Below are positions 1 through 64,000 of a stretch of DNA of 64,000 nucleotides, piece by piece; position 1 is the stretch's first letter, and every line of letters begins with the position of its first letter. Origin of the DNA: Periconia sp. R9002 (Eukaryota > Ascomycota > Dothideomycetes > Pleosporales > Periconiaceae); assembly GCA_023627715.1 (NCBI GenBank), contig JAMAHW010000018.1, positions 248,001 to 312,000 on the forward strand, written 5' to 3'. A program made the translations under genes and the position numbers. A model generated the notes under the pieces. That model was not told where the DNA came from, did no database searches, and saw only the letters and a program-made list of their open reading frames with translations.

Positions 1-240
1 ATCTCACCCGCACCACGCCAGCTGCTGTTCGAGTCGCTTCCCAAGCCCGCGCCAACTCCACCATGCCTGAACGACGCATCAGTATGCTCTTTGCCTCACT
101 CTTTGTCCAGCATCGTATAGTGCACGTGCTCACCCATGGATAGAAAACCCTGCCCTGTTGTACGTCTTATCCAATACAAAAAAGAAGAAGAAAATGAATG
201 AAAATGAATGAAAAAAGCCACCCACCTAATCCAAACCCAG

Positions 241-1418
241 CATCTGCGACCTCCAAGAAAAATTCCGTCCAGCCATCTATGAGTTCCCAAAGATCATCAC
301 CACGGCCCAGAAGATGCTCAAAGCCAGTATGTCGATTCACTCCATCACTTCCCCCTACATTATTATCTCTTTTTCGGAATTTTCTTCCTTGTTCCCCATC
401 GCGACCCTTGCAAAAACACTCTCCGTTTCGAAAGTGCATGTGGTATGTTCCAATGAGGGATCCACTCCACCTCAAAGGGAATACCATGTCACAACAAGAT
501 TGATTTACACCCACGCCGCCTCTTCCATACGAGAGAAGACCTGTACGAATAGTCCATGTTCCCATTCCGTTGCAGATATATGGCTTGTGGATAAGATTGT
601 CATTTCATACGTCTTAACCCTCACCCTCTCTTTCCTAACCAATCAACCTTCAAAAACAGAAGCTGCCCTCGGAAGAAAAACAAAACCCAAGTCAAATTCC
701 AAGAAACTAACAACCCACCCCCTCATCCAACCATAGGCCAGATCCTCAACATCCCCGTGTACGCAACCACGCAAAACAAGGCCAAGCTGGGCGAGACATG
801 TCCCGAGTTGGGTCTCGACGCGCCGGGGGGCGTGCAAACTGTCGTGCACGCAGATAAGACGGCGTTTTCCATGGTGTACGTTTTCTCTCTCTCTTTCTTT
901 CTTTTTTATGACCCTCTTTCCCCCCAAACCTTCACACGTGTGTTTTGCGGATGTGTGTGTCTTCATCTACATAGCAACCATCTCTATAAACCCCATCCGC
1001 CAACCTCCCCTTCCCTTCCCTCGCTCACCCCTAAAACAAAAAAAAGCTAACATCCCCTAGAACCCCCTCCCTAACCTCACACTTCCCCCCATCCACCCCC
1101 ACCAACCCCCTCTCCTGCATCCTCCTGGGCATCGAATCGCACATCTGCATCACGCAGACCGCGCTCGACCTCCTCGCACTCGGCCACAAAGTCTACGTGC
1201 TCGCCGACGCTGTGTCGTCGTGCAACCGCGAGGAAATCCCGATCGCGCTCGCGCGCCTGCGCCACGCGGGCGTTGTCGTGACGACGAGCGAGAGCTGGCT
1301 GTATGAGTGTATGGGGGATGCTGGGATTGAGGAGTTTAGGGGGGTTGCGGGGGTGGTGAGGGAGTTTAAGGAGGGGACGAGGGAGGCGTTGGGGGGGTTG
1401 GTGGGGAGGGGTGTGTGA
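241..1418 (+). CDS. Isochorismatase-family (cysteine) hydrolase, 5' end unresolved
   Basis: Member of the isochorismatase-like hydrolase superfamily, probably the ISOC1/YcaC type, acting on an unknown small amide or ester. Supported exons are 241..326, 737..875 and 1061..1418 (stop); the phases join cleanly. The catalytic triad is visible: Asp in ICDLQEKFR (first exon), Lys in HADKTAFSM (second) and Cys in SHICITQTA (third). The block after the Cys (LLALGHKVYVLADAVSS) is typical of the family. The start is not settled. The ATG at 63 (MPERRI) followed by a donor at 82 gives the wrong phase for the exon at 241, and an in-frame stop at 227 rules out read-through, so a further upstream exon, perhaps left of the window, is likely. 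The intron between 326 and 737 is long (about 410 bp) for this genome. Family assignment is firm; substrate is unknown. Confidence 0.82.
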
Positions 1419-1911
1419 AGGTGGGTGTATAGGTTTGTGTCGATAAGAGGGAATTGAAATCTTATGCGGATAGAAGGAGGATATCGGAAGAAATAGTCAA
1501 ACCCACCCCCAAAAATCAACATCTATCCATCCATCCATCCATCCATCCATTACCCTCCCTCCCCTTTTCCCCTTTTCTATCAAAATTCCCGTATCTCCCT
1601 CACCCCCAATACCTTCACCACTTCCCTCTTCTCCTCTCTGCTCTCCACCCACCCACCCACCCATACATACACACACGCATTTCTTTCTTTCAACGTGAGT
1701 CAGGTCCTGACATGGGGAAGACATAGTATTTCATTTCAAGTTCGATTGTGGGGGAGTGCAGGGCGTCAGAGCGTGTGTACAGTATATAGATAACTTGGAA
1801 GTGGTGGGAAGGGAGTAACTACTAGTACGGATACAAGTATGTATACGGCAAGAATACATAGAATCTAAAACGGACATAAACATCTATACATCCAACCCGC
1901 CTTTCCCCCCT
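1419..1911. other. Convergent 3' intergenic region
   Basis: Gap between the converging isochorismatase-like and DHFR genes. It holds a tetranucleotide array and pyrimidine-rich simple sequence. No coding signal is seen. Confidence 0.6.
1525..1550. repeat. ATCC tetranucleotide microsatellite
   Basis: About 6.5 perfect tandem copies of ATCC, inside the convergent 3' spacer. Probably variable in length between strains (inference). Confidence 0.9.
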
Positions 1912-2796
1912 CTACTTCACCCACATCCCAAACTCAAACCTTACCCCTTTCTCCTCTTCCACCCTGCCCACCACCATCCCCTTCTTCTTCCCCTCCCCAT
2001 CCTCTTCTCCCTCCACCTCCCCCGTCCATTCCCTCCACTCATCTTCACTCGCTTCCTTCCACTTGCCCTCCCCATCTCCCTCCCCACCAAAAACATCCGG
2101 GAAAAACGTATCGCACTCATACTCCTCGCGCACGCGCGTCAGCAACACGCGATCGGTCTGCGGGAGCGCGAGGGCGGAGGTGTAGAGCTGGGCGCCGCCG
2201 ATGATGAAGGTGCGGTTGATTTGGATGGGTGGTTCGTCGGGGGTGTTGTGGTGGGGTTGGGGGAGGGCGATGGATTCGAGGAAGGAAAGAGCGTGGGAGA
2301 GGGAGGGGAGGATGATGGGACCTTCGAGTTTTGGTGCTTCTGCTTCGTTTTGGTCTTCTTGTTTATCTGTTGCTGGAGAGGAAGATTGGAGTGAAGATGG
2401 AGGTTGCGTATACGGCGGAGGAAACGACGCCGGCAAACTCCCCGAAACAACGACATTCAGCCTCCCCTGCAGCGGCCGGAACTTGCTGGGTATAGACTCC
2501 CACGTTTTGCGGCCCATGACGACGGCGTTCATGATCTTCGTCTTCTTTCCTCCCGCGTCACCGTCGTTGTTGGTGGTGGTGATGGTGGTGGTGGTGCGCT
2601 CGAGGATGCTGCGAGGGACGAATTTGGTGACGCGCGCGAAGTAGCCCATTTCCTTCCGCAGCTGGGGCCACGGGAGGGTGCTGTTTTTGCCGATGCCGAG
2701 GGAGGGTGTGGCGGCGAGGATGAGGGTTAGGTTGAGGGGGGGCATGGTTTGTTGGTGTTGTTGTTCATGGGCGGAGGGGGTGGTGGAGGGGTTCAT
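1912..2796 (-). CDS. DFR1: Dihydrofolate reductase
   Basis: NADPH-dependent reduction of dihydrofolate to tetrahydrofolate for thymidylate and purine synthesis. Intronless, 294 aa if the first ATG is used. An internal Met at residue 18 (MPPLNLTL, start at 2745) sits directly before the first beta strand and could be the true start. Family blocks are in order: ILAATPSLGIGKNSTLPWP (substrate/NADPH loop, LPWP at residues 41-44), MGRKTWESIP (residues 94-103, cofactor), GRLNVVVS, and IIGGAQLY near the C-terminal third, followed by the final strand FEFGMWVK. At 294 aa it is longer than bacterial enzymes (about 160 aa). The extra length lies in low-complexity inserts: a Thr run at residues 68-75, a Ser/Pro/Gln stretch after VVVSGSLP, and an acidic Gly-rich stretch near the C terminus. 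Such inserts are usual in fungal DHFR. Confidence 0.95.
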   Translation of the reverse strand: MNPSTTPSAHEQQHQQTMPPLNLTLILAATPSLGIGKNSTLPWPQLRKEMGYFARVTKFVPRSILERTTTTITTTNNDGDAGGKKTKIMNAVVMGRKTWESIPSKFRPLQGRLNVVVSGSLPASFPPPYTQPPSSLQSSSPATDKQEDQNEAEAPKLEGPIILPSLSHALSFLESIALPQPHHNTPDEPPIQINRTFIIGGAQLYTSALALPQTDRVLLTRVREEYECDTFFPDVFGGEGDGEGKWKEASEDEWREWTGEVEGEEDGEGKKKGMVVGRVEEEKGVRFEFGMWVK

Positions 2797-4139
2797 TCTA
2801 CGGTTGGTGAATGGACGGAGGAGGTGGAGATGGAGGATGTTTGAGTGTCGTCGATTTGATGTGTTTTTGTTGTCGATGGGTTCCGTTTCTTCCCTTTGTT
2901 GCGAGTGCGATATGTCTCTTGGACCTTGTTTCTGTTTCTCCCCTCCTACTGCTTCTCCGATCCTCCTCTTTGCGTAGCGCGACGCGAGAATAGAATGAAT
3001 GAATCTCCTTTGTCGAATATCACTCTATCTTCTTTCGATGCGACACGATTAATGTTATCATGTCACTCCTTAAAACGAGTGCGTGTCTCAGCGAAATGGA
3101 GAGAAGTCAGGTAAAGCAAATACAAGCTCGAGCACTTCCAGCCCGGTCTGATCGTAGCAATTGAAGGGTTCCGTTGATAGTTTGAGCTGATAGAATTGAG
3201 TTTCTTGGATTCCTGTGTGCGGTTAAGTCGAGGAGAGAGAAAACGAGCATGTCAAGAAAACAAAAGAAGCTTTGACGCAGGGACAAGCTTGGTACCGAAC
3301 ACGAGCGGCGCAAACACGGGGGGTAAACGAAAAGAAAAGGCGGGGCAGCTAGACGGCTAGACAGGGACTCACGCGTGCGATACGCGCGCGACTTTCATGA
3401 CTGGCTCCACGGCGCACGCTATCAATAGGGTACACCTATGTAATTGTTTTTGTTTAGTTACAAGGCACGCAAAAGGCTCTGGGAGAACATGAAAGATCAG
3501 GATTTCCCAGCACATAACTACCGTCCGCTTGGTAATCCCGAACCGTTGAGACTCCGCCGCACTTCCCTCCCTGAACCATCCATCTAATTCCGTTCCTCCA
3601 CGCCTTCGTTATGATATGATGGTGATATGATGATATGATACAAAAGCAAAAGCCAAGAGAAGAGAGAAAGAAAAGAAAGAACAAGCCCACGCTAGATTCG
3701 AAGAGAAAAACAACACAGGAAATCTTGATAGTTGACGGTCCTTTACAAGAACGAAGTGAAAAGGAAGAATATCCAAAAAAATGAAGGCCCAATACACGCA
3801 GAGAGAGATAGGCCATGTATACACGCGCGCGTACGCACATGTCGTTCCTTGCAAAGACGCCATGTTGTTTGTTGGTTTATTGGAAAAGAAAAGAATCCCA
3901 TCCGTCCGTCCACACCCGTAGGTCCCAGGCCCAGGCGAAATTGATAACAACCAAACAGAGGAGAATAGATGAAAATAGGTGACCAGAATGTCTTTTTGTT
4001 GTTCCCAGTCATCCAACTCATGTCCCGTTCCAGGGGGTATCTCGTGAAAATAAAAAGGTTCAGCAGCACGCAGCAGGAATGATGGAATCGTGCGAGAACA
4101 ACGTCCTCCAACTTTCGAAATCAACACTGCCCCACGCTC
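2797..4139. other. Intergenic region, DHFR promoter and Psy2 3' side
   Basis: Contains the upstream region of the DHFR gene and the 3' flank of the PP4R3 gene. Short open frames here have no recognisable protein features and overlap each other on both strands. No RNA gene seen. Confidence 0.55.
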
Positions 4140-7073
4140 TTAGTCGGCATCGCCTCCCTCGCCACCGGACTTCAGGGGAATGGAAAGCGTGATCTTCTTG
4201 GGGGTCGTGTTTTCCTTGGCCGATGCGATGTTGGGGCTCTTGCGGCGCAGGCTCTTGAGACTGCCGGCACTGGAATTGCTATTGAGCGATGCGCGACGCT
4301 TGGGACCAGACGAAGCGAGGTTGGCGATGAGCTCGTCCTCCTCGTCCTCTTCTCTCCGTCGCTTCTCTGATATCCTCTCTGGGGGCGAACCCTTGTCTGA
4401 GTTGGATGTGGTTGGTGAGCTTTGGGTCTGGGTGGATGTGGACAGGTTCTGTGGAGACTCCGAAGGTGCGCTCGCCAGGATGTCCACCTCTTCCTCGTCA
4501 TCGGGATAATCGACCAGGGCCCGGACAGGAGACGCTCCATTTACGGCTTTGGTGGCACCTGGGAGGTCCTCCTCGTCGTCCGAGCCATTGAAGTACGCTT
4601 CCTCTTCCGGATCAACCTCTTTCAAGCCCTGGCCCCACTTTCCGCCATTGACTAAGCTTATATGTCGAACGGGTGTGTCGCTGTCAACACTAGTGAAGGA
4701 GTGATCAAGTTCCTGTGTCGGAGGAGGCTCATTCATCTGCTCGTATCGCAGTATCAGACTCTGAAATGTATCCACATATGTAATGCTCTGAAGTTTCTCT
4801 CGATAGTTATCGACAATATGCTGAACAAGGGGCTTGATGTTGTCACGTTTGATAAACTCGAAGAACTCTAAGCACGCAGAGTTTAGCAGACTGTCCCGGG
4901 GCATGGTCTCGTACAACACCCTGAAAATCGGATCGAGGAGCTTGAACTTCGTGATTTGTTGATTGTGCGACTCGTCCTGCAGCGCCACCACGGCGCGGAT
5001 GTATTTGAGTGCAGCTGCGGGTGGTTAGCGGGGAACAACTAGATTGGAAGAGCCGGCATACTTAGTTTGAGATGTTTTTCAGGGCAGTCCATAAGCTGGG
5101 CCACCCGCGCTGAGAGATTCTCAGAAAGAATGAAGAATTTGCTTCGGAAAGAATGCTGCTTCACAAAGTAGCAGAGAACTTCAACAAGGTGGCCATACAG
5201 GGCCACCTCTTGAATGGTAAGATTGTCCACTAGAACAAGTTAGCACGGCCATGCTGTAGTTGACCTCTGAACTTACTCGATTCTCGCTCCTCCAGGTCTT
5301 TTAGTGGCTGGAACAATTTTCTCGCCGAGTCGTCGTAGAATGCCTGAATGAAAGTATCCGTATGTGGCATCGGTGTTGGCAGCTGCCCTCTTACCTTAGC
5401 GATGTTATCGTGGTTCGCTCGACCGAGCGCTTCCATTGACGCCGAATTTGCATTGGGATCTAGAAGGATCCTAATAGCATCCACCATCTGTGCCTTCACA
5501 CCCAAATCAACCTCGACCAAAAGAAGCTCGATAAGCGTATCGGTCAAGGGCTTCGTCTTATCATTAAGCGCTTTGAAGAGGTAGCTGCGAACCATCAAGG
5601 CGTCGTGATCGATGAGAGCCAGAAGGATGTCGGCGCCAGCAACTCGTACCGCTGCATCCTGTTGTTTCAGTGCATACTGGATTACGTCCAGGAGTCCATT
5701 GTGAATGAAATTTTGGTACATCTGGGCTCGGCTTTGGGCCTGTAAGCTTTTCGCAATGGACGTGCATTGCTGAATAAACAGTACAGCATCTTTCTTTCGG
5801 TCCTGGGCTTGGTTGGCGGGATCAAAGATATTGAAGAGTTCCTTCAAAAACGGCCCGTTGGCTTGCAAATGCTGGACGATGTCGACTTGATGGAAATATA
5901 TGAGCGAGTTGAGTACTGAAAACGTAGGGTCGTCTAGAATACGTGCAAGCACGACGTCCTTGAGGTACTGTAATCGGTACGTCCAGTGAATCTTCTTTTT
6001 AATGGCCTCGTCTTCGATGGGGACCACTTCCTTAAATTTGGACTCATCGGACAGGTACTGTCGATGGTTGGCTTTGTGGAGAGGGAAATCGGGGTCGTAT
6101 TCTAGAGCGCCAACAACACCGAGTATCACCTCGTCTGTTACGACGTACTCGATAATGGCGGCGTCGTTGAGCAGGATGAGCATCTTCATGATGCTGCACA
6201 GTCTATGCAGATCAGAAGCACTCTCCAAGTCTTCCGCCATCTCCACCAGTGGGATCAATTTGGGCACGTAGCGTTCGGCGAGGACAAACTTGGCTAAGGC
6301 TTCGCGTCCGCCGGGCGTGCTGTTAGCCGCGCGCATGTGGTTCTCAATCTCATAAAGGTTTCCTAGATCGGGGTTCGGCAGCATGATAGTAGGGCTCGCG
6401 GTGGTAGGGTCAGGAATGTCATCGGACATGCCGTCATCTGGTAAGAGATTAGTCTTCCAATGCGTTGCGCAGAAATGGTCGAGTAGCAGACGCACCTTGG
6501 GCCATGGATTGTAAACGCGACTGCATCTCGTTCACAAAATCCCTATTCTCTGTCAGCGCACGCCCGTACACAATGTCAAGCGAAGCGCATCAGTATGGCA
6601 TACCATATACTCGCGCAGCCCTCGGGCTCTTGGAAACTAAGCGCCATATCGGTTCCATTTTGCTCGGTCCAAACGATAAGGGTGTCTGCGGATTGTCAGA
6701 AGGGATCGCCAAATGAACAACAGCACACGGCATACCTTGCTGTTTTTGGTATCCATCGTCCTTTGAGATTTTGGTCTCGAGAAGCTGGCGGTTGGGGTCA
6801 TCCTCGGACGCGACCAGGATCTTGGCCTCTTCCTGTTGAGTCGCACACATGTCAGCCTTGGCTCACTCGACCATGCATGAGCCCAACGTGCATGAAAAAG
6901 TGAGGGGGGCTAGGGAGACGTGGCAGCAGCGAAGCGCGGGTGGTGAGAGGGGTAGGCGGACGTACATTTGCGATTACGCCTCTGCAGAAGCCTGTGCCGC
7001 GGTCGAACCAGTCATTATTCTTGAGCTCGTAGACTTTTACGCGCTTGCGGTCGTTGTTGGATGGCGGCGCCAT
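4140..7073 (-). CDS. PSY2: Serine/threonine protein phosphatase 4 regulatory subunit 3 (Psy2/SMEK)
   Basis: Targets the PP4 catalytic subunit (Pph3) to substrates such as gamma-H2AX and Rad53 in the DNA damage response (family knowledge). Eight exons: complement of 4140..5014, 5062..5229, 5277..5343, 5395..6437, 6496..6542, 6604..6685, 6736..6832 and 6966..7073. They join to 828 aa with every phase matching. Residues about 1-112 form the EVH1/PH-like domain (RVKVYELKNNDWFDRGTGFC, then TLIVWTEQNGTDMALSFQ and GCASIWDFV). The SMEK-type armadillo body follows, including RHLY-like NHRQYLSDESKFKEVVPI and IHWTYRLQYLKDVVLARILD. The last exon ends in an acidic and Ser-rich tail (VDYPDDEEEVD; KRRASLNS). 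The exon at 6542 uses a TAG acceptor that restores the conserved Trp (SIW-DFVNEMQ). Assignment is secure. Confidence 0.96.
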
Positions 7074-8622
7074 AATCGAGGGGGAGGGGGGGCGACCGTC
7101 ACCTCTCCGGCAGGGCAAATCCCTCCGGGTGGCTCGCGCCCACGGGTTGGGAGTAGGATGGGTGTTGGCGGTGACGATAGGCTAGGAGAGGGGGTATGCG
7201 GTGTTCGGTGAGTCGGGCGGTTGAGGGGGTGAGTGCGCGAGCGCAGTCGTAGTTGTAGTCGCGGACAGGCGCGGAGAGACGGAGAAGGATGGATCACCGC
7301 CGAGATGTTCAGGCAAGGCGGCGCGATGGGTACGGCGTGGATGGAGGATCGCCACTTTGAGGTGGTGGGTTTGGATGAAGCGATTCTTGGGGCGCGTATT
7401 AGATAAGCTAATCCCTAGCGCGTGAGACGGCCAGCTACCTAGTATAAGTACGTCCTGCTCTAAAAGGAGCATCAAAACTACGAATAGGTACGGGAGCTGG
7501 TTCGTATATGCTGGCGCGTAATTACATCTACTCAGGCACAGAATACGACAACTCACCTGATACCGTAGACGCATACGTACCTACATACACACATCATTGC
7601 CCTACATGGACTACCTGCTTGCTGCGTAAAATCCAGGCTACGGGCCTGTCAATGTCGCACTTGCCTCACTTCTGCCTCCCCACCTTCCTTTCGTCTCATC
7701 GTCCACGTCTCTGTCTTCCCACCAGTGACGCAATCCGTCTTGGCTTCCCCCATACAAAGTTATTGAGATGTACACAACTCGTATCACGACACCCAATTCG
7801 GTTGTCAACTCACCACTCCACGCCCACCTATACACATCCCGGCAACTACATGTAACTTTATCAACCACCAGTTTGCCACACCCGCTACCTCCCTTCGACC
7901 ATCATTCCACTCTTCTCTGCATGAGATGTCTTCCGCTCGCTTTTGCCCCTTTTTCGCCTACCACTGACCATACAGCATACCTGTCAGTAACAACGGCTCA
8001 TGTCCACGTGCGTACTTCTAGGACCTGCGTCACTATGCGTCTGCCTCTCCCTTTCGAAAAATGCCACATGGGAACTGCAGTGACGCTAGTGCATCTACAC
8101 CAGAGATGGCCATTTCCTTCCGAACCAAGGTTTTCCTCTGGTCACATGGCTTCGTTTTCTACAACCATCGCACGCTGGCCATTCTCTGCCTCTAGTTTTC
8201 CGTCCACGTCCACGCCATTTACTTTCGCTTTTCGCTAACCTTGCCTTCACCATGCCATTGAAAATAGATGCTTTAGAGAAGAGAGTTTTTGGTTTTCCCA
8301 GGGACAGTCGCAGTGGGAAATTGTTTTCATCCGTCACCTGTGATAGAGACCCTGCGCTTGCCGACGACTACAACGATATAACCTTTCTTTCACTTTGACT
8401 CGTTGCTACGTCCAATCACTAAGCATAGCCTCGAGCATTAATTTGGTTCGCTACAAGTGAACCTGTCCCAAACCATGACCAAGGTTTAGCAAAGGACGTT
8501 TATTTCACCCGTTTGTCTGATCAATGAAATTGCCTATAAACGTGGCCTGCTCATCTTGTTTTGCTCCGTATATAGAGCCGTCACCGCGAGGAGTGTTCTT
8601 TCCAAATCACATCATATACATC
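7074..8622. other. Divergent promoter region, Psy2 and hypothetical gene
   Basis: About 1.5 kb between divergent starts. Several overlapping short frames lack protein features. The segment just upstream of 8623 (open from 8524) is probably 5' UTR. No other signal found. Confidence 0.5.
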
Positions 8623-9916
8623 ATGTCAATTTTCTCCAGATTCAAGAGGGCAAAGCGGGTTGCGAATAATGCAAAGGACAATGGCAAGGAGAAGGAAAAG
8701 GAGAAAGAGAAGGAGAAGAAACCGTATGTCGTGCAGGCGTATGAAAAGCCACTACCGCCATTACCAGTCCATGTTTGCACCTGCGCTGCCGAAAATTCAT
8801 TCGTTGCAATTCCGATTACCCCCATTTCACCCAACTCTCTTCAAACCCCAACAGTTTATTCCATTGCCTCCAAGGCTCCTCGGACTCCAACAGAACCCAT
8901 ACGATTCTCCTCCGAAGAAGCCCAGCTCAGAATCGCCGCTGTCAAGCAGAGGAAAAGCGAGATGTCGCTAAGAGCAACGACTCCTCCGAAGATATCCTAT
9001 ACCCCATCCCACGCGAGCGTGGAGTCTTTGGAGCTTCCTCCCCCGCCGCCACTTTTACGAGTACGGAGTGACATGTCCTTGCGTGGGTGCAATAATAAGG
9101 ACCCAGCTCGACCCAATACGTCTTCTGGACACTCGACTAGAAGCCGGACGGGGACTCTGTACAAAGACAACTACTCATTCTACGCTGACAATCATCAACC
9201 ACTCCGAGATCTTGGTCCCCCGCTCAACCTGCGATCCGCTTCAGCACCTCAATTTCCCAACCTACAAGACGACAGTAGCAGCCGCAGATCCCCTCGCAAC
9301 TTCAGCCTCAAACAACCCTCGTTGCTGAATCCGACTACGGCAGAAGGTACGTCGAATGATGCTTCAGTGCATCTCCCGTTGTTCCTCTCCATGTACTGAT
9401 GAAAACAGCAGAACCCAGTCGCTGCTCGAGCTCTTCGCGGTACTCACAGGACACATCGCGTACGTAAACCTCTGCCCGGATTGTCGACAGATTCAAGTCT
9501 AACATACATCAGCGGCCTCCGACAATTCATCTCCGCACCTACAGGAAAATTTAATTCGTAGATTCTCCAAGATGCGCAGCCTCCCCACGCTGAGATTGCC
9601 GAAACAGCGCTCCCCTCACCTTCCCCCACCACTCGTCACCGAGATCTCAGGGCCCTATCGATCCAGCGATATGATAGTGACGACCGAAACCACTAGCAAT
9701 TTTAGCAGGCCCAAGTCACTCCGAATATCTCACTCTCCCAGGTCGCCGATACCAACGTGGCGGTACGAGGATTTTCTACCGGTTCCATCACCAGCACCAC
9801 ATGCAGAAGCCCCAACCAGCCCTGCGCTATCTTCATCCTTTCGAAGTGGCTCCGGTCGAGCATCCATCTCGTCGCTTTTCTACCGTCGGAACGGCTCTGC
9901 TATTCTCGCAACCTAA
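8623..9916 (+). CDS. Hypothetical Ser/Pro-rich fungal protein
   Basis: No family recognised. Exons 8623..9346, 9409..9459 (or 9412..9459) and 9513..9916 join to 392 aa (391 with the alternative acceptor). I chose the Met at 8623 (MSIFSRFKRAKR) over the in-frame Met at 8524, because a basic, amphipathic-looking N terminus starts there. A KE-repeat (lysine/glutamate run, about residues 22-32) is followed by a largely disordered, Ser/Pro/Arg-rich protein with PPLP and PPPPP stretches (for example EKPLPPLPVH) and many SR/SP sites. No membrane segment or catalytic motif is seen. The second acceptor is a CAGCAG tandem, so two isoforms differing by one residue are possible. The reading frame stays open across three exons with good donors, which supports a real gene. 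Confidence 0.75.
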
Positions 9917-11094
9917 TTCTTTCGCGTCTTTTACGAATCCACCCCCTGTTTACACTTTCTTTCTCTCATTCTTAATGTCGCCTGTCCCTTCCACCCATGA
10001 ACTTTTGTATTTTTCTACTTTACAACACGTTTTTCTACCATTACCTTCGTTTTTAAATCATAATCACACAAAGACAGGCGGACTGTCCACCAAGAAAACG
10101 GTCGTTACCTTTCTCACCGTCGTCTAACGCATAACTATATCCCCACAACCTCACCTTTATGTAGAGTACATCAAACAATCATTAATGTCTTTCTTTGAAT
10201 CAATCAAACATCCAATTGTCCTTTTCTCTCCTTTCCTTGCAACCGCCAAATACGAAACCCCGCCGATTTGCCAGCCCATCACCGGCTCCCCATACTCAAC
10301 CTCCGACAAACGCAACCCTTGGTCCCGGATTGGCTAACTTTTGCAGATGACGATCACGTCGCTGATAAGCAGCAGTGCGAATCATAATCATCATCCTCCT
10401 TTCAAGGAACGATGTAAATAATGTTTTGCCTCGAAAGGGTTTGATTTGGCCCGTAGTATGGTAGGTAGGCATGGCAACGAAATTGCCGCAGTATCCTCCC
10501 ACCCCCTTCACAGAATTTAGGTTTGGGGAGTTGGAAAGTAAAGTTTGAGCAGGGGAGTGGGCGAGGTGGGAGGTAGATTAATTATGGCCTCTTTATTTTG
10601 TGGGGGAGGGGGCAGGTTGGGTGCGGCTGAGATGCTTGGATGGTGTATGTTTCTGTCTCTTTCTGCTCCTAAGGAGGACTTGACTTGCAGGAGTCGTTAT
10701 CAATAATGTTACTACTCTGTGCTATTTAGAGTACAATCTCATCTTCCCATCAGAACACGCGCTCCCGCTGAATTCAAAGTAAGCGAAACAGGAAATCAAA
10801 CCAATAATCAGATCAAATCAAACTTTTCTCCCCATCCGTAGAACGAACAAATGTGAAAAAGTCTGCCCCCGATTATGTAACTACATAGTAGACTTCAATT
10901 AAATCTATCTACGCGCCATTTTTCTCATTCGCACTTATTCCCCCCAGTTTTATCCCGCTCCAGCATGACCCACGCAACAAAAAATAAGGCACCGTCAACA
11001 TTGACGCTCTACCAAATTCTCGAGGCGAACCGATCTCGACATGGGACGTCGAACGTCGGTTTGAAGCGGGACCACCCGAACCGAGGCGCAGCCA

Positions 11095-11109
11095 GCGCGC
11101 GCGCGCGCG
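11095..11109. repeat. Alternating GC run (potential Z-DNA)
   Basis: A 15-base uninterrupted alternating GC tract about 420 bp upstream of the Med22 start. Alternating GC is the classical Z-forming sequence; any effect here is inference. Confidence 0.8.
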
Positions 11110-11309
11110 TGGTTAGGTAGGGTCTAGGCTACCCGGTTAGAACTACCCGTATCGATAATGCAATGCAGGCAGGCGGAAGTTCGCCCTAGGGCCACTACCC
11201 CGCTATGGTTTTAGGGGCGTGGTTGGGAGGTCATAGCTTTGGTTTTCCTTTGAGTGGAGCTTTGCGTTGCTTTGCTTTGGGCACTTTGCTGGTGCTTTGG
11301 ACGGGACGA

Positions 11310-11333
11310 CGTGACGTGACTCGATACGTCACG
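11310..11333. promoter_or_regulatory. Palindromic ACGT/CRE-like element
   Basis: CGTGACGT and its reverse complement ACGTCACG flank an 8-base spacer. Each arm contains TGACGT/ACGTCA, the half-site recognised by CREB/ATF-type bZIP factors. It lies about 200 bp upstream of the Med22 ATG, a normal promoter distance. Regulation is inferred. Confidence 0.5.
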
Positions 11334-11531
11334 ATACAATACGGCGAATGATTTAGGAGTACTGAGACTTATAGGGGATTTTTTATACGTATCGAAGGGA
11401 ACATCGAGCGACGGTGATCGCAGGCGTTAATCCGAGAAACGAGTGCGCGCGCGCCGCCCACCACCACATCACATCCACGTCCCACGACAACGACGCACAT
11501 CTAGACAACAACCCCACCATACGCAACCATC

Positions 11532-12107
11532 ATGGACCCAAAACAACGCAACGCCGCCGCTCTACACAGTACGCCCTCCTTCTCATCTTCGTCATCTACC
11601 TACCCCGTCTGCACAGCTAACTAACAACCGCCCAAAAAAACAGAGCGCGTAGACGACCTCGTCCGCCTCTTCCTGCAACACTACCAATCCGTGCTCCAAC
11701 AAATCGGCAACAACGACGACGACGGCCAGACGAGCGACTACAGCCGCACGGCGCATCGAGAACTAGCGACCAAGGAGGATAGTATGGCTATTGTACGTCT
11801 CCCACCTCCACCTCCTCCCCACATTCTCCACACATTTCCGTCCGTAAATACGGCAGGATATAAAAATGGCACTTCATACGTCTTCGCTCGCTGACACTGG
11901 GACTGGGTGGGATAGGTCAAAGCCGCGCAAGACGCGTCGGTCCTGATACGTGATCTGCAGGAGCTGTGGCTGTTTGGGAGTCTGGATACGCTTGCGGATC
12001 CTAGGGATGAGGAGGTGGAGATGGCGAGGGCGTTGGAGATTGCCGGGGTTGTGGAGAGGTTGGCGAGGGCGCCGCCGAAAGGAGGGGTTGGGGAGGAGAG
12101 TCGGTGA
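11532..12107 (+). CDS. MED22: Mediator of RNA polymerase II transcription subunit 22
   Basis: Head-module subunit of Mediator (yeast Srb6), bridging activators and RNA polymerase II in the nucleus. Exons 11532..11568, 11644..11792 and 11916..12107 join to 125 aa, a normal size for the family. The N-terminal helix (MDPKQRNAAALHKRVDDLV) and the second helical block (KAAQDASVLIRDLQELWLFG, then SLDTLAD) match the Surfeit-5/Med22 pattern; the WLFGxLDTL motif is the clearest marker. The middle contains an Asn/Asp-rich linker (NNDDDG). All phases fit and donors are GTACGC and GTACGT. The short first exon encodes only 12 residues. Confidence 0.9.
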
Positions 12108-12655
12108 TGTGAGGTCATGTGTGGATAGATTGGCGTGGTTGGAGGGAGACGATTGTGTGGTGGAACAGGAGTTCTGGACGATACATACATATGTACGTTT
12201 CCTTCCCGCATGGGGAACGTTGCTCTGAGAATGATAAAGGTGCCGCCACGGCTGGTCGAGGGTGGTGGAGAGGGGCGATACTTCTGCCTCTAAGGATCAT
12301 GCGAAGGAGGACACTGTGGATTCTGTCCGAGTCATGAGCTTGATACAGGGAGGATCGGTGCATCTGCCCTTGATGAACGAATTGCCATACTGCGTTACAA
12401 AGAGGAAAAGAGAGAAAGGACAGTTTATGTGCGATTGGGATATGGATACACGCGCCTCTACTTTGAGGAATCCAAGCACAAGAAACCGTGTTTTTCTAGT
12501 CGGAGGGAGATAAAGACGGATATATCATATCATATTATACTATATTTCGCAATCATAACCAAGACGTCAACACATGCAGCAAACCCTCTTTCTTCACCAA
12601 CCCACATCCAACAAATTTCCCGCAACCACATATCCACCCTCACCCTTCGCACCTC
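12108..12655. other. Convergent 3' intergenic region
   Basis: Gap between the ends of Med22 and the SLC35F-like gene. Nothing beyond presumed 3' UTRs is seen. Confidence 0.55.
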
Positions 12656-14165
12656 CTACACAAGAGCCTCAGGCCTCTCGACCCTCCTCTTGGCCGTCCC
12701 AATCCCAGAAACCCCCTCCTCCTGCCCCTCGCCCAACCACGGCTTCACCTGCTCGGCCAACGTGCCCTGCCTCAAAAAGTAAATCACCTGCCCCAGCAAA
12801 ATCAACACAAACGCAATCGGATACATCCAGTGAATCCTGAGCTGAAACACCTTAATCCCAATCGCAACGCCCCAGAAATTCCCCGTCAACAAACTGATAT
12901 TGAAGAACGCGGCCGACGTGAGGCGGAACAGCACCGGCGCGAGCGAGTAGAACAGGAAGAGAATGAGCGTGTACCCCGTCAGGTACCCCCCAACCTTCCC
13001 ATTCCACACCGCAGACCGGAAACTCGCGCGGTCGAAAATCCCCGCCTGCGCGCCATTGATCAACATACCCCAGAACCCCATCTGGCCCACGACTTCGTAC
13101 AGCGGACGTTCGGAAACGAGGTACTCCTCGAAGACGTTGGTGATGCCGTACAGGGTGGCGCCGAGGAGGGCGAAGAGGTCGCCCTTGACGGCGTTGGAGG
13201 CCGGGAATGCGTTGTAACCCGTCAAGTGGTCGGACCCGAAGAGGATGCCCATGCCGCCGATGCAGAGCAGGATACCCAGGATTTGCAGCCACGCGTAGCG
13301 CACGCGCAGGAAGCAGAAGGAGATTAGGACGACGACTACGATGGCCCAGAAGTTAATGAGTTGGGCGGAGAGGATGGTTGTCTGTTTCGTTCACTCGTTA
13401 GTTCCTCTCTCTCTCTCTCTCTCTCTCTTTACGCTTTCGTACTTCATTGGGGGCAAATATTGCGAAAAGCGTGGGAAGGGGGTAGGAACGTACATAACGA
13501 TACGCCAGCACGACAAAGTAATTGCCCTCGACGTCGAAGAAGGACAGGATCAGGAACCGCCACCCGTCCTTCAGCACCATGCGCGCCCACTTCTTGAACC
13601 CGTACTTGTACAGCGTGTACCCCGTGTAGACAATGTTGAGCAGCACGTAGTTGAAGAAGGTCTGGAACGCGGGGATGCTGGTGCCCTCGAACGAGAGCAG
13701 CTGGCTCAGCGTGTTGGTCGATGTGATGCAGATCGCCAGGACTAGATAGATATCGAAGGGTAATTAGTTTCCAGCGCTTTTTTCTTTTTTCTTTTCTCGA
13801 GCTGTCTATTTGGGGAAGAGATGCAGAGCTGGAAAGAGGGATGGAGAACAAAACGAACCTTGTCCCAACAACAACGCAACCCAGAACTGCTTCGTCTTGA
13901 CATACGCAAACCACTGCCCTTTCGTCCTCGCATTGCTCTCGAGCACCTCGTTCCCCGCGACAGACGCCGCACCACCATTCCCATCCACCAACTGCGCGAC
14001 GCCGTGCCCGCCGTGGGGCCCCGCAGAAGCATCGCCGCCTTTCGGCTGCACGACGTGCGTTTCCGCGTCGCCGATGCTGTTCACGCCGCCATCTGCTTCG
14101 GCTTCCGCGCTCTTGTTGTAGTATTCGTCGCGCGTGGGCGCGGGGGATGTTGTTTGGGCTGCCAT
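12656..14165 (-). CDS. SLC35F-type (DUF914) solute transporter
   Basis: Multi-pass membrane protein of the drug/metabolite transporter superfamily, SLC35F1/F2/F6 type; the substrate is not known. Exons are complement of 12656..13381, 13494..13741 and 13859..14165, joining to 426 aa. About the first 90 residues are a hydrophilic, Gly/Ala/Glu-rich cytosolic tail, followed by about ten hydrophobic segments. Recognisable family segments include the LAICITSTNTLSQLL helix, SFFDVEGNYFVVLAYRYT, AQLINFWAIVVVVL, GSDHLTGYN and GDLFALLGATLYGITNVFEE. The C terminus is short and hydrophilic after VIYFLRQ. Intron 2 carries a 12-copy CT repeat near its acceptor. The duplicated EamA-like architecture is visible as two sets of helices. 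Family assignment is secure. Confidence 0.92.
13405..13428. repeat. CT dinucleotide microsatellite
   Basis: Twelve uninterrupted CT copies within the second intron of the SLC35F-like gene (the transcript sees an AG repeat close to the 3' splice site). Confidence 0.9.
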
Positions 14166-15386
14166 TTTTTTTGTTTTTCTTCCTCTCTTGGCTTGTTTAG
14201 GTACGGATAGCGTTGAGTGGGTTTGGGTATGGATGCGCAACGGGGTGCTTTCGTTATAAATTAAGAGTCTTGAACTGGAGCTTTTCTCGAGTGACGCGAG
14301 CGCAAAACTCCAGGAAGTCGCTCACGGGGTGGGATGAGGCTTTCAAGGGTGTCTACACATTTAGCTGTGTAAACCGATATTATCTCAGTCGAAGTACGGA
14401 TCGCAACTCGTGGGAGACGGTTTGGGCGGGCCGAATTAGCGTGCGAGCTTCGAGAAGGGAGAGGAAGGCGACGGGAGGGAAGCAGTTCTGTTTTTATAAA
14501 GTCGAAAAAAAAAATCGAGAGACGGCACGGGAATGGGATGGCTCGTGGGTGGATGGAGTGGAGTGGGTGGGTTAACGCCACTGGTTCCGCGATCCTCTCA
14601 TGCAACGCACGCCTCTTCTCCCCAATGGATCAATCAGAGAAGGAAGAAGAAGATAAAAAAGAACTAGGCTCCGGCAACCTAGACCGATTATCGAAACCAC
14701 GTCCGTTCTGCTATTGTCTAGGCTGGTGGAGATCCTCTTTTTTTCTCTTCTGGGCTCGAGCTTCCAAGCTGCCGTTTACTTCTAGTAGTAATCCTAGCCG
14801 CCCCACCCTACACATTGATGCGCCTCGGCAGGCAAGGGTATGACTTTCGTGCCGGGGCGAGCGCGAGTGAGTGCGCTAGGATCCTCCTGAAGGCGAGATC
14901 CGATGATGTTGTTTGGTTTCTTTTTCTGTTGGGTGGGATGGGGGTTTTGTTTTCGAGAGGTGCGATTTACCTAGTGGGTGGAGAAGGGAGGGGTAATTCG
15001 AGTCGTGGCGTTCGAAAGAATTAGAGCTAAGAGATGGTTGATGTTGGGTTTTGCCTTGGGTCTCTTCACATGTCCTCGTATTCTTTTGGCACGTGGTGGT
15101 TGGTGGGTGGGGGGTTTAAAAAAAAGAAATATGGAGTTGGTTTTTATGGCTATGGGATTTGTAGGGTTATACATCCATATGTATGGATGTTACCCGCAGT
15201 TAGTGGCGTGCGGCGTAGAAAATGTCCTGGGCGCTGTCATGCAGAAACCACGTTCCCGTGGGCCTGGATCGAGGGTGCAGGTTCCACAGCATATGGAGCA
15301 AGGTGTGGGGCTCGTGAATTATTGTTGCTATCGAACTGTGTACTCTAAATATTCTATCGCGACGACGTTTACTTTGGGAGACCTTT
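14166..15386. other. Intergenic region
   Basis: Promoter side of the SLC35F-like gene and 3' flank of the saccharopine-dehydrogenase-like gene. Short frames lack protein features. Confidence 0.5.
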
Positions 15387-16781
15387 TCAGATTCCCACTT
15401 GGATCTTCATGCCGAGCTCGTTGAGCTTTTCAACGAACGCATCTCCCAGCGTAGCGGGCGTCAAGATGCCTCCTCCTAATCTTCCCGCCTCTGTGTCTTC
15501 AATCCTCCCCCTCAAAATGACATAAGCAGCGGCGCTGAGTGTCAGGCCCGTGGTTTCGTAGCCCCCATGGGCAATGTCCAGCGTGGCCAGCACCTTCTCC
15601 TTCTTCTCTGTATCCGCAATACCAAGGGCCTTGTAAGACATGCGATCGTTCTTCATCGACTCTTTCGAGGGTCCCTGTCCCGGCGCTGGAATCACGAATC
15701 GACGGATAAGGGGTGATAGAATCCAGCGCGCAGGCGGCAGAGCCAGTAGTAACCACATAAACCCAAGACCGAATTTCATGACTAGACCTTCCAATAGCGA
15801 TTTGGCACGCTTGTATTCATTGAAACGGAATCTCGGTCCATACCCCAGCTCTGGTTGGGACCTCTCTTTTGCGCTGCTTTCGTATAATCCCCAAGAGCGG
15901 TGCGTAATGCACGCATCCACAGCTGCCATGAGCCATGTTGTCTGGATGCCGCCAAGCTCGGGGACGCCCAAGAGCCCGAATAGGCGGTAGAAAAGGCTGC
16001 CTTTGGGTGTGCTCGACGGTGAGGCAGGTCGCACAGGCGAGAGTGAGTAAGGGTCCATCGATTTCGCCAGATGTTTCAGCGAGAAATTATTGGAAATCTC
16101 CATGATGGTTTGCGCCGTCCCCCCGCTGATGCCTGATTTCCCTTCATACAGCGACATGACGACATTGGCAGTGGGCGCATGGAGCGTTTGTCGGATGTAT
16201 TTCGTGACGGAGTAGGCCAGGATGTCCGCTGGTACAGAGTCGAGGCCGCATTCCGGGATGATGATGGCGCCGTTCTTTTTCGCTGTCTCGTGGTACTTTG
16301 CAATCATGTTGTAGACCCAAGGAACTTCGCCTGTACAATCTAGATAATGTGTGCCAATCTCGGCGCAGGCAGCCAGGACGGGCTCGCCGTACCACATAAA
16401 TGGCCCGACGCTAGTGATGATGAGCTTCGTCTTTTGAGCGAGCTTGATAAGATGATCTTTCTCGAGTTCACATGTTTCGATATCTGGTTCCGTTGTTAGT
16501 GTCTGACTTGTATGTGTACAGGGATGAGGTGTTCCAAAAAATATTCTTTATCGTCAAAGAATAGTATTGTGGGTCTCTGTTGGTTCCTTACCAGGAAGTT
16601 TTCGATTGGGATCGAGCTGCGCAAGATCGTTGACAACATCTTGTAGCTTTCTCGTATTGCGGCCTGCCACAGCCCATTTAAGATCTTGCGGCAGATGCTT
16701 TGTGATCCATTCCGCTATAAGCTTTCCGGTGTAGCCCGTCGCTCCTAGAAGTATGAGCTCGTACTGATTATTCTGCGCCAT
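15387..16781 (-). CDS. Saccharopine dehydrogenase-like oxidoreductase (SCCPDH/trans-acting enoyl reductase type)
   Basis: Two exons (complement of 15387..16483 and 16592..16781) join to 428 aa. The N terminus has a Rossmann NAD(P)-binding signature, GATGYTG at residues 13-19, followed by WAVAGRN. The second exon continues with TSVGPFMWYGEPVLAACAE and DCTGEVPWV, which are hallmarks of the SCCPDH-like family rather than true Lys9/Lys1 saccharopine dehydrogenases. A C-terminal stretch (LGFMWLLLALPPARWILSPL) is hydrophobic and may associate with membrane or lipid droplets, as reported for relatives. Its substrate is unknown. It is not next to a PKS, so a trans-enoyl-reductase role in polyketide synthesis is unlikely. 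Confidence 0.9.
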
Positions 16782-18461
16782 TGTGAATCCGATGTTGAGA
16801 TGGAAGATGAAGGCATGTCTCTATATATAATAACCCTTTGTCGGCCTTGCCGATACAATCGTCATGCCGAGGCAGGGTCCGAGGATGGCTGTTACTGGTT
16901 TCGGATCGTAATTTCGCAGAGTCTAAAGCTCCATCCTACAGGGAGGGGGGTCGGAATCACATCATATACCGTGGAGTCTTCTATATTCTATCTATCAGTA
17001 ATAGACTCGAAGCATGAGTGTGTTAAAGAAGTCGAGAGAGAGACCCTGTATGTGGTTAGTGGGTCTTGGCACTCGGCACCTATCACCATATCCAAGTTTC
17101 AAATGTTTCTTCACCGCCATCAAACAATCATGGATCATTGTCCCACTCCGACAGTGCCACCCCACCACTGGATGACTTGTCCAAATCGTAAAACCATGGC
17201 TCTTAGGCAAATCCCAGTGTTCAGCTAACACGTAGGACGGTACCATTAACGTTGGGAGCGTATAGCTGGGGTTACTGGTCAGCTTCACTCATCTATTTTC
17301 TCATGAGCACCGTCGCTAACACCGCGCAAGACTCGTCAAACTGTCTTCGCACGCGTTCTGGCTGTCCATTTGAAAAAAACGATATACTCGCAAACCTCCC
17401 ATGCGCGCACCGCCTTGGTTCCAACGAATGACACAGTTTGTATAGACCCCGCGAGTGCGCCGGGCCCGAATAGCGAGCGTCGAAGTGCCCAACAATCGCT
17501 TTCATGACTGAAACATGACATGACAACTCCGCTGGATAGCGAACAATGATTGAGATGTGCCTTTTGTGACCTGGCTCGGTTTCGAAACCAAGCGACCTGG
17601 TCTGTTTCACCCCGAATAAATCGAGAACTCTTGATATTACAAAGATGCCTTCTGCGAGCGCATCGGTGCCAAAGCCTAGCTTCGTAAAGTCGATGTGGAG
17701 CTCCCGATGCTGCCCAGTCAAGAGAAGTGAATGTAGAAACATGGATGTTATTCCGAAGGTCGTTGTTCATTAGCGCTCGAGATGAACCCAACGCATCCAC
17801 TCTGGCTATACATAGTTTGTGTGGCGGCGATTACACAAGACACTATGAGACGTATGATGCGCGCCGCCTGCCTCAAAATATGTACAGTACGATGTCTAGG
17901 TCCACGGATCAGAAAGGTCCGTCCAACGCGGAAGAGGAAGCCAGGGAGGACACTTTTGGAAAGCAGCAAAGAAATAGCATGACACAGTGTTTGCATTCCT
18001 TGGTGTTTGGAAGATATGACCTGGTCATCTGGCTGCTTATGTAGCAGTTGAGGTGACACGTGGAAAATGGTAAGCTCCGGGCTCTGTCCTGTCAGACATG
18101 CAAAAAAGGCGAGTTTTTATCTCAGGTACGGGTGAGTACATGTTACAGCTGCGCTTACTCTCGAAGATATGCTGGTATTTCTCGCTCTACACTTTATCCC
18201 CCTTCCATTTGGTTGTTCGAGAACGGCTTAGCCACATAGCTGCATTTCATCATTCACGCCTGGGGCCGTCGACGGTCGTGCTTGCACTGGTGGGTTTGGT
18301 GGCAGGCCTGAGCTCGTCTGCCTAATCCCAATCCGATACTAGCGCCATCTGCTACTTGTTTAAAAGGCGGAGACCCCTCTCGCTCTCTTTCACCATCCAT
18401 CTTTGACTTATGATCGTCGCCGCCGTTTCTCCTCAATCTTTTCCTCAAGAACAACGCTCAA
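16782..18461. other. Divergent promoter region
   Basis: About 1.7 kb between the oxidoreductase and the RING/PHD gene. A 149-codon open frame on the minus strand (17293..17742) has no recognisable motif and another frame overlaps it, so I do not call it. No RNA gene seen. Confidence 0.45.
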
Positions 18462-20640
18462 ATGGCCGAGACTTGCATAGTCTGCCTTGGCGACCTCGTC
18501 CCCCAAGACGAAGGGACCGCCCTCGCCACCGCCGACGCCTCCGTCTCGCTTGCGACAGATGGTGAGCTTCATACCGACGACACCGAGCGTCATCCCAGCA
18601 AGCTTCACACGAATGAAGCTGCGTCCCAGCCACAACCACCACCTTTGCCGTCCTCCGATTCCGCTTCCAAGAACGACGAGCTGGTTGCCCACCTGTTACC
18701 CTGCGGTCACAATCTACACAACGATTGTCTCAAACCATGGGTAGAACGCGCCAACAGCTGCCCTATATGTCGCGCCAGCTTCAACATGGTTGAGCTCTGT
18801 GCCAGGCCTGGAGGTATGTAGTATTCGATCGAGGACTCGCCGTTCCCGCCGTCCACCCTGTAGCCCAGCGTGGACTCTCCGCGAGAGAGGGCACCACTAA
18901 GTCATCCGGTTGATATAGGATGTCTGAAGGTACACCTCTCTTTCGAGTTGGCACTGCGTGATATCATTCAAGAAGAATTAAATGCTGACTGTCTCTTTAG
19001 GTCTTACCATCTCCTCGTACACTGTCCAGGACAAACAACAAGTTGCCGAAATCGACGCTTCCATGATCGTGGAGGAGGATTACATTCTCGAGGATGATGG
19101 CAGCTATGATGCCTGCATGGTCTGTGACGAGTTTGGCGATTCGTCTCTTCTCATGTACTGCCACAGTTGCGAACAACTCTGCCACGTCTTCTGTGCTGGA
19201 CTCGACCACATGCCTTCACGAGGCGCATGGTATTGCCAGGGTTGTATCGAGAACCCAGGCTTGTTGCAAGAAGCTGGGAGGCGTCCTGCTCCGCGAGGTC
19301 CTGCCGCCTACGTAAATGGCCGCAACAGGGTCCCACGCCGCAACCGTGGAGCTCCCGATGAGTGGGTCGGTGTCTGGCAGAGCGTTTGGAACCGGCTCCA
19401 TTTCGATATTGAGTTTCCATTCGAAGAGGATAACGAATCTGAAACAAGGTCCGAAATTCAACGTCGTGAAGCCCAAGAATGGGAGGCTCGCTTCGAACTT
19501 GCTCGTCGCATGGGAGCAGGTACCCGCTTTCGCGCAGCTGCCGACAACATACACGTGAACCGCATACAAGGTGCCCGTCCTCGTCCCGCAAATCGCACCC
19601 TGCATAGAGAGACTCCAAAGTCACCTGACCCCGAATCTCAAGAAGAGCTAAGGGCTTGGAACGCATTCGATAAGGCACGGGAGCAAGTTGCAGAAACAGA
19701 AGGTCGTGCCCCGCCAAGCGAGATAAGCACCAATCGCCGACGCAAGCGCAAGTCGATGGACTCGAGTCACAACGAGCCTGAAACCGAACCACAGCAATCC
19801 CAACCGGAGCGCAAACTGAAGCGACCTCGTACCCGACTTCATTTGGACAACGCGGAATCGTCTGCGGCTGCAGCCCGTCGTAATGCTGCTGTGCAGAACC
19901 CTTCTCCGCCGAACGGCGCAAGTGGTGATGCATCCGCCGCGCCAGGCTTCCTAGAGTCTATCCTGCAGGAGGTCGCTGTCGATCGTTTCGCCGAACAAGA
20001 AAGAGAAATTGCTGCACCGCAACCTAAACGTGTCATCATCGAACGAGCAATGTCTCCCCAAAATTCCTCGCCCGGACTTTCGCCGGTTTATTCAAGCCCC
20101 CGCGTGGGCATGACTACTCCTCCGCCTTTGAACATCAGCCGGACCGACTCCCCCACGCAACACCAGGAGCAGAAATCGCCTACGTATTCACCATACTCGC
20201 CTGCAGACGAGGATGCTCGGCCAAGTCGGAAGAGGCTAGCAGTGCGACCTCGTTCACCGGGGTTAAACAGTCCGCCTCGTTCTAAAGATTCATCTCCATC
20301 ACGTTCCTCTTCATCACTTTCGTATTCCACCAAAGCGGAGCTCCAGCGTATGGTCACGGCTGTGCTGAAGCCTTTATACCTCAGAAAGGACATAAACAAG
20401 AACATCTACACTGATGTGAACCGGGATGTGTCGCGCTTGCTCTATGAGAGAGTGGGTGATGCCGGCTCTAATGCCCTAGCCGACCAAACAACACGCGCCA
20501 AATGGCAGAAAATGGCCCACGACGAAGTCGAAAACGCCGTCAGAGCGCACGACAGCAACCACGGTGACGCGAATCTAGCGCCCACCCAGGCAGGCGCGGT
20601 CGACGATGTCGCTTCTTCTTCTGCTTCTTCGCCATCTTGA
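18462..20640 (+). CDS. PHD and RING finger protein (PHRF1-like)
   Basis: Probable nuclear E3 ubiquitin ligase and histone reader tied to RNA polymerase II. Exons 18462..18813 and 19001..20640 join to 663 aa. RING: C5, C8, C81, H83, H86, C89, C100, C103, with a 72-residue Ser/Pro/Gln-rich insertion between the first and second metal-ligand pairs (usual RINGs have about 9-39). PHD: starts at C156/C159 (ACMVCDEFGD), then YCHSCEQLCHVFCAGLDHMP and WYCQGC. A long disordered Pro/Ser/Arg region follows. The C-terminal block (about residues 560-640) begins KAELQRMVTAVLKPLY and contains RDVSRLLYERV, resembling the SRI-like, CTD-binding end of PHRF1. An 11-nt potential exon inside the intron was tested and breaks the frame. 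Confidence 0.88.
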
Positions 20641-22613
20641 GTTGCCTATAGGTTTTCTGATTCCCTTCTTTCTCGGTATTATATGCATGCATTTGGCGTT
20701 CTACTAGGGCATGTTATGATCATGATCAGCATTGTATGCTTTGGAAGATGATGACGGTAGTGATGAATCAGGCGTACATGGATCGGACTTGGTTGCTTTA
20801 TCTTTGTCCATTTATACATATGCGAGCTTTTACTTCTTATACTTGTGAACCAGCTGGTTCGACGCGGAAACAGGGAAAGGGAAGCAGAGGGGTGATTCTG
20901 CGTGTTTACACTAAACGGAGCATGGGCTGGGAACTGGGATATGATATGATATGATACCACTCTGGAAATTCTACCTTTCTCTTTGTTTTTACTTTACATA
21001 ATTGGCGGAGCCGTGCCTGGTGGGCATGGCAGAAGGAATCAATGAACAAATCAGTTATATACATGCAATTACTAGCGTCTAAGATGTAACCTTCACCAAA
21101 TTTGAATAAATAGTAACCAATGAATACCATCGCAAAGTAATTGGATTACTTGCTGCATCAACACAGGATACACACGTACTGTCAAAACTCTACCCGTCCC
21201 TCTCCACAATTCTGTCACCGTACATACCTATGTACTTACCTTCCTACCTACATTTGTCTTTTCCTCCCTGTACGTACCATCTCTACTTCCTTCGCCTTCC
21301 AAACCCCCCGTTCTTCTTTCTAGTAAGTCGCAGCACCCCATAAAAAAAAACCAGTATCAACACAACCCGCCCAGCTCGTGTCCTTGTTTACCTATGTAAC
21401 ATAATCCCTACTCTCTAAACTTACCTTCTTATGTTGTTTACCTATGACCCCCGTTTGCAACGTCCATTTTTTTCCTCCCTGGACGACGTTCTCGTCGATA
21501 TTCCAAATCCTTTTTTTTTTTGTCTGGGAAGGGGTAAAGCATGAAATTTTTGATTGTGACGTAAGTCTGCGATCGCCCCTCCCTTTGTCTTTAAAGATCG
21601 ATCGTTGACTTCTCTTTTGAGTTGGGTTTGGTGCATGCCTGCCTCAGGCGTTGGGTACGTTTAGCAATCAGGTGGGTATATCGATAGTTGCTTAGGTACG
21701 ATGCCTTCTATCTGTCTGTTTCTATTATTTTCTATTATTTTCGTAGAGTGCTGAAAGATGGGAGAAGAGAAGGTAGTTTACACATTGATGTCGACGTTGA
21801 CGTTGACTTTTTTCTGAAGGGTGGTTTGATTCGTGATTTACGTTCCCTATTGATATATTTACACATGTATAACCCTAGAGACATGAATAATCACGACGAA
21901 AGAAAGAAAGAAAGGTAAATATAATAAATGGCACAAGGCAGGAAAGGATATCAAGAGATTAATTTTTTTTTCTACTTGTGAACTATTCCAAGGTTTTCTA
22001 CCTAGATAAAAAAGAAATAAAAACTTGAGATCAAGAAATTAAAAAAAGCGGACTGACCACCTTCGACACACGCAAAAAAGAAAGAGGAAACAGCAAGTCA
22101 ACAACGTCATACGAGACTCACTGCCATAGTCTTCAGTGTCTAGAGTCGAGGGTTTAATAAACAAGTAGATATTTCACACACATACAGAGACGTCAAGATG
22201 CCAAGGTTATGGAATCGCAAGAGCAAAGATTTTATTGTTCATCATAGGAAGGAAGGGCAAGGCAAGGCGAACCCAAGACTGCACTCGATCCCGACAACCT
22301 AGACTAACTATAGAGAGTGGAGTGTTTTCTTCATTATTTTCTCGCAAGCAAGGTTGCAGAGACTGAGAGCAGGGAAACTAGAAGACAAGGAGAGTACTGC
22401 ATAGAACAAATAGGAGGGACAGACGACGGAAGCAGGTCACTACCTCAAGGCACACAGTTGTGACAGAAAGTGAAGATCCGCAAGCCGCGTCACCTGGAGC
22501 CCGTCATACAATCAAACAATCAAACAATTTCAGAAAGAAACAACAAATGGCAATCAATAGCCGATGTGCACAGCAAGGTGACGTTGAGAGCTTGCAAGCG
22601 TAGAGATGCCCGG
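20641..22613. other. Convergent 3' intergenic region
   Basis: Nearly 2 kb between the converging RING/PHD and eIF5 genes. It is A/T-rich with homopolymer runs and a short GATAT repeat near 20938..20955. No convincing gene. Confidence 0.5.
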
Positions 22614-23950
22614 TTACTCAGACTCCTCCTCGTCCTCATCGTCACTGTCAGGCGTGTTGAGCCAAGTCATAAACTTCTCAGCCGACTTGCGCACCGCCTT
22701 GCTGGTCTTGATGTCGACATATTTCTTGCTGGCCTTGGAACCCCATGGCTTGAGGACTTCCTCGGATACGAGATCATGCTCGTAGTACTTGGCGAGGATA
22801 GCCGAGACGAGGGGGATCAGGTCGGGCTTCTCAACACCGACGAAGCGCTCGGTTCCGCCCAAGAAAGCCTTCTCATGACGCTCCGAGGTGATCATCTTCT
22901 TGAGCATACCGGCGCGTTCGCCGACCTGCTTGACAATCTTATCGTCGAAAATGGTCTGTGCAAGCACAGTAAGGGTGCGGTGCTTGCTCTCGATGCCAAA
23001 TTCTTTGGCCTTCAGGTAGATTTCGACGTTCTCAAGCTTGTCAACGCCACCCTTCTCGGCAGCAGTGGTTTGGACCCACTGTCCAAAGAGGTCATAGGCA
23101 CTGGAGCCGCCGCCTTCACCCTCTCCATCTTCGTCCTCGACAACCAGAGCGCGCTTGAGGTCGTCTGGGAGATCCTCGGCACGGGATTTGAGAGCCTGCT
23201 GGGAGAAGTCAGTGGCCCATTCGACCTCCTTCTCGCCTTCGTCCAAGTCAAGCTCCTTGGCGCCTTCGGTGATCTGGCGAGTGAACTCATCGTCGCTACC
23301 GGCTTCGAGTGCAAGGTCGCCATTCTCTTCGGCATGGTCGGAGGCGCTGTCGTTGGGGCTGTTGCCATTCTGAGAAACATCGTCGTCCTTTTGACCGGCC
23401 TCCTTGCGAGCGCGACGCTCAGCCTTCTTGGTGGACTTGTCTTTCTTTCCCTTCTTGGGTTGATTCTTGATGATGTAACCGCTGAGCTTCAGGCGGATGT
23501 CGACCTCGGAGCGCTGACCACATGCCTTGCAATCAAGCATGATGCGTCCGTCCTTGAACTCCATGACGGTCTCAGGGTTCTTGCACTTTTTGCATAGAAC
23601 GAATTTGCTAATGAACCCGTCGAGATAGTCCTGGAGCTTGCTGGCATCATGAGCGCCGTTGATGATCCAGCGATCGTCGTTGGGGTTGTTGTTGGTCTGA
23701 GCTCCCAATTCGAAGCCAAAGTACTTGATAACATCTAAGGACGGACACATTAGCATGGAGCGCACTGGAGAAGGATGAGCATGGAGAACCTACAGGCAGG
23801 AGGACGAGCCAAAGAGCCGGCGACGCTGCTCAGATTGACGATGACAGTCTTGATGCCGTTACCCTTGCCTTCAATCTTGGACTGGAGGCGCTCCATCTTG
23901 TAGCGGTAGAAGGGATCGGAGACATCGCGACGGACGTTGACGGTAGCCAT
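22614..23950 (-). CDS. TIF5: Eukaryotic translation initiation factor 5
   Basis: GTPase-activating protein for eIF2 during start-codon recognition. Exons complement of 22614..23734 and 23794..23950 join to 425 aa. The N-terminal domain carries the arginine finger region ([17 protein letters not shown], Arg16) and [11 protein letters not shown]; the zinc ribbon follows with C100, C103, C121 and C124 (CKKC/CKAC). A Lys-rich stretch ([20 protein letters not shown]) leads to an acidic linker and the C-terminal W2/eIF5C HEAT domain ending in a highly acidic tail ([17 protein letters not shown]), the usual eIF2-beta and eIF1 binding region. The intron lies between PPA and [13 protein letters not shown]. 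Length and architecture match the family. Confidence 0.97.
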
Positions 23951-25579
23951 GGTTGCTTTTGATTGGAGAAGGTTGAAGGTTGAGTGGATGGAAGAAGGCG
24001 AGTTTTCAGTTGTGATGCAGCGGACAGGCGGGTGCAAGGAAATGGAATGATGGTATGAGGGCCTCGTTAGACATGCAGTGAAAGCGGAGGCTGTGGACGA
24101 TGCAGAGCAGGCTAGCCGTTGGTGGAGTGATGAAGACTGCTAGGTTTCCGCGTGCTGCGAAATGATTGCAGATCGGGGGGAAGATCGAGTCGGAAAGCGT
24201 GACTTTGGGGCGAATACATATACTGCAGTTGTCGGTGAAGCAGAGCGGGTTTGGTGCTTGTTGAAGGCGCCTGATGGCGGGAGAGGGTTTGTAGGGGAGA
24301 GAAGAGGGGAGGCGGCGTAGGGTTTGCGACGCCTAGAGGGGCAGTTTGCTACAGGGCAGAAGCTTGGTGGGCAGAGCAATACAGCGGCGATCGAGATGAA
24401 GGCCGGGATGGGGTTGATGGGCGAGAGAGTGGTTGGCGTTGAGGTTGGCTGGTTGAAGAATGGTGGAGGAAGAAAAGATGCAAAGTGGGCGGAGGTCGAG
24501 GGGTCAGAAATTAGAGGCAGCAACAAGCCGGCGGAGGGCGGGTTTAAGAAGTTGCGGCCGCCGAGATTCCTCCGGCCTACTTGGTTGACTGCACCACTCC
24601 ATACGCACGCACGTTGCCTTCTTGCTTGTGAACCGTGCTCTCTTCACGGTTACTCGGAACTCTGATGGAATCCATGGATGCCTCTCGCATCCGTCGACAT
24701 GTCACCGAGTCTACCTACAGTACTATTCTGGACTCAATCTGCCCCGCACCGACGCGCAGCCTTCCACGTTGAAACACGATTGCCTGCAGCGCATTCACTC
24801 AGCTCCAGTTGTCACTAAATTGCGTTATGCATGCAGCACTCCATCAAAGGAGGACGGTCCTCACCATCCGGTCAAGAATTTTCGTTGCTTTCGCGTCTAT
24901 TATACACTAGTCGTCTAGAAATGATGGTACATGGCCTGCAAATACTATCGAGTCTCGGCCAGAACAGCGCCACCGAGCCGTTAATCTTACTATTTGTTAT
25001 TACTCCCGTTTAAATTTTCCTGAGCCTAATGTATTCATAGGCAATTTGGCCTTGGTGTATACCCAAGTTAAAAGAACGCCACAGGGAATACTGATCTGCC
25101 AGCAGGTGCTTGCAATATCACATAGTCACCCTTCAATGAGTGATCCATTTGTAGAACCTCCAACCTTTCACAAAGAAGCAAAAGTACCCAACAAGGACGC
25201 TTTTTTTCTGCGCTTGATGTTTTGGCGTGGGGTACCAACCAGCACTCCACATTACTGACAGGCCGTCATCGCCACTTTCACCCAACTCCTGCAGGTACAC
25301 AACTCTCAAACCACTTCAGCACGCACGGCTCCAGGACGACTCATCATACATTTACATATGATCATCTTTGTATGATATCTCGCACCTATTGCATTGATAT
25401 CAAAAACTACCTTTAATATTCCGTGATTACAAACTTAGTGGCTCGCCCCTCATTTTCTTTCGCGACCCCACGGCAATTCCCAATCAACCAGAGTTCACGT
25501 TAATATACCGGACTGGGACGATCTAACAATAGAAGACAAAATATAGCGGTCTATTCACATAGACTTGACAGTTATCAGG
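23951..25579. other. Divergent promoter region, eIF5 and Thi6
   Basis: About 1.6 kb. The frames near 24140..24665 are on opposite strands and show no protein features. No thiamine riboswitch-like element was recognised next to the Thi6 start. Confidence 0.45.
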
Positions 25580-27259
25580 ATGAAGCCCCAGGTGGATTAT
25601 TCTCTCTACCTGGTCACTGATTCCACCGAAGCCATCCTAGGAAAACGTGATCTCGTGTCAGTCGTTGACGAAGCACTCCAAGGCGGCGTCACCATTGTGC
25701 AATATCGCGACAAAACCAGCGATACGGGCGTACTAAACCGCACCGCTAGAGCCCTGCACGAAAAATGCAAACAATACTCCATCCCGCTCATCATCAACGA
25801 CCGCGTTGACGTCGCGCTGGCCGTCGGCTGCGAGGGTGTGCACCTAGGCCAGGACGATATGTCCATCATTGACGCACGCAACATCCTCGGCCCCTCTAAA
25901 ATCATCGGCGCAACTGTTTCCTCTGTCGAAGAAGCTAGAATAGCGGTCGAGCGTGGCGCGGATTACCTAGGGATTGGGACGCTGTACGCGACCAACACGA
26001 AGAAAAACACCAAAGACATTATCGGCGTTGCCGGGACAAGGAAGATCCTCGAGTCCCTCTCGCACCCAACCTCCAGCGATGCAGCCAAGCAAATCAAAAC
26101 CGTATGTATTGGCGGTGTCAACGCAACCAACATCCAACGAGTCCTCTACCAGCTCCGCTATTCACCGTCACCACCAACAACAACAACAGTAAAATCCATC
26201 TCCGGTGCCGCTGTCGTCTCCGCCATCATCGCTTCTCCATCCCCTAAGCAAGCCGCTTCCACTCTAAAATCCCTCATCTCCACCATTTCCAACTTCCTCT
26301 CCTCAGACTCCCCCTCCCCTACCTCTCCCAACACCCTCCTTCCCAAACTCCTCCCTCTCCTCATCCAGGCAACCCGCAAACTCCACCAAACCAAACCCCT
26401 AACGCACAACATGACCAATCTGGTCGTGCAAAACCTCGCGGCGAACGTCGCCCTCAACATCGGCGCCTCTCCCATCATGTCAAACAACGGCTCCGAAGCC
26501 AGCGACCTAGCCGCCCTTGACGGCGCGCTCGTCGTAAACATGGGAACCTCCACGCCGGAAGCTTTAACACAATATAAACTCGCCATCGAGGCGTACAACG
26601 CCGTGGGCGGCCCAATAGTCCTCGACCCCGTCGGTGCGGGTGCAACGCACGCACGCAAGCAAGCACTACGATTCCTCCTCGGAAGCGGATACTTCACCGT
26701 CATCAAGGGCAACGAGAGCGAGATTCTGGAAGTGGCGAGAGCGAGTTATGTCGCTATTTCCCCATCCTCCTCGCCAGAGCAAGAGCACCAGGAACACCAA
26801 CAACAACAAAGAGGCGTAGACTCTGCCAACCACCTCCCCCATGCTCTCAAAACCTCACTCGTGACGCGTCTCGCTGCAGCGCTGCGCTGCACGATTCTCA
26901 TGACGGGCTCCACGGACATCCTCTCCGACGGCACATACACCGTCTCCATTCGCAATGGGCACGACTACCTTGGCCGCGTCACAGGGACCGGGTGTACGTT
27001 GGGGACCACTATTTCCGCTTATCTGGCCGCTGCTGCCTTCGCAGGGAAGGATATTGGCGTCTTCAAAGCAGCACTAGCAGCCATTTTACACTTTGAAATC
27101 GCGGCCGAGGACGCGGCGCAGCGCCAGGACGTCAAGGGCCCGGGTAGCTTCGTCCCCGCGTTTCTGGACGCGCTCAGTCTGATCAGAGAGGGCCTTGTTG
27201 AGGGCAGTTTAGGGGAGGAGTGGTTGGAGTCGAGGATGAAGGTTGAGGTTGAGGCGTAG
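25580..27259 (+). CDS. THI6: Bifunctional thiamine-phosphate pyrophosphorylase / hydroxyethylthiazole kinase
   Basis: Joins the pyrimidine and thiazole halves of thiamine: the N-terminal domain (ThiE type) condenses HMP-PP with HET-P, and the C-terminal domain (ThiM type) phosphorylates hydroxyethylthiazole. Intronless, 559 aa. ThiE motifs: YLVTDS near the start, QYRDKTSD (about residue 41), INDRVDVAL, GVHLGQDDM, GATVSS, ADYLGIGTLY. A Ser/Pro-rich linker (about residues 195-255) follows. ThiM motifs: THNMTNLVVQNLAANVAL (about 275), GASPIMSN, PIVLDPVGAGAT, VIKGNESEI and GRVTGTGCTLGTTISAYL (phosphate loop, about 463-480). The start is the ATG at 25580, directly before the first ThiE strand. Fusion of the two activities is the normal fungal arrangement. 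Confidence 0.97.
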   Translation: MKPQVDYSLYLVTDSTEAILGKRDLVSVVDEALQGGVTIVQYRDKTSDTGVLNRTARALHEKCKQYSIPLIINDRVDVALAVGCEGVHLGQDDMSIIDARNILGPSKIIGATVSSVEEARIAVERGADYLGIGTLYATNTKKNTKDIIGVAGTRKILESLSHPTSSDAAKQIKTVCIGGVNATNIQRVLYQLRYSPSPPTTTTVKSISGAAVVSAIIASPSPKQAASTLKSLISTISNFLSSDSPSPTSPNTLLPKLLPLLIQATRKLHQTKPLTHNMTNLVVQNLAANVALNIGASPIMSNNGSEASDLAALDGALVVNMGTSTPEALTQYKLAIEAYNAVGGPIVLDPVGAGATHARKQALRFLLGSGYFTVIKGNESEILEVARASYVAISPSSSPEQEHQEHQQQQRGVDSANHLPHALKTSLVTRLAAALRCTILMTGSTDILSDGTYTVSIRNGHDYLGRVTGTGCTLGTTISAYLAAAAFAGKDIGVFKAALAAILHFEIAAEDAAQRQDVKGPGSFVPAFLDALSLIREGLVEGSLGEEWLESRMKVEVEA

Positions 27260-28776
27260 GCTTTTGTAGAGGGACATGCACGCACGTATGCATATATAGA
27301 GTGTTTTCCCCTACCTGTGTCGATACCCAGGGTAGCAATACTCTGTGAGGATCCAATTCAATTTCATACATGGATAGTTTTGTTATTACGTACATGGTCA
27401 CTTGGATCAAAAAGAAAAAGAAGTATGTTTCATCATTTCGTGACGAGATAACATTGTGATGGATACATGTATGGATTCCTCGCGATGTCAGCACGCTTGG
27501 TTCGCTAGTTGGATCTTGGAAAACGATCGAGTTGAGGGCATGTGCATGTGCATACACACATCGTTCATATATGCATGTATGTTTTTTTTCTTGTCACCAT
27601 TACATTCAAATAACGAGACAATGCCATATACATATAGGTGCGATTCCACCACATCACCATACTTCCACAAACACACGCACACACATCCTCAGAACCTTCC
27701 CATACGATACATCCATGCATCCATCCATACCTATGGAGGTAATCAGATTCTCATTTCTCCCCTGTATTCTCTTTTATTTAGGAGTATCGTATGACCTCCC
27801 CCCCATTCACCGACGAACGCACTGCTGAACCTTATTTTCTTTCTTTCTTTTTCTTTGTTTCTCCTGGTTCGCGCCTCTCTCTCTGCTGCTGCTCGAAAGA
27901 AGCTGGGTTGTTTCGAGCGCTGTTTATGTAGCTTGTGGCTTCCTATTAAAAAAGGAGGGAGGGGGAAGAGGGGAACGGAACTGGGATTGTAGAGTTGTTG
28001 ATGGTGTTTGGAGATTTCAGGCTAGTAAGGGGAGTAAAAGGGGGGAGGGGGACCGGAGGTCATGGAGAGGTACCTTAGGTGTTATGCTTTTTTTTTTGTT
28101 TGTTTTTAATTGTGAATGGAGGACGATAGTGACTTCCGATGCTAGATACCGTACCTTGGTAGATATCATACAAACATACAGACATGCAGTTGTCGTTTTA
28201 GACAAGGACAAACGTTTCAATGTATAATCTCAACACCTGTCTTTGACACCGCGAAATAATTTCAATTACTCGTTTGGCAACTCAAGTGCTTTTTCATTCT
28301 CCCACTTCTGCCTATCTCTTCAGTACGTTTCAGTATCAATCCCCAACCAAGGTATTGATATCTAGATATCTGCATAGAAAACGGAGATAACGCGTCTACC
28401 TTGCCCCGCCCTGTGCTACGTCTACGTCGTACGAGCTCGGAGTGACCCTTCACTGCTGCAGTTAACTCTTCTTTCTTCCCTTATTTCCCCCCCTGCACTT
28501 TCGTGCAGCGCTCGATATTCCTGGGCTCAGTCTGGTCAAGAGCACTAGTCGCGATACCATTGAACAGCCCATAACACGAAAGATAAAAATTACAAAATCC
28601 TTTTGCCCCTCAGAAAAAGTTTCAGAAAACAAAAGAGTCCTTCTATTTGAGAAAGAATAAAATGCCAAACATCCCAAGTCCATAGAAGAAGAAAAAAGAA
28701 GTAATCCACCCGGGTAAAATATTTCCATCGAGTAAGTCGAGGAAGAAGAAAAAAGGATAAGAGGAAGAAAACAACT
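27260..28776. other. Convergent 3' intergenic region
   Basis: About 1.5 kb of 3' flanks of Thi6 and Pfs2. It contains pyrimidine runs, short CA and CATC repeats and a poly-A/T tract. No gene called. Confidence 0.5.
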
Positions 28777-30915
28777 TCACCGCTTCGTCCGATAATTCCC
28801 TCTACGCATCTCCGCCTTCAAACTATCCTGCTGACTCGGCAGCGGGCCTCTCCGTTTAACATTCCCATCCGGTCCAATCTCAGTACCGCCGGCAGCGCCG
28901 TTACCACCGGCAGCCTGTTGAAGTATACCGGGCGGTGGGGGGAACGGGAAGTTCGCATTCGGCGGCAAGGGCGGGAAGCCAGGGGGAGGAAACGGCATAC
29001 CATGGCCGGGATGTCCGGGCGGAGGTGGTGGAGGTGGCGGCGGCGGATGTCCTGCGCTGTTGGGAGGTGGGACGGGAAAATTGGGCGGGAGCGGCATGTT
29101 TGCGGGGAAACCTGGGAACGGCGTGGGCGTGCTGCTGTTGCTGTGGGGTGTGCTTCCGGAGGGGGGTAAAGGTGGAGGAGGGAGAGCGCCTGAGGCGATA
29201 AGCTGGGCGAGACGCGAGGGGTCCATGCCAAAAGGAGGAGGGGGGACGGCACCGTTGGATCCTCCGGCCGCAAGATGGGGCGGTGCTGGTGGAAAGTTGG
29301 GAGGGAGGGCTGAGGGATTGGAGGAGGGTGCGGGTGCGCCGCCGATACCTGGGAGGGCGCTGCTTGTGCCGTCGGCGGCTGTGTTGAGGCCCGGAAGTGT
29401 GAGACCGGGAGGGAGTAATGAGGCGGGAACAGAGCTCTTTGATGGAAGTTTCTGGTCGACGAGACCCTCGGCCTCGTCTTCTGCTTCTTGCTCCTCCTCT
29501 TCACGAATCTGCCGCTTGTGTTGCCTGTGGTCGTAGGTGCCCTGAGCTTCGGCGGCGGCTTGTCCAATATGATATTTGTCGTTCATGAAGGACGTGTCGC
29601 CAGGCCTGGGACGCGTCCAGAAGCGAGTTACACGGTCGTTGGAGCCGGATGCTAATATGTGGCCTAGAGGATGCCAGTCCAGAGTCCATACCGTAAAGTC
29701 GTGGGCGTACTGTATGCTGTGGGCGGGGTAAATGGTTTGTGAGGGGGCATTTTGCGGATCGGATGAATCGTAGGGTGATAGCGTGGGCGTAGCACCTGCT
29801 GGCGGGTTTTCTTCGTCCAGGAGGTAATGCATGATGCTGCCGTCTACACCACCTGTGGATAGCAAATTTTTGTGTTTCGGATGCCATGCCATGGTGATAA
29901 CATCCTTTTCGTGGCCTCGGAGGAGCAGAACATCGCGCATCATACGCAAGTCAAAAATGCGGGCGGTGTGGTCGCGAGCGCAGGTTGCCATGAGATTGCC
30001 CAGCACAGGCTCGAACATGGTCTTGGATATGGGATTCTTGTGCCCATGCAGCGTCGTGAGACAGCGACCCGTCCGAGGATCCCATAGCTTGACCTGGTGA
30101 TCCTTGGACCCGGATACAAGTAGACCCTTTTGAGGATGCCAGTCGACGGACTTGACTTCCCATCCATGGCCTGTCAAAGTCGCTTCCTCGGCACTCGAAG
30201 CAAAATCCCAGATCTTGAGCGTTGTGTCATCAGCGCAAGTAACGAATTTCGCATCGGTCGGGGCGATGGCAAGCCCGCGAATGGCCTCGGTGTGGGCCTG
30301 AATTTCCTTGACATTGTTAAAGTTGGTCTGCCAATATTTAATGATGCCCGTCTGGTCTGCTGAAAGCAACCAGTCATCGGTATGTGTGTATGCGACGCAG
30401 CGAATGGCCGACTCGTGGGCCTGCATAATGGTGTCGAAGTTGAAGCCCATGCCATTCCACAAGGTGAACTCGCCGCTCGTGGAGCCGGTGAGCAGGCGCC
30501 TGCCCTCGGGGGTCCATTTGACAACGTTGATGGGGTGCTTAACCTTGTTGAGCGAGGAATGGAGGGCTTTGGCGGGGATGGACTCGGCGCCGTTGGTAAA
30601 TCTTGCAGATGGAGGCTCCATGTCGACAATGTAACTGGCACTGGGGCGCTCGACCTCTGGGAGAAAGGCATGTTTGTAACGCGGTTTGCGGTTGCGCATC
30701 CACTGGACGGTGGTTGCGCCATAGTCGGTCACAGCGCCTGGTGATTGTCAATGTTAGTCTATTTGATTTGAATGCAAACATGGCGAGATGTATCCTTGTT
30801 TGACACAGTAGTGTGTAACTGGGATACAGATGGAGAGAGGAAATCACGCACGCTTTGGGCGAGGGCGCGGCGGGCCGTCGTAGTGGGAGGGGTGATATTC
30901 GGGACGGTGGTCCAT
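28777..30915 (-). CDS. PFS2: Polyadenylation factor subunit 2 (WD40)
   Basis: WD40 scaffold of the cleavage and polyadenylation factor (human WDR33), which recognises the poly(A) signal. Exons complement of 28777..30737 and 30852..30915 join to 674 aa. The short first exon encodes [20 protein letters not shown]. The conserved entry [17 protein letters not shown] follows, then seven WD repeats across roughly residues 90-400 (for example [46 protein letters not shown]). After an acidic [14 protein letters not shown] stretch, the C-terminal third is a Pro/Gly-rich low-complexity tail with polyproline runs, longer than in yeast but usual in filamentous fungi. It ends in a basic KRRGPLPSQ...[10 protein letters not shown] segment. 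Confidence 0.96.
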
Positions 30916-31769
30916 GGTGAACAGCACCAGGTTAGTCGACTATATGTGAAGCTTTAGCATGGGTCGTGGGGGGCGTTGCTGGCAGGATTGGTCGTGGAGA
31001 TGGGGCGGAGATTTGGAATGTCGCGAACAATGCATGTGGACATGAAGCTATCACGAAGCTGATGCTTGCACTGATGGCGTCGGGAGTCGGAGAAGAACCA
31101 TGTCACGTGGGAAAGCATCAGCCACATCCTAACAGATTTTATCAGGGTTATCTGCGCCACGATCTACGCAAAGACGTAATTGTTTTTCTGCATGGGTTGG
31201 AGTTGTGTGTAGAGATTCCATCACATGCAATTGCCTTGAGAATTGAAGGTCGACTAATCCGCACAAACCGGTTGGATTTGGCTGCTTTTTGACGAAGCCC
31301 TATGTACTGTCCTCACACATAAAGGTACACATGTACGTAACTAACGGTCAGCGTCTAACGGCGAAGCATGGGGGTCGCATCCGTCATTCGTTCGTTCGCA
31401 TGTCCGCTTCGGTTTGCCATGAGCTGCAATAACTACCTAGCACCCTCAACAGTTTTGGGATGCTGGATTCTAGGCTGATCTGCTACCAGTACCTAGCCAT
31501 GGCATATCTCATGTCTGACGCATCCTGAGGAGGCGACGGAATTGCCCTTGAGATGCCTTTACCACATCCGTTAAGCCAAGCTGCTGTTTCCGCTCGTCCC
31601 TCAACTCCTCGTCTCTCCATCCCAAGGCCGCAAATGTCTTTGTGCTACATTCCACTCACACCACCCGCTGCCTAGTATCGCTCTTAACCCACAGGTACTG
31701 GCCTCCAGGCCTCGATGCCAATTTGACTTGCCCTCAGCTTCCAATTGCACCTGTAATTTGTTCTTCGCC
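30916..31769. other. Divergent promoter region, Pfs2 and acyltransferase
   Basis: Shared 854 bp upstream region of two divergent genes. No distinct element recognised. Confidence 0.5.
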
Positions 31770-33472
31770 ATGGCCACCTTGGTCGACACTGCAACTGCCA
31801 CGACTACCGCCACGGATGTCGCTGCCGTTCCCACCAACAACCCCTCAGACTTCCATCCCACAACCGCGACCGCAACCTCGACTTCAACTTCAACCTCGAC
31901 CTCAGACCAGCATACCAATGGGAAACCCATGACCCAGCCTGCCAAGATGGAATCCAAATACCGCCATGTCTTCGCTACCCATTCCCGGCACCAAATCTCG
32001 CCTTTCACTCAGGGTGCTCAAGTCCCCAGCTTCGTCGGCTTCAGGAATCTGATGGTCTTGGTGCTTAGTACGCCTTCCATTCCTCGCCTAACCACATGCA
32101 CTCAAAACCGGAAACCCTGCAGATAATTAACTTTCAAACAGTCTTTTCCAACCTCCGTTTGATGATTGAGAATTTCCAAAAAGTAATTCTTCTTCCAACC
32201 TAGAGAACAATCCCAATTACTAACCTCTCGCAGTATGGAGTTGTCATTTGTATCCATTGCCATGACTACAGACGACAAGATGTCATTCGTGGCCTCCTTC
32301 TTTATCTCTCCGTCCCAGCCCATCTCTTCATTGCATATTTAATCGAGCTCGCGGCCGCTCAGCAAGCCAAATCGGCATTGGCCCGGATGAAACGAGCCAG
32401 CGAGGAAAATGACAACGAAATGCGGTCGAAGCAATCAGCAGCTCGCCGCGAGTTCCACACAACTTGGTGGATCATCGCCCTCGCTCACGGCCTCAACGCA
32501 AGTGCGTCCCTTCTGATTGCATCTACTGTCGTTTATTTCGGTATCCACCATCCAGGCATCGGCACCCTCTGCGAGCTGCACGCCGTGGTCCTCTGGCTCA
32601 AAGTCTGCTCCTACGCCTTCACCAACCGCGATCTGCGCCATGCCTACCTGCACCCATCCACCTCACCACCCCTCCCGGCCATCTACACCGCCTGCCCCTA
32701 CCCCCAAAACATCAACTTCAAAAACCTCTGCTACTTCTGGTGGGCTCCCACCCTCATCTACCAACCCGTCTACCCACGCACGACGCACATCCGATGGACC
32801 TTCGTCCTCCAGCGCCTGCTCGAAGTCGCCGGCCTGTCCATCGTAATATGGATCGCCTCAGCGCAATACGCCGCACCTTTACTCCAAAACTCGACGGCCA
32901 AGATTCTCCAGCTCGACCTCGTTAGTATCCTCGAGCGCGTCATGAAACTCAGCACCATCTCCCTCTTCTGCTGGCTCTGCGGCTTCTACGCACTCTTCCA
33001 GTCTGCGCTCAACGCTCTCGCCGAAATCATGACATTTGGCGACCGCGACTTTTATTCCGACTGGTGGAACGTCTCGTCCATCCGCACCTACTGGACCTCG
33101 TGGAACAAGCCTGTCACAAACTTCATGCGGCGCCACGTCTACAGCCCGCTCGTCGGGCGCGGGTGGTCCCCCTCGGCGGCCCAGCTCGCCGTCTTTGTCC
33201 TCTCGGGCGTCCTCCACGAACTTTGCGTCGGCATCCCCACGCACAACGTCATCGGCGTCGCCTTTGCGGGAATGATGTTCCAGATCCCCCTCATCCTCCT
33301 CACGGATCGCTTGCAGAAGCTCAAGGGGATCCGCGGCAAGGTGGCGGGGAATGTCATTTTTTGGATCAGTTTTTGTCTTGTCGGGCAGCCGCTTGCGGCG
33401 CTCTTGTACTTTTTTGCGTGGCAGGCCAAGTATGGGAGTGTGGCTGCGAGGGGGAAGGAGGTGGTCTTGTAG
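31770..33472 (+). CDS. Diacylglycerol O-acyltransferase 1-type MBOAT enzyme
   Basis: Membrane-bound O-acyltransferase of the ER that esterifies diacylglycerol (or possibly sterol) with acyl-CoA. Exons 31770..32067, 32142..32182 and 32234..33472 join to 525 aa. The first 50 or so residues are Thr/Ala-rich and disordered. Family motifs: VPSFVGFRNLM and FSNLRLMIENFQKYG at the first membrane segment, YQPVYPRT (about 290), FYSDWWN (about 385, the FYxDWWN signature), KPVTNFMRRHVYSPL and LSGVLHELCVGIP with the catalytic His near 439. Eight to nine hydrophobic segments are visible. YQP-YPRT and the DWWN context favour DGAT1 over ACAT/Are, but this is a family-level call. The middle exon is only 41 bp. 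Confidence 0.9.
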
Positions 33473-34020
33473 GAAGGGGATCGGGTATAGATATGTGGGT
33501 ATGTAGGTTGGGGGGATGAGATGAGATGAGGTGATTGTTTATTGTTTATTGTTATTCTTGGAGAATAGGAAATAATGGTATAGGTTGGATTGGATGGTAT
33601 GATACAAAAAGGGTTGTCTTATTTGTTTGTTTATTCTTTGGATTAGAAAAAAGGGGGGGGGGTAGAAAGGGGGAAAGGGAGAATACGTACATACGTACAT
33701 TAATCAACCGATGCATTTCGTAAACTCAATAACTAGGTACCTAGGTAGGTATCATGATTGATCAAGATATTTGTTTTTTGATGTACGAAATAATGCGTCG
33801 AAGATGAAGGAGAGGAAGAAGAGTGAAGAATGAGCATCCATCTACAAATCTCTCTCCTTTCGATTCATATCATGCAGAGGTATCAATTGAACCCTCGCGC
33901 AAAACTACATGCATTCATCAATGCACTCATACATACATGACAACCACCCACCGAAAAAAAAAGTAAAGCTTCATTTACTACCACTACAACCACCACCTCC
34001 CCTTCCTACGATCCAACGTT
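33473..34020. other. Convergent 3' intergenic region
   Basis: Between the acyltransferase and Vps17 3' ends. A G-run, TTTATTG repeats and TACGTACATACG short repeats are seen. No gene. Confidence 0.55.
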
Positions 34021-35993
34021 TCAAAAAGTCGACGTAGCAAGCCGACTCGCTGCATTCTTCGCATCAATCCGATCCTCATCATCGTCAATGTCCACCTTGC
34101 TGCCCGCACGCCTCCGCGCGCCGGCCTCACCCGCACCTCCCGCGCCCTCATCCTGCTCCTCGGGCGCGGCGCCGGGAACTCCTGCGCCTGCAAACCCGCC
34201 TCCGCTGACGCTGCGATTGAGTCCATCGCCTGGACGACGGGGAACGCCCGACCACGCGTCGCCCTTGGGTCCCTGGGAGCTCGCAACTGCGATGCGACGT
34301 TGCGGGGGATGCGCTTCGCGGCCGAGTCGCGAGAGGCCACCGCTGGCGTCAATGGCGCGGATATCGGGACGTACGGACTCGAGGGTTGCGAGAGTGCGGC
34401 GCTCGGCTTCGATCTGGCGCACGACGTATTCGCGCAGCGCCTGCTTCATGTCCGCCGAGGTGCGCGCGAACCATTTGCGCTGCTCTTGGAGGAGGTTGGC
34501 CGTGACGCGCTGTGACTTTTGGACCAGGTAGTTTTCATGGCTGCGGGCTTCGTCGAGGGCCTGAATGGCTTCGTCGACCTTGTCGCGCTTGACGGAGGAG
34601 CTGGCTTTGAGGCGATCGGCCGCGGCGAGCTTCGACTTGGTGGACGCTTGCGCTTGGAGGAGTTCGCGGAGAATAATGTGTCGGTTCGTTAGGGTTTCTT
34701 TTACGATGAAGGCATCGCTGCTGTGGTACTGGAGGGGATCGCCAAGTGTGGTTGCTTCAGCCGTGCCTTGGGCTGCGTGGTAATCGCCCATGGCTTGGAT
34801 GACTTTTCCGAGCTTTCGGTATGCCAGGCTGAGACCTGGGTGAGTTTCTTGTACATGCATGGCTGCGAGTTTGTGACCGAGATCGGTTTCGGCGACTCCA
34901 AGGTCTACCTTTTGTGTTAGCAATGTTGAGTGAGCAAGAAAGGGTTCTACAACGTACTTCTCCTAGACTTGACCACCTTCTCTACCCGCTGTTCCGTTTC
35001 CATGGTGCCGAGATAGAATGCTTTTACGATTGGACGAGCCTCCGCCAGCTCTGGGGTGTCATCTGGTGGAGGCGCAAATTGCTTGATGACTTTGCGCCTC
35101 ACGCCAGTCGCTGGCTGTTTCCGCCGTATTACGGGGCTGTACCCAAAATCGCTCTCCACAAAAAAGACCATTTCCTCATCACGGATCAGCACTTCATTGC
35201 TGCAGATGACGTTCAGCCACCGTTGTATAGATGCCTTGACGCGCGCTTCGTCTTCGTCGGTTCCGGCGCCAGCCGAGGTGGTGGGAGGAGGGACGGCGGG
35301 TACCATGGCTTCGGGGCAGGCAGAGATTAAATGTTCGCCGAGCTTGACGAATTCAGAGTGTTGGCGTCTAACATCGCGGAATTGCGTGGTGCGGAATTTT
35401 GGGAGGTTGGTCTGTCATGGCAGGTGGTTAGCATATATGCCAGATATCAACTTTCGGCGGAGCAATTCGGGATATTCGTATGTGTTCTCTGCCTTTTTTA
35501 CAAGATTAAGATATCAGGAGAGGTCGCGACATACGTAAACGTCAAACTTTAAAATGGGGTCTTTCTTGCCAGTCCGTTCCAAACCCGTCACCTTGGCTTG
35601 GAGCTTGTACTGAGGTGGTTGGCGCTGAGGACGGTTGCCGTGATAACGCTGCGGTTGCTGCGAATGCTGGCCCTGGTGGCCTGGCTGGGTATGTGCTGCT
35701 GACTGCGGAGATTGCTGCTGCTGATGTTGACGCTGCGGGGAAGCGGGCTCGTCATGGGTGGATGGTGGAGCATCGCCATTCTCCCCAACAGTGCTGGGGC
35801 GGCTCTCGGGGCGGTCGCTTCCCATGTACCCGTAGTGTTCAGATCCATCGCCATAGGGAGAAGCTTGCGGAGGAAGCGGAGACGAGGGGATGTCGCCGGT
35901 GGGCGGTTGGGCAAAGGACCTGCTATGTTGCGGGGAGGAAGCCCACGGATCGCTGCCGGCAGGATGGTCTGGGTCGGAGACCGAGTAGTCCAT
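34021..35993 (-). CDS. VPS17: Vacuolar protein sorting protein 17 (retromer PX-BAR)
   Basis: Sorting nexin of the retromer membrane-bending subcomplex, pairing with Vps5 on endosomes for retrieval to the Golgi. Exons complement of 34021..34904, 34958..35411 and 35535..35993 join to 598 aa. The start ATG is at 35993 (MDYSVSDPDHP). Residues 1-125 are disordered and Gln/His/Pro-rich. The PX domain covers about 130-260 (KLQAKVTGLERTGKKDPILK, then RRQHSEFVKLGEHL and VPAVPP). The BAR domain covers about 300-510 (GVAETDLGHKLAAMH, LAYRKLGKVIQAMGDYHAAQ, LGDPLQYHSSDAF). The tail is Gly/Ala-rich. The exon at 34904 uses GGTAG as acceptor, which restores the SRRNLGVAE junction; the upstream alternative shifts the frame. 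Confidence 0.93.
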
Positions 35994-36467
35994 GGCGATG
36001 GATGGTGGAAGTGAAGGTTGGCGGGAGCGCAAGCAATTGGAGTTGGAGTACCAGGGCAGCGGTTCTGGAATCTGGACTGTGTGCGGGATGCGATGATGCT
36101 ATTACCGAGCCACCCAGCAGGCGGGCAGACAGACAGGCGATGTTGATGTTTTCTTTGGCGCTTAGTACATCAGGACGTGTGGCATGGTACTGGGAGTGTA
36201 CGCGTAAATATAGATTTATATATACACGTACCGTACAGGCTGCCTTGGGATGAGGTATGCATCGAGTGTCGTCTGCTCTTGTAGCTGCCGGGTCCGGGCG
36301 CACTTGGCGAGCTTGTTCTGCAAGGGAAAGGCCGCCCTCCATCATCCAACATCGCTCCAGACTTCTTCCCACCTAGTCACGTGTTATCTGCCATCATTGG
36401 TCTCAGTTATTGAGCGATACGTTCGATCCCACATTTTGACTCTCAGGCGCGCAATCAGGTGTCTGGG
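35994..36467. other. Divergent promoter region, Vps17 and EF-G2
   Basis: 474 bp shared upstream region; no specific element recognised. Confidence 0.5.
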
Positions 36468-39173
36468 ATGCAGCCGAGATGGGTTTTCTGTGCTCGTCGA
36501 GTTGTTCCTCGCCACCACCATGTTAGACTTCCTCGGCGCCTATTATCAACATCCAGCACAGGCACCAATCTCGATCATTTATCCAAGACGACAAGGAACA
36601 TTGGAATCATTGCCCACATTGATGCTGGAAAAACAACTACTACGGAGCGCATGCTCTACTATAGTGGCTATACGAGGAGAATAGGAAATGTTGATGAAGG
36701 CTCAACCGTCACCGATTTCCTTCCCGCTGAACGCGCTCGCGGAATCACCATACAGTCTGCAGCCATCACCTTCCACTGGCCTCCCCTTAACCCTGATCAC
36801 CCAACTCCACCCTTGCCCCCAACCTTTGACTCCGTACCACGCTCTTCCATCTCGCACAATGTCAATCTGATTGATACCCCCGGTCACGCCGACTTTACCT
36901 TCGAGGTCCTCCGCTCTCTTCGCGTTTTGGATGGCGCTGTATGCATTCTCGATGGTGTCGCGGGTGTTGAGGCTCAGACGGAGAAAGTGTGGACCCAGGC
37001 GGGCCATTATCAGATCCCTAGGATCATCTTTGTCAACAAGTTAGACCGGACCGGAGCAGCCTTCTCCAGGACAGTCAGAGAAATTGGCACGAGGCTGCAG
37101 GTCTGGCCTGCTGTGTGTCAAATTCCATGGTGGAAAGACGGGAATGGAGACTTTGTTGGTGTGGGTGACGTGGTCCATCTACGAGGATTATTGTGGCAGG
37201 GCTCAACAGATGGAAGCCAGATTCAGGCTTTCGACTTGAATCAGCTGGCCGCTACCAATGCTCAACTCGCCGAAGAGCTCAAGAAAGCCCGCATAGCCCT
37301 GGTGGAACTTCTTAGCGAGCATGACGACATGATGGTGGAACAGTTCCTAGAGTATGACGAAGATCACCTCGCAATCCCAGGTATCCAGATACTTCAATCC
37401 CTCCGCCGTGTAGTCCTTCAAACTCCACAATTTGTTGTCCCAGTATTTGCTGGTGCTAGTTTTCGCAACATTGGTGTGCAGCCTCTTCTTGATACCGTGG
37501 TGGACCTTCTACCCTCTCCCCTGGAACGTCCTGATCCCGAGATAAGTATCGGCAATCAAACTAGCACCTTGAATCAACTATTATCGTCCAATGAACCACC
37601 AGGTACAAGCACGAGTGCAAAGCCTGTCAAGAAGAAAAGCGATAAGAAGGACGTTGCTGATATTCGTAACCTTGCTGCTTGTGCTTTGGCCTTCAAAGTG
37701 GTCAACGATGCTAAGCGCGGTGTATTGGTCTATGTCCGCGTGTACTCAGGTACATTGGAAAAGGGATCTGTTCTCTTCAACACCAATCTTTCAACGACGG
37801 AGCGGGCTCCTCGTCTCATGAAAATGTATGCCAACGATGCTGTTGAGGTCGACTCTCTCTCTTCTGGCCAGATCGGCGTGATCTCTGGGCTAAAGCATGC
37901 CCGAACTGGAGATACCCTTATTGTATACAAAGGCCTCCACATGAAAGGACAGCCCCCTGGTATTCTAAAAACTCTACAATTACGGCCTATCAATGTCCCT
38001 CCGCCGGTGTTTTTCACAAGCATCGAACCAAACAGCCGAAGCGAGCAGAAGCATGTTGAAGAGAGTCTCAACATCCTCCTGCGGGAAGACCCAAGTCTTC
38101 AGTTATCAGTGGACGAAGAGTCTGGCCAAACCCATCTGGCGGGAATGGGGGATCTGCATCTCGAGATCGCACGAGACCGTCTCATCAACGATTTGAAAGC
38201 GAAAGCACGAATCGGCAAAATTGAAATCGGCTATCGCGAAGCCATCAAGGGCTCGACCGCTCCGTCCACGTACACCCTTGACAGACCTATCGCCAACAAG
38301 CCAGCAAAAGCTGCTATCACTGTCTCCGTCACACCCAAGACAACCCAAGGGGACCACAACAAATCTGGCACACCGTCCCAGGAAACAGATATTTCCGATA
38401 GCCCCTATGAAACTATCTACGCTCTCCACGACAACAATACCCTCCACATCGCCCACGCTGAACTCTCAAAAAACTCCTCCAGTAATCACAAAAACTTCCT
38501 CCCATTACATTTATCTTTGCCAGGCCTGCTAGCTGCTATTCATTCCGGTGCTAGTGCAGCACTCGCCCGGGGACCCTTCAATGGATTCCCCGTGTTCGAT
38601 ACACAGATCTCGGTAACACTGGACCCTCAAACACAGATCTTTGCTAATGAAACCACCACCACGGCCATGAGCATGGCCACCCGCGAGGCAGTTGCGAAAC
38701 ATCTTCGAGAAGCGCACGAACAAGCCCCAAGTGTGCTCATGGAACCCGTAATGCGTGTCACCATTTTTGTCAACGAGAATGCTATGGGGAAAGTTGTGCA
38801 AGACCTTTCATCCTCGAGAGGCGGCCAAGTTCTTTCGCTCGATGGTGAGGATGAGTCGGACTCGGATTCTTCTTCTCTCTCTTCATCATCTTCATCCTTG
38901 GATGCGCTTCCAGTTATCAACCCCGCGCAAATATACGCTCCTCTTGATCCTTTCACCTCTTCTGCTGGAGCGTCAGCTAGCGGGTCCGGCCAAGGCAGCC
39001 AGCGCCAGATCGTGGCGCGTGTTCCGCTAAAGGAGATGGTGGGATATTTGAATCAGTTGCGCGCACTGACGGGTGGACGGGGGACGTTCGTGATGAGTGT
39101 GGATGGGTTCGAGCGGATGGGTACGCAGCGGCAGAGGGATGCTTTGGAGAGTTTAAGGATGATAGACGTGTGA
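36468..39173 (+). CDS. MEF2: Mitochondrial ribosome-releasing factor 2 / elongation factor G2
   Basis: Translational GTPase that splits post-termination mitochondrial ribosomes together with RRF. Intronless, 901 aa from the ATG at 36468. The N terminus is Arg-rich with few acidic residues ([20 protein letters not shown]), a typical mitochondrial presequence. G motifs: [15 protein letters not shown] (P-loop, about residues 48-62), [25 protein letters not shown], and [10 protein letters not shown]. Domain III-V blocks include [13 protein letters not shown] and the C-terminal [20 protein letters not shown]. An acidic Ser-rich insert (about 800-815, [14 protein letters not shown]...) splits domain V before [13 protein letters not shown]. 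The length exceeds bacterial EF-G (about 700), as usual for fungal Mef2. Confidence 0.94.
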
Positions 39174-39718
39174 TAGCACTATGTGTGCGTGTGCTGTGTT
39201 GTTGGGCGCTCGCCATGTCTGAGGACTATTTCGGACGTGTTGTTTTTGCTTGATATGTTAAAAGCGATGTATATTTATCCATGTATATTTATATTAAACC
39301 ACAATGATATTTGGTAACCCCCGTAAGAAATTGTTCAATTTCTCTATCTCGATTAATGCGCCATTCCCTTCCCTTTTCAATGTTCGATCCGTGGCTTTTG
39401 GCCCGGTAAAACCCCCGAAGTGGAAAATACTGAACAAAAAACCAAGGAAAGGAAGCAAGCAAGCGATCACAGGAAGAACTGGTCTAGTAGCCCTAAGCCA
39501 CAGGGCAAATGTGTAAAGCTTAACAAGAAGCCCAAGATAACTTTAGCAAAAGCTTATCTCGACAACTCGTTCCTCAAATCAGCGCTAGCCTACAGCCAAG
39601 TTCAAAACGTAAATACTAGACATTATAAAAAAATCGTCATTTCAAACAAACCACCCCCTCTCCCCAATCCAGCCTATCTAACATTTCACCCCAAACCCAC
39701 CAACTACCCAACTCCCGC
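39174..39718. other. Convergent 3' intergenic region
   Basis: 3' flanks of Mef2 and the CoA-ligase-like gene. No gene called. Confidence 0.55.
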
Positions 39719-41693
39719 CTAAAGCCTCGCCCCTTCCCTCCTCCCCGCCCCCCTCTCCCACTCCTCCACAACCCTCCTCACCACCTTCCCCGCCGCATTC
39801 CTCGGAACCGCCTCCACACACCTAACCCTCTTCAACCACTTATACCGGCTCTTCCCCTCCGTCACCCACGCCTTCACCACCTCGCCCACACTCACATCAT
39901 CAATCCCCTTACACTCCTCACTCTTCACTACATACGCCACCGGCGCCTCCCCACTCCGCTCATCCGGCACCCCGATCACGCACACGTCTGCTACCGCCGG
40001 GTGGGTCAGGATGTAGGATTCCAGCTCGGACGGCGGGAGTTGGTGTCCGTTTACTTTAATCAGGTCTTTGAGCCGGGATGTGATTTGCAGGTGGAGATCA
40101 TTAGTGGATGACCGCGTGAAGATCGCTTCGTCGCCCGTTCGTAGCCACCCTGCGGCGGGGAAGGTTTCGGCGGTTGCGGTGGGGTTGTGGAGGTACCCTA
40201 GCGATGTGATGGACGGGGAGTGCAGGTAGAGTTCGCCAGGGGTGCCCGGGGAAGTGATTTCTTCGCCTGTGTCGGGTGAGATGAGTTTGGCGGTGTAGCC
40301 GCTTACTAGGATGCCCGAGGTTCCTGGGGATGGTGAGGTCTCGGGGGTCAGGGTTGCGACGACGGAGGATTCGGTGAGGCCTGGGTTGGTGGTTAGTGTT
40401 TTGTGAGTGGGGATGGGTATTGGGGTAGGTATACCGTAGGCTTGTCGTATTCTCCACGTGGGAAATTGTTGGTTGAGAGTTAGGGTTGTTTCTTTCCCGA
40501 GGGGTGCGGCGGCCGTGAAGATGGCGTTTACGCTGCTGAGGTTGTAGGTTTTTAGGAGGGATTGGGATTCTAGGATGCGGAGGATGATGGGGGGGACCTG
40601 GAGTTAGACCGCGTGAGCAAGAGCCAATCCCAGGAATATTGATAGTATTCCACTCACTATATACAAAATCGTAACACCGAAGTTCTGGATCGCTTGTAGG
40701 AAACTTTTCATTTCGAACTTTGGTAGAATCACACATTTATCGCCTCTGTAGACGCTGGTATGTGCTATCGCGACCAGTGCGTAGATGTGGCTCAACGGCA
40801 GCACGCATATTCCAATGTCTAGATCCGAAGGGTATCCTGAGGCTACTCTTTTACGTCTCATGTCTCTTTCCGTGATCTCTACTTGAATCACGTTCGCTAT
40901 GATGTTGTAGTGTGATATCATCACTCCCTTCGGCAGCCCGGACGTCCCACTACTGAAGCACAGAAAAGCAATTTGCGTTCGCGCCTGTCCAGACTGCCAT
41001 CTCAGCGGTTCTAGATCCCGCAGATACTGCCCTTCGGCGACCAAACTCGACACACGGGTGAAATAATCAGACGTTGTGGATGACACAGCCTGCGCGGCGG
41101 GCGTCGGTGCATCGAAGAGGAATATATTTCCCCGCGGGATACCTATTTCGTCGGCAGCTTCGATGGCGGTGGCCAAAAGCGGAGCACATGTCGCCAGTGC
41201 CTTCGCACCGGCGGATTTCAGCTGGAAGGCTAGCTCCTGTGCCGTGTACGCGGAGTTTGCGGGCGTTACGATGCCGTTGAGGCGTTGGACCGCCCATGCT
41301 AGGGGCAGTGTGTCGATCTGTTGCCAATCCATGTCAACGACACGTGTGAGCCACGTTTTTCTATCTCAATTTCTGCCTATGATACATGCAGGTCAGAGCG
41401 GGATGAGCATGACTCACCGTGTTATAGGCAAAAATTCCCACTACCTTGTCCCATTGCGTGCCACTGTTGACGCCCCATCCGAATTTGGCAGACAAGGCTT
41501 TCGCGAGGCTTTCTACTCGCCCTCTGACTTCGTCAACACTGTACTCTCTCCCAGAAATCCCGCACGTCAATGCTGCATGTGATGAGTAAATGGCGTGACG
41601 TCCGTATTCCTCGTCGAGTAGAAAATCGCAAACAGGCATCGAATCAGGGATAGGTGGGAGTGGATGAACCCATTCGGGAGGGTGAAAAACCAT
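39719..41693 (-). CDS. 4-coumarate-CoA ligase-like acyl-CoA synthetase, putative peroxisomal
   Basis: ANL-superfamily enzyme that activates a carboxylic acid as acyl-AMP and then CoA thioester. Exons complement of 39719..40380, 40435..40597, 40658..41317 and 41418..41693 join to 586 aa. The AMP-binding P-loop FSSGTSGLPKGVM lies near residues 212-224. PLSHIYAL, FTAAAPLGKE, RQAYGLTESS, GWLRTGDEAIF and SRLKDLIKVNGHQLPP follow in order, and the C-terminal catalytic Lys is in VPRNAAGKVV. The protein ends in ARL, which fits the PTS1 peroxisomal signal (S/A/C)-(K/R/H)-L. It sits at the edge of the maleidride-like cluster and diverges from the PEBP gene. It could supply an acyl-CoA, or be a flanking gene; its codon use looks more like the GC-rich block. 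Confidence 0.9.
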
Positions 41694-42181
41694 ATTTGCG
41701 TATCAGATGGTATAGTAAGCAAACGTTTTTTGTACTCATCAATTAGTTTTTAAGACCTTCTATTTGATGGTCAGCGGAAATGCGTAAGCCAACAACCCCT
41801 CTCAGCCGCCACAGGTCTGGGCTGCTTATTTTTCCGTTCGTTCGTGGAAAAAGGATTCGAGTTTTGTGGGATTTTGTGCATTGATATGTTAGAGCTGATG
41901 TCGTATTACACGATTATTTTGTACCTTGACGGCTTGGCGATGCTGAATAGTAACGCCGGAGTCCGACATTCTCTGTCACCAGGTGTCTGATATCGCAAAT
42001 AGCTTTTTATGTTCTACAACTACTTTTTTCTCTGTGGGGGCCGACAAATCAGATATAAAACTACCCTGGGTTTGTTTTCAGAATCATTATTTTGAAGATC
42101 ACGCTCCACTCGACCCCCACTCACTCTTTGTGCAACCAGCGAAAAGGGTAAAAAAAAAAAACCACCGCAAATCATTTCATA
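41694..42181. other. Divergent promoter region, CoA ligase and PEBP gene
   Basis: 488 bp of A/T-rich sequence at the left border of the cluster. A CGCCGGAGTCCG element lies at 41954..41965. Confidence 0.5.
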
Positions 42182-42991
42182 ATGGCTCCCCTGTTCAATA
42201 TGTCTCGTTTTATGCTTCTTGCTCAAGCATTGGCTTCGTTCCAGCTTGTATCTGCTCAAACACCCCCGGGCTTTAGCCCATCCACGGACAACCAGCTCCA
42301 TGTGTCGTACCCCAACGGCCTGGAAGTCTTCCCAGGTCGCTCCATCTCTATGGCCGGTAAGTAAACTTTCTCTCAACCAATCATGATTCTGTTAAAGTTT
42401 GCAATGAGACTAACAAACATGAAACTCAAGACACCATTCCCCAGCCTACTCTGGAACCAACAGCCCTCCAACCATCCACTAGTTACATACTCTTCCTCAT
42501 CGATCTTGACGTCGTCCTCGAAGGAAACGCAACCCACCTTCTTCACTGGTACTCACCCGACTGGCGCATCTCCGCTGACACAGGCGTCTTCATCCCGCCT
42601 CCCTCCTCGTCCCAAAGCGCTGAATACGTCGGCGCTCAACCTCCTCCCGGAACTAAGCACCGCTACGTTTTCCTCCTTTTCGAGCAACCAGCCAACTACC
42701 AGTTCCCATCCTGCTTTGGAAACATCTGGCCTCCGACTGTCGAGACTCGAGCAGGTTTCGATTTGGATCTCTTCATTGAGATTACGGGCTTGGGGTCACC
42801 TGTGGCTGCGAACTGGTTCTTGGTCGAGAATACCGAGCAGACTACGAGTACGCCTGTGGCCACCACGACGAGCCTTAGTGCACCACCTTGTGACGCTACG
42901 GGTACTGCTGCCAGGTAAGTTGTTTCGACCTTCTTGTTAGGGCGTTTCACGTGCTGATCTGAGATATAGGAAGGGGAGATTGGAGTTGTAA
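42182..42991 (+). CDS. PEBP/YbhB-like secreted protein (maleidride-cluster type)
   Basis: Phosphatidylethanolamine-binding-protein fold. Relatives in maleidride clusters help dimerise the anhydride monomers. Exons 42182..42356, 42431..42914 and 42970..42991 join to 226 aa. A signal peptide is visible (MSRFMLLAQALASFQLVSA, cleavage likely after Ala25). Core motifs: SYILFLIDLDVVLEG (altered DPDxP loop), LLHWYSPDW, VGAQPPPGTKHRYVFLLFEQ (the GxHRY motif), RAGFDLDLFIEITGL and AANWFLVEN. After the core there is a Thr/Ser-rich tail. The last exon encodes only seven residues plus the stop. An alternative start is Met7. The altered anion-site Asp/Pro residues suggest a role other than phospholipid binding (inference). 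Confidence 0.88.
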
Positions 42992-43493
42992 TAGGGCTTT
43001 TGGTAAGTTTTGAGGAATCAAGACGGGCATCAGGTCTATCAGCAATGTGGAGAGGGGCTTAGTGCGTACAAATTTTAAGCGATAGATAGGGAGGTTGTTT
43101 GCTTTGAGAGATTATCACTCGTCATTCATTTCATGCTGTAATTCCGTATCAACGGTCCTGACGATCATTTACTTAGAATAGATGGAAATGGAGGTGGACA
43201 GATTACATACAAGGATAGACCTTCTGGAGCAATCCATTATCGTATCCACTTTTAGATTGGCAGCCTAGATCGTTGCACCCGGGGACTTTCGTGATGTGTT
43301 TCTATCAACCGGTGGAGATATCAACAATGCTGATGAATGCATATGCCCGGACACTAGCAGATAAGTGCACTGATTAGAAAGATTTCGGGTCAAGAAGACA
43401 TAAATCAAACGTTGTACTCGACTGTTGGGACTGGTACACTGTACTCTTACAATCGAAACCTTTCTAGACCTGATCTTGATCACATCCAGAACA
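42992..43493. other. Intergenic region upstream of FSH hydrolase
   Basis: 502 bp between same-strand genes. Contains the CCCGGGGACTTTC element at 43278..43290. No other gene. Confidence 0.5.
43278..43290 (+). promoter_or_regulatory. Candidate cluster regulator site (FSH hydrolase)
   Basis: CCCGGGGACTTTC, about 205 bp before the hydrolase ATG. It resembles the site in the KSI/PKS promoter (CCGGGAACTTT). Confidence 0.4.
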
Positions 43494-44314
43494 ATGCCTG
43501 CTCTTAAAATCCTATGCCTGCATGGCGCAGGAACCAGCGTAAAGGTACGACTCGTCTCACAGCTGATGACACTATATGCCGATGACTTACATTCAACCCC
43601 GTCCAGATCCTTCAATCACAACTCGGTACGCCACCCCCCTTACGATCGTATCACTCGATCAAAACCCTTGACATCTCGCTCCCTCGTTGTAAGCCCACCA
43701 CTGACCCCACATAAGCACCCATCATGCGCGACCTCCAATCCGACCACAGCGCAACCTTCCACTTCACTGAAGGCGAGCTCGATTCCGTGGCAGGACCTGG
43801 CGTCGCCAACGTCTTCGAAGGCCCCTACTACTCCTACTATAACTGGCCGCGCTCGCACGATGACGACGGCTCCACCATCACAGAAGCCTACGAGCAACTC
43901 CTAGACGTGATCGACACCGACGGGCCTTTCGACGCTGTCATTGGTTTCTCGCATGGCGGCACGCTCGCCTGCGGGTTTCTGGCACACTGGACAAAGCAGC
44001 ACCCTTACGAAGCGCCTCCATTCCGATGCGCTATCTTCTTCAACAGTCTACCCCCTTTTGTGGTGAAGAGCGATGGAGAGTTTGCGTTTGAAAGGGGACT
44101 GAAGGGGTATGTGAACATTCCGACGCTGCATGTGCTTGGGAGGAGAGACTTTGTGTATGAGCATTCGATGAAGTTGTATAAGGTTTGCGAGGAGAAGAAG
44201 GCGAGAATTATCGTGCATGAAAAGGGCCATGAGATTCCTAGTGATGTGAAGGTTGTGAAGAAGGTCACGGCAGCTATTAGGGAGATGAGCCATGAGATTA
44301 TGTTCTTGTCTTAA
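43494..44314 (+). CDS. FSH-family serine hydrolase (thioesterase candidate)
   Basis: Alpha/beta hydrolase of the FSH1 family. Relatives in fungal PKS clusters release the acyl chain from the HR-PKS. Exons 43494..43544, 43607..43625 and 43716..44314 join to 222 aa. The oxyanion strand is LKILCLHGAGTS. The nucleophile is Ser102 in IGFSHGGTLA, the acid is Asp in LGRRDFVYEHS, and the base is His in HEKGHEIPSD. The catalytic triad is complete. The middle exon is only 19 nt and encodes ILQSQL; skipping it would shift the frame. It lies between the PEBP and citrate synthase genes on the same strand. No signal peptide, so a cytosolic enzyme. Confidence 0.9.
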
Positions 44315-45100
44315 ATTTTTGGTGGGTTTTCGCTTTATACATTTTTTCTGCGCCATGGGTATAATATGGACGAACCTGAGGCGCAAGGGGCTATTGTTTC
44401 TTTCCTTGAAACTAGGACATAGAGCTTTCATTACAATACTGTAGACTCATTAGAGTAGATATAGAATGAGATAATTTCAAGACTATTTCGCTGGGGATAG
44501 TTGCAGGTAGAATTGAGTGAAAAACACTATCACTAGCACTGTGTATCATTCATCTGTTGTGGGGAATAGACACCGTCATTATGAAGTGCAATGTAAGAAC
44601 CAGAGTTTATCCAAGAAATTTGAGATGAAAGATTCAGCCATAACACAAACGTCTACGAGCATTGTTCGCGTCACAAGCGCTGAGGCTTTACTGTCTTAGT
44701 TTTCTTCATGAAATCTACATTAACAGTGAATATCAGTTGATAAATACGATTATTTTGGAGAAAAAAGAAAAAGAGATTATTGCACCATGAATCAGATTAC
44801 CAACGCTCTTTACACAAGAAATATAGCATGATAATCTTCAACAGGTCTGGTGCGCATATGTAAGCTTACGTGCGGCAAATTGCAAGTTCAATGAAGTCTC
44901 CGTAAAGTCGGTGTCTAACCAAGCGACCAATAGGGTTCTTTTCTCGCGAAAACCACTTACGGGAGTGAGGATCAGCCTCGCCGGGGCCATCAAGAACCAT
45001 AAACAGCAATTATAAAATACAAAACTGCCTCGAGAACATCAAATGTGGTGAAAAATAATACTTTCACGTTTGAAATCTGAACCAGCAACATCTCATCACC
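44315..45100. other. Intergenic region upstream of alkylcitrate synthase
   Basis: 786 bp, A/T-rich. A CCGGGG element lies at 44981..44986, about 115 bp before the ATG. A 60-codon frame at 44517..44699 has no features. Confidence 0.5.
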
Positions 45101-46641
45101 ATGTCGAAGGGTACCCTATTCGTGCGAGATTCACGCACTTCGACAGACTACGAGATACCGATCGAACGAAACTCGATATCAGCGAGCGCATTCAAGAAAA
45201 TCAAAGCTTCCGATCCAAACGCAAATCGAGCGGATAAAGTGGGCGGTGGGCTACGATTGTACGACCCCGGCCTCCAAAATACTACGGTCGTAGAAACTGG
45301 AGTGAGCTTTGCGTAAGTCACTATAGGTCCAAGAAAACTCTAGATATCTACTGATTGAAAAACTAGAGATGGAGATAGAGGGCTATTGCTGTTCCGTGGG
45401 TACAGCTTGGAGCAGTTGTGGGGCAGCGAGTTCGAGGACATGTTGCACCTGATGATATGGGCGAAATATCCAACTCCTCTACAAAGGGAATCACTGCGAA
45501 AAGCAATAGCAAACGAGATGCTCAAAGTTCCAGGAGACGTAACAACCACAGTTCACTCCTTCCCGTAAGTCCCAACTCTTCAAGTTAATTCATACGCTCC
45601 ACTAACGCGACTCCGCAGAAAAACAACTCCTCCGATGCCGATGGTATTCGCGGGGCTGGCAGCCTACTTAGGAGCTAATTCTGATATGATACCCGCATCA
45701 AATGGAGCAAATATTTACCAAGGAAACCCCGAAAAAACAGATCAGGCAATTATTAAGACTTTCGCAGCATACGCAGTTGTCGTAGGATTAGCCGCCAGTC
45801 ATCGAAAAGGCATCAAATTTACGCCTCCCTCAAAAGACAAATCGTACATCGAGAACCTCTTCACGATGATGGGGATGGTAGATCCATCGACGGGACACCC
45901 TGATCCAATAAAACTCTCGTGTTTTCGCCGATTCGCGGCACTGAACATGGACCATGGAATGGCGTTGGCGGTGTTCTCAACACTCGTAACCGCTTCATCT
46001 CTATCAGATCCCGTATCCTGCCTCATAGCTTCATTAGCGGCCGCATACGGACCGCTTCATTTCGGAGCAACAGAAGCCGCGCATTTGACTCTTCACAATA
46101 TCGGAGGCAAAGCAAACGTCCCAGCTTTCATCGAAGAGGTCAAACAGGGTAAACGAAAGTTATTCGGTTACGGACACCGCACGTACAAAGGCGTTGATCC
46201 GCGTGTGCGACCTATCAAGGAACTCGTGGAAGACTCGGGAGCGAGTTTGGATCCGCTGATTGAGGTCGCGAAGGAGATTGAGAGATTGGCTTCAGCAGAT
46301 GAGTATTTTACGAAAAGGGGACTGCATCCGAATGCGGACTTTTATGGCAACTTTGTGTTCACCGCAATGTAAGTTGTCTACGATATTTTTCCACGGACTT
46401 GCCACTGAAAATGAATCTAGGGGCTTTGAATCGTCTTTCATCCCCATTGCGATGTTGTCGCAACGTTTGATCGGAATTATGGCGCATTGGCGCGAGGCCA
46501 TGTGTAAGCTGCGCATACGCTCGACTAGCTACTGGAAATCGTTGCTGACTGCATGTAGTGCAAGGTATCAAGTTGTTCCGTCCGTCCCATATCTACACCG
46601 GACAGACTGAGCCTGTTCCCAATATAGCTTCAAAGCTGTGA
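45101..46641 (+). CDS. Citrate synthase-like enzyme (alkylcitrate synthase)
   Basis: Condenses an acyl-CoA with oxaloacetate. In maleidride clusters the acyl group is the PKS product, giving an alkylcitrate. Five exons: 45101..45312, 45367..45564, 45619..46368, 46421..46503 and 46559..46641, joining to 441 aa with all phases matching. Catalytic residues are present: His249 (ALNMDHGMAL), His323 (GYGHRTYKGVDPR) and Asp377 (HPNADFYGNF). LLFRGYSLEQLW and GPLHFGATEAAHL are family blocks. There is no mitochondrial presequence (MSKGTLFVRDSRTS), unlike the housekeeping citrate and methylcitrate synthases, so a dedicated cytosolic or peroxisomal enzyme; the terminal SKL tripeptide is a perfect PTS1. 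It is followed 256 bp later by the partner dehydratase. Confidence 0.93.
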
Positions 46642-46762
46642 ATTAGAATGATATGTATTCCGATATGTTTTGGAGGCTGTAATGGTTGACAAACGGGGTT
46701 TGGTAATTGTGTTGAGGAGGGACCGCGGTTGTCTAAAACAAACCGGCAACTTAACTACCAAA

Positions 46763-46773
46763 CCCGGGCTTTT
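46763..46773 (+). promoter_or_regulatory. Candidate cluster regulator site (PrpD-like gene)
   Basis: CCCGGGCTTTT, 125 bp before the PrpD-like ATG, in the 256 bp gap after the alkylcitrate synthase. Confidence 0.4.
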
Positions 46774-46897
46774 CAAGAGTAGAGCTAGATACATGATGCG
46801 ATGTGAATCTTTACTTCTTCGTAATGTCCAGTAAGATAGATAAAACTAAGAAATTTATTTTTTGGTCTGCGAAACTCTTTCAGCTGGTGTGCGCAAA

Positions 46898-48411
46898 ATG
46901 TCCACACAATACGATCAAATCATTGTCGACATCAAAGATTACATTTTCCATCATGAAATCAAGAATGACACTGCGTTTCAATGTGCAAAAATCGCACTTC
47001 TTGATGCTTTAGGTTGCGCCATCGAAACGGTGACCAAGAGCAAGGACTGTCGCAAGTTGTTGGGCCCGATCGTGCCGCGCTCCTTTACCTTCGATGGATT
47101 CAGGCTACCGGGGACAGCGTACCAGCTGGATCCTCTGAAGGGCGCATTCGACTTGGGCACACTTATTCGCTATTTGGATCACAACGATGCCATCGCTGGT
47201 GCGGATTGGGGCCACCCTTCAGGTAAACTTGAAAACACAGCTCTCATCGAGAAGTTTCTAACTGCTGCACAGATAACCTTGGAGCTATTCTCGCTGTTTC
47301 GGATTGGCTTGATCGTGGCATCAAAGGAGGAAAAATCGCTCACAAAGGCCCTGAGTTGACGATGAATACTCTCCTCATAGCTCTGATCAAAGCATATGAG
47401 ATACAAGGATGTTTCCTCCTACGCAATGCTTTCAATGCCCACGGGCTCGACCACGTCATTCTTGTCAAACTAGCTTCCACCGCGGTAGTTTCATGGCTGT
47501 TAGGCTTAAGTGAAGAAGAGACAATGGGGGCTATTTCTCACGCTTTTGTGGACGGTCATCCTTTGCGCACGTATCGCCAAGGCACCAACACAACTCCCCG
47601 TAAAGGATGGGCGGCGGGCGACGCATGTATGCGAGCAATTCATATAGCATTGCTGACGCAAGCTGGTCAGCCTGGTTCTAAATCCGCGTTGACCGCACAG
47701 CGATGGGGTTTTTACGATACTTTGTTTGGAGGCAAGACGTTTGAACTGCCCAAAGCGTATGGGAATTGGGTCATTCAAAATATCATCTTCAAAGTAATGC
47801 CGGTTGAAGGACACGGGATCGCAGCCGTCCAAGCGTCACTACAACACGGGAAAATGATGAGAAATCGAGGTTTGAAACCGGAACGCGATATCGCGAAGAT
47901 CGAGATTCGGACTATGGCGGCGGCTGTTTTGATCATCGACAAAAGCGGTCCGTTAAACAATGCTGCGGATAGAGATCACTGTATGCAATACATGGTTGCT
48001 CTTGCGATTCTCAAGAACGCGATACCCGAAGCGGAAGATTATAAGAATGACAGTCCGTGGGCAAACGATTCTAAACTTTCCGATTTGAGATCGAAAATTT
48101 ATCTGCATGAGGACCCTAAGCTAACTGAGGACTATATGAATTTGGACAAGAAGAGTCTTGCATCTGGAGTAACAGTCTTTTTTAGCGATGGAACGGTATC
48201 GGAGGAGATTCTTGTTGAGTTTCCGGTGGGCCACGCGAAACATTCAGACACCAAAGTGGCTGTAAGTGAAAAGTTCAAGAGGAACATGGCCTTGATGTTT
48301 TCCGAAGACGAGGTGAAAGGAATCACAGATGCAGTGGATGTGGCGGAAACTAGTATTTCGGATTTTGTAGATCTTTTTGTTAGGGATGACAGGACTGAGG
48401 CGAAACTATGA
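46898..48411 (+). CDS. MmgE/PrpD family 2-methylcitrate dehydratase-like (alkylcitrate dehydratase)
   Basis: Predicted to dehydrate the alkylcitrate to the unsaturated tricarboxylate that leads to a maleic anhydride. Exons 46898..47222 and 47273..48411 join to 487 aa, the normal length of the family. Recognisable blocks: CAKIALLDALGCAIE, RSFTFDGFRLPGTAYQLDP, GTLIRYLDHNDA, ADWGHPSDNLGAILAVSDW, KLASTAVVSW, GMRKGWAAGD-like TTPRKGWAAGDACMRA, and KVMPVEGHG. The N terminus (MSTQYDQIIVDIKDYIF) has no presequence, unlike the mitochondrial housekeeping PrpD. It sits directly behind the alkylcitrate synthase on the same strand, the usual pairing in maleidride clusters. The C-terminal residues AKL also fit a PTS1, like the SKL of its partner, suggesting a shared peroxisomal location. 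Confidence 0.92.
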
Positions 48412-48717
48412 GCAATTCGCATATTTTGCTTCAATCATTTGTAAGCATTGGCTGGATAAGTGTGCACTAAAACGCATTGTATGGCAATTTTTGAGATGTA
48501 TCAGTATCTACCCGGATGTATTTTCTCCATCAAACTAAAAGATTTGGTCAGACTGCGCTGAAATGACCATCGAAATCATCCGGGCACAAACACATTAAGC
48601 AAAGAGATCCCGCAACGATGCTTCTGTCATAAGCAGTACCATCATATTTCAAAAAAAAAAGTTTCTCACATCTGTGGCTCTGCAAGTTGCCATCAATCAA
48701 TCATACAAACCGCTCCC
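48412..48717. other. Intergenic region upstream of MFS transporter 1
   Basis: 306 bp. Contains CCGGGCACAAA at 48580..48590, about 130 bp before the ATG, and a poly-A run close to the start. Confidence 0.5.
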
Positions 48718-50374
48718 ATGTCTCAACTTACCGGACCCGCCGTAGCTATTGCTAATCCTCCAGAAGCAACCATGGTCCTTAATCAAGAAAATGGGGAGCA
48801 AGATAACGAAAGAACACCTCTGATTCAGAGATCAGCAGACACAGAGAGATATTCTATCTTCACAGACACCCAGAAGCGGTTCATCATCATTGCAGCATCT
48901 ATTGCGTCTACATTTTCACCTTTGTCGGCGAACATATACTACCCTGCATTGAATTCATTGGCGGCTGATCTACACGTCAGCCATTCACTCATAAATCTGA
49001 CAATCATGAGTTACATGGTAGGGACAATACCTTGTCTGGTATCACATGTTGTGTAATTGACTAGTCCCTAGATTTTCCAAGCCCTCGCTCCGACCGTCGC
49101 AGGATCCCTCGCCGATGTCGTAGGACGCCGCCCCATCTACATTGCATGCTTCACCATCTACATCGCGGCCAACATAGGCCTTGCAATACAAAGAAACTTT
49201 CCAACCCTCCTGATCCTCCGCGCGGTACAAAGCTCCGGGAGCAGCGCTACCGTTGCCATTGCCAGCGCAGTTGCTGCTGATATCGTCACATCTGCTGAGA
49301 GGGGCATGTACATGGGTATCGCATCCCTTGGAGCCATACTTGCTCCGTCGCTGGGTCCTATCATCGGGGGCTTCCTGAGTCAATATTTAGGCTGGCCATC
49401 GATATTCTGGTTCTTAGCAATAGCAGCGACACTGTTCATAGTGCCGTTCCTGTTGATCTTCCCTGAGACTTGTAGAGCGGTCGTGGGTAACGGATCAGTG
49501 AAGGCTCCTTGGATGAACCAGACATTATTGCAGTGTTTAAGTCAGCGAAAGAAGGGTAGAGACGAGGAGAGTGATCTTGGACAACCTTCTGTCTCCAACA
49601 AGAAGCGTCAACTTATCCTTCCCAATCCGCTCGTTACCCTACGCATTCTGTTCCAACTCCCGACCGGACTTATCATGTTGGGCAACGGCATTGTATTCGC
49701 CAGTTACTATGCCGTCATGTCAAGCATACCGTCTCAGCTTGAAATAATATACGGTCTGAATGATTTGCAGATTGGGTTAGCATTCATTCCAGCTGGACTT
49801 GGAACTTTATGCAGTGCCTTTATGAACGGGTATTTGGTAGACTGGAATTATAAGAGGGTAGAGAAAAAACTGGGAGGAAATTTGAACAGAGCCCAAGGGG
49901 TAAAGAGTGCCAAAAATTTCCCGGTGGAGAAAGCAAGGCTTCAAATCGCGCTCCCAATGATGGTATGTAACTGGATATCTCTATCAGGCTTATCTAATTG
50001 AATTGTAGCTTCTATCAGCCATTGCTATTGAGTTATACGGCTGGTCCATACACTTGGAGAAACCGATGGTTTTTCCACTCACAACACTTTTCGTTATCGC
50101 TTTTTCGATTACAGGAGCTTACAATGTTATGAATCTGCTGATAGTAGATCTCAACTATTCTACCCCTGCTACTGCTATGGCGGCCAATAACCTAGTGAGG
50201 TGTATACTGGGCGCCGCAGCTACTGCAGCAGTTCACCCTCTGCTCAATTGGTTGGGAAGATGGTTGACCTATACGGTGGTTGCTGGTGCTATTCTCGCTG
50301 CTAGCCCGTTGATACTGGCCTCGTACCAATGGGGCTTTGCTTGGCGGACAAGCAAGGGAGCAGACGGTATTTGA
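48718..50374 (+). CDS. MFS transporter (DHA1 type) 1
   Basis: Twelve-helix major facilitator, drug:H+ antiporter-1 type, probably exporting the cluster product. Exons 48718..49017, 49072..49962 and 50009..50374 join to 518 aa; all introns are phase 0. A roughly 55-residue cytosolic N terminus precedes the first helix (FIIIAASIASTFSPLSANIY). Motif A-like GSLADVVGRRPIYIA follows helix 2. LILRAVQSSGSSATVAIASA and the antiporter motif C-like LGAILAPSLGPIIGGFLSQ are clear. The central loop is long and charged (RKKGRDEESDLGQ). A close paralogue lies at 58305. Both share YYPAL/YLPALxxL, RRPIYIA and LILRAVQSSGSS segments. Confidence 0.92.
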
Positions 50375-51138
50375 GTAGTTTCTGATACTTAAATCCTGCT
50401 GTGGCCAGATCTCGAAACTATTCGTCTATAAGAACATGTAATAGATGTCAATTTGTCCCTGTAGAGACCACAGCGATGGTTACAAATACAAAAAGAACTT
50501 AAACTGGATCTGCCTCTTCCCGTGAACACTGCGCGTATCATTCTAATATAACGAATGGATTAAATACATACATATGATACAATTTCTCATTGGATGGATC
50601 TGAGAGAACACTACCGCATGCACGCATCACAGAATCTAGGGTTGTAAAGTATTCATGTGACTTCGCCAAGAGAAACCATGATGATATTCCTGCAATGGAA
50701 GCCTATGTACCGATTCATCTATCATGACTAACACTTTTCATGATGAATTGTTATCTGCTCAGTAATCTCCGGGTTGTGTACTAGCATTCAGTGAAGTTTG
50801 GCAATATGGCCGGGGTCCGAGCTATTCACTCTCACGTAATGTGCCCGGGGTGATCACCGAAAACTCCTAACCCAGCCTTCTAGAACTTGGAAATCAACAG
50901 ATTATTTTTTCGAAAATAGAAGTCAAAGCGGAGGAACTTGGACATCTAAAACTCACCGCATGCCCGGTAAATCTTCCGGGACGTCCGACGGCTCTGTGAT
51001 GAATCACTCTTTCTACCCGAAATCGAGAGATTTCGTAATCTAGGTAGATTTTGCACTCTGAAAAAAAACTAGAGATTCCATCGTCTACCTGTCTTGTTGA
51101 TTTTGGAGTTTTTGTTGCCATATTCCACAGCCATCACC
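50375..51138. other. Intergenic region upstream of KSI-like gene 1
   Basis: 764 bp. The part near the KSI start holds two CCCGG-centred elements (50844..50850 and 50963..50980). No gene. Confidence 0.5.
50963..50980 (+). promoter_or_regulatory. Candidate cluster regulator site (KSI-like gene 1)
   Basis: CCCGGTAAATCTTCCGGG is an inverted repeat with CCGG arms, about 160 bp before the ATG. Its core matches 13 of 16 bases of the reverse complement of the element in the KSI2/PKS promoter. A second CCCGGGG copy lies at 50844. Confidence 0.5.
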
Positions 51139-51843
51139 ATGCGGTTTCTATCTCCTAAATCACACCTGCTCGTCGTCGCTTCATCGGCGTACACTATCAT
51201 CGCATCATCTCAAAAGTCTGGGTTCAACTTCACAAACCCTTCCTTCGATTGCAAAATCATATCCCAGCCTACCATCTACGACATATTCTCGTCGCTTGGC
51301 GACAATGTCGCAAATGTTGCCGACCATATTGCACCGGACGTCGATCTCACCATCGTGGGCCACCAACCACTTGCAGGCCATTACCATGATATGAAACACT
51401 TTTATGTCAATGCTCTGTACCGACTCAACAATTGTATCAGGCTGCGATATCCTGACGAGTTCAAAACAGAAGTCTTGGCGGTTACAGGGGGGTGCAACCA
51501 AGCATGGAGTGTGCAGGAAGTGCTATTTAGCGGGAAGGCCAATAACGGTATGTTAAAAGTCTTACCTGAGACTGAAATAGGGTATCAGGAACATATTAGC
51601 TAAGATAGCATTGCAGGAGAAAAATGGTCAATGGTCAATGTTTGGATCACCCGATGGAAAGACGAGAAGATGGTGGAGATACGAACGTATGTGGATACAG
51701 CAGTTGAGGTGAAACTTCTATTCGATAATGAGGTTTGGACCAACTCTACTACGCATACTGATCATAGAGATTTCGTGCCGGGGCCTCGAGGAATGCCCGC
51801 AATGGCGGAAATCGAGGCAATGGGTAGAAAGGGTGATTTGTGA
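51139..51843 (+). CDS. Ketosteroid isomerase/SnoaL-like secreted protein 1 (candidate maleidride dimerising cyclase)
   Basis: NTF2-like fold inferred from size and the pattern of the paralogue. Relatives in maleidride clusters catalyse or steer the dimerisation of maleic anhydride monomers. Exons 51139..51547 and 51617..51843 join to 211 aa from the ATG at 51139. The N terminus is a signal peptide or anchor (HLLVVASSAYTIIASS). Blocks shared with the paralogue at 60522..61306: PDVDLTIVGHQPLAGHY, HFYVNALYR, GGCNQAWSVQEV, GKANNG, VNVWITRWK, FVPGPRGMPAM. The intron sits at the same codon (after ANN) in both genes, so they arose by duplication. Two Cys (in NNCIRL and GGCN) are conserved and may form a disulfide. 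Confidence 0.85.
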
Positions 51844-52977
51844 GGACTGAGATAAGCGAGGGATGTGCCGCATCTGCTCACTGATCACACTTTAAAGAGT
51901 TGTCGGGAGTTTATTTTTTCAATCAATCATGTGAAGATACGGAAAAGAAAATTGCCAATATGGAAGTAAAAGATCAATGTCTGTTTTCGTTCACTGAAGT
52001 AAACTGTGTCGTGGCAACTCATAAAAAATCTGTTTATGATCTCAATCACTCATTATGAGTCACTTATTGTATCAACAAGGAGAAGCATTACATGAAGCGT
52101 TCTTGGCTAAGCATATCTACACACAATAAAATAAATGACACGTCATTGGAGACCTCACGGTTAGTCAAATATCTCTTCTTAACGAAACCATCTACTGTCC
52201 AAATTCCACCTTGCACTACATAGTAATAGATTGCTAATACCCTATCATCGGTGACAAGTGACACAGTGGAATGGCCAATGGTCAACTGGTTGTTATCGTC
52301 ACCGCTCTGGGTCGCTGTAGTCCCTATCAATTCGATCTGTTGACGTACGAAAACCGCGTGGCGAGGTATGACATGGTCGTGAGCGTCGATAAAGTGTGTA
52401 TTTCTTATGTAGGCAAGTGCAAAAGTGAGACATGACCTCCGATTCTCCGATTCCCCGATTCGAAATGCACAATCTCATTCGACAGAATAATTGGAGGTTA
52501 TACGTAGGTACATACATAATCTATCTACGTGCGTAGGCTTATGGCTTACATGCGAGAGTAAACCAATAGATTGCGAAGAGAAAAACACTTCGGATGGCTT
52601 ACATGCGTATAGGCTCATGGTTTACATTCGTACATGCTAGTAGCTCACTTGCATATATGCATGTGGCTCATCCGCATCGAATTAAGGCTTATTAAGTTGG
52701 TATTGGGTGCCTTGCTTATAGGTTCGTAACACATGACGTCAAGTGTTCTTCTCCACTGCTGTATTCTGGTAGCTATCTGATGGACTCTTCTCTGGGCGAA
52801 AGCTTGGGAATGTGGAGTTCTGGAAAAGTTCACAAAGAAATCGATCGCTTGTTTACACACTAATCAAAGTTTCGGATGATTCAGTGGGAGGACCTTTGCC
52901 TCATTTACATTGATAATGAACGAGATAGAGCTAAGGCTCTTTTAAATCTAGAATCATAATGCACTGTAACCAATAAC
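51844..52977. other. Convergent 3' intergenic region
   Basis: 1.1 kb between KSI-like gene 1 and the regulator. It contains diverged repeats of a CTTACATGCG/CTCATGG-like phrase around 52545..52670 (GGCTTACATGCG occurs twice). No gene. Confidence 0.5.
52545..52670. repeat. Imperfect short tandem phrases
   Basis: Imperfect repetition of a phrase like TGGCTTACATGCG followed by a CATGGTTTAC- or TAGCTCACTTGC-like variant, at least four related units. Function unknown. Confidence 0.45.
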
Positions 52978-54504
52978 TTAAACATTCCACAACTCCACCC
53001 TTCCAATCACACTCCTAAGCCTCAATCCAGTTTCAGCAAGCATGATTTCTGCCATCCTCGCACTGCAATCAGGCGTCACACCTTGTGTGGCCTTCTGCAA
53101 GCTCTCTAGCCCACCAACTAAGTTGAATAAACGTATTTGCAATAACCGTTTGATAAAATTGTTTTTTTCCTCCACGATCTCAAACTCACCAATCCTCACA
53201 GCAACACTTTGTGCTGACGCTAAAATGCTGTTTTCGTTCTGCGATGGCCCTGAACTGCCAGAGAAGCGCATGAGATTGGAGATGTTTGGAGAGTTGTTGG
53301 CATTTTCGTTTAGACGTTTGAGGTTAGAGAAGGATTGAGAAGGCGTGTTACGGTTGCTCGTGCTAGATTTTGCTTCGAGCATTCCGACTACGCGGTCGAG
53401 AAGTATAGCTTGCAGTAAAAGTTGGTTGGAGTGTTTTCCAGCGCAGACATTGCATTTCAGCACTTTTTCATTATGAGATAAGACGTCTCTATCCAGTCGA
53501 AGTGCTGTGTCGAGAGTGACGGAAGCATTGTTGGGTGCAATCTCATCGAGCGATAGAAGGAGGTGAAGTGTGGATTTGTAGCAGTTACAGCGGGGTGATA
53601 GAATAGATGGGGTTTTGAACTGGCTGAAAGCGGTTGCGTCTGTTGAGTTGATGAGATAGGAGAGGTCGGGTTCCGGTATCATAGAGTCGAGGGACACATG
53701 GTTGTCCATATCAGGGGAGTGTTCTGAGGCTGATGAAACCGAGAAGTCCATAGGCTCCAAGTCGACGAAGTTGTTGAAGATCAAGGAATCCTGGTCAAGA
53801 TTGAATACATTGGAGTTCATGCCATCATCCCACGCGGGCGACTGATTTCCACTCGGAGATACTGTGGCCGCTGTGTTCAACGAGAGACGGCTGTGAAAAT
53901 TTGGTAGATTTTCAAGTGTCCTTCCTTGGAAAAGAGTATTGAATGAGGTATCGAGCGAGCAATCTTCGATCGTTGGTGACTGGGTGATCTGAAATAGATC
54001 ACCTTGATTTGTAGGATTGATAGTACTGAGGGAATAGTCTGCGTAACTCGGAAAATTTCCATCCAATATCAGTGAAGAAGGGTCCGTTGTTGTTGATACT
54101 GGAATTAAATTTGCTGCCGAGGCTATAGGCTCTTGCGATTTCGGACTTGCTATTGGGGTACCACTAGATAACTCTGGGGTACTGTTGGGGTTATTTGCTT
54201 GACGTTTAACCGATCTTTTCACAGGCTTCGGGTCTTCTCTGGATGCACTGCCCCTCTCCCCAGCTCTGTCTTGATGGCCCTGCTCACTCTGTGAAGGAGG
54301 TCTCTGCTTTCGCGGCCGCCCCATTCTTCTCGAGAGACTGTATACACAGTTTATCTTGTATATTTGACATCGGAAGCATTGTGGCATATCGCGGCTACAT
54401 CGAATTTTGGCTGAGATGCAAGCATCGCAGGTTGAGCGAAGTTTAGGCTGCTTCTTTGCTCCAGGCGCCGTGTCGTCGCCGGAGCTAGCGTTATGTGGAA
54501 CCAT
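52978..54504 (-). CDS. Zn2Cys6 transcription factor, AflR type (cluster regulator)
   Basis: Probable pathway-specific activator. Intronless, 508 aa. The binuclear zinc cluster is complete: C26-x2-C29-x6-C36-x6-C43-x2-C46-x6-C53, followed by a basic linker (RRMGRPRKQRPP). The middle is Ser/Asn/Thr-rich. The C-terminal half has the AflR-type domain: SPRCNCYKSTLHLLLSLDE, KVLKCNVCAGKHSNQLLLQA, IGEFEIVEEKNNFIKRLLQIR. The position inside the cluster and family knowledge make it the likely controller of the CCCGGG-centred promoter elements (inference). The neighbouring gene at 56789 carries a similar C-terminal domain without the zinc cluster. Confidence 0.93.
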   Translation of the reverse strand: MVPHNASSGDDTAPGAKKQPKLRSTCDACISAKIRCSRDMPQCFRCQIYKINCVYSLSRRMGRPRKQRPPSQSEQGHQDRAGERGSASREDPKPVKRSVKRQANNPNSTPELSSGTPIASPKSQEPIASAANLIPVSTTTDPSSLILDGNFPSYADYSLSTINPTNQGDLFQITQSPTIEDCSLDTSFNTLFQGRTLENLPNFHSRLSLNTAATVSPSGNQSPAWDDGMNSNVFNLDQDSLIFNNFVDLEPMDFSVSSASEHSPDMDNHVSLDSMIPEPDLSYLINSTDATAFSQFKTPSILSPRCNCYKSTLHLLLSLDEIAPNNASVTLDTALRLDRDVLSHNEKVLKCNVCAGKHSNQLLLQAILLDRVVGMLEAKSSTSNRNTPSQSFSNLKRLNENANNSPNISNLMRFSGSSGPSQNENSILASAQSVAVRIGEFEIVEEKNNFIKRLLQIRLFNLVGGLESLQKATQGVTPDCSARMAEIMLAETGLRLRSVIGRVELWNV

Positions 54505-56788
54505 CGTGGAGTGATCAAGCTGTATAAATGATAGTAGTACTATTTGAAATTTGGAACTTGTGGAAGCAAACTATTCACGGCGCGCTTGACGTAGTAAAGT
54601 ACGGGTCGATAAGAAAGCTTGGGCTATAGTCTTGGAAGTCTTGGAGACACAAGAAAGGCAGGAATCCGCCTGCCTCACCGTTTCTGCAATGGCATGGACC
54701 TCACGTCAGCTCTAGAACTCATTCAGCTCTACCTACATCCCAAGCCTTGGTACCGAATACCGACTCAGCTACCGAAGTCGGCGCCTCGCCGCACACTGCA
54801 TCAACGTGTGATGATGAGGGCAAACCGTTTATAAGCGAAGGCGGGAGCCCACCCATGTGCAACACGCGAAACAGTTGAAATTAGTCATTTCAAGCAGCGG
54901 ACAAATGTTCAGCTGAGCGTAAATGGTGAATACAATTTGTTGCCACTTCAAACTACCATTAACGATGAAAGTGAAATTTAGAGCTGACAGACATTATAGA
55001 ATCACGTCCATACTCTGTGATGATTACGTTTTATTTCATAGAATCACGTTCTGTATCACCGAGAAACTACTTACCCACCTATACTCGTATGCATATACTC
55101 AAAAGGGCATTAAAGACCAACACTAGAATGGATCCACGTGGGGGGAGCGTTTCTCACATAGTGGGGCATAACTGGAATACGCTCGTATGCGCAACTATGA
55201 TCTACATGTTGGAGAAGTTCGCGAACTCGTCCGTGAAGTATGCAGTAGTGTTTCCGTTGCCGGGTTTGTCCGATTGGTAATGTGGAATGAACAACAAGCT
55301 TGAATTCATGTATAGCGACGGGCAGTCCCGATGATACGGGGCTAGTTACCGTTTATAAGCGAAGGCGGCCATATTTGAAAGAGGAAAAGATTTGCACTCG
55401 AAATGTTCATGAATAGGCACCTCTCGGAGCCAAGGTTTTGATACAAACAGTGATATCTTGGCTTACAGTCAATATTTTGCCTGGAAGACGAATGAACCAC
55501 AGTGCATTGCAGATGAGTCGGCTGAACGCGCATCCCAGGTTAAGAATCCGAGTTACCGCAGCGGTGACTCGGCTTCCTTGATGAAGTTAAAACCTTCACA
55601 GACATGGTGTTCGAACACGATTGAGTGCTAAAAGGCCGAAGAGCGAGTACCGCGAGCTGAGAGCTGAGTGATGGACCTCCCAGTTAATCCACAACCTGCC
55701 CTATTCTGCTCAGGGGCGTGCTTGAAATACGAAGCAATAACAATGCATTATAGGTTGGTCGGCCCGTTTTCGCATCTCTAAAACTAATATGTCCACGAAT
55801 AAAATCGGATTAGGCCTGCGGCTGACCTTCTTGGGCACTAAGAGATGTGGGTGGCGCATAGCTATGGATATTGATTCGAGGTATATAGATCCGTTTACAC
55901 ACAAAAAGGGTTCATCCGTTGGCTTTTTCCTGGCGAAGTACCCACAGCACTATATTTCTTCGTGATATGAGCATGTTTAGCGTGCTAATTCTTTGGTGTA
56001 CTGTTACTTGCCTTCTTTAGATGGCCTATGTAAGCATCGATAAGCTTTCTGTAACCGAGACCAATGAGCGATAAGCTCGTTGTCATTCTTGGCTTTTGCT
56101 CGCTCTGTATCTTTCCGCTGGTGTATCTTGGCTCGTCGTGAGCCACGTTCGGACATTTAGAACGCGATAATTCCGAAGGGAACGGATAGGTCCGCGGAGA
56201 CCAGATGTAAGACTCGTTGCCCCCGACGCCGAGCACTTGAGGCGTAGAGCTAGATGCTGATTCATGATTCTATCCTAGCAACCTTCTCCACAGTGGTCAG
56301 GCTTCTGACAACAAATACACTCATTGATCGGCATGTGTTTTGATAATGATGAATATGATTGAGAGCACCTTCGCCACATCAGTACTCTCAAGTAACGCAT
56401 TTGCAAGAATCAATTGATTGGTGTTTGTAAAGCCAATCGTGGTAGATTTACAATGACACTGAATTTGGCCCTTGCTTTCTCACATGGCACCTACTAATCA
56501 ACCCAAGAGCCCTTCCTCATCTTTGATTTTCAACAGGGTTACCTATTGGATGAGTCTACTTGGACTGTACAGTATAGTTGCTTCGCCGATTTTGGCCGGT
56601 CATCAAGGCCAGCATCATCTCACACCCAGCTTAACATGCGGTGTCTCGGTTACCCATGTACATCGGGAACGCGTCAGTGGCTGAATGCTTGTATGTGCCA
56701 CTATTCTACAGTAATACTACCGTTTGCAGTAAGCTTGAACGATGCACGTGTGAGAATCAGCTCGTGTTGTGTCTACCAAAAAAAAAAC
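54505..56788. other. Gene-poor interval inside the cluster
   Basis: 2.3 kb with no convincing gene. It contains a 21-base direct repeat (54824..54844 and 55348..55368). Short frames (for example 56472..56684 with a hydrophobic stretch YWMSLLGLYSIVASPILAG) have no homologous motif. It may be decayed gene or transposon sequence (inference). Confidence 0.45.
54824..55368 (+). repeat. 21-base perfect direct repeat pair
   Basis: Copies at 54824..54844 and 55348..55368, both containing CCGTTTATAAGCGAAGGCGG; start-to-start distance 524 bp. The flanks outside the 21 bases differ. Perhaps a remnant of a mobile element or a duplicated control element. Confidence 0.7.
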
Positions 56789-57554
56789 TCAAACCCCGAT
56801 CAACCCAGCCAAAATAATTAGCTTCTCCATGGTTTCAGCTACAGACGTTTCACAAGCTCTCAGCAGACCGCCCTGATTTGCGCCTTCGGATTCATATGAT
56901 GCTGAAACGCCTTGCTTCTCCAACATAGCGCTGAACTTGATCAGACTGCGGCTCAGAAGAAGACGTGCTAACAGTCTTGCGTCATCACCGTTCAAATCGA
57001 GTTGCCCCATTCTCATTGTGCTTGGAACGCACACCGTCTTTTCATTGCTTGGTGGCGAAATACCCACGGTTGAGGTCAAACGTGGGTGAGAGCGCACATG
57101 CAGTGTTGAGCCCATATCCATTCCCTTATCATCTCTAAATCCTAACAGGCCATATGCGTTGCATGCCGCGGTGTAAAAGTCCAAGATTCTTTCGGCTGTA
57201 GTAGTCAAAATGACGAGAGTGGTAAGGCTAGTGCGGCAGTGATTACATCCATGGATGTCGACCCACTGTTCGAATACGCCATGGCTGATACCCAGGATGC
57301 TTTCGAAATCGACCTGTGGTTGGTTTTGGAGTTCCATGATGGACTGAAAGGAGGAGTAGGAACAGTTGCAGCGTCTATTAGCGACAATGTCTTGCAGCGC
57401 CTAGAAAGAGAGTTCGTCGTCAGTGAGTGCCAAAATGCCCCTTTGTTTGGCCATGCCTTACTGAGTTCGCGTCATAGTTGGATGCAGATTTTAGAACCGA
57501 TTTTTGTTGATGTTGATTGGAGCTTGTAAACGAGGAATTTTGTGATAATGTCAT
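56789..57554 (-). CDS. AflR-type regulatory domain protein without zinc cluster
   Basis: Exons complement of 56789..57400 and 57462..57554 join to 234 aa from the first ATG in frame. The second exon starts ALQDIVANRRCNCSYSSFQS, which parallels SPRCNCYKSTLHLLLS of the intact regulator at 52978. GCNHCRTSLTTLVILTTTAE parallels KCNVCAGKHSNQLL..., and the end (LDLNGDDARLLARLLLSR) parallels its last helices. The upstream sequence on this strand, up to the MFS promoter, shows no Cys-rich DNA-binding domain. So this is either a truncated relic or a regulator acting through protein contacts. The frame is open and the splice sites are good (GTAAGG, CTAG), which argues against long decay. The start is uncertain, since the frame is open back to about 57602 with no ATG. 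Confidence 0.6.
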
Positions 57555-58304
57555 GGTTGATTTTTGTTTTTTTCGGACGGGGTGGCGCTCGAGGTCATAC
57601 AAAAGAGAAGAATTTATTCTCCTCAGCCGTCAGCTAAATCCTATCCTGGAACTACATACAAGGTAATAACGAGGCTGTCTGATGTGACCGTACAATAGAC
57701 CTACATAATTTCATGGTCTGTGCTAACCGTGCTAGTTTGATTGCAAGAGCTGCGCTTTGACGAATACAATACATACTCGTGGTTAATTCAATTGCAAACT
57801 TGGAAGGTGAATGCAGCTATTGCCAGAGGTACAAATCTTCCACTGTTTTAGTATGTTGAATTAATCTCTGTATTGTAAAAACCTGCCCCTCGAGAGAAAT
57901 TTCATTAGGTCAATGTCTCGACTCTCTAGAAGGATTGATCATTTTGATGATCAATGATTCGTGACCACACGACAAGAACGCTCAGTACAATGAATGTGTA
58001 TTCGAGTGTTGATATTATGAAAAATATCCTCGGGAACTAAACAAGATAGTGATCGGCAAATACTCGTACTGTAGTGACTGTACAAAATCTGAAAGGCATT
58101 GCGCCAGCCTAGTTGGGTTGACGGGTTTGTCTATTTCGGGTGGCGGCTTTCGGCCTAGCGACAAAAAGTAGCCCCGGATTTAGGTTAACACCGACGCGAC
58201 GCGATGTTTGATAGACTTCAAAACGTCCATCTCCATGAATGCCCATACCCTGATACCATGCAGATTTTTGGTTGTTAATATCTGTACTGTTGAACTTCCT
58301 CGCC
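57555..58304. other. Divergent promoter region, truncated regulator and MFS 2
   Basis: 750 bp, A/T-rich. A CCCCGGATTTA element lies at 58172..58182, about 130 bp upstream of the MFS 2 ATG. The palindromic stretch TTGATCATTTTGATGATCAA is at 57935..57954. Confidence 0.5.
58172..58182 (+). promoter_or_regulatory. Candidate cluster regulator site (MFS 2)
   Basis: CCCCGGATTTA, about 130 bp upstream of the MFS 2 start; similar to the other CCCGG-plus-A/T elements of the cluster. Confidence 0.35.
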
Positions 58305-59972
58305 ATGGCAGCATCACAGGGAACAGCATATTCCGAAAAAAATCCAAATTTGCAGCAGGATGTTCCACCCACCAACACCTCCGAGGTTGCAACCTCGCCA
58401 GCAGAAGCAGATACAGAAGTACCCGAAGTAGCTTATTCAATCTTTTCAAAGCGAGTCAAAGTTTTCATCATTGTCATGTCTGCACTGAGCAGTTTGTTTT
58501 CTCCGGTATCATCTTTGATCTACTTGCCCGCTCTCGATGTCCTCACCAACTTCTACCACGTCTCCGCCGCTCGCATCAATTTGAGTGTCACCACCTTCCA
58601 GATACTGCAGGCTCTCGCTCCGATGTTTTTTGGGGATATGGCCGATCAAATCGGGAGGCGGCCAATATACATCGCTACTTTTATTATATACGTCGGAGCC
58701 AACATCGGTCTCGCTTTGCAGAGCAGCTACGGAGCTCTACTTATTCTCCGCGCCGTTCAGAGCTCCGGGAGTAGCGGGGTGATTGCCCTAGGTAGTGCAG
58801 TCATGGCCGACATCGCTACCCCCGCTGAACGCTCTGGTTACATCAGCTACGTACAAGCGGGGATGATGGTGGGACCAGCTCTCGCACCAACAATCGGCGG
58901 TCTTCTTACCCATTTTCTCGGCTGGAGAGCAATTTTCTGGTTCCTCACTATTGCCAGTGGTATATATATGATTTTATACATCCCATTTGCGCCGGAGACA
59001 TGCCGCAAGGTTGTCGAGAATGGGTCCATCCCACCCCAGAATTGGAACAGAAGTGCTTGGAATGCATTCCAAGATCGAAAAAACAAGAAACTGGAAGGCC
59101 ATGACTATACGGCCAGGGAAACTGAGAGACAATCAAGAAAGCAAGCGCTTGCAGCGAAACGGAAAGTAGCACTTCCAAATCCGCTAAAAGCATTGCGCAT
59201 CATCGTCGAAAAGGATGTTGCTCTCATAATGCTATTGACCTCTCTCATGGTCACTGGGTTTTATATGATTATGGTTCCTGTTCCATCTATTTTCGCAGAC
59301 GTTTACAGCTTCAATCAGATCCAAATTGGGCTTTGCTATCTGTAAGTTCTATCTAAGGCGAAGCGAGAAACATAACTGACACCCATCAGGCCCTTCAGTA
59401 TTGGCTCGATTGTAGGTACGGTACTAGCAGGACGGTTTCAAGACTACAACTTCCGCCGCATAGCAAAACAGATCGGGCATCCCATACACCTACGCAAAGG
59501 TGACGACCTCCGCCATTTCCCCATCGAAAAAGCAAGACTCTCCATCATCTGGATACCGTCAGTGCTCGCCGGTGCGGTCACGACATGCTGGGGCTGGGTA
59601 TTGGCTTCGCGAACCAGCCTTGCAGCACCTTTGGTTCTATTTTTTATTGGAGGTGCAGCGATACCGGCCACGATGAGCATGCAGCAGTCATTGCTAGTAG
59701 ATTTGTATCCGCAATCACCTGCGACTGTTACTGCGGCTTTGAACGTGTGCAGATGCTTGATGAGCGCCGCCGGGACAAGTATTGTTCAATACATGATTGA
59801 CGCAATGGGCTTGGGATGGTGTTACACATTCGTCGGGCTGGTGCTTCTCGCATCAACACCTATTAGCTTTATTGGCATGAAGTGGGGCCCTAAGTGGAGG
59901 GAAGAACGATTTTTGCGGATGGAGAAGAAAGCGGAAGAGAAAAAGGCGAAGGCATTGAATGCTAGCCGTTAG
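58305..59972 (+). CDS. MFS transporter (DHA1 type) 2
   Basis: Second drug:H+ antiporter-type exporter in the cluster, paralogous to that at 48718. Exons 58305..59341 and 59390..59972 join to 539 aa from the ATG at 58305; the upstream in-frame TTG is not used. The N-terminal 48 or so residues are hydrophilic. Helix 1 is VKVFIIVMSALSSLFSPVSS, then DMADQIGRRPIYIATF (motif A), LILRAVQSSGSSGVIALGSA, and MMVGPALAPTIGGLLTHFLG (motif C-like). The central loop is highly charged (RETERQSRKQALAAKRK). The C terminus is Lys/Glu-rich (MEKKAEEKKAKALNASR). The intron positions differ from those of MFS 1, suggesting separate recruitment or old duplication. Confidence 0.92.
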
Positions 59973-60521
59973 TGCAATAGCTTTTGCGGACATCAGACTG
60001 TATCAACACCGCTGGACATTTTCGAGTAAATAAAAAGACGAGCATATAGAGTATAATTAGCTTAGATTGTAATTTCAACGATGTGAAAGCCTGGTCTCAT
60101 GATCGACTGCGTCATATTCGCTATGACGTACGACATCTTGAGATGATTCGATTTCAAATCATATCATACAAGTGGCAAGAAGCATTATGCATCTGCATTA
60201 CCAATGGCATGTCAGCGAGGAATGTATCTCTAAAAGTGTTGAGTGATTGCACACAGAAACTCATTTCGGTGAGTTTTGTGCTCTCTTCGTTGCAGAGCAT
60301 GAACAAAAAAACGTGATTTACATGGACTACTAACTTCGCAAAAAAAACTTTTTTGGAGGGCAAGAGTGATAGTCTTTTACAGAAACAAGCTATCTCCTAG
60401 TCGAGCAAGCAACATGGTAATTGTAAGCTCAAGTTCAATCTATGTATCCTTAACGATGCACTTCATGCACTCCCCTCCGTCACAATCGATGTACATATCA
60501 ATGGTTCCCCGTAAGTCTCAA
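59973..60521. other. Convergent 3' intergenic region
   Basis: 549 bp between MFS 2 and KSI-like gene 2. No gene; open frames on both strands are unsupported. Confidence 0.5.
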
Positions 60522-61306
60522 TCAAGATTTTTGGCTATTTTTTAAGAACTCCGCGAGTTTCTTCATATCCGGCATTCCTCTCGGTCCAGGCATGAAATTT
60601 GTATGCTCCGTCTCAGTCGTAGAGTTACTCCAGCTCTCATTCTCGTAAAGAAGCCGCATAACTACTTGCGCATCGATGTACGTGCGCACCTCGTGGATCT
60701 TGCCGTTGTTCCAGCGCGTCACCCATACGTTGATGAATTCGAAATATCGCCCTATTCCAAGGGTTATGAGATTGCATGTAAAATAAAAAGTTTTTGGTGA
60801 AGGAAAACAAAGCACGAGGAATCAGTGAAGTGAAGGCGAAGATACATACCATTATTTGCCCTGCCTTTAAACTCCACCTCCTGCACACTCCACTCTTCGT
60901 CGCACCCGCCATGGATATGCAACAGCTTCATCTTGAAGTCCCCAGGGTATGTTTCTGTAACGCATGACTTGATGCGCCAGAATGCATTTACGTAGAAGTG
61001 TCTAAAGTCGGAGTAATGACCCGAGACAGGGTGATGGCCAACGACAGTGAAGTCGACATCAGGCGCCAGCATTAGGGCGATGTAATCGGGGTCTTGGGTC
61101 CATTTTTTGTATTCAGAGTGTATGTATGGTTGCGAGACGTATTCGCAATCGTTGCTAGGGTTGATCAGATAGAAGTTTTTGTCAATACCGAGCGGGGAGA
61201 TGGGTTTGGAAGAGAGTGGCTGTTGATTAAGTGAAGCTTGATTTGAGATGATTGCAGTTGCTTGTGTTGCAAGCCAAGCGATGAGTAAAGATAAAAAGTA
61301 AGCCAT
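60522..61306 (-). CDS. Ketosteroid isomerase/SnoaL-like secreted protein 2 (candidate maleidride dimerising cyclase)
   Basis: Paralogue of the protein at 51139. Exons complement of 60522..60751 and 60850..61306 join to 228 aa. A clear signal peptide is seen (MAYFLSLLIAWLATQATA, cleavage likely after Ala18). Shared blocks: PDVDFTVVGHHPVSGHY, HFYVNAFWR, GGCDEEWSVQEVEF, GRANNG, INVWVTRWNNGK, EVRTYIDAQVVMRLL, FMPGPRGMPDM. The intron lies at the same codon as in its paralogue. It shares a 408 bp divergent promoter with the PKS, which implies co-expression. Known maleidride clusters commonly carry two such proteins. N-glycosylation sites (NESW, NSTT) fit a secretory route. Confidence 0.87.
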
Positions 61307-61714
61307 GCCGGCTGTCGAACACGGGATGCTTTAGGATTTGGGATGCAAAAGGAATTGTTGGATTGCGTTTCAGTGTCTTGGGCTGTTTTCTGAATGTGTT
61401 GAGATGAACGGGTATTTCAATGGTTCCCGGGCTAAAATCTCGCTACATCATTTCCCTGCACAACATTTCCTGCTGGACACAAACCTCCATGGATCCCGAG
61501 CCCCGGGAACTTTACCGGTAAGTTTACATGTGACTTCGAGAATAGATAGAGAAATATCCCCACAGAAGGCCCAGAATTTCTGAGGAGTAACTTTCACCCC
61601 AATCTATGCTTTCCCTCTGTGCTCGAGAGAGAAAAGGACTGTCGTTATCCATGAGACAGCGAGTACATTTCTCAACTCTTTAGTTCGAATCTGCGGATCA
61701 AAACATCTGCCACA
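61307..61714. promoter_or_regulatory. Divergent KSI-like 2 / PKS promoter
   Basis: 408 bp shared by both genes. Two CCCGGG elements are seen: CCCGGGCTAAAA at 61426..61437 and CCCGGGAACTTTACCGG at 61502..61518. The second has CCGG arms spaced like those in the KSI-like 1 promoter. Regulation by the cluster Zn2Cys6 protein is inferred. Confidence 0.55.
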
Positions 61715-64000
61715 ATGACCCCCTATCTTACCAGCCATGTAGACGGCTTTTCCAAGCCCAAAGATGGCACTCGGGAAGACAAGTCCATGCCTATCGCTGT
61801 GGTAGGCATGTCCTTCCGTGGCCCAGGAAGCGCCAACAGCGTGGAGAATTTATGGAAGATGATTAGCGAGAAGCGCGAGGCACGAACGACGATTCCAAAG
61901 TCAAGATGGAACAACGCTGCTTTTCATCATCCAAACTACGAGCGACATGGGTCGCATAATGTGGAGTATGGGCATTTCTTCTCGGAAGATATCTCGAAGT
62001 TCGATGCGCCGTTCTTTAACATGACGAGCACCGAGGCGGCAGCGCTCGACCCGGCTCAACGACTACTTCTCGAATGCACTTACGAAGCGTTGGAAAATGG
62101 CAAGTCCCCTCCATCATTTTCCTAGATGCCCGTCTGATTGTTTATATAGGCGGTATACCATTAAAGAACGTAGTCGGGACCAAGACATCCGTCTTCGTCG
62201 GATCGTTCGCGACAGACTACACCGACCTCCTCACAAGGGACCCAGAAGCTGTGCCAATGTATCAGTGCACCAACAGTGGTCAGTCGCGTGCAATGGTAGC
62301 CAACCGGCTCTCCTATTTCTTTGACCTTCATGGCCCAAGCGTGACAGTGGATACTGCGTGCTCTGGAAGCTTGGTTGCACTACATTTAGCATGTCAGTCG
62401 TTGCGTACCGGGGAAGCAAGTGCTGCTATTGCTTCAGGCGTGAATGTGATACTGAGTCATGAATTCATGAATACGATGACAATGATGAAGTGAGTCGTTG
62501 GACAACGTCTAAATTGCGTTGGCAGAGATTGACCAGCCTAGGTTCTTGTCACCTGATGGCCGATGCTACACGTTTGATGAACGCGGGAATGGATATGCGA
62601 GAGGTGAAGGTGTAGGTACCGTCTTTCTGAAGCCCCTGGAGGATGCTTTGAGGGATGGAGATACCATTCGAGCAGTCATTCGCGGCTCAGGTTCAAACCA
62701 GGACGGCAAGACATCAGGTATCACTTTGCCGAATCCTGTGGCGCAGGAGGCTTTGATCAGAGACGTCTACGAGAGTTCTGGTCTCGATCCGCTTGAAACC
62801 GGTTTTGTAGAGGCACACGGTACAGGTACCGCAGCCGGTGATCCTTTGGAGACACGCGCCTTGTCCAATCTTTTCTGTGGTCCTGATAGGCCCGCGGACG
62901 ATCCTTTGATGATTGGTTCGATCAAGTCCAACGTCGGCCACATGGAAGGTGTAAGTCTTAAAGGTACAAATAACTTCAAGATGTTACGTGGTAACAATTC
63001 AACAGGCAAGCGGCATCGGGGCAGTGGTTAAGGCCATTCTGATGCTTGAGCAAGAAGTGTTACTGCCAAATCGTAACTTTGAGACGCCCAACCCAAGGAT
63101 ACCTTTCGACGAGTGGAAACTCAAAGTTGCAACAAACCTGGAACCCTGGAAGAGAAAAGGTCCTTTGCGGGTTTCCATCAACAGTTTTGGATATGGAGGC
63201 TCAAACGCGCACGCAGTTCTCGAGTCGCCACGAACTTATATGAGATCACATGGACTCAGTGCGAGTTTTAGAATCGCCAAACAAATAGCCGCGCCTCTAA
63301 CTAACGGCCATATGAATGGGATCTCATCGGCACCTATCTCTAGCAATGATAATCATCACCCACGACTGTTCATCATCAACGCGTTTGACGAATCCGGAGG
63401 TCAGCGCCAGGCGAAATCACTGGCTAGCCATATCCGTGAGCAGAGCCAACTGAAAGAGACCGATTTCTTAGACGATCTTGCATTCACTTTGAACGAGCGA
63501 AGAACCGACTTCATCTGGAAATCCGCCATTGTTGCTGCGTCCTCCACCGAGCTCGCTTCATCTCTTTCGAAGCCACTCAAATTCTCAAGATCCTTCAAAA
63601 AGCCTGTTCTCGGTTTTGTCTTCACCGGCCAGGGAGCACAATGGTGCGGAATGGGCAAAGAGCTTTTGAGCACTTATCCAGTTTTCAAGAATGCCATTAC
63701 CAAGATCGGGAAGTACCTTCACAGCATTGGTGCTCCGTTTGATGTGGAAGACGAGATCACCAAGGACCCCAAGTTATCGAAGATCAACACGGCACTCTAC
63801 AGTCAGCCAATGTGTTCTGCTATTCAAATCGCTTTGATCGAACTCTTGAACTCATGGGATATCAAACCAACCTCAGTCACCGGCCACTCAAGCGGTGAAA
63901 TTGCTTCGGCCTATGCGATTGGAGCCCTGAGTATGGAGGACGCCATGGCTGTCGCCTACTACCGCGGTGTATGCTCAACCAAGATGCAGGAGAAAGCTGA
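61715..64000 (+). CDS. Highly reducing polyketide synthase, 5' part (KS-AT), truncated by window end
   Basis: Iterative type I PKS that builds the acyl chain. Exons 61715..62099, 62150..62489, 62542..62950 and 63006 to the window end (open) give about 709 residues of a protein that is normally 2300-2600 aa. KS: MPIAVVGMSFRGPG at the start, VDTACSGSLVALHLA (active Cys), VEAHGTGTAAGDP and IKSNVGHMEG (His residues). Linker, then AT: VFTGQGAQWCGMGKELL and TGHSSGEIASAYAIG (active Ser). No SAT domain precedes the KS, so it is a reducing rather than non-reducing PKS. The first intron uses a GC donor (GGCAAGT; 62100..62149). DH, MT, ER, KR and ACP would lie beyond the window and are not seen. Confidence 0.95.
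62100..62149 (+). other. GC-AG intron in the PKS gene
   Basis: A 50 bp intron with a GCAAGT donor and TATATAG acceptor. Splicing it joins EALEN to GGIPLKNVVG, as the KS consensus requires. The nearby GT gives the wrong frame. Confidence 0.75.

Follow-up and report, generated by a model that had tools for sequence, protein, structure and literature searches.

A very probable maleidride gene cluster of heveadride/epiheveadride kinship in Periconia sp. R9002

The window, which is the whole stretch of 64,000 nucleotides of Periconia sp. R9002 that was analysed, very probably contains a complete maleidride cluster, belonging by kinship to the heveadride/epiheveadride group. Maleidrides are small ring-shaped compounds of antifungal type. 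Gene models and Pfam showed that all six published core functions of maleidride clusters were present in the window, and all 12 gene models had open frames and plausible introns. The exon borders of all cluster models were set by hand. Coordinates are in window numbering, and the 3' part of the PKS gene was taken from the assembly's sequence to the right of the window. The papers cited below (PMC8851701, PMC9890510, PMC8162798 and PMC12117428) are cited for their accessible text. The features are as follows.

39719..41693, minus strand, AMP-dependent acyl-CoA ligase (ACL), 604 aa, 3 exons, ends in -ARL (PTS1-like)
42182..42991, plus strand, maleidride PEBP type 1, 226 aa, signal-peptide-like N-terminus, last short exon uncertain
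43494..44314, plus strand, FSH1-type serine hydrolase, 222 aa, Pfam FSH1
45101..46641, plus strand, alkylcitrate synthase (ACS), citrate-synthase-like, 439 aa, 5 exons, ends in -SKL (PTS1)
46898..48411, plus strand, alkylcitrate dehydratase (ACDH), MmgE/PrpD, 479 aa, ends in -AKL (PTS1-like)
48718..50374, plus strand, MFS transporter 1, 518 aa, Pfam MFS_1 4.8e-47
51139..51843, plus strand, MDC1, KSI-like maleidride dimerising cyclase, 211 aa, signal-peptide-like N-terminus, sequon NST at residue 179
52978..54504, minus strand, Zn2Cys6 transcription factor, 508 aa, Pfam Zn_clus 1.3e-6
56789..57554, minus strand, AflR-like protein without zinc finger, putative co-regulator, 234 aa
58305..59972, plus strand, MFS transporter 2, 539 aa, Pfam MFS_1 2.5e-48
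60522..61306, minus strand, MDC2, maleidride dimerising cyclase, 228 aa, signal-peptide-like N-terminus, sequon NST at residue 195
61715..64000 in the window, continuing to 69239 (G000 C18:317239), plus strand, hrPKS, 2407 aa

The first-pass annotation had placed a maleidride-type cluster with a complete core set at 42182..64000. The core set was confirmed by the six functions, the open frames and the kinship of the MDCs, PKS and PEBP, and every gene that it had listed (PKS, hydrolase, citrate-synthase-like enzyme, MmgE/PrpD protein, PEBP, two KSI-like proteins and two MFS proteins) was recovered in the models and by Pfam. Its regulator and genes stood, but its extent was too narrow: the ligase at 39719-41693 on the minus strand, a second regulator and the targeting signals had been missed. 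The second regulator, the AflR-like protein, gave a weak Pfam match to AflR (0.0036), below the cut-off, and was 26% identical to the Zn2Cys6 regulator over 50 aa (E 0.003).

The two KSI-like proteins did not come from an unrelated family; they retrieved the W. aquatica 'maleidride dimerizing cylcase' and ZopL4, and also the 'ketosteroid isomerase-like' proteins of P. fulvus and P. divaricatus. MDC1 and MDC2 were 45% identical to each other. MDC1 was 63% identical over 99% to the Bipolaris maydis protein and 69% over 86% to that of B. victoriae, which is partial. In the MDC tree the two fell with the two Bipolaris/Wicklowia MDC types, MDC1 on a long end branch (0.76) and MDC2 in the Wicklowia/Bipolaris-b clade (100/99), which also holds the W. 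aquatica MDC. When the 42.9 Mb genome was searched with MDC1, no MDC besides MDC1 and MDC2 was found (E up to 0.001). The Pfam match of MDC2 to SnoaL (8.9e-5) was below cut-off and MDC1 had no match, and the MDC family profile matched the NTF2-like structure 3grd at 0.0032. The predicted model of a Bipolaris MDC relative had a pLDDT of 84.9. Two cysteines and one N-x-S/T sequon were invariant in 35 aligned MDCs.

The PKS gene runs past the window edge and ends at 69239 in the right flank, with an open frame. The PKS did not prove to be of a different class: it completes as an hrPKS in the order KS-AT-DH-degenerate MT-ER-KR-ACP, with Pfam matches to ketoacyl-synt, Acyl_transf_1, PKS_DH_N, PS-DH, ADH_zinc_N_2, KR and PP-binding. 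Motif patterns detected the KS, AT, KR and ACP motifs; the DH-motif pattern had no match in the PKS, and the DH domains nevertheless match Pfam. Its length is slightly below the published range of maleidride PKSs, 2416-2620 aa, and a degenerate CMeT is likewise reported for several of these PKSs (PMC8851701). The nearest named relatives were three Bipolaris PKSs, each 60% identical over 100%, and the PKS tree joined the window's protein to them at 100% SH-aLRT. ScyPKS, the PKS of the cornexistin producer P. divaricatus and PhiA were also among the matches listed, where the W. aquatica PKS was not identified by name. An identity of about 60% leaves room for a different chain length.

The PEBP, too, was not an unrelated protein. 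Its nearest named relative was 'maleidride PEBP type 1 [Wicklowia aquatica]' (59% over 98%), of the epiheveadride cluster OK490366 (per PMC8851701); it was 57% identical over 85% to the Bipolaris oryzae protein, and its main exon matched Pfam PBP at 2.4e-10. A type 1 PEBP is usual, though not obligatory, in maleidride clusters. Kinship was judged on MDC1, MDC2, PKS and PEBP, all nearest to the Bipolaris/Wicklowia group. Chance grouping was rejected because MDC1, PKS and PEBP each had a Bipolaris or Wicklowia protein as nearest named relative and the genome search with MDC1 (E up to 0.001) gave no further MDC. The earlier statement that the particular maleidride could not be told was thereby narrowed, as three proteins independently point to the heveadride/epiheveadride group.

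The remaining enzymes were assigned by domain. The main exon of the hydrolase matched FSH1 at 2.6e-26, and an AlnB-like role was assigned at the FSH1 level. The ACDH matched MmgE_PrpD_N (3.2e-63) and MmgE_PrpD_C (4.3e-36) and was assigned as a dehydratase. The ACS matched Citrate_synt at 7.1e-81, and its best solved relative was 9x0i, 'Citrate synthase 3, peroxisomal'. As first annotated, it has all three catalytic residues, which we take to be His, His and Asp; they aligned with a solved citrate synthase. The two other citrate synthases retrieved by genome search were 25-27% identical to the ACS.

By analogy with published work on related clusters, the reactions would run in the following order. 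The hrPKS would build a short, probably triketide, chain, which the hydrolase would free as an acid and the ligase would convert to a CoA thioester. The ACS would condense the thioester with oxaloacetate, and the dehydratase would give the maleic-anhydride monomer. The two MDCs, aided by the type 1 PEBP, would join two monomers into the ring, while the two MFS proteins would carry intermediates or product and the Zn2Cys6 protein with its AflR-like partner would regulate the cluster.

The first-pass annotation had seen no P450 or dioxygenase gene, and this held past position 64000, where the right flank contained no oxidase or other tailoring gene; the domains that it did contain included amidase, Trm732, PH/VWA and, below threshold, a fragment of dynamin. 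The left flank carried EF-G, Vps5, WD40, thiamine-synthesis and eIF5-type domains. On the contig there was no match to P450 (92 of 318 candidates scored) or TauD; the sole 2OG-dioxygenase match lay about 104 kb from the cluster and the sole isochorismatase match about 38 kb from it. ECH_1 had no match on the contig either (18 of 18 candidates scored), and thus no enoyl-CoA isomerase was seen. With no tailoring oxidase seen next to the cluster, our best guess for the product is a lightly decorated heveadride-type nonadride.

The cluster was also compared with known ones. The clusters of Bipolaris maydis, B. oryzae and B. victoriae, probably for heveadride (PMC8851701), resemble it in the PKS, in MDC1 (63-69%) and in the PEBP, and B. 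maydis has both MDC types in the tree, as here; at about 60% identity they are nevertheless divergent from it. The longest contig was 136,501 bases for both the B. victoriae MDC (P0004) and PKS (P0068), which would fit a single contig carrying both. For W. aquatica, unlike the window's cluster, an enoyl-CoA isomerase is reported (PMC8851701), a gene that the published accounts do not make a defining mark of the group. From one sentence of that paper it would follow that the clusters of Bipolaris and W. aquatica hold an isochorismatase, whereas its isochorismatase section omits both. Lacking both genes, the window's cluster is not a plain copy of these clusters. The zopfiellin and scytalidin clusters share the core set, two MFS transporters and a GAL4-type regulator, but carry isochorismatase, enoyl-CoA hydratase and hydroxylase genes (PMC8162798), and in the trees the Bipolaris counterparts lay closer to the window's proteins than ZopL4 and ScyPKS did. 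The byssochlamic acid cluster of Paecilomyces fulvus has the core set and two KSI-like genes in common, one of whose products was 53% identical over 90% to MDC1; it differs in having a second PEBP, an enoyl-CoA isomerase and a 'maleidride conserved protein', and in lacking, in the accessible accounts, an AMP-CoA ligase (PMC8851701; PMC9890510). With its two MDC types and few additional genes, the locus adds to the distinct loci of the heveadride group and offers a clean system for studying ring closure.

Heveadrides are triketide-derived (PMC8851701; PMC9890510), and kinship makes triketide length and heveadride-type (head-to-head) coupling somewhat probable here. MDC trees do not follow the mode of dimerisation (PMC8851701), so MDC kinship does not establish head-to-head coupling. 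A maleidride of another chain length or coupling, such as a byssochlamic-acid-like head-to-tail product or a tetraketide homologue like homoheveadride, is therefore a serious, if less probable, alternative: the wider clade of MDC2 takes in the P. fulvus MDC (12 rows, 96/92), two modes of coupling can arise from a single cluster (PMC9890510), and the W. aquatica isomerase has no counterpart on the contig. However, the nearest named relatives of MDC1, PKS and PEBP were from Bipolaris or Wicklowia, not Paecilomyces.

The ligase probably belongs to the cluster, its place in the pathway being suggested by position, C-terminus and published precedent. Pfam matches were to AMP-binding (4.6e-57) and AMP-binding_C (3.6e-17). 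That it is a housekeeping neighbour, with CoA activation coming from elsewhere, seems unlikely. Its GC3 (0.63) resembles that of the left flank (0.53-0.70, 5 genes), though so do those of the PEBP (0.60) and hydrolase (0.64), and related ligases are numerous in the genome, the nearest of them matching in pieces at 45-51% identity. It is, however, the divergent neighbour of the PEBP, with a gap of 488 bp, and shares a PTS1-like end with the ACS and ACDH; an AMP-CoA ligase is also reported for the clusters of Bipolaris and of the epiheveadride producer W. aquatica (PMC8851701; PMC9890510).

A decayed or silent cluster is very unlikely. The methyltransferase region of the PKS is degenerate, with a sub-threshold Methyltransf_31 match only, and one regular expression found no SAM motif in it. 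However, the same expression found none in 7 of 8 related PKSs, ScyPKS and PhiA among them, all twelve models are open, and the KS, AT, KR and ACP motifs are kept. A non-dimeric alkylcitrate cluster of oryzine, sporothriolide or squalestatin type, pathways that also use alkylcitrate synthase and in part the dehydratase (PMC8851701), with MDC-like neighbours by chance, is most improbable given two MDCs, a type 1 PEBP and an hrPKS as chain maker.

The PTS1 motif is a C-terminal [SAC][KRH][LM]. Examination of this cluster's proteins for it showed such ends in three of the 12, the ligase, ACS and ACDH, which by chance has P about 5e-6 if the ends are independent. Signal-peptide-like N-termini, called by a home-made rule, not SignalP, were found in MDC1, MDC2 and the PEBP, and the other nine proteins were negative. 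The same rule was positive in 47 of 62 MDC relatives, in 8 of 119 PKS controls, and in 2 of 24 first-Met ORFs of the window and flank.

From these signals we tentatively propose a pathway that may be split, the monomer being assembled in peroxisomes and dimerised in the secretory route. The PKS and hydrolase would act in the cytosol, and the freed acid would move into the peroxisome, where ligase, ACS and ACDH would make the maleic-anhydride monomer. The monomer would be exported, perhaps via one MFS protein, into the lumen of the secretory route or to the cell exterior, and there N-glycosylated, disulfide-bonded MDCs and the signal-bearing PEBP would couple it. As far as the MDCs are concerned, the proposal would apply to their entire family. 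If true, the split suggests why the freed acid needs re-activation to a CoA ester, why the ligase is clustered, and why this cluster, like those for zopfiellin and scytalidin, has two transporters. The idea was not met in term searches of the maleidride literature, as far as accessible. Control of MDC dimerisation has been termed 'cryptic', cell-free work with MDCs is described as giving very low yields (PMC8851701), and the MDC lwmR2 seemed not to work by itself in A. oryzae (PMC12117428). Should MDCs be secretory proteins that carry glycans, and should the monomer form in peroxisomes, there may be a cause for such assay difficulties that can be tested, and MDC assays should employ secreted, glycosylated enzyme.

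The right flank (C18:311001-368500) was joined to the window (C18:248001-312000) of the 42.9 Mb, 267-contig assembly, and window numbering was kept throughout. Several shorter cluster genes were not called by ab initio gene prediction. Gene models were made manually from translations in three frames, and their open frames were checked; for the KSI-like dimerising cyclases MDC1 and MDC2, the PKS and the PEBP, relatives served as a further check.

Genes of the cluster and its left neighbour (window numbering)
36414-39170, + strand: EF-G-type gene, left neighbour (Pfam)
39719-41693, - strand: acyl-CoA ligase (hand model, Pfam)
42182-42991, + strand: PEBP (hand model, Pfam)
43494-44314, + strand: hydrolase, FSH1 level (hand model, Pfam)
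45101-46641, + strand: alkylcitrate synthase, ACS (hand model, Pfam)
46898-48411, + strand: alkylcitrate dehydratase, ACDH (hand model, Pfam)
48718-50374, + strand: MFS transporter (hand model, Pfam)
51139-51843, + strand: MDC1 (hand model; no Pfam match)
52978-54504, - strand: Zn2Cys6 regulator (Pfam)
56789-57554, - strand: AflR-like protein without zinc finger (hand model)
58305-59972, + strand: MFS transporter (hand model, Pfam)
60522-61306, - strand: MDC2 (hand model; Pfam SnoaL match below threshold only)
61715-69239, + strand: hrPKS, running past the window's right edge (hand model, Pfam)

Pfam backed the enzymes, the transporters and the Zn2Cys6 protein. The AflR-like protein, which lies close to the Zn2Cys6 regulator, may be a co-regulator or what is left of a duplicated gene. 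The first PKS intron (62100-62149) was apparently of the GC-AG type (donor GCAAGT), and gene finders that accept only GT-AG introns could cut the KS domain there.

The maleidride core is described in a passage of PMC8851701 as a PKS, an AlnB-like hydrolase, an alkylcitrate synthase, an alkylcitrate dehydratase, an MDC and a type 1 PEBP. All six functions were present, the hydrolase at FSH1 level and ACS and ACDH by domain, which upholds the proposal of the first-pass annotation that the cluster is complete for the core set. It is an additional maleidride cluster of an already known kind.

The nearest named relatives of MDC1, the PKS and the PEBP were from Bipolaris and Wicklowia. Both genera belong to the Pleosporales. 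The MDC protein search gave 65 relatives; MDC1 shared 63% identity with a B. maydis protein at 99% coverage and 69% with an incomplete one of B. victoriae at 86% coverage, and next came proteins of W. aquatica (annotated as a maleidride cyclase), P. fulvus, P. divaricatus and D. curvata (ZopL4). A tree was built from MDC1, MDC2 and 33 of the 65 relatives. In it, MDC1 grouped on a long branch with the Bipolaris "a" type (support 100/95), while the clade of MDC2 also held Wicklowia, Thermoascus and the Bipolaris "b" type (100/99). Since the two, 45% identical to each other, fall in separate clades, they look like an old pair rather than a recent copy. A very close relative of MDC2, the search protein P0008 on a 1554-base contig, was 80% identical over 176 columns, its last part resembling intron read-through; a near relative of the Periconia strain would therefore have been sampled elsewhere.

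The PEBP search gave six proteins, the best being "maleidride PEBP type 1 [Wicklowia aquatica]" (59% over 98%), the second from B. oryzae (57% over 85%) and the last a wasp protein (31%). Among the best 120 of 7923 proteins matched by the PKS, three Bipolaris PKSs were 60% identical over the whole length, and an 1805-aa fragment was closer still (67% over 74%). These four formed one group with the window PKS (100% SH-aLRT) in a quick tree of the latter and 31 of the best 120 matches. The earlier reading of the KSI-like, PEBP-like and highly reducing PKS genes as parts of a maleidride-type cluster was borne out by these relatives.

Motifs of the KS (DTACSGS, EAHGTG, SNVGH), AT (GHSSGE), KR and ACP domains were kept in the PKS, and the ER domain was matched by Pfam. 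The DH motif is HxxxGxxxxP. Our own pattern, itself ill-made, gave no match to it, and by eye the dehydratase stretch read HKIQSSVVFP, with Ser in the Gly position. A methyltransferase SAM motif was not found by one expression in the window PKS or in seven of eight related PKSs, in keeping with the lack of methyl branches in the known maleidrides covered by a passage of PMC8851701.

No further MDC was found in the genome at E up to 0.001, and the idea of a second maleidride cluster was rejected on that ground. The genome search with ACS found two other citrate synthases, 25 and 27% identical to it, and no other close alkylcitrate synthase. A second MmgE/PrpD-like gene at C83:2991-4476 (L023, L025), with pieces 36-49% identical to ACDH, is perhaps the 2-methylcitrate dehydratase of primary metabolism.

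The flanks were searched for tailoring genes. From 69.24 to 88.5 kb, Pfam was run on all eight ORFs that reached 90 aa and scored positive for coding; it gave a sub-threshold dynamin fragment and an amidase, and six ORFs had no family. Of six further ORFs to 116 kb, two matched Trm732 and one PH/VWA, two had sub-threshold matches (SR-25 and Vps5) and one had no family. On the left, five ORFs carried EF-G, Vps5, WD40, thiamine-synthesis (HK, TMP-TENI) and eIF5-type domains. The earlier observation that the visible part holds no P450 or dioxygenase gene stood, and it now extends right of position 64000; tailoring genes beyond the right edge were rejected because no oxidase was present among the 8 + 6 ORFs to 116 kb, a scan that genes with small exons could escape. 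In searches of the whole genome, no P450 match (92 of 318 candidates scored), TauD match (46/46) or ECH_1 match (18/18) fell on contig C18. The sole 2OG-dioxygenase match on the contig (33/33 scored) was at C18:182948, about 104 kb from the cluster. Isochorismatase genes often lie within maleidride clusters, whereas the only isochorismatase exon of the contig (15/15 scored), at C18:249116 (window about 1116-1292, + strand), was about 38 kb outside this one; an isochorismatase in the cluster was thus rejected. Immediately right of the cluster, 69240-78900 (L009, L010) was gene-poor, with the dynamin-like fragment and Gly/Leu low-complexity ORFs, and may be a decayed boundary. Because GC3 of cluster and right-flank genes overlapped, a difference in GC was rejected as proof of horizontal gene transfer.

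Given the maleidride reading, the product is somewhat more probably than otherwise a heveadride-type nonadride, because three proteins point to Bipolaris and Wicklowia and no tailoring genes were found. The epiheveadrides of W. aquatica are described in parts of PMC8851701 and PMC9890510 as head-to-head nonadrides from triketides. However, MDC trees do not follow coupling mode, according to a passage of PMC8851701, which counts against this guess. Gene content counts against it too: the W. aquatica cluster has a reported enoyl-CoA isomerase, and one sentence of the same paper gives W. aquatica and Bipolaris an isochorismatase, whereas the Periconia cluster shows neither. By analogy, the pathway steps would follow the order of the byssochlamic acid, cornexistin and zopfiellin cluster experiments in parts of PMC8851701 and PMC9890510.

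The protein ends tentatively suggest, at slightly below even chances, that the monomer is assembled in peroxisomes (ligase, ACS, ACDH) and dimerised by the MDCs and PEBP in the secretory route. This idea was not found in the open-access maleidride literature searched. A term search of the main texts of PMC9890510, PMC8851701, PMC12231587, PMC4982102, PMC8162798 and PMC12117428 gave no mention of secretion; in the open-access literature, maleidrides were co-mentioned with signal peptides in one paper, which names them only in passing, and with peroxisomes only in a reference title of PMC8851701 and a Streptomyces paper. A fungal precedent for extracellular dimerisation is aurofusarin, whose last step is predicted, in a passage of PMC6266765, to use an extracellular complex. 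A. oryzae transformants made byssochlamic acid with the PKS, hydrolase, two citrate enzyme, KSI-like and PEBP genes (PMC4982102); the passage names no cluster transporter, which was counted against a division between compartments. Specialists could test the family-wide secretory marks on the MDCs and the three peroxisomal-type ends.

PTS1-like ends were present in three of the 12 cluster proteins (ligase -ARL, synthase -SKL, dehydratase -AKL) and in none of the other nine. The chance of at least three in 12 was about 5e-6 from residue frequencies, with independence assumed. Among fungal ligases and citrate synthases, some are known to be peroxisomal; the assumption of independence therefore makes the result look more surprising than it is, although the location is not weakened. 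The best solved relative of ACS was "Citrate synthase 3, peroxisomal". As controls, such ends occurred in 3/318 ORFs from all frames of window and flank that reached 100 aa (cluster ORFs included), and in 0/120 PKS and 0/65 MDC relatives.

A first, loose hydrophobicity score was dropped, as 48/119 PKS N-termini passed it and the MDCs were not separated from the PKSs. A stricter home-made rule (not SignalP), rerun with one setting changed and one control added, found a hydrophobic, signal-peptide-like N-terminus in MDC1, MDC2 and the PEBP; the other nine cluster proteins were negative. It was passed by 47 of 62 Met-starting MDC relatives (26 of 32 named full-length ones), 8/119 PKSs and 2/24 first-Met ORFs of at least 250 aa in window and flank, the last set including cluster ORFs and unproven starts. 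That the rule is home-made and that 15/62 MDC starts fail it, including T. atroroseus, T. stipitatus and O. maius, speaks against dimerisation in the secretory route; some of these starts look like cut or mis-started models.

The rule was weak for PEBPs, with one of five relatives passing at the first setting and W. aquatica at the wider setting only. A stronger argument than the rule is the stretch A-QTPPxFSPS, the presumed start of the mature part: before it, the window PEBP and those of W. aquatica and B. oryzae were divergent, and after it they were alike, as expected at a signal-peptidase site. When 35 of the 65 MDC relatives were aligned (numbered by the search protein P0002), Cys41 and Cys122 were invariant, and the tripeptide at N182 was N-[S/G/A]-[S/T] in 35/35, with NST at the equivalent position of MDC1 and MDC2. 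Because N and S/T are kept while the middle residue varies, the pattern is as expected of a putative N-glycosylation site in use.
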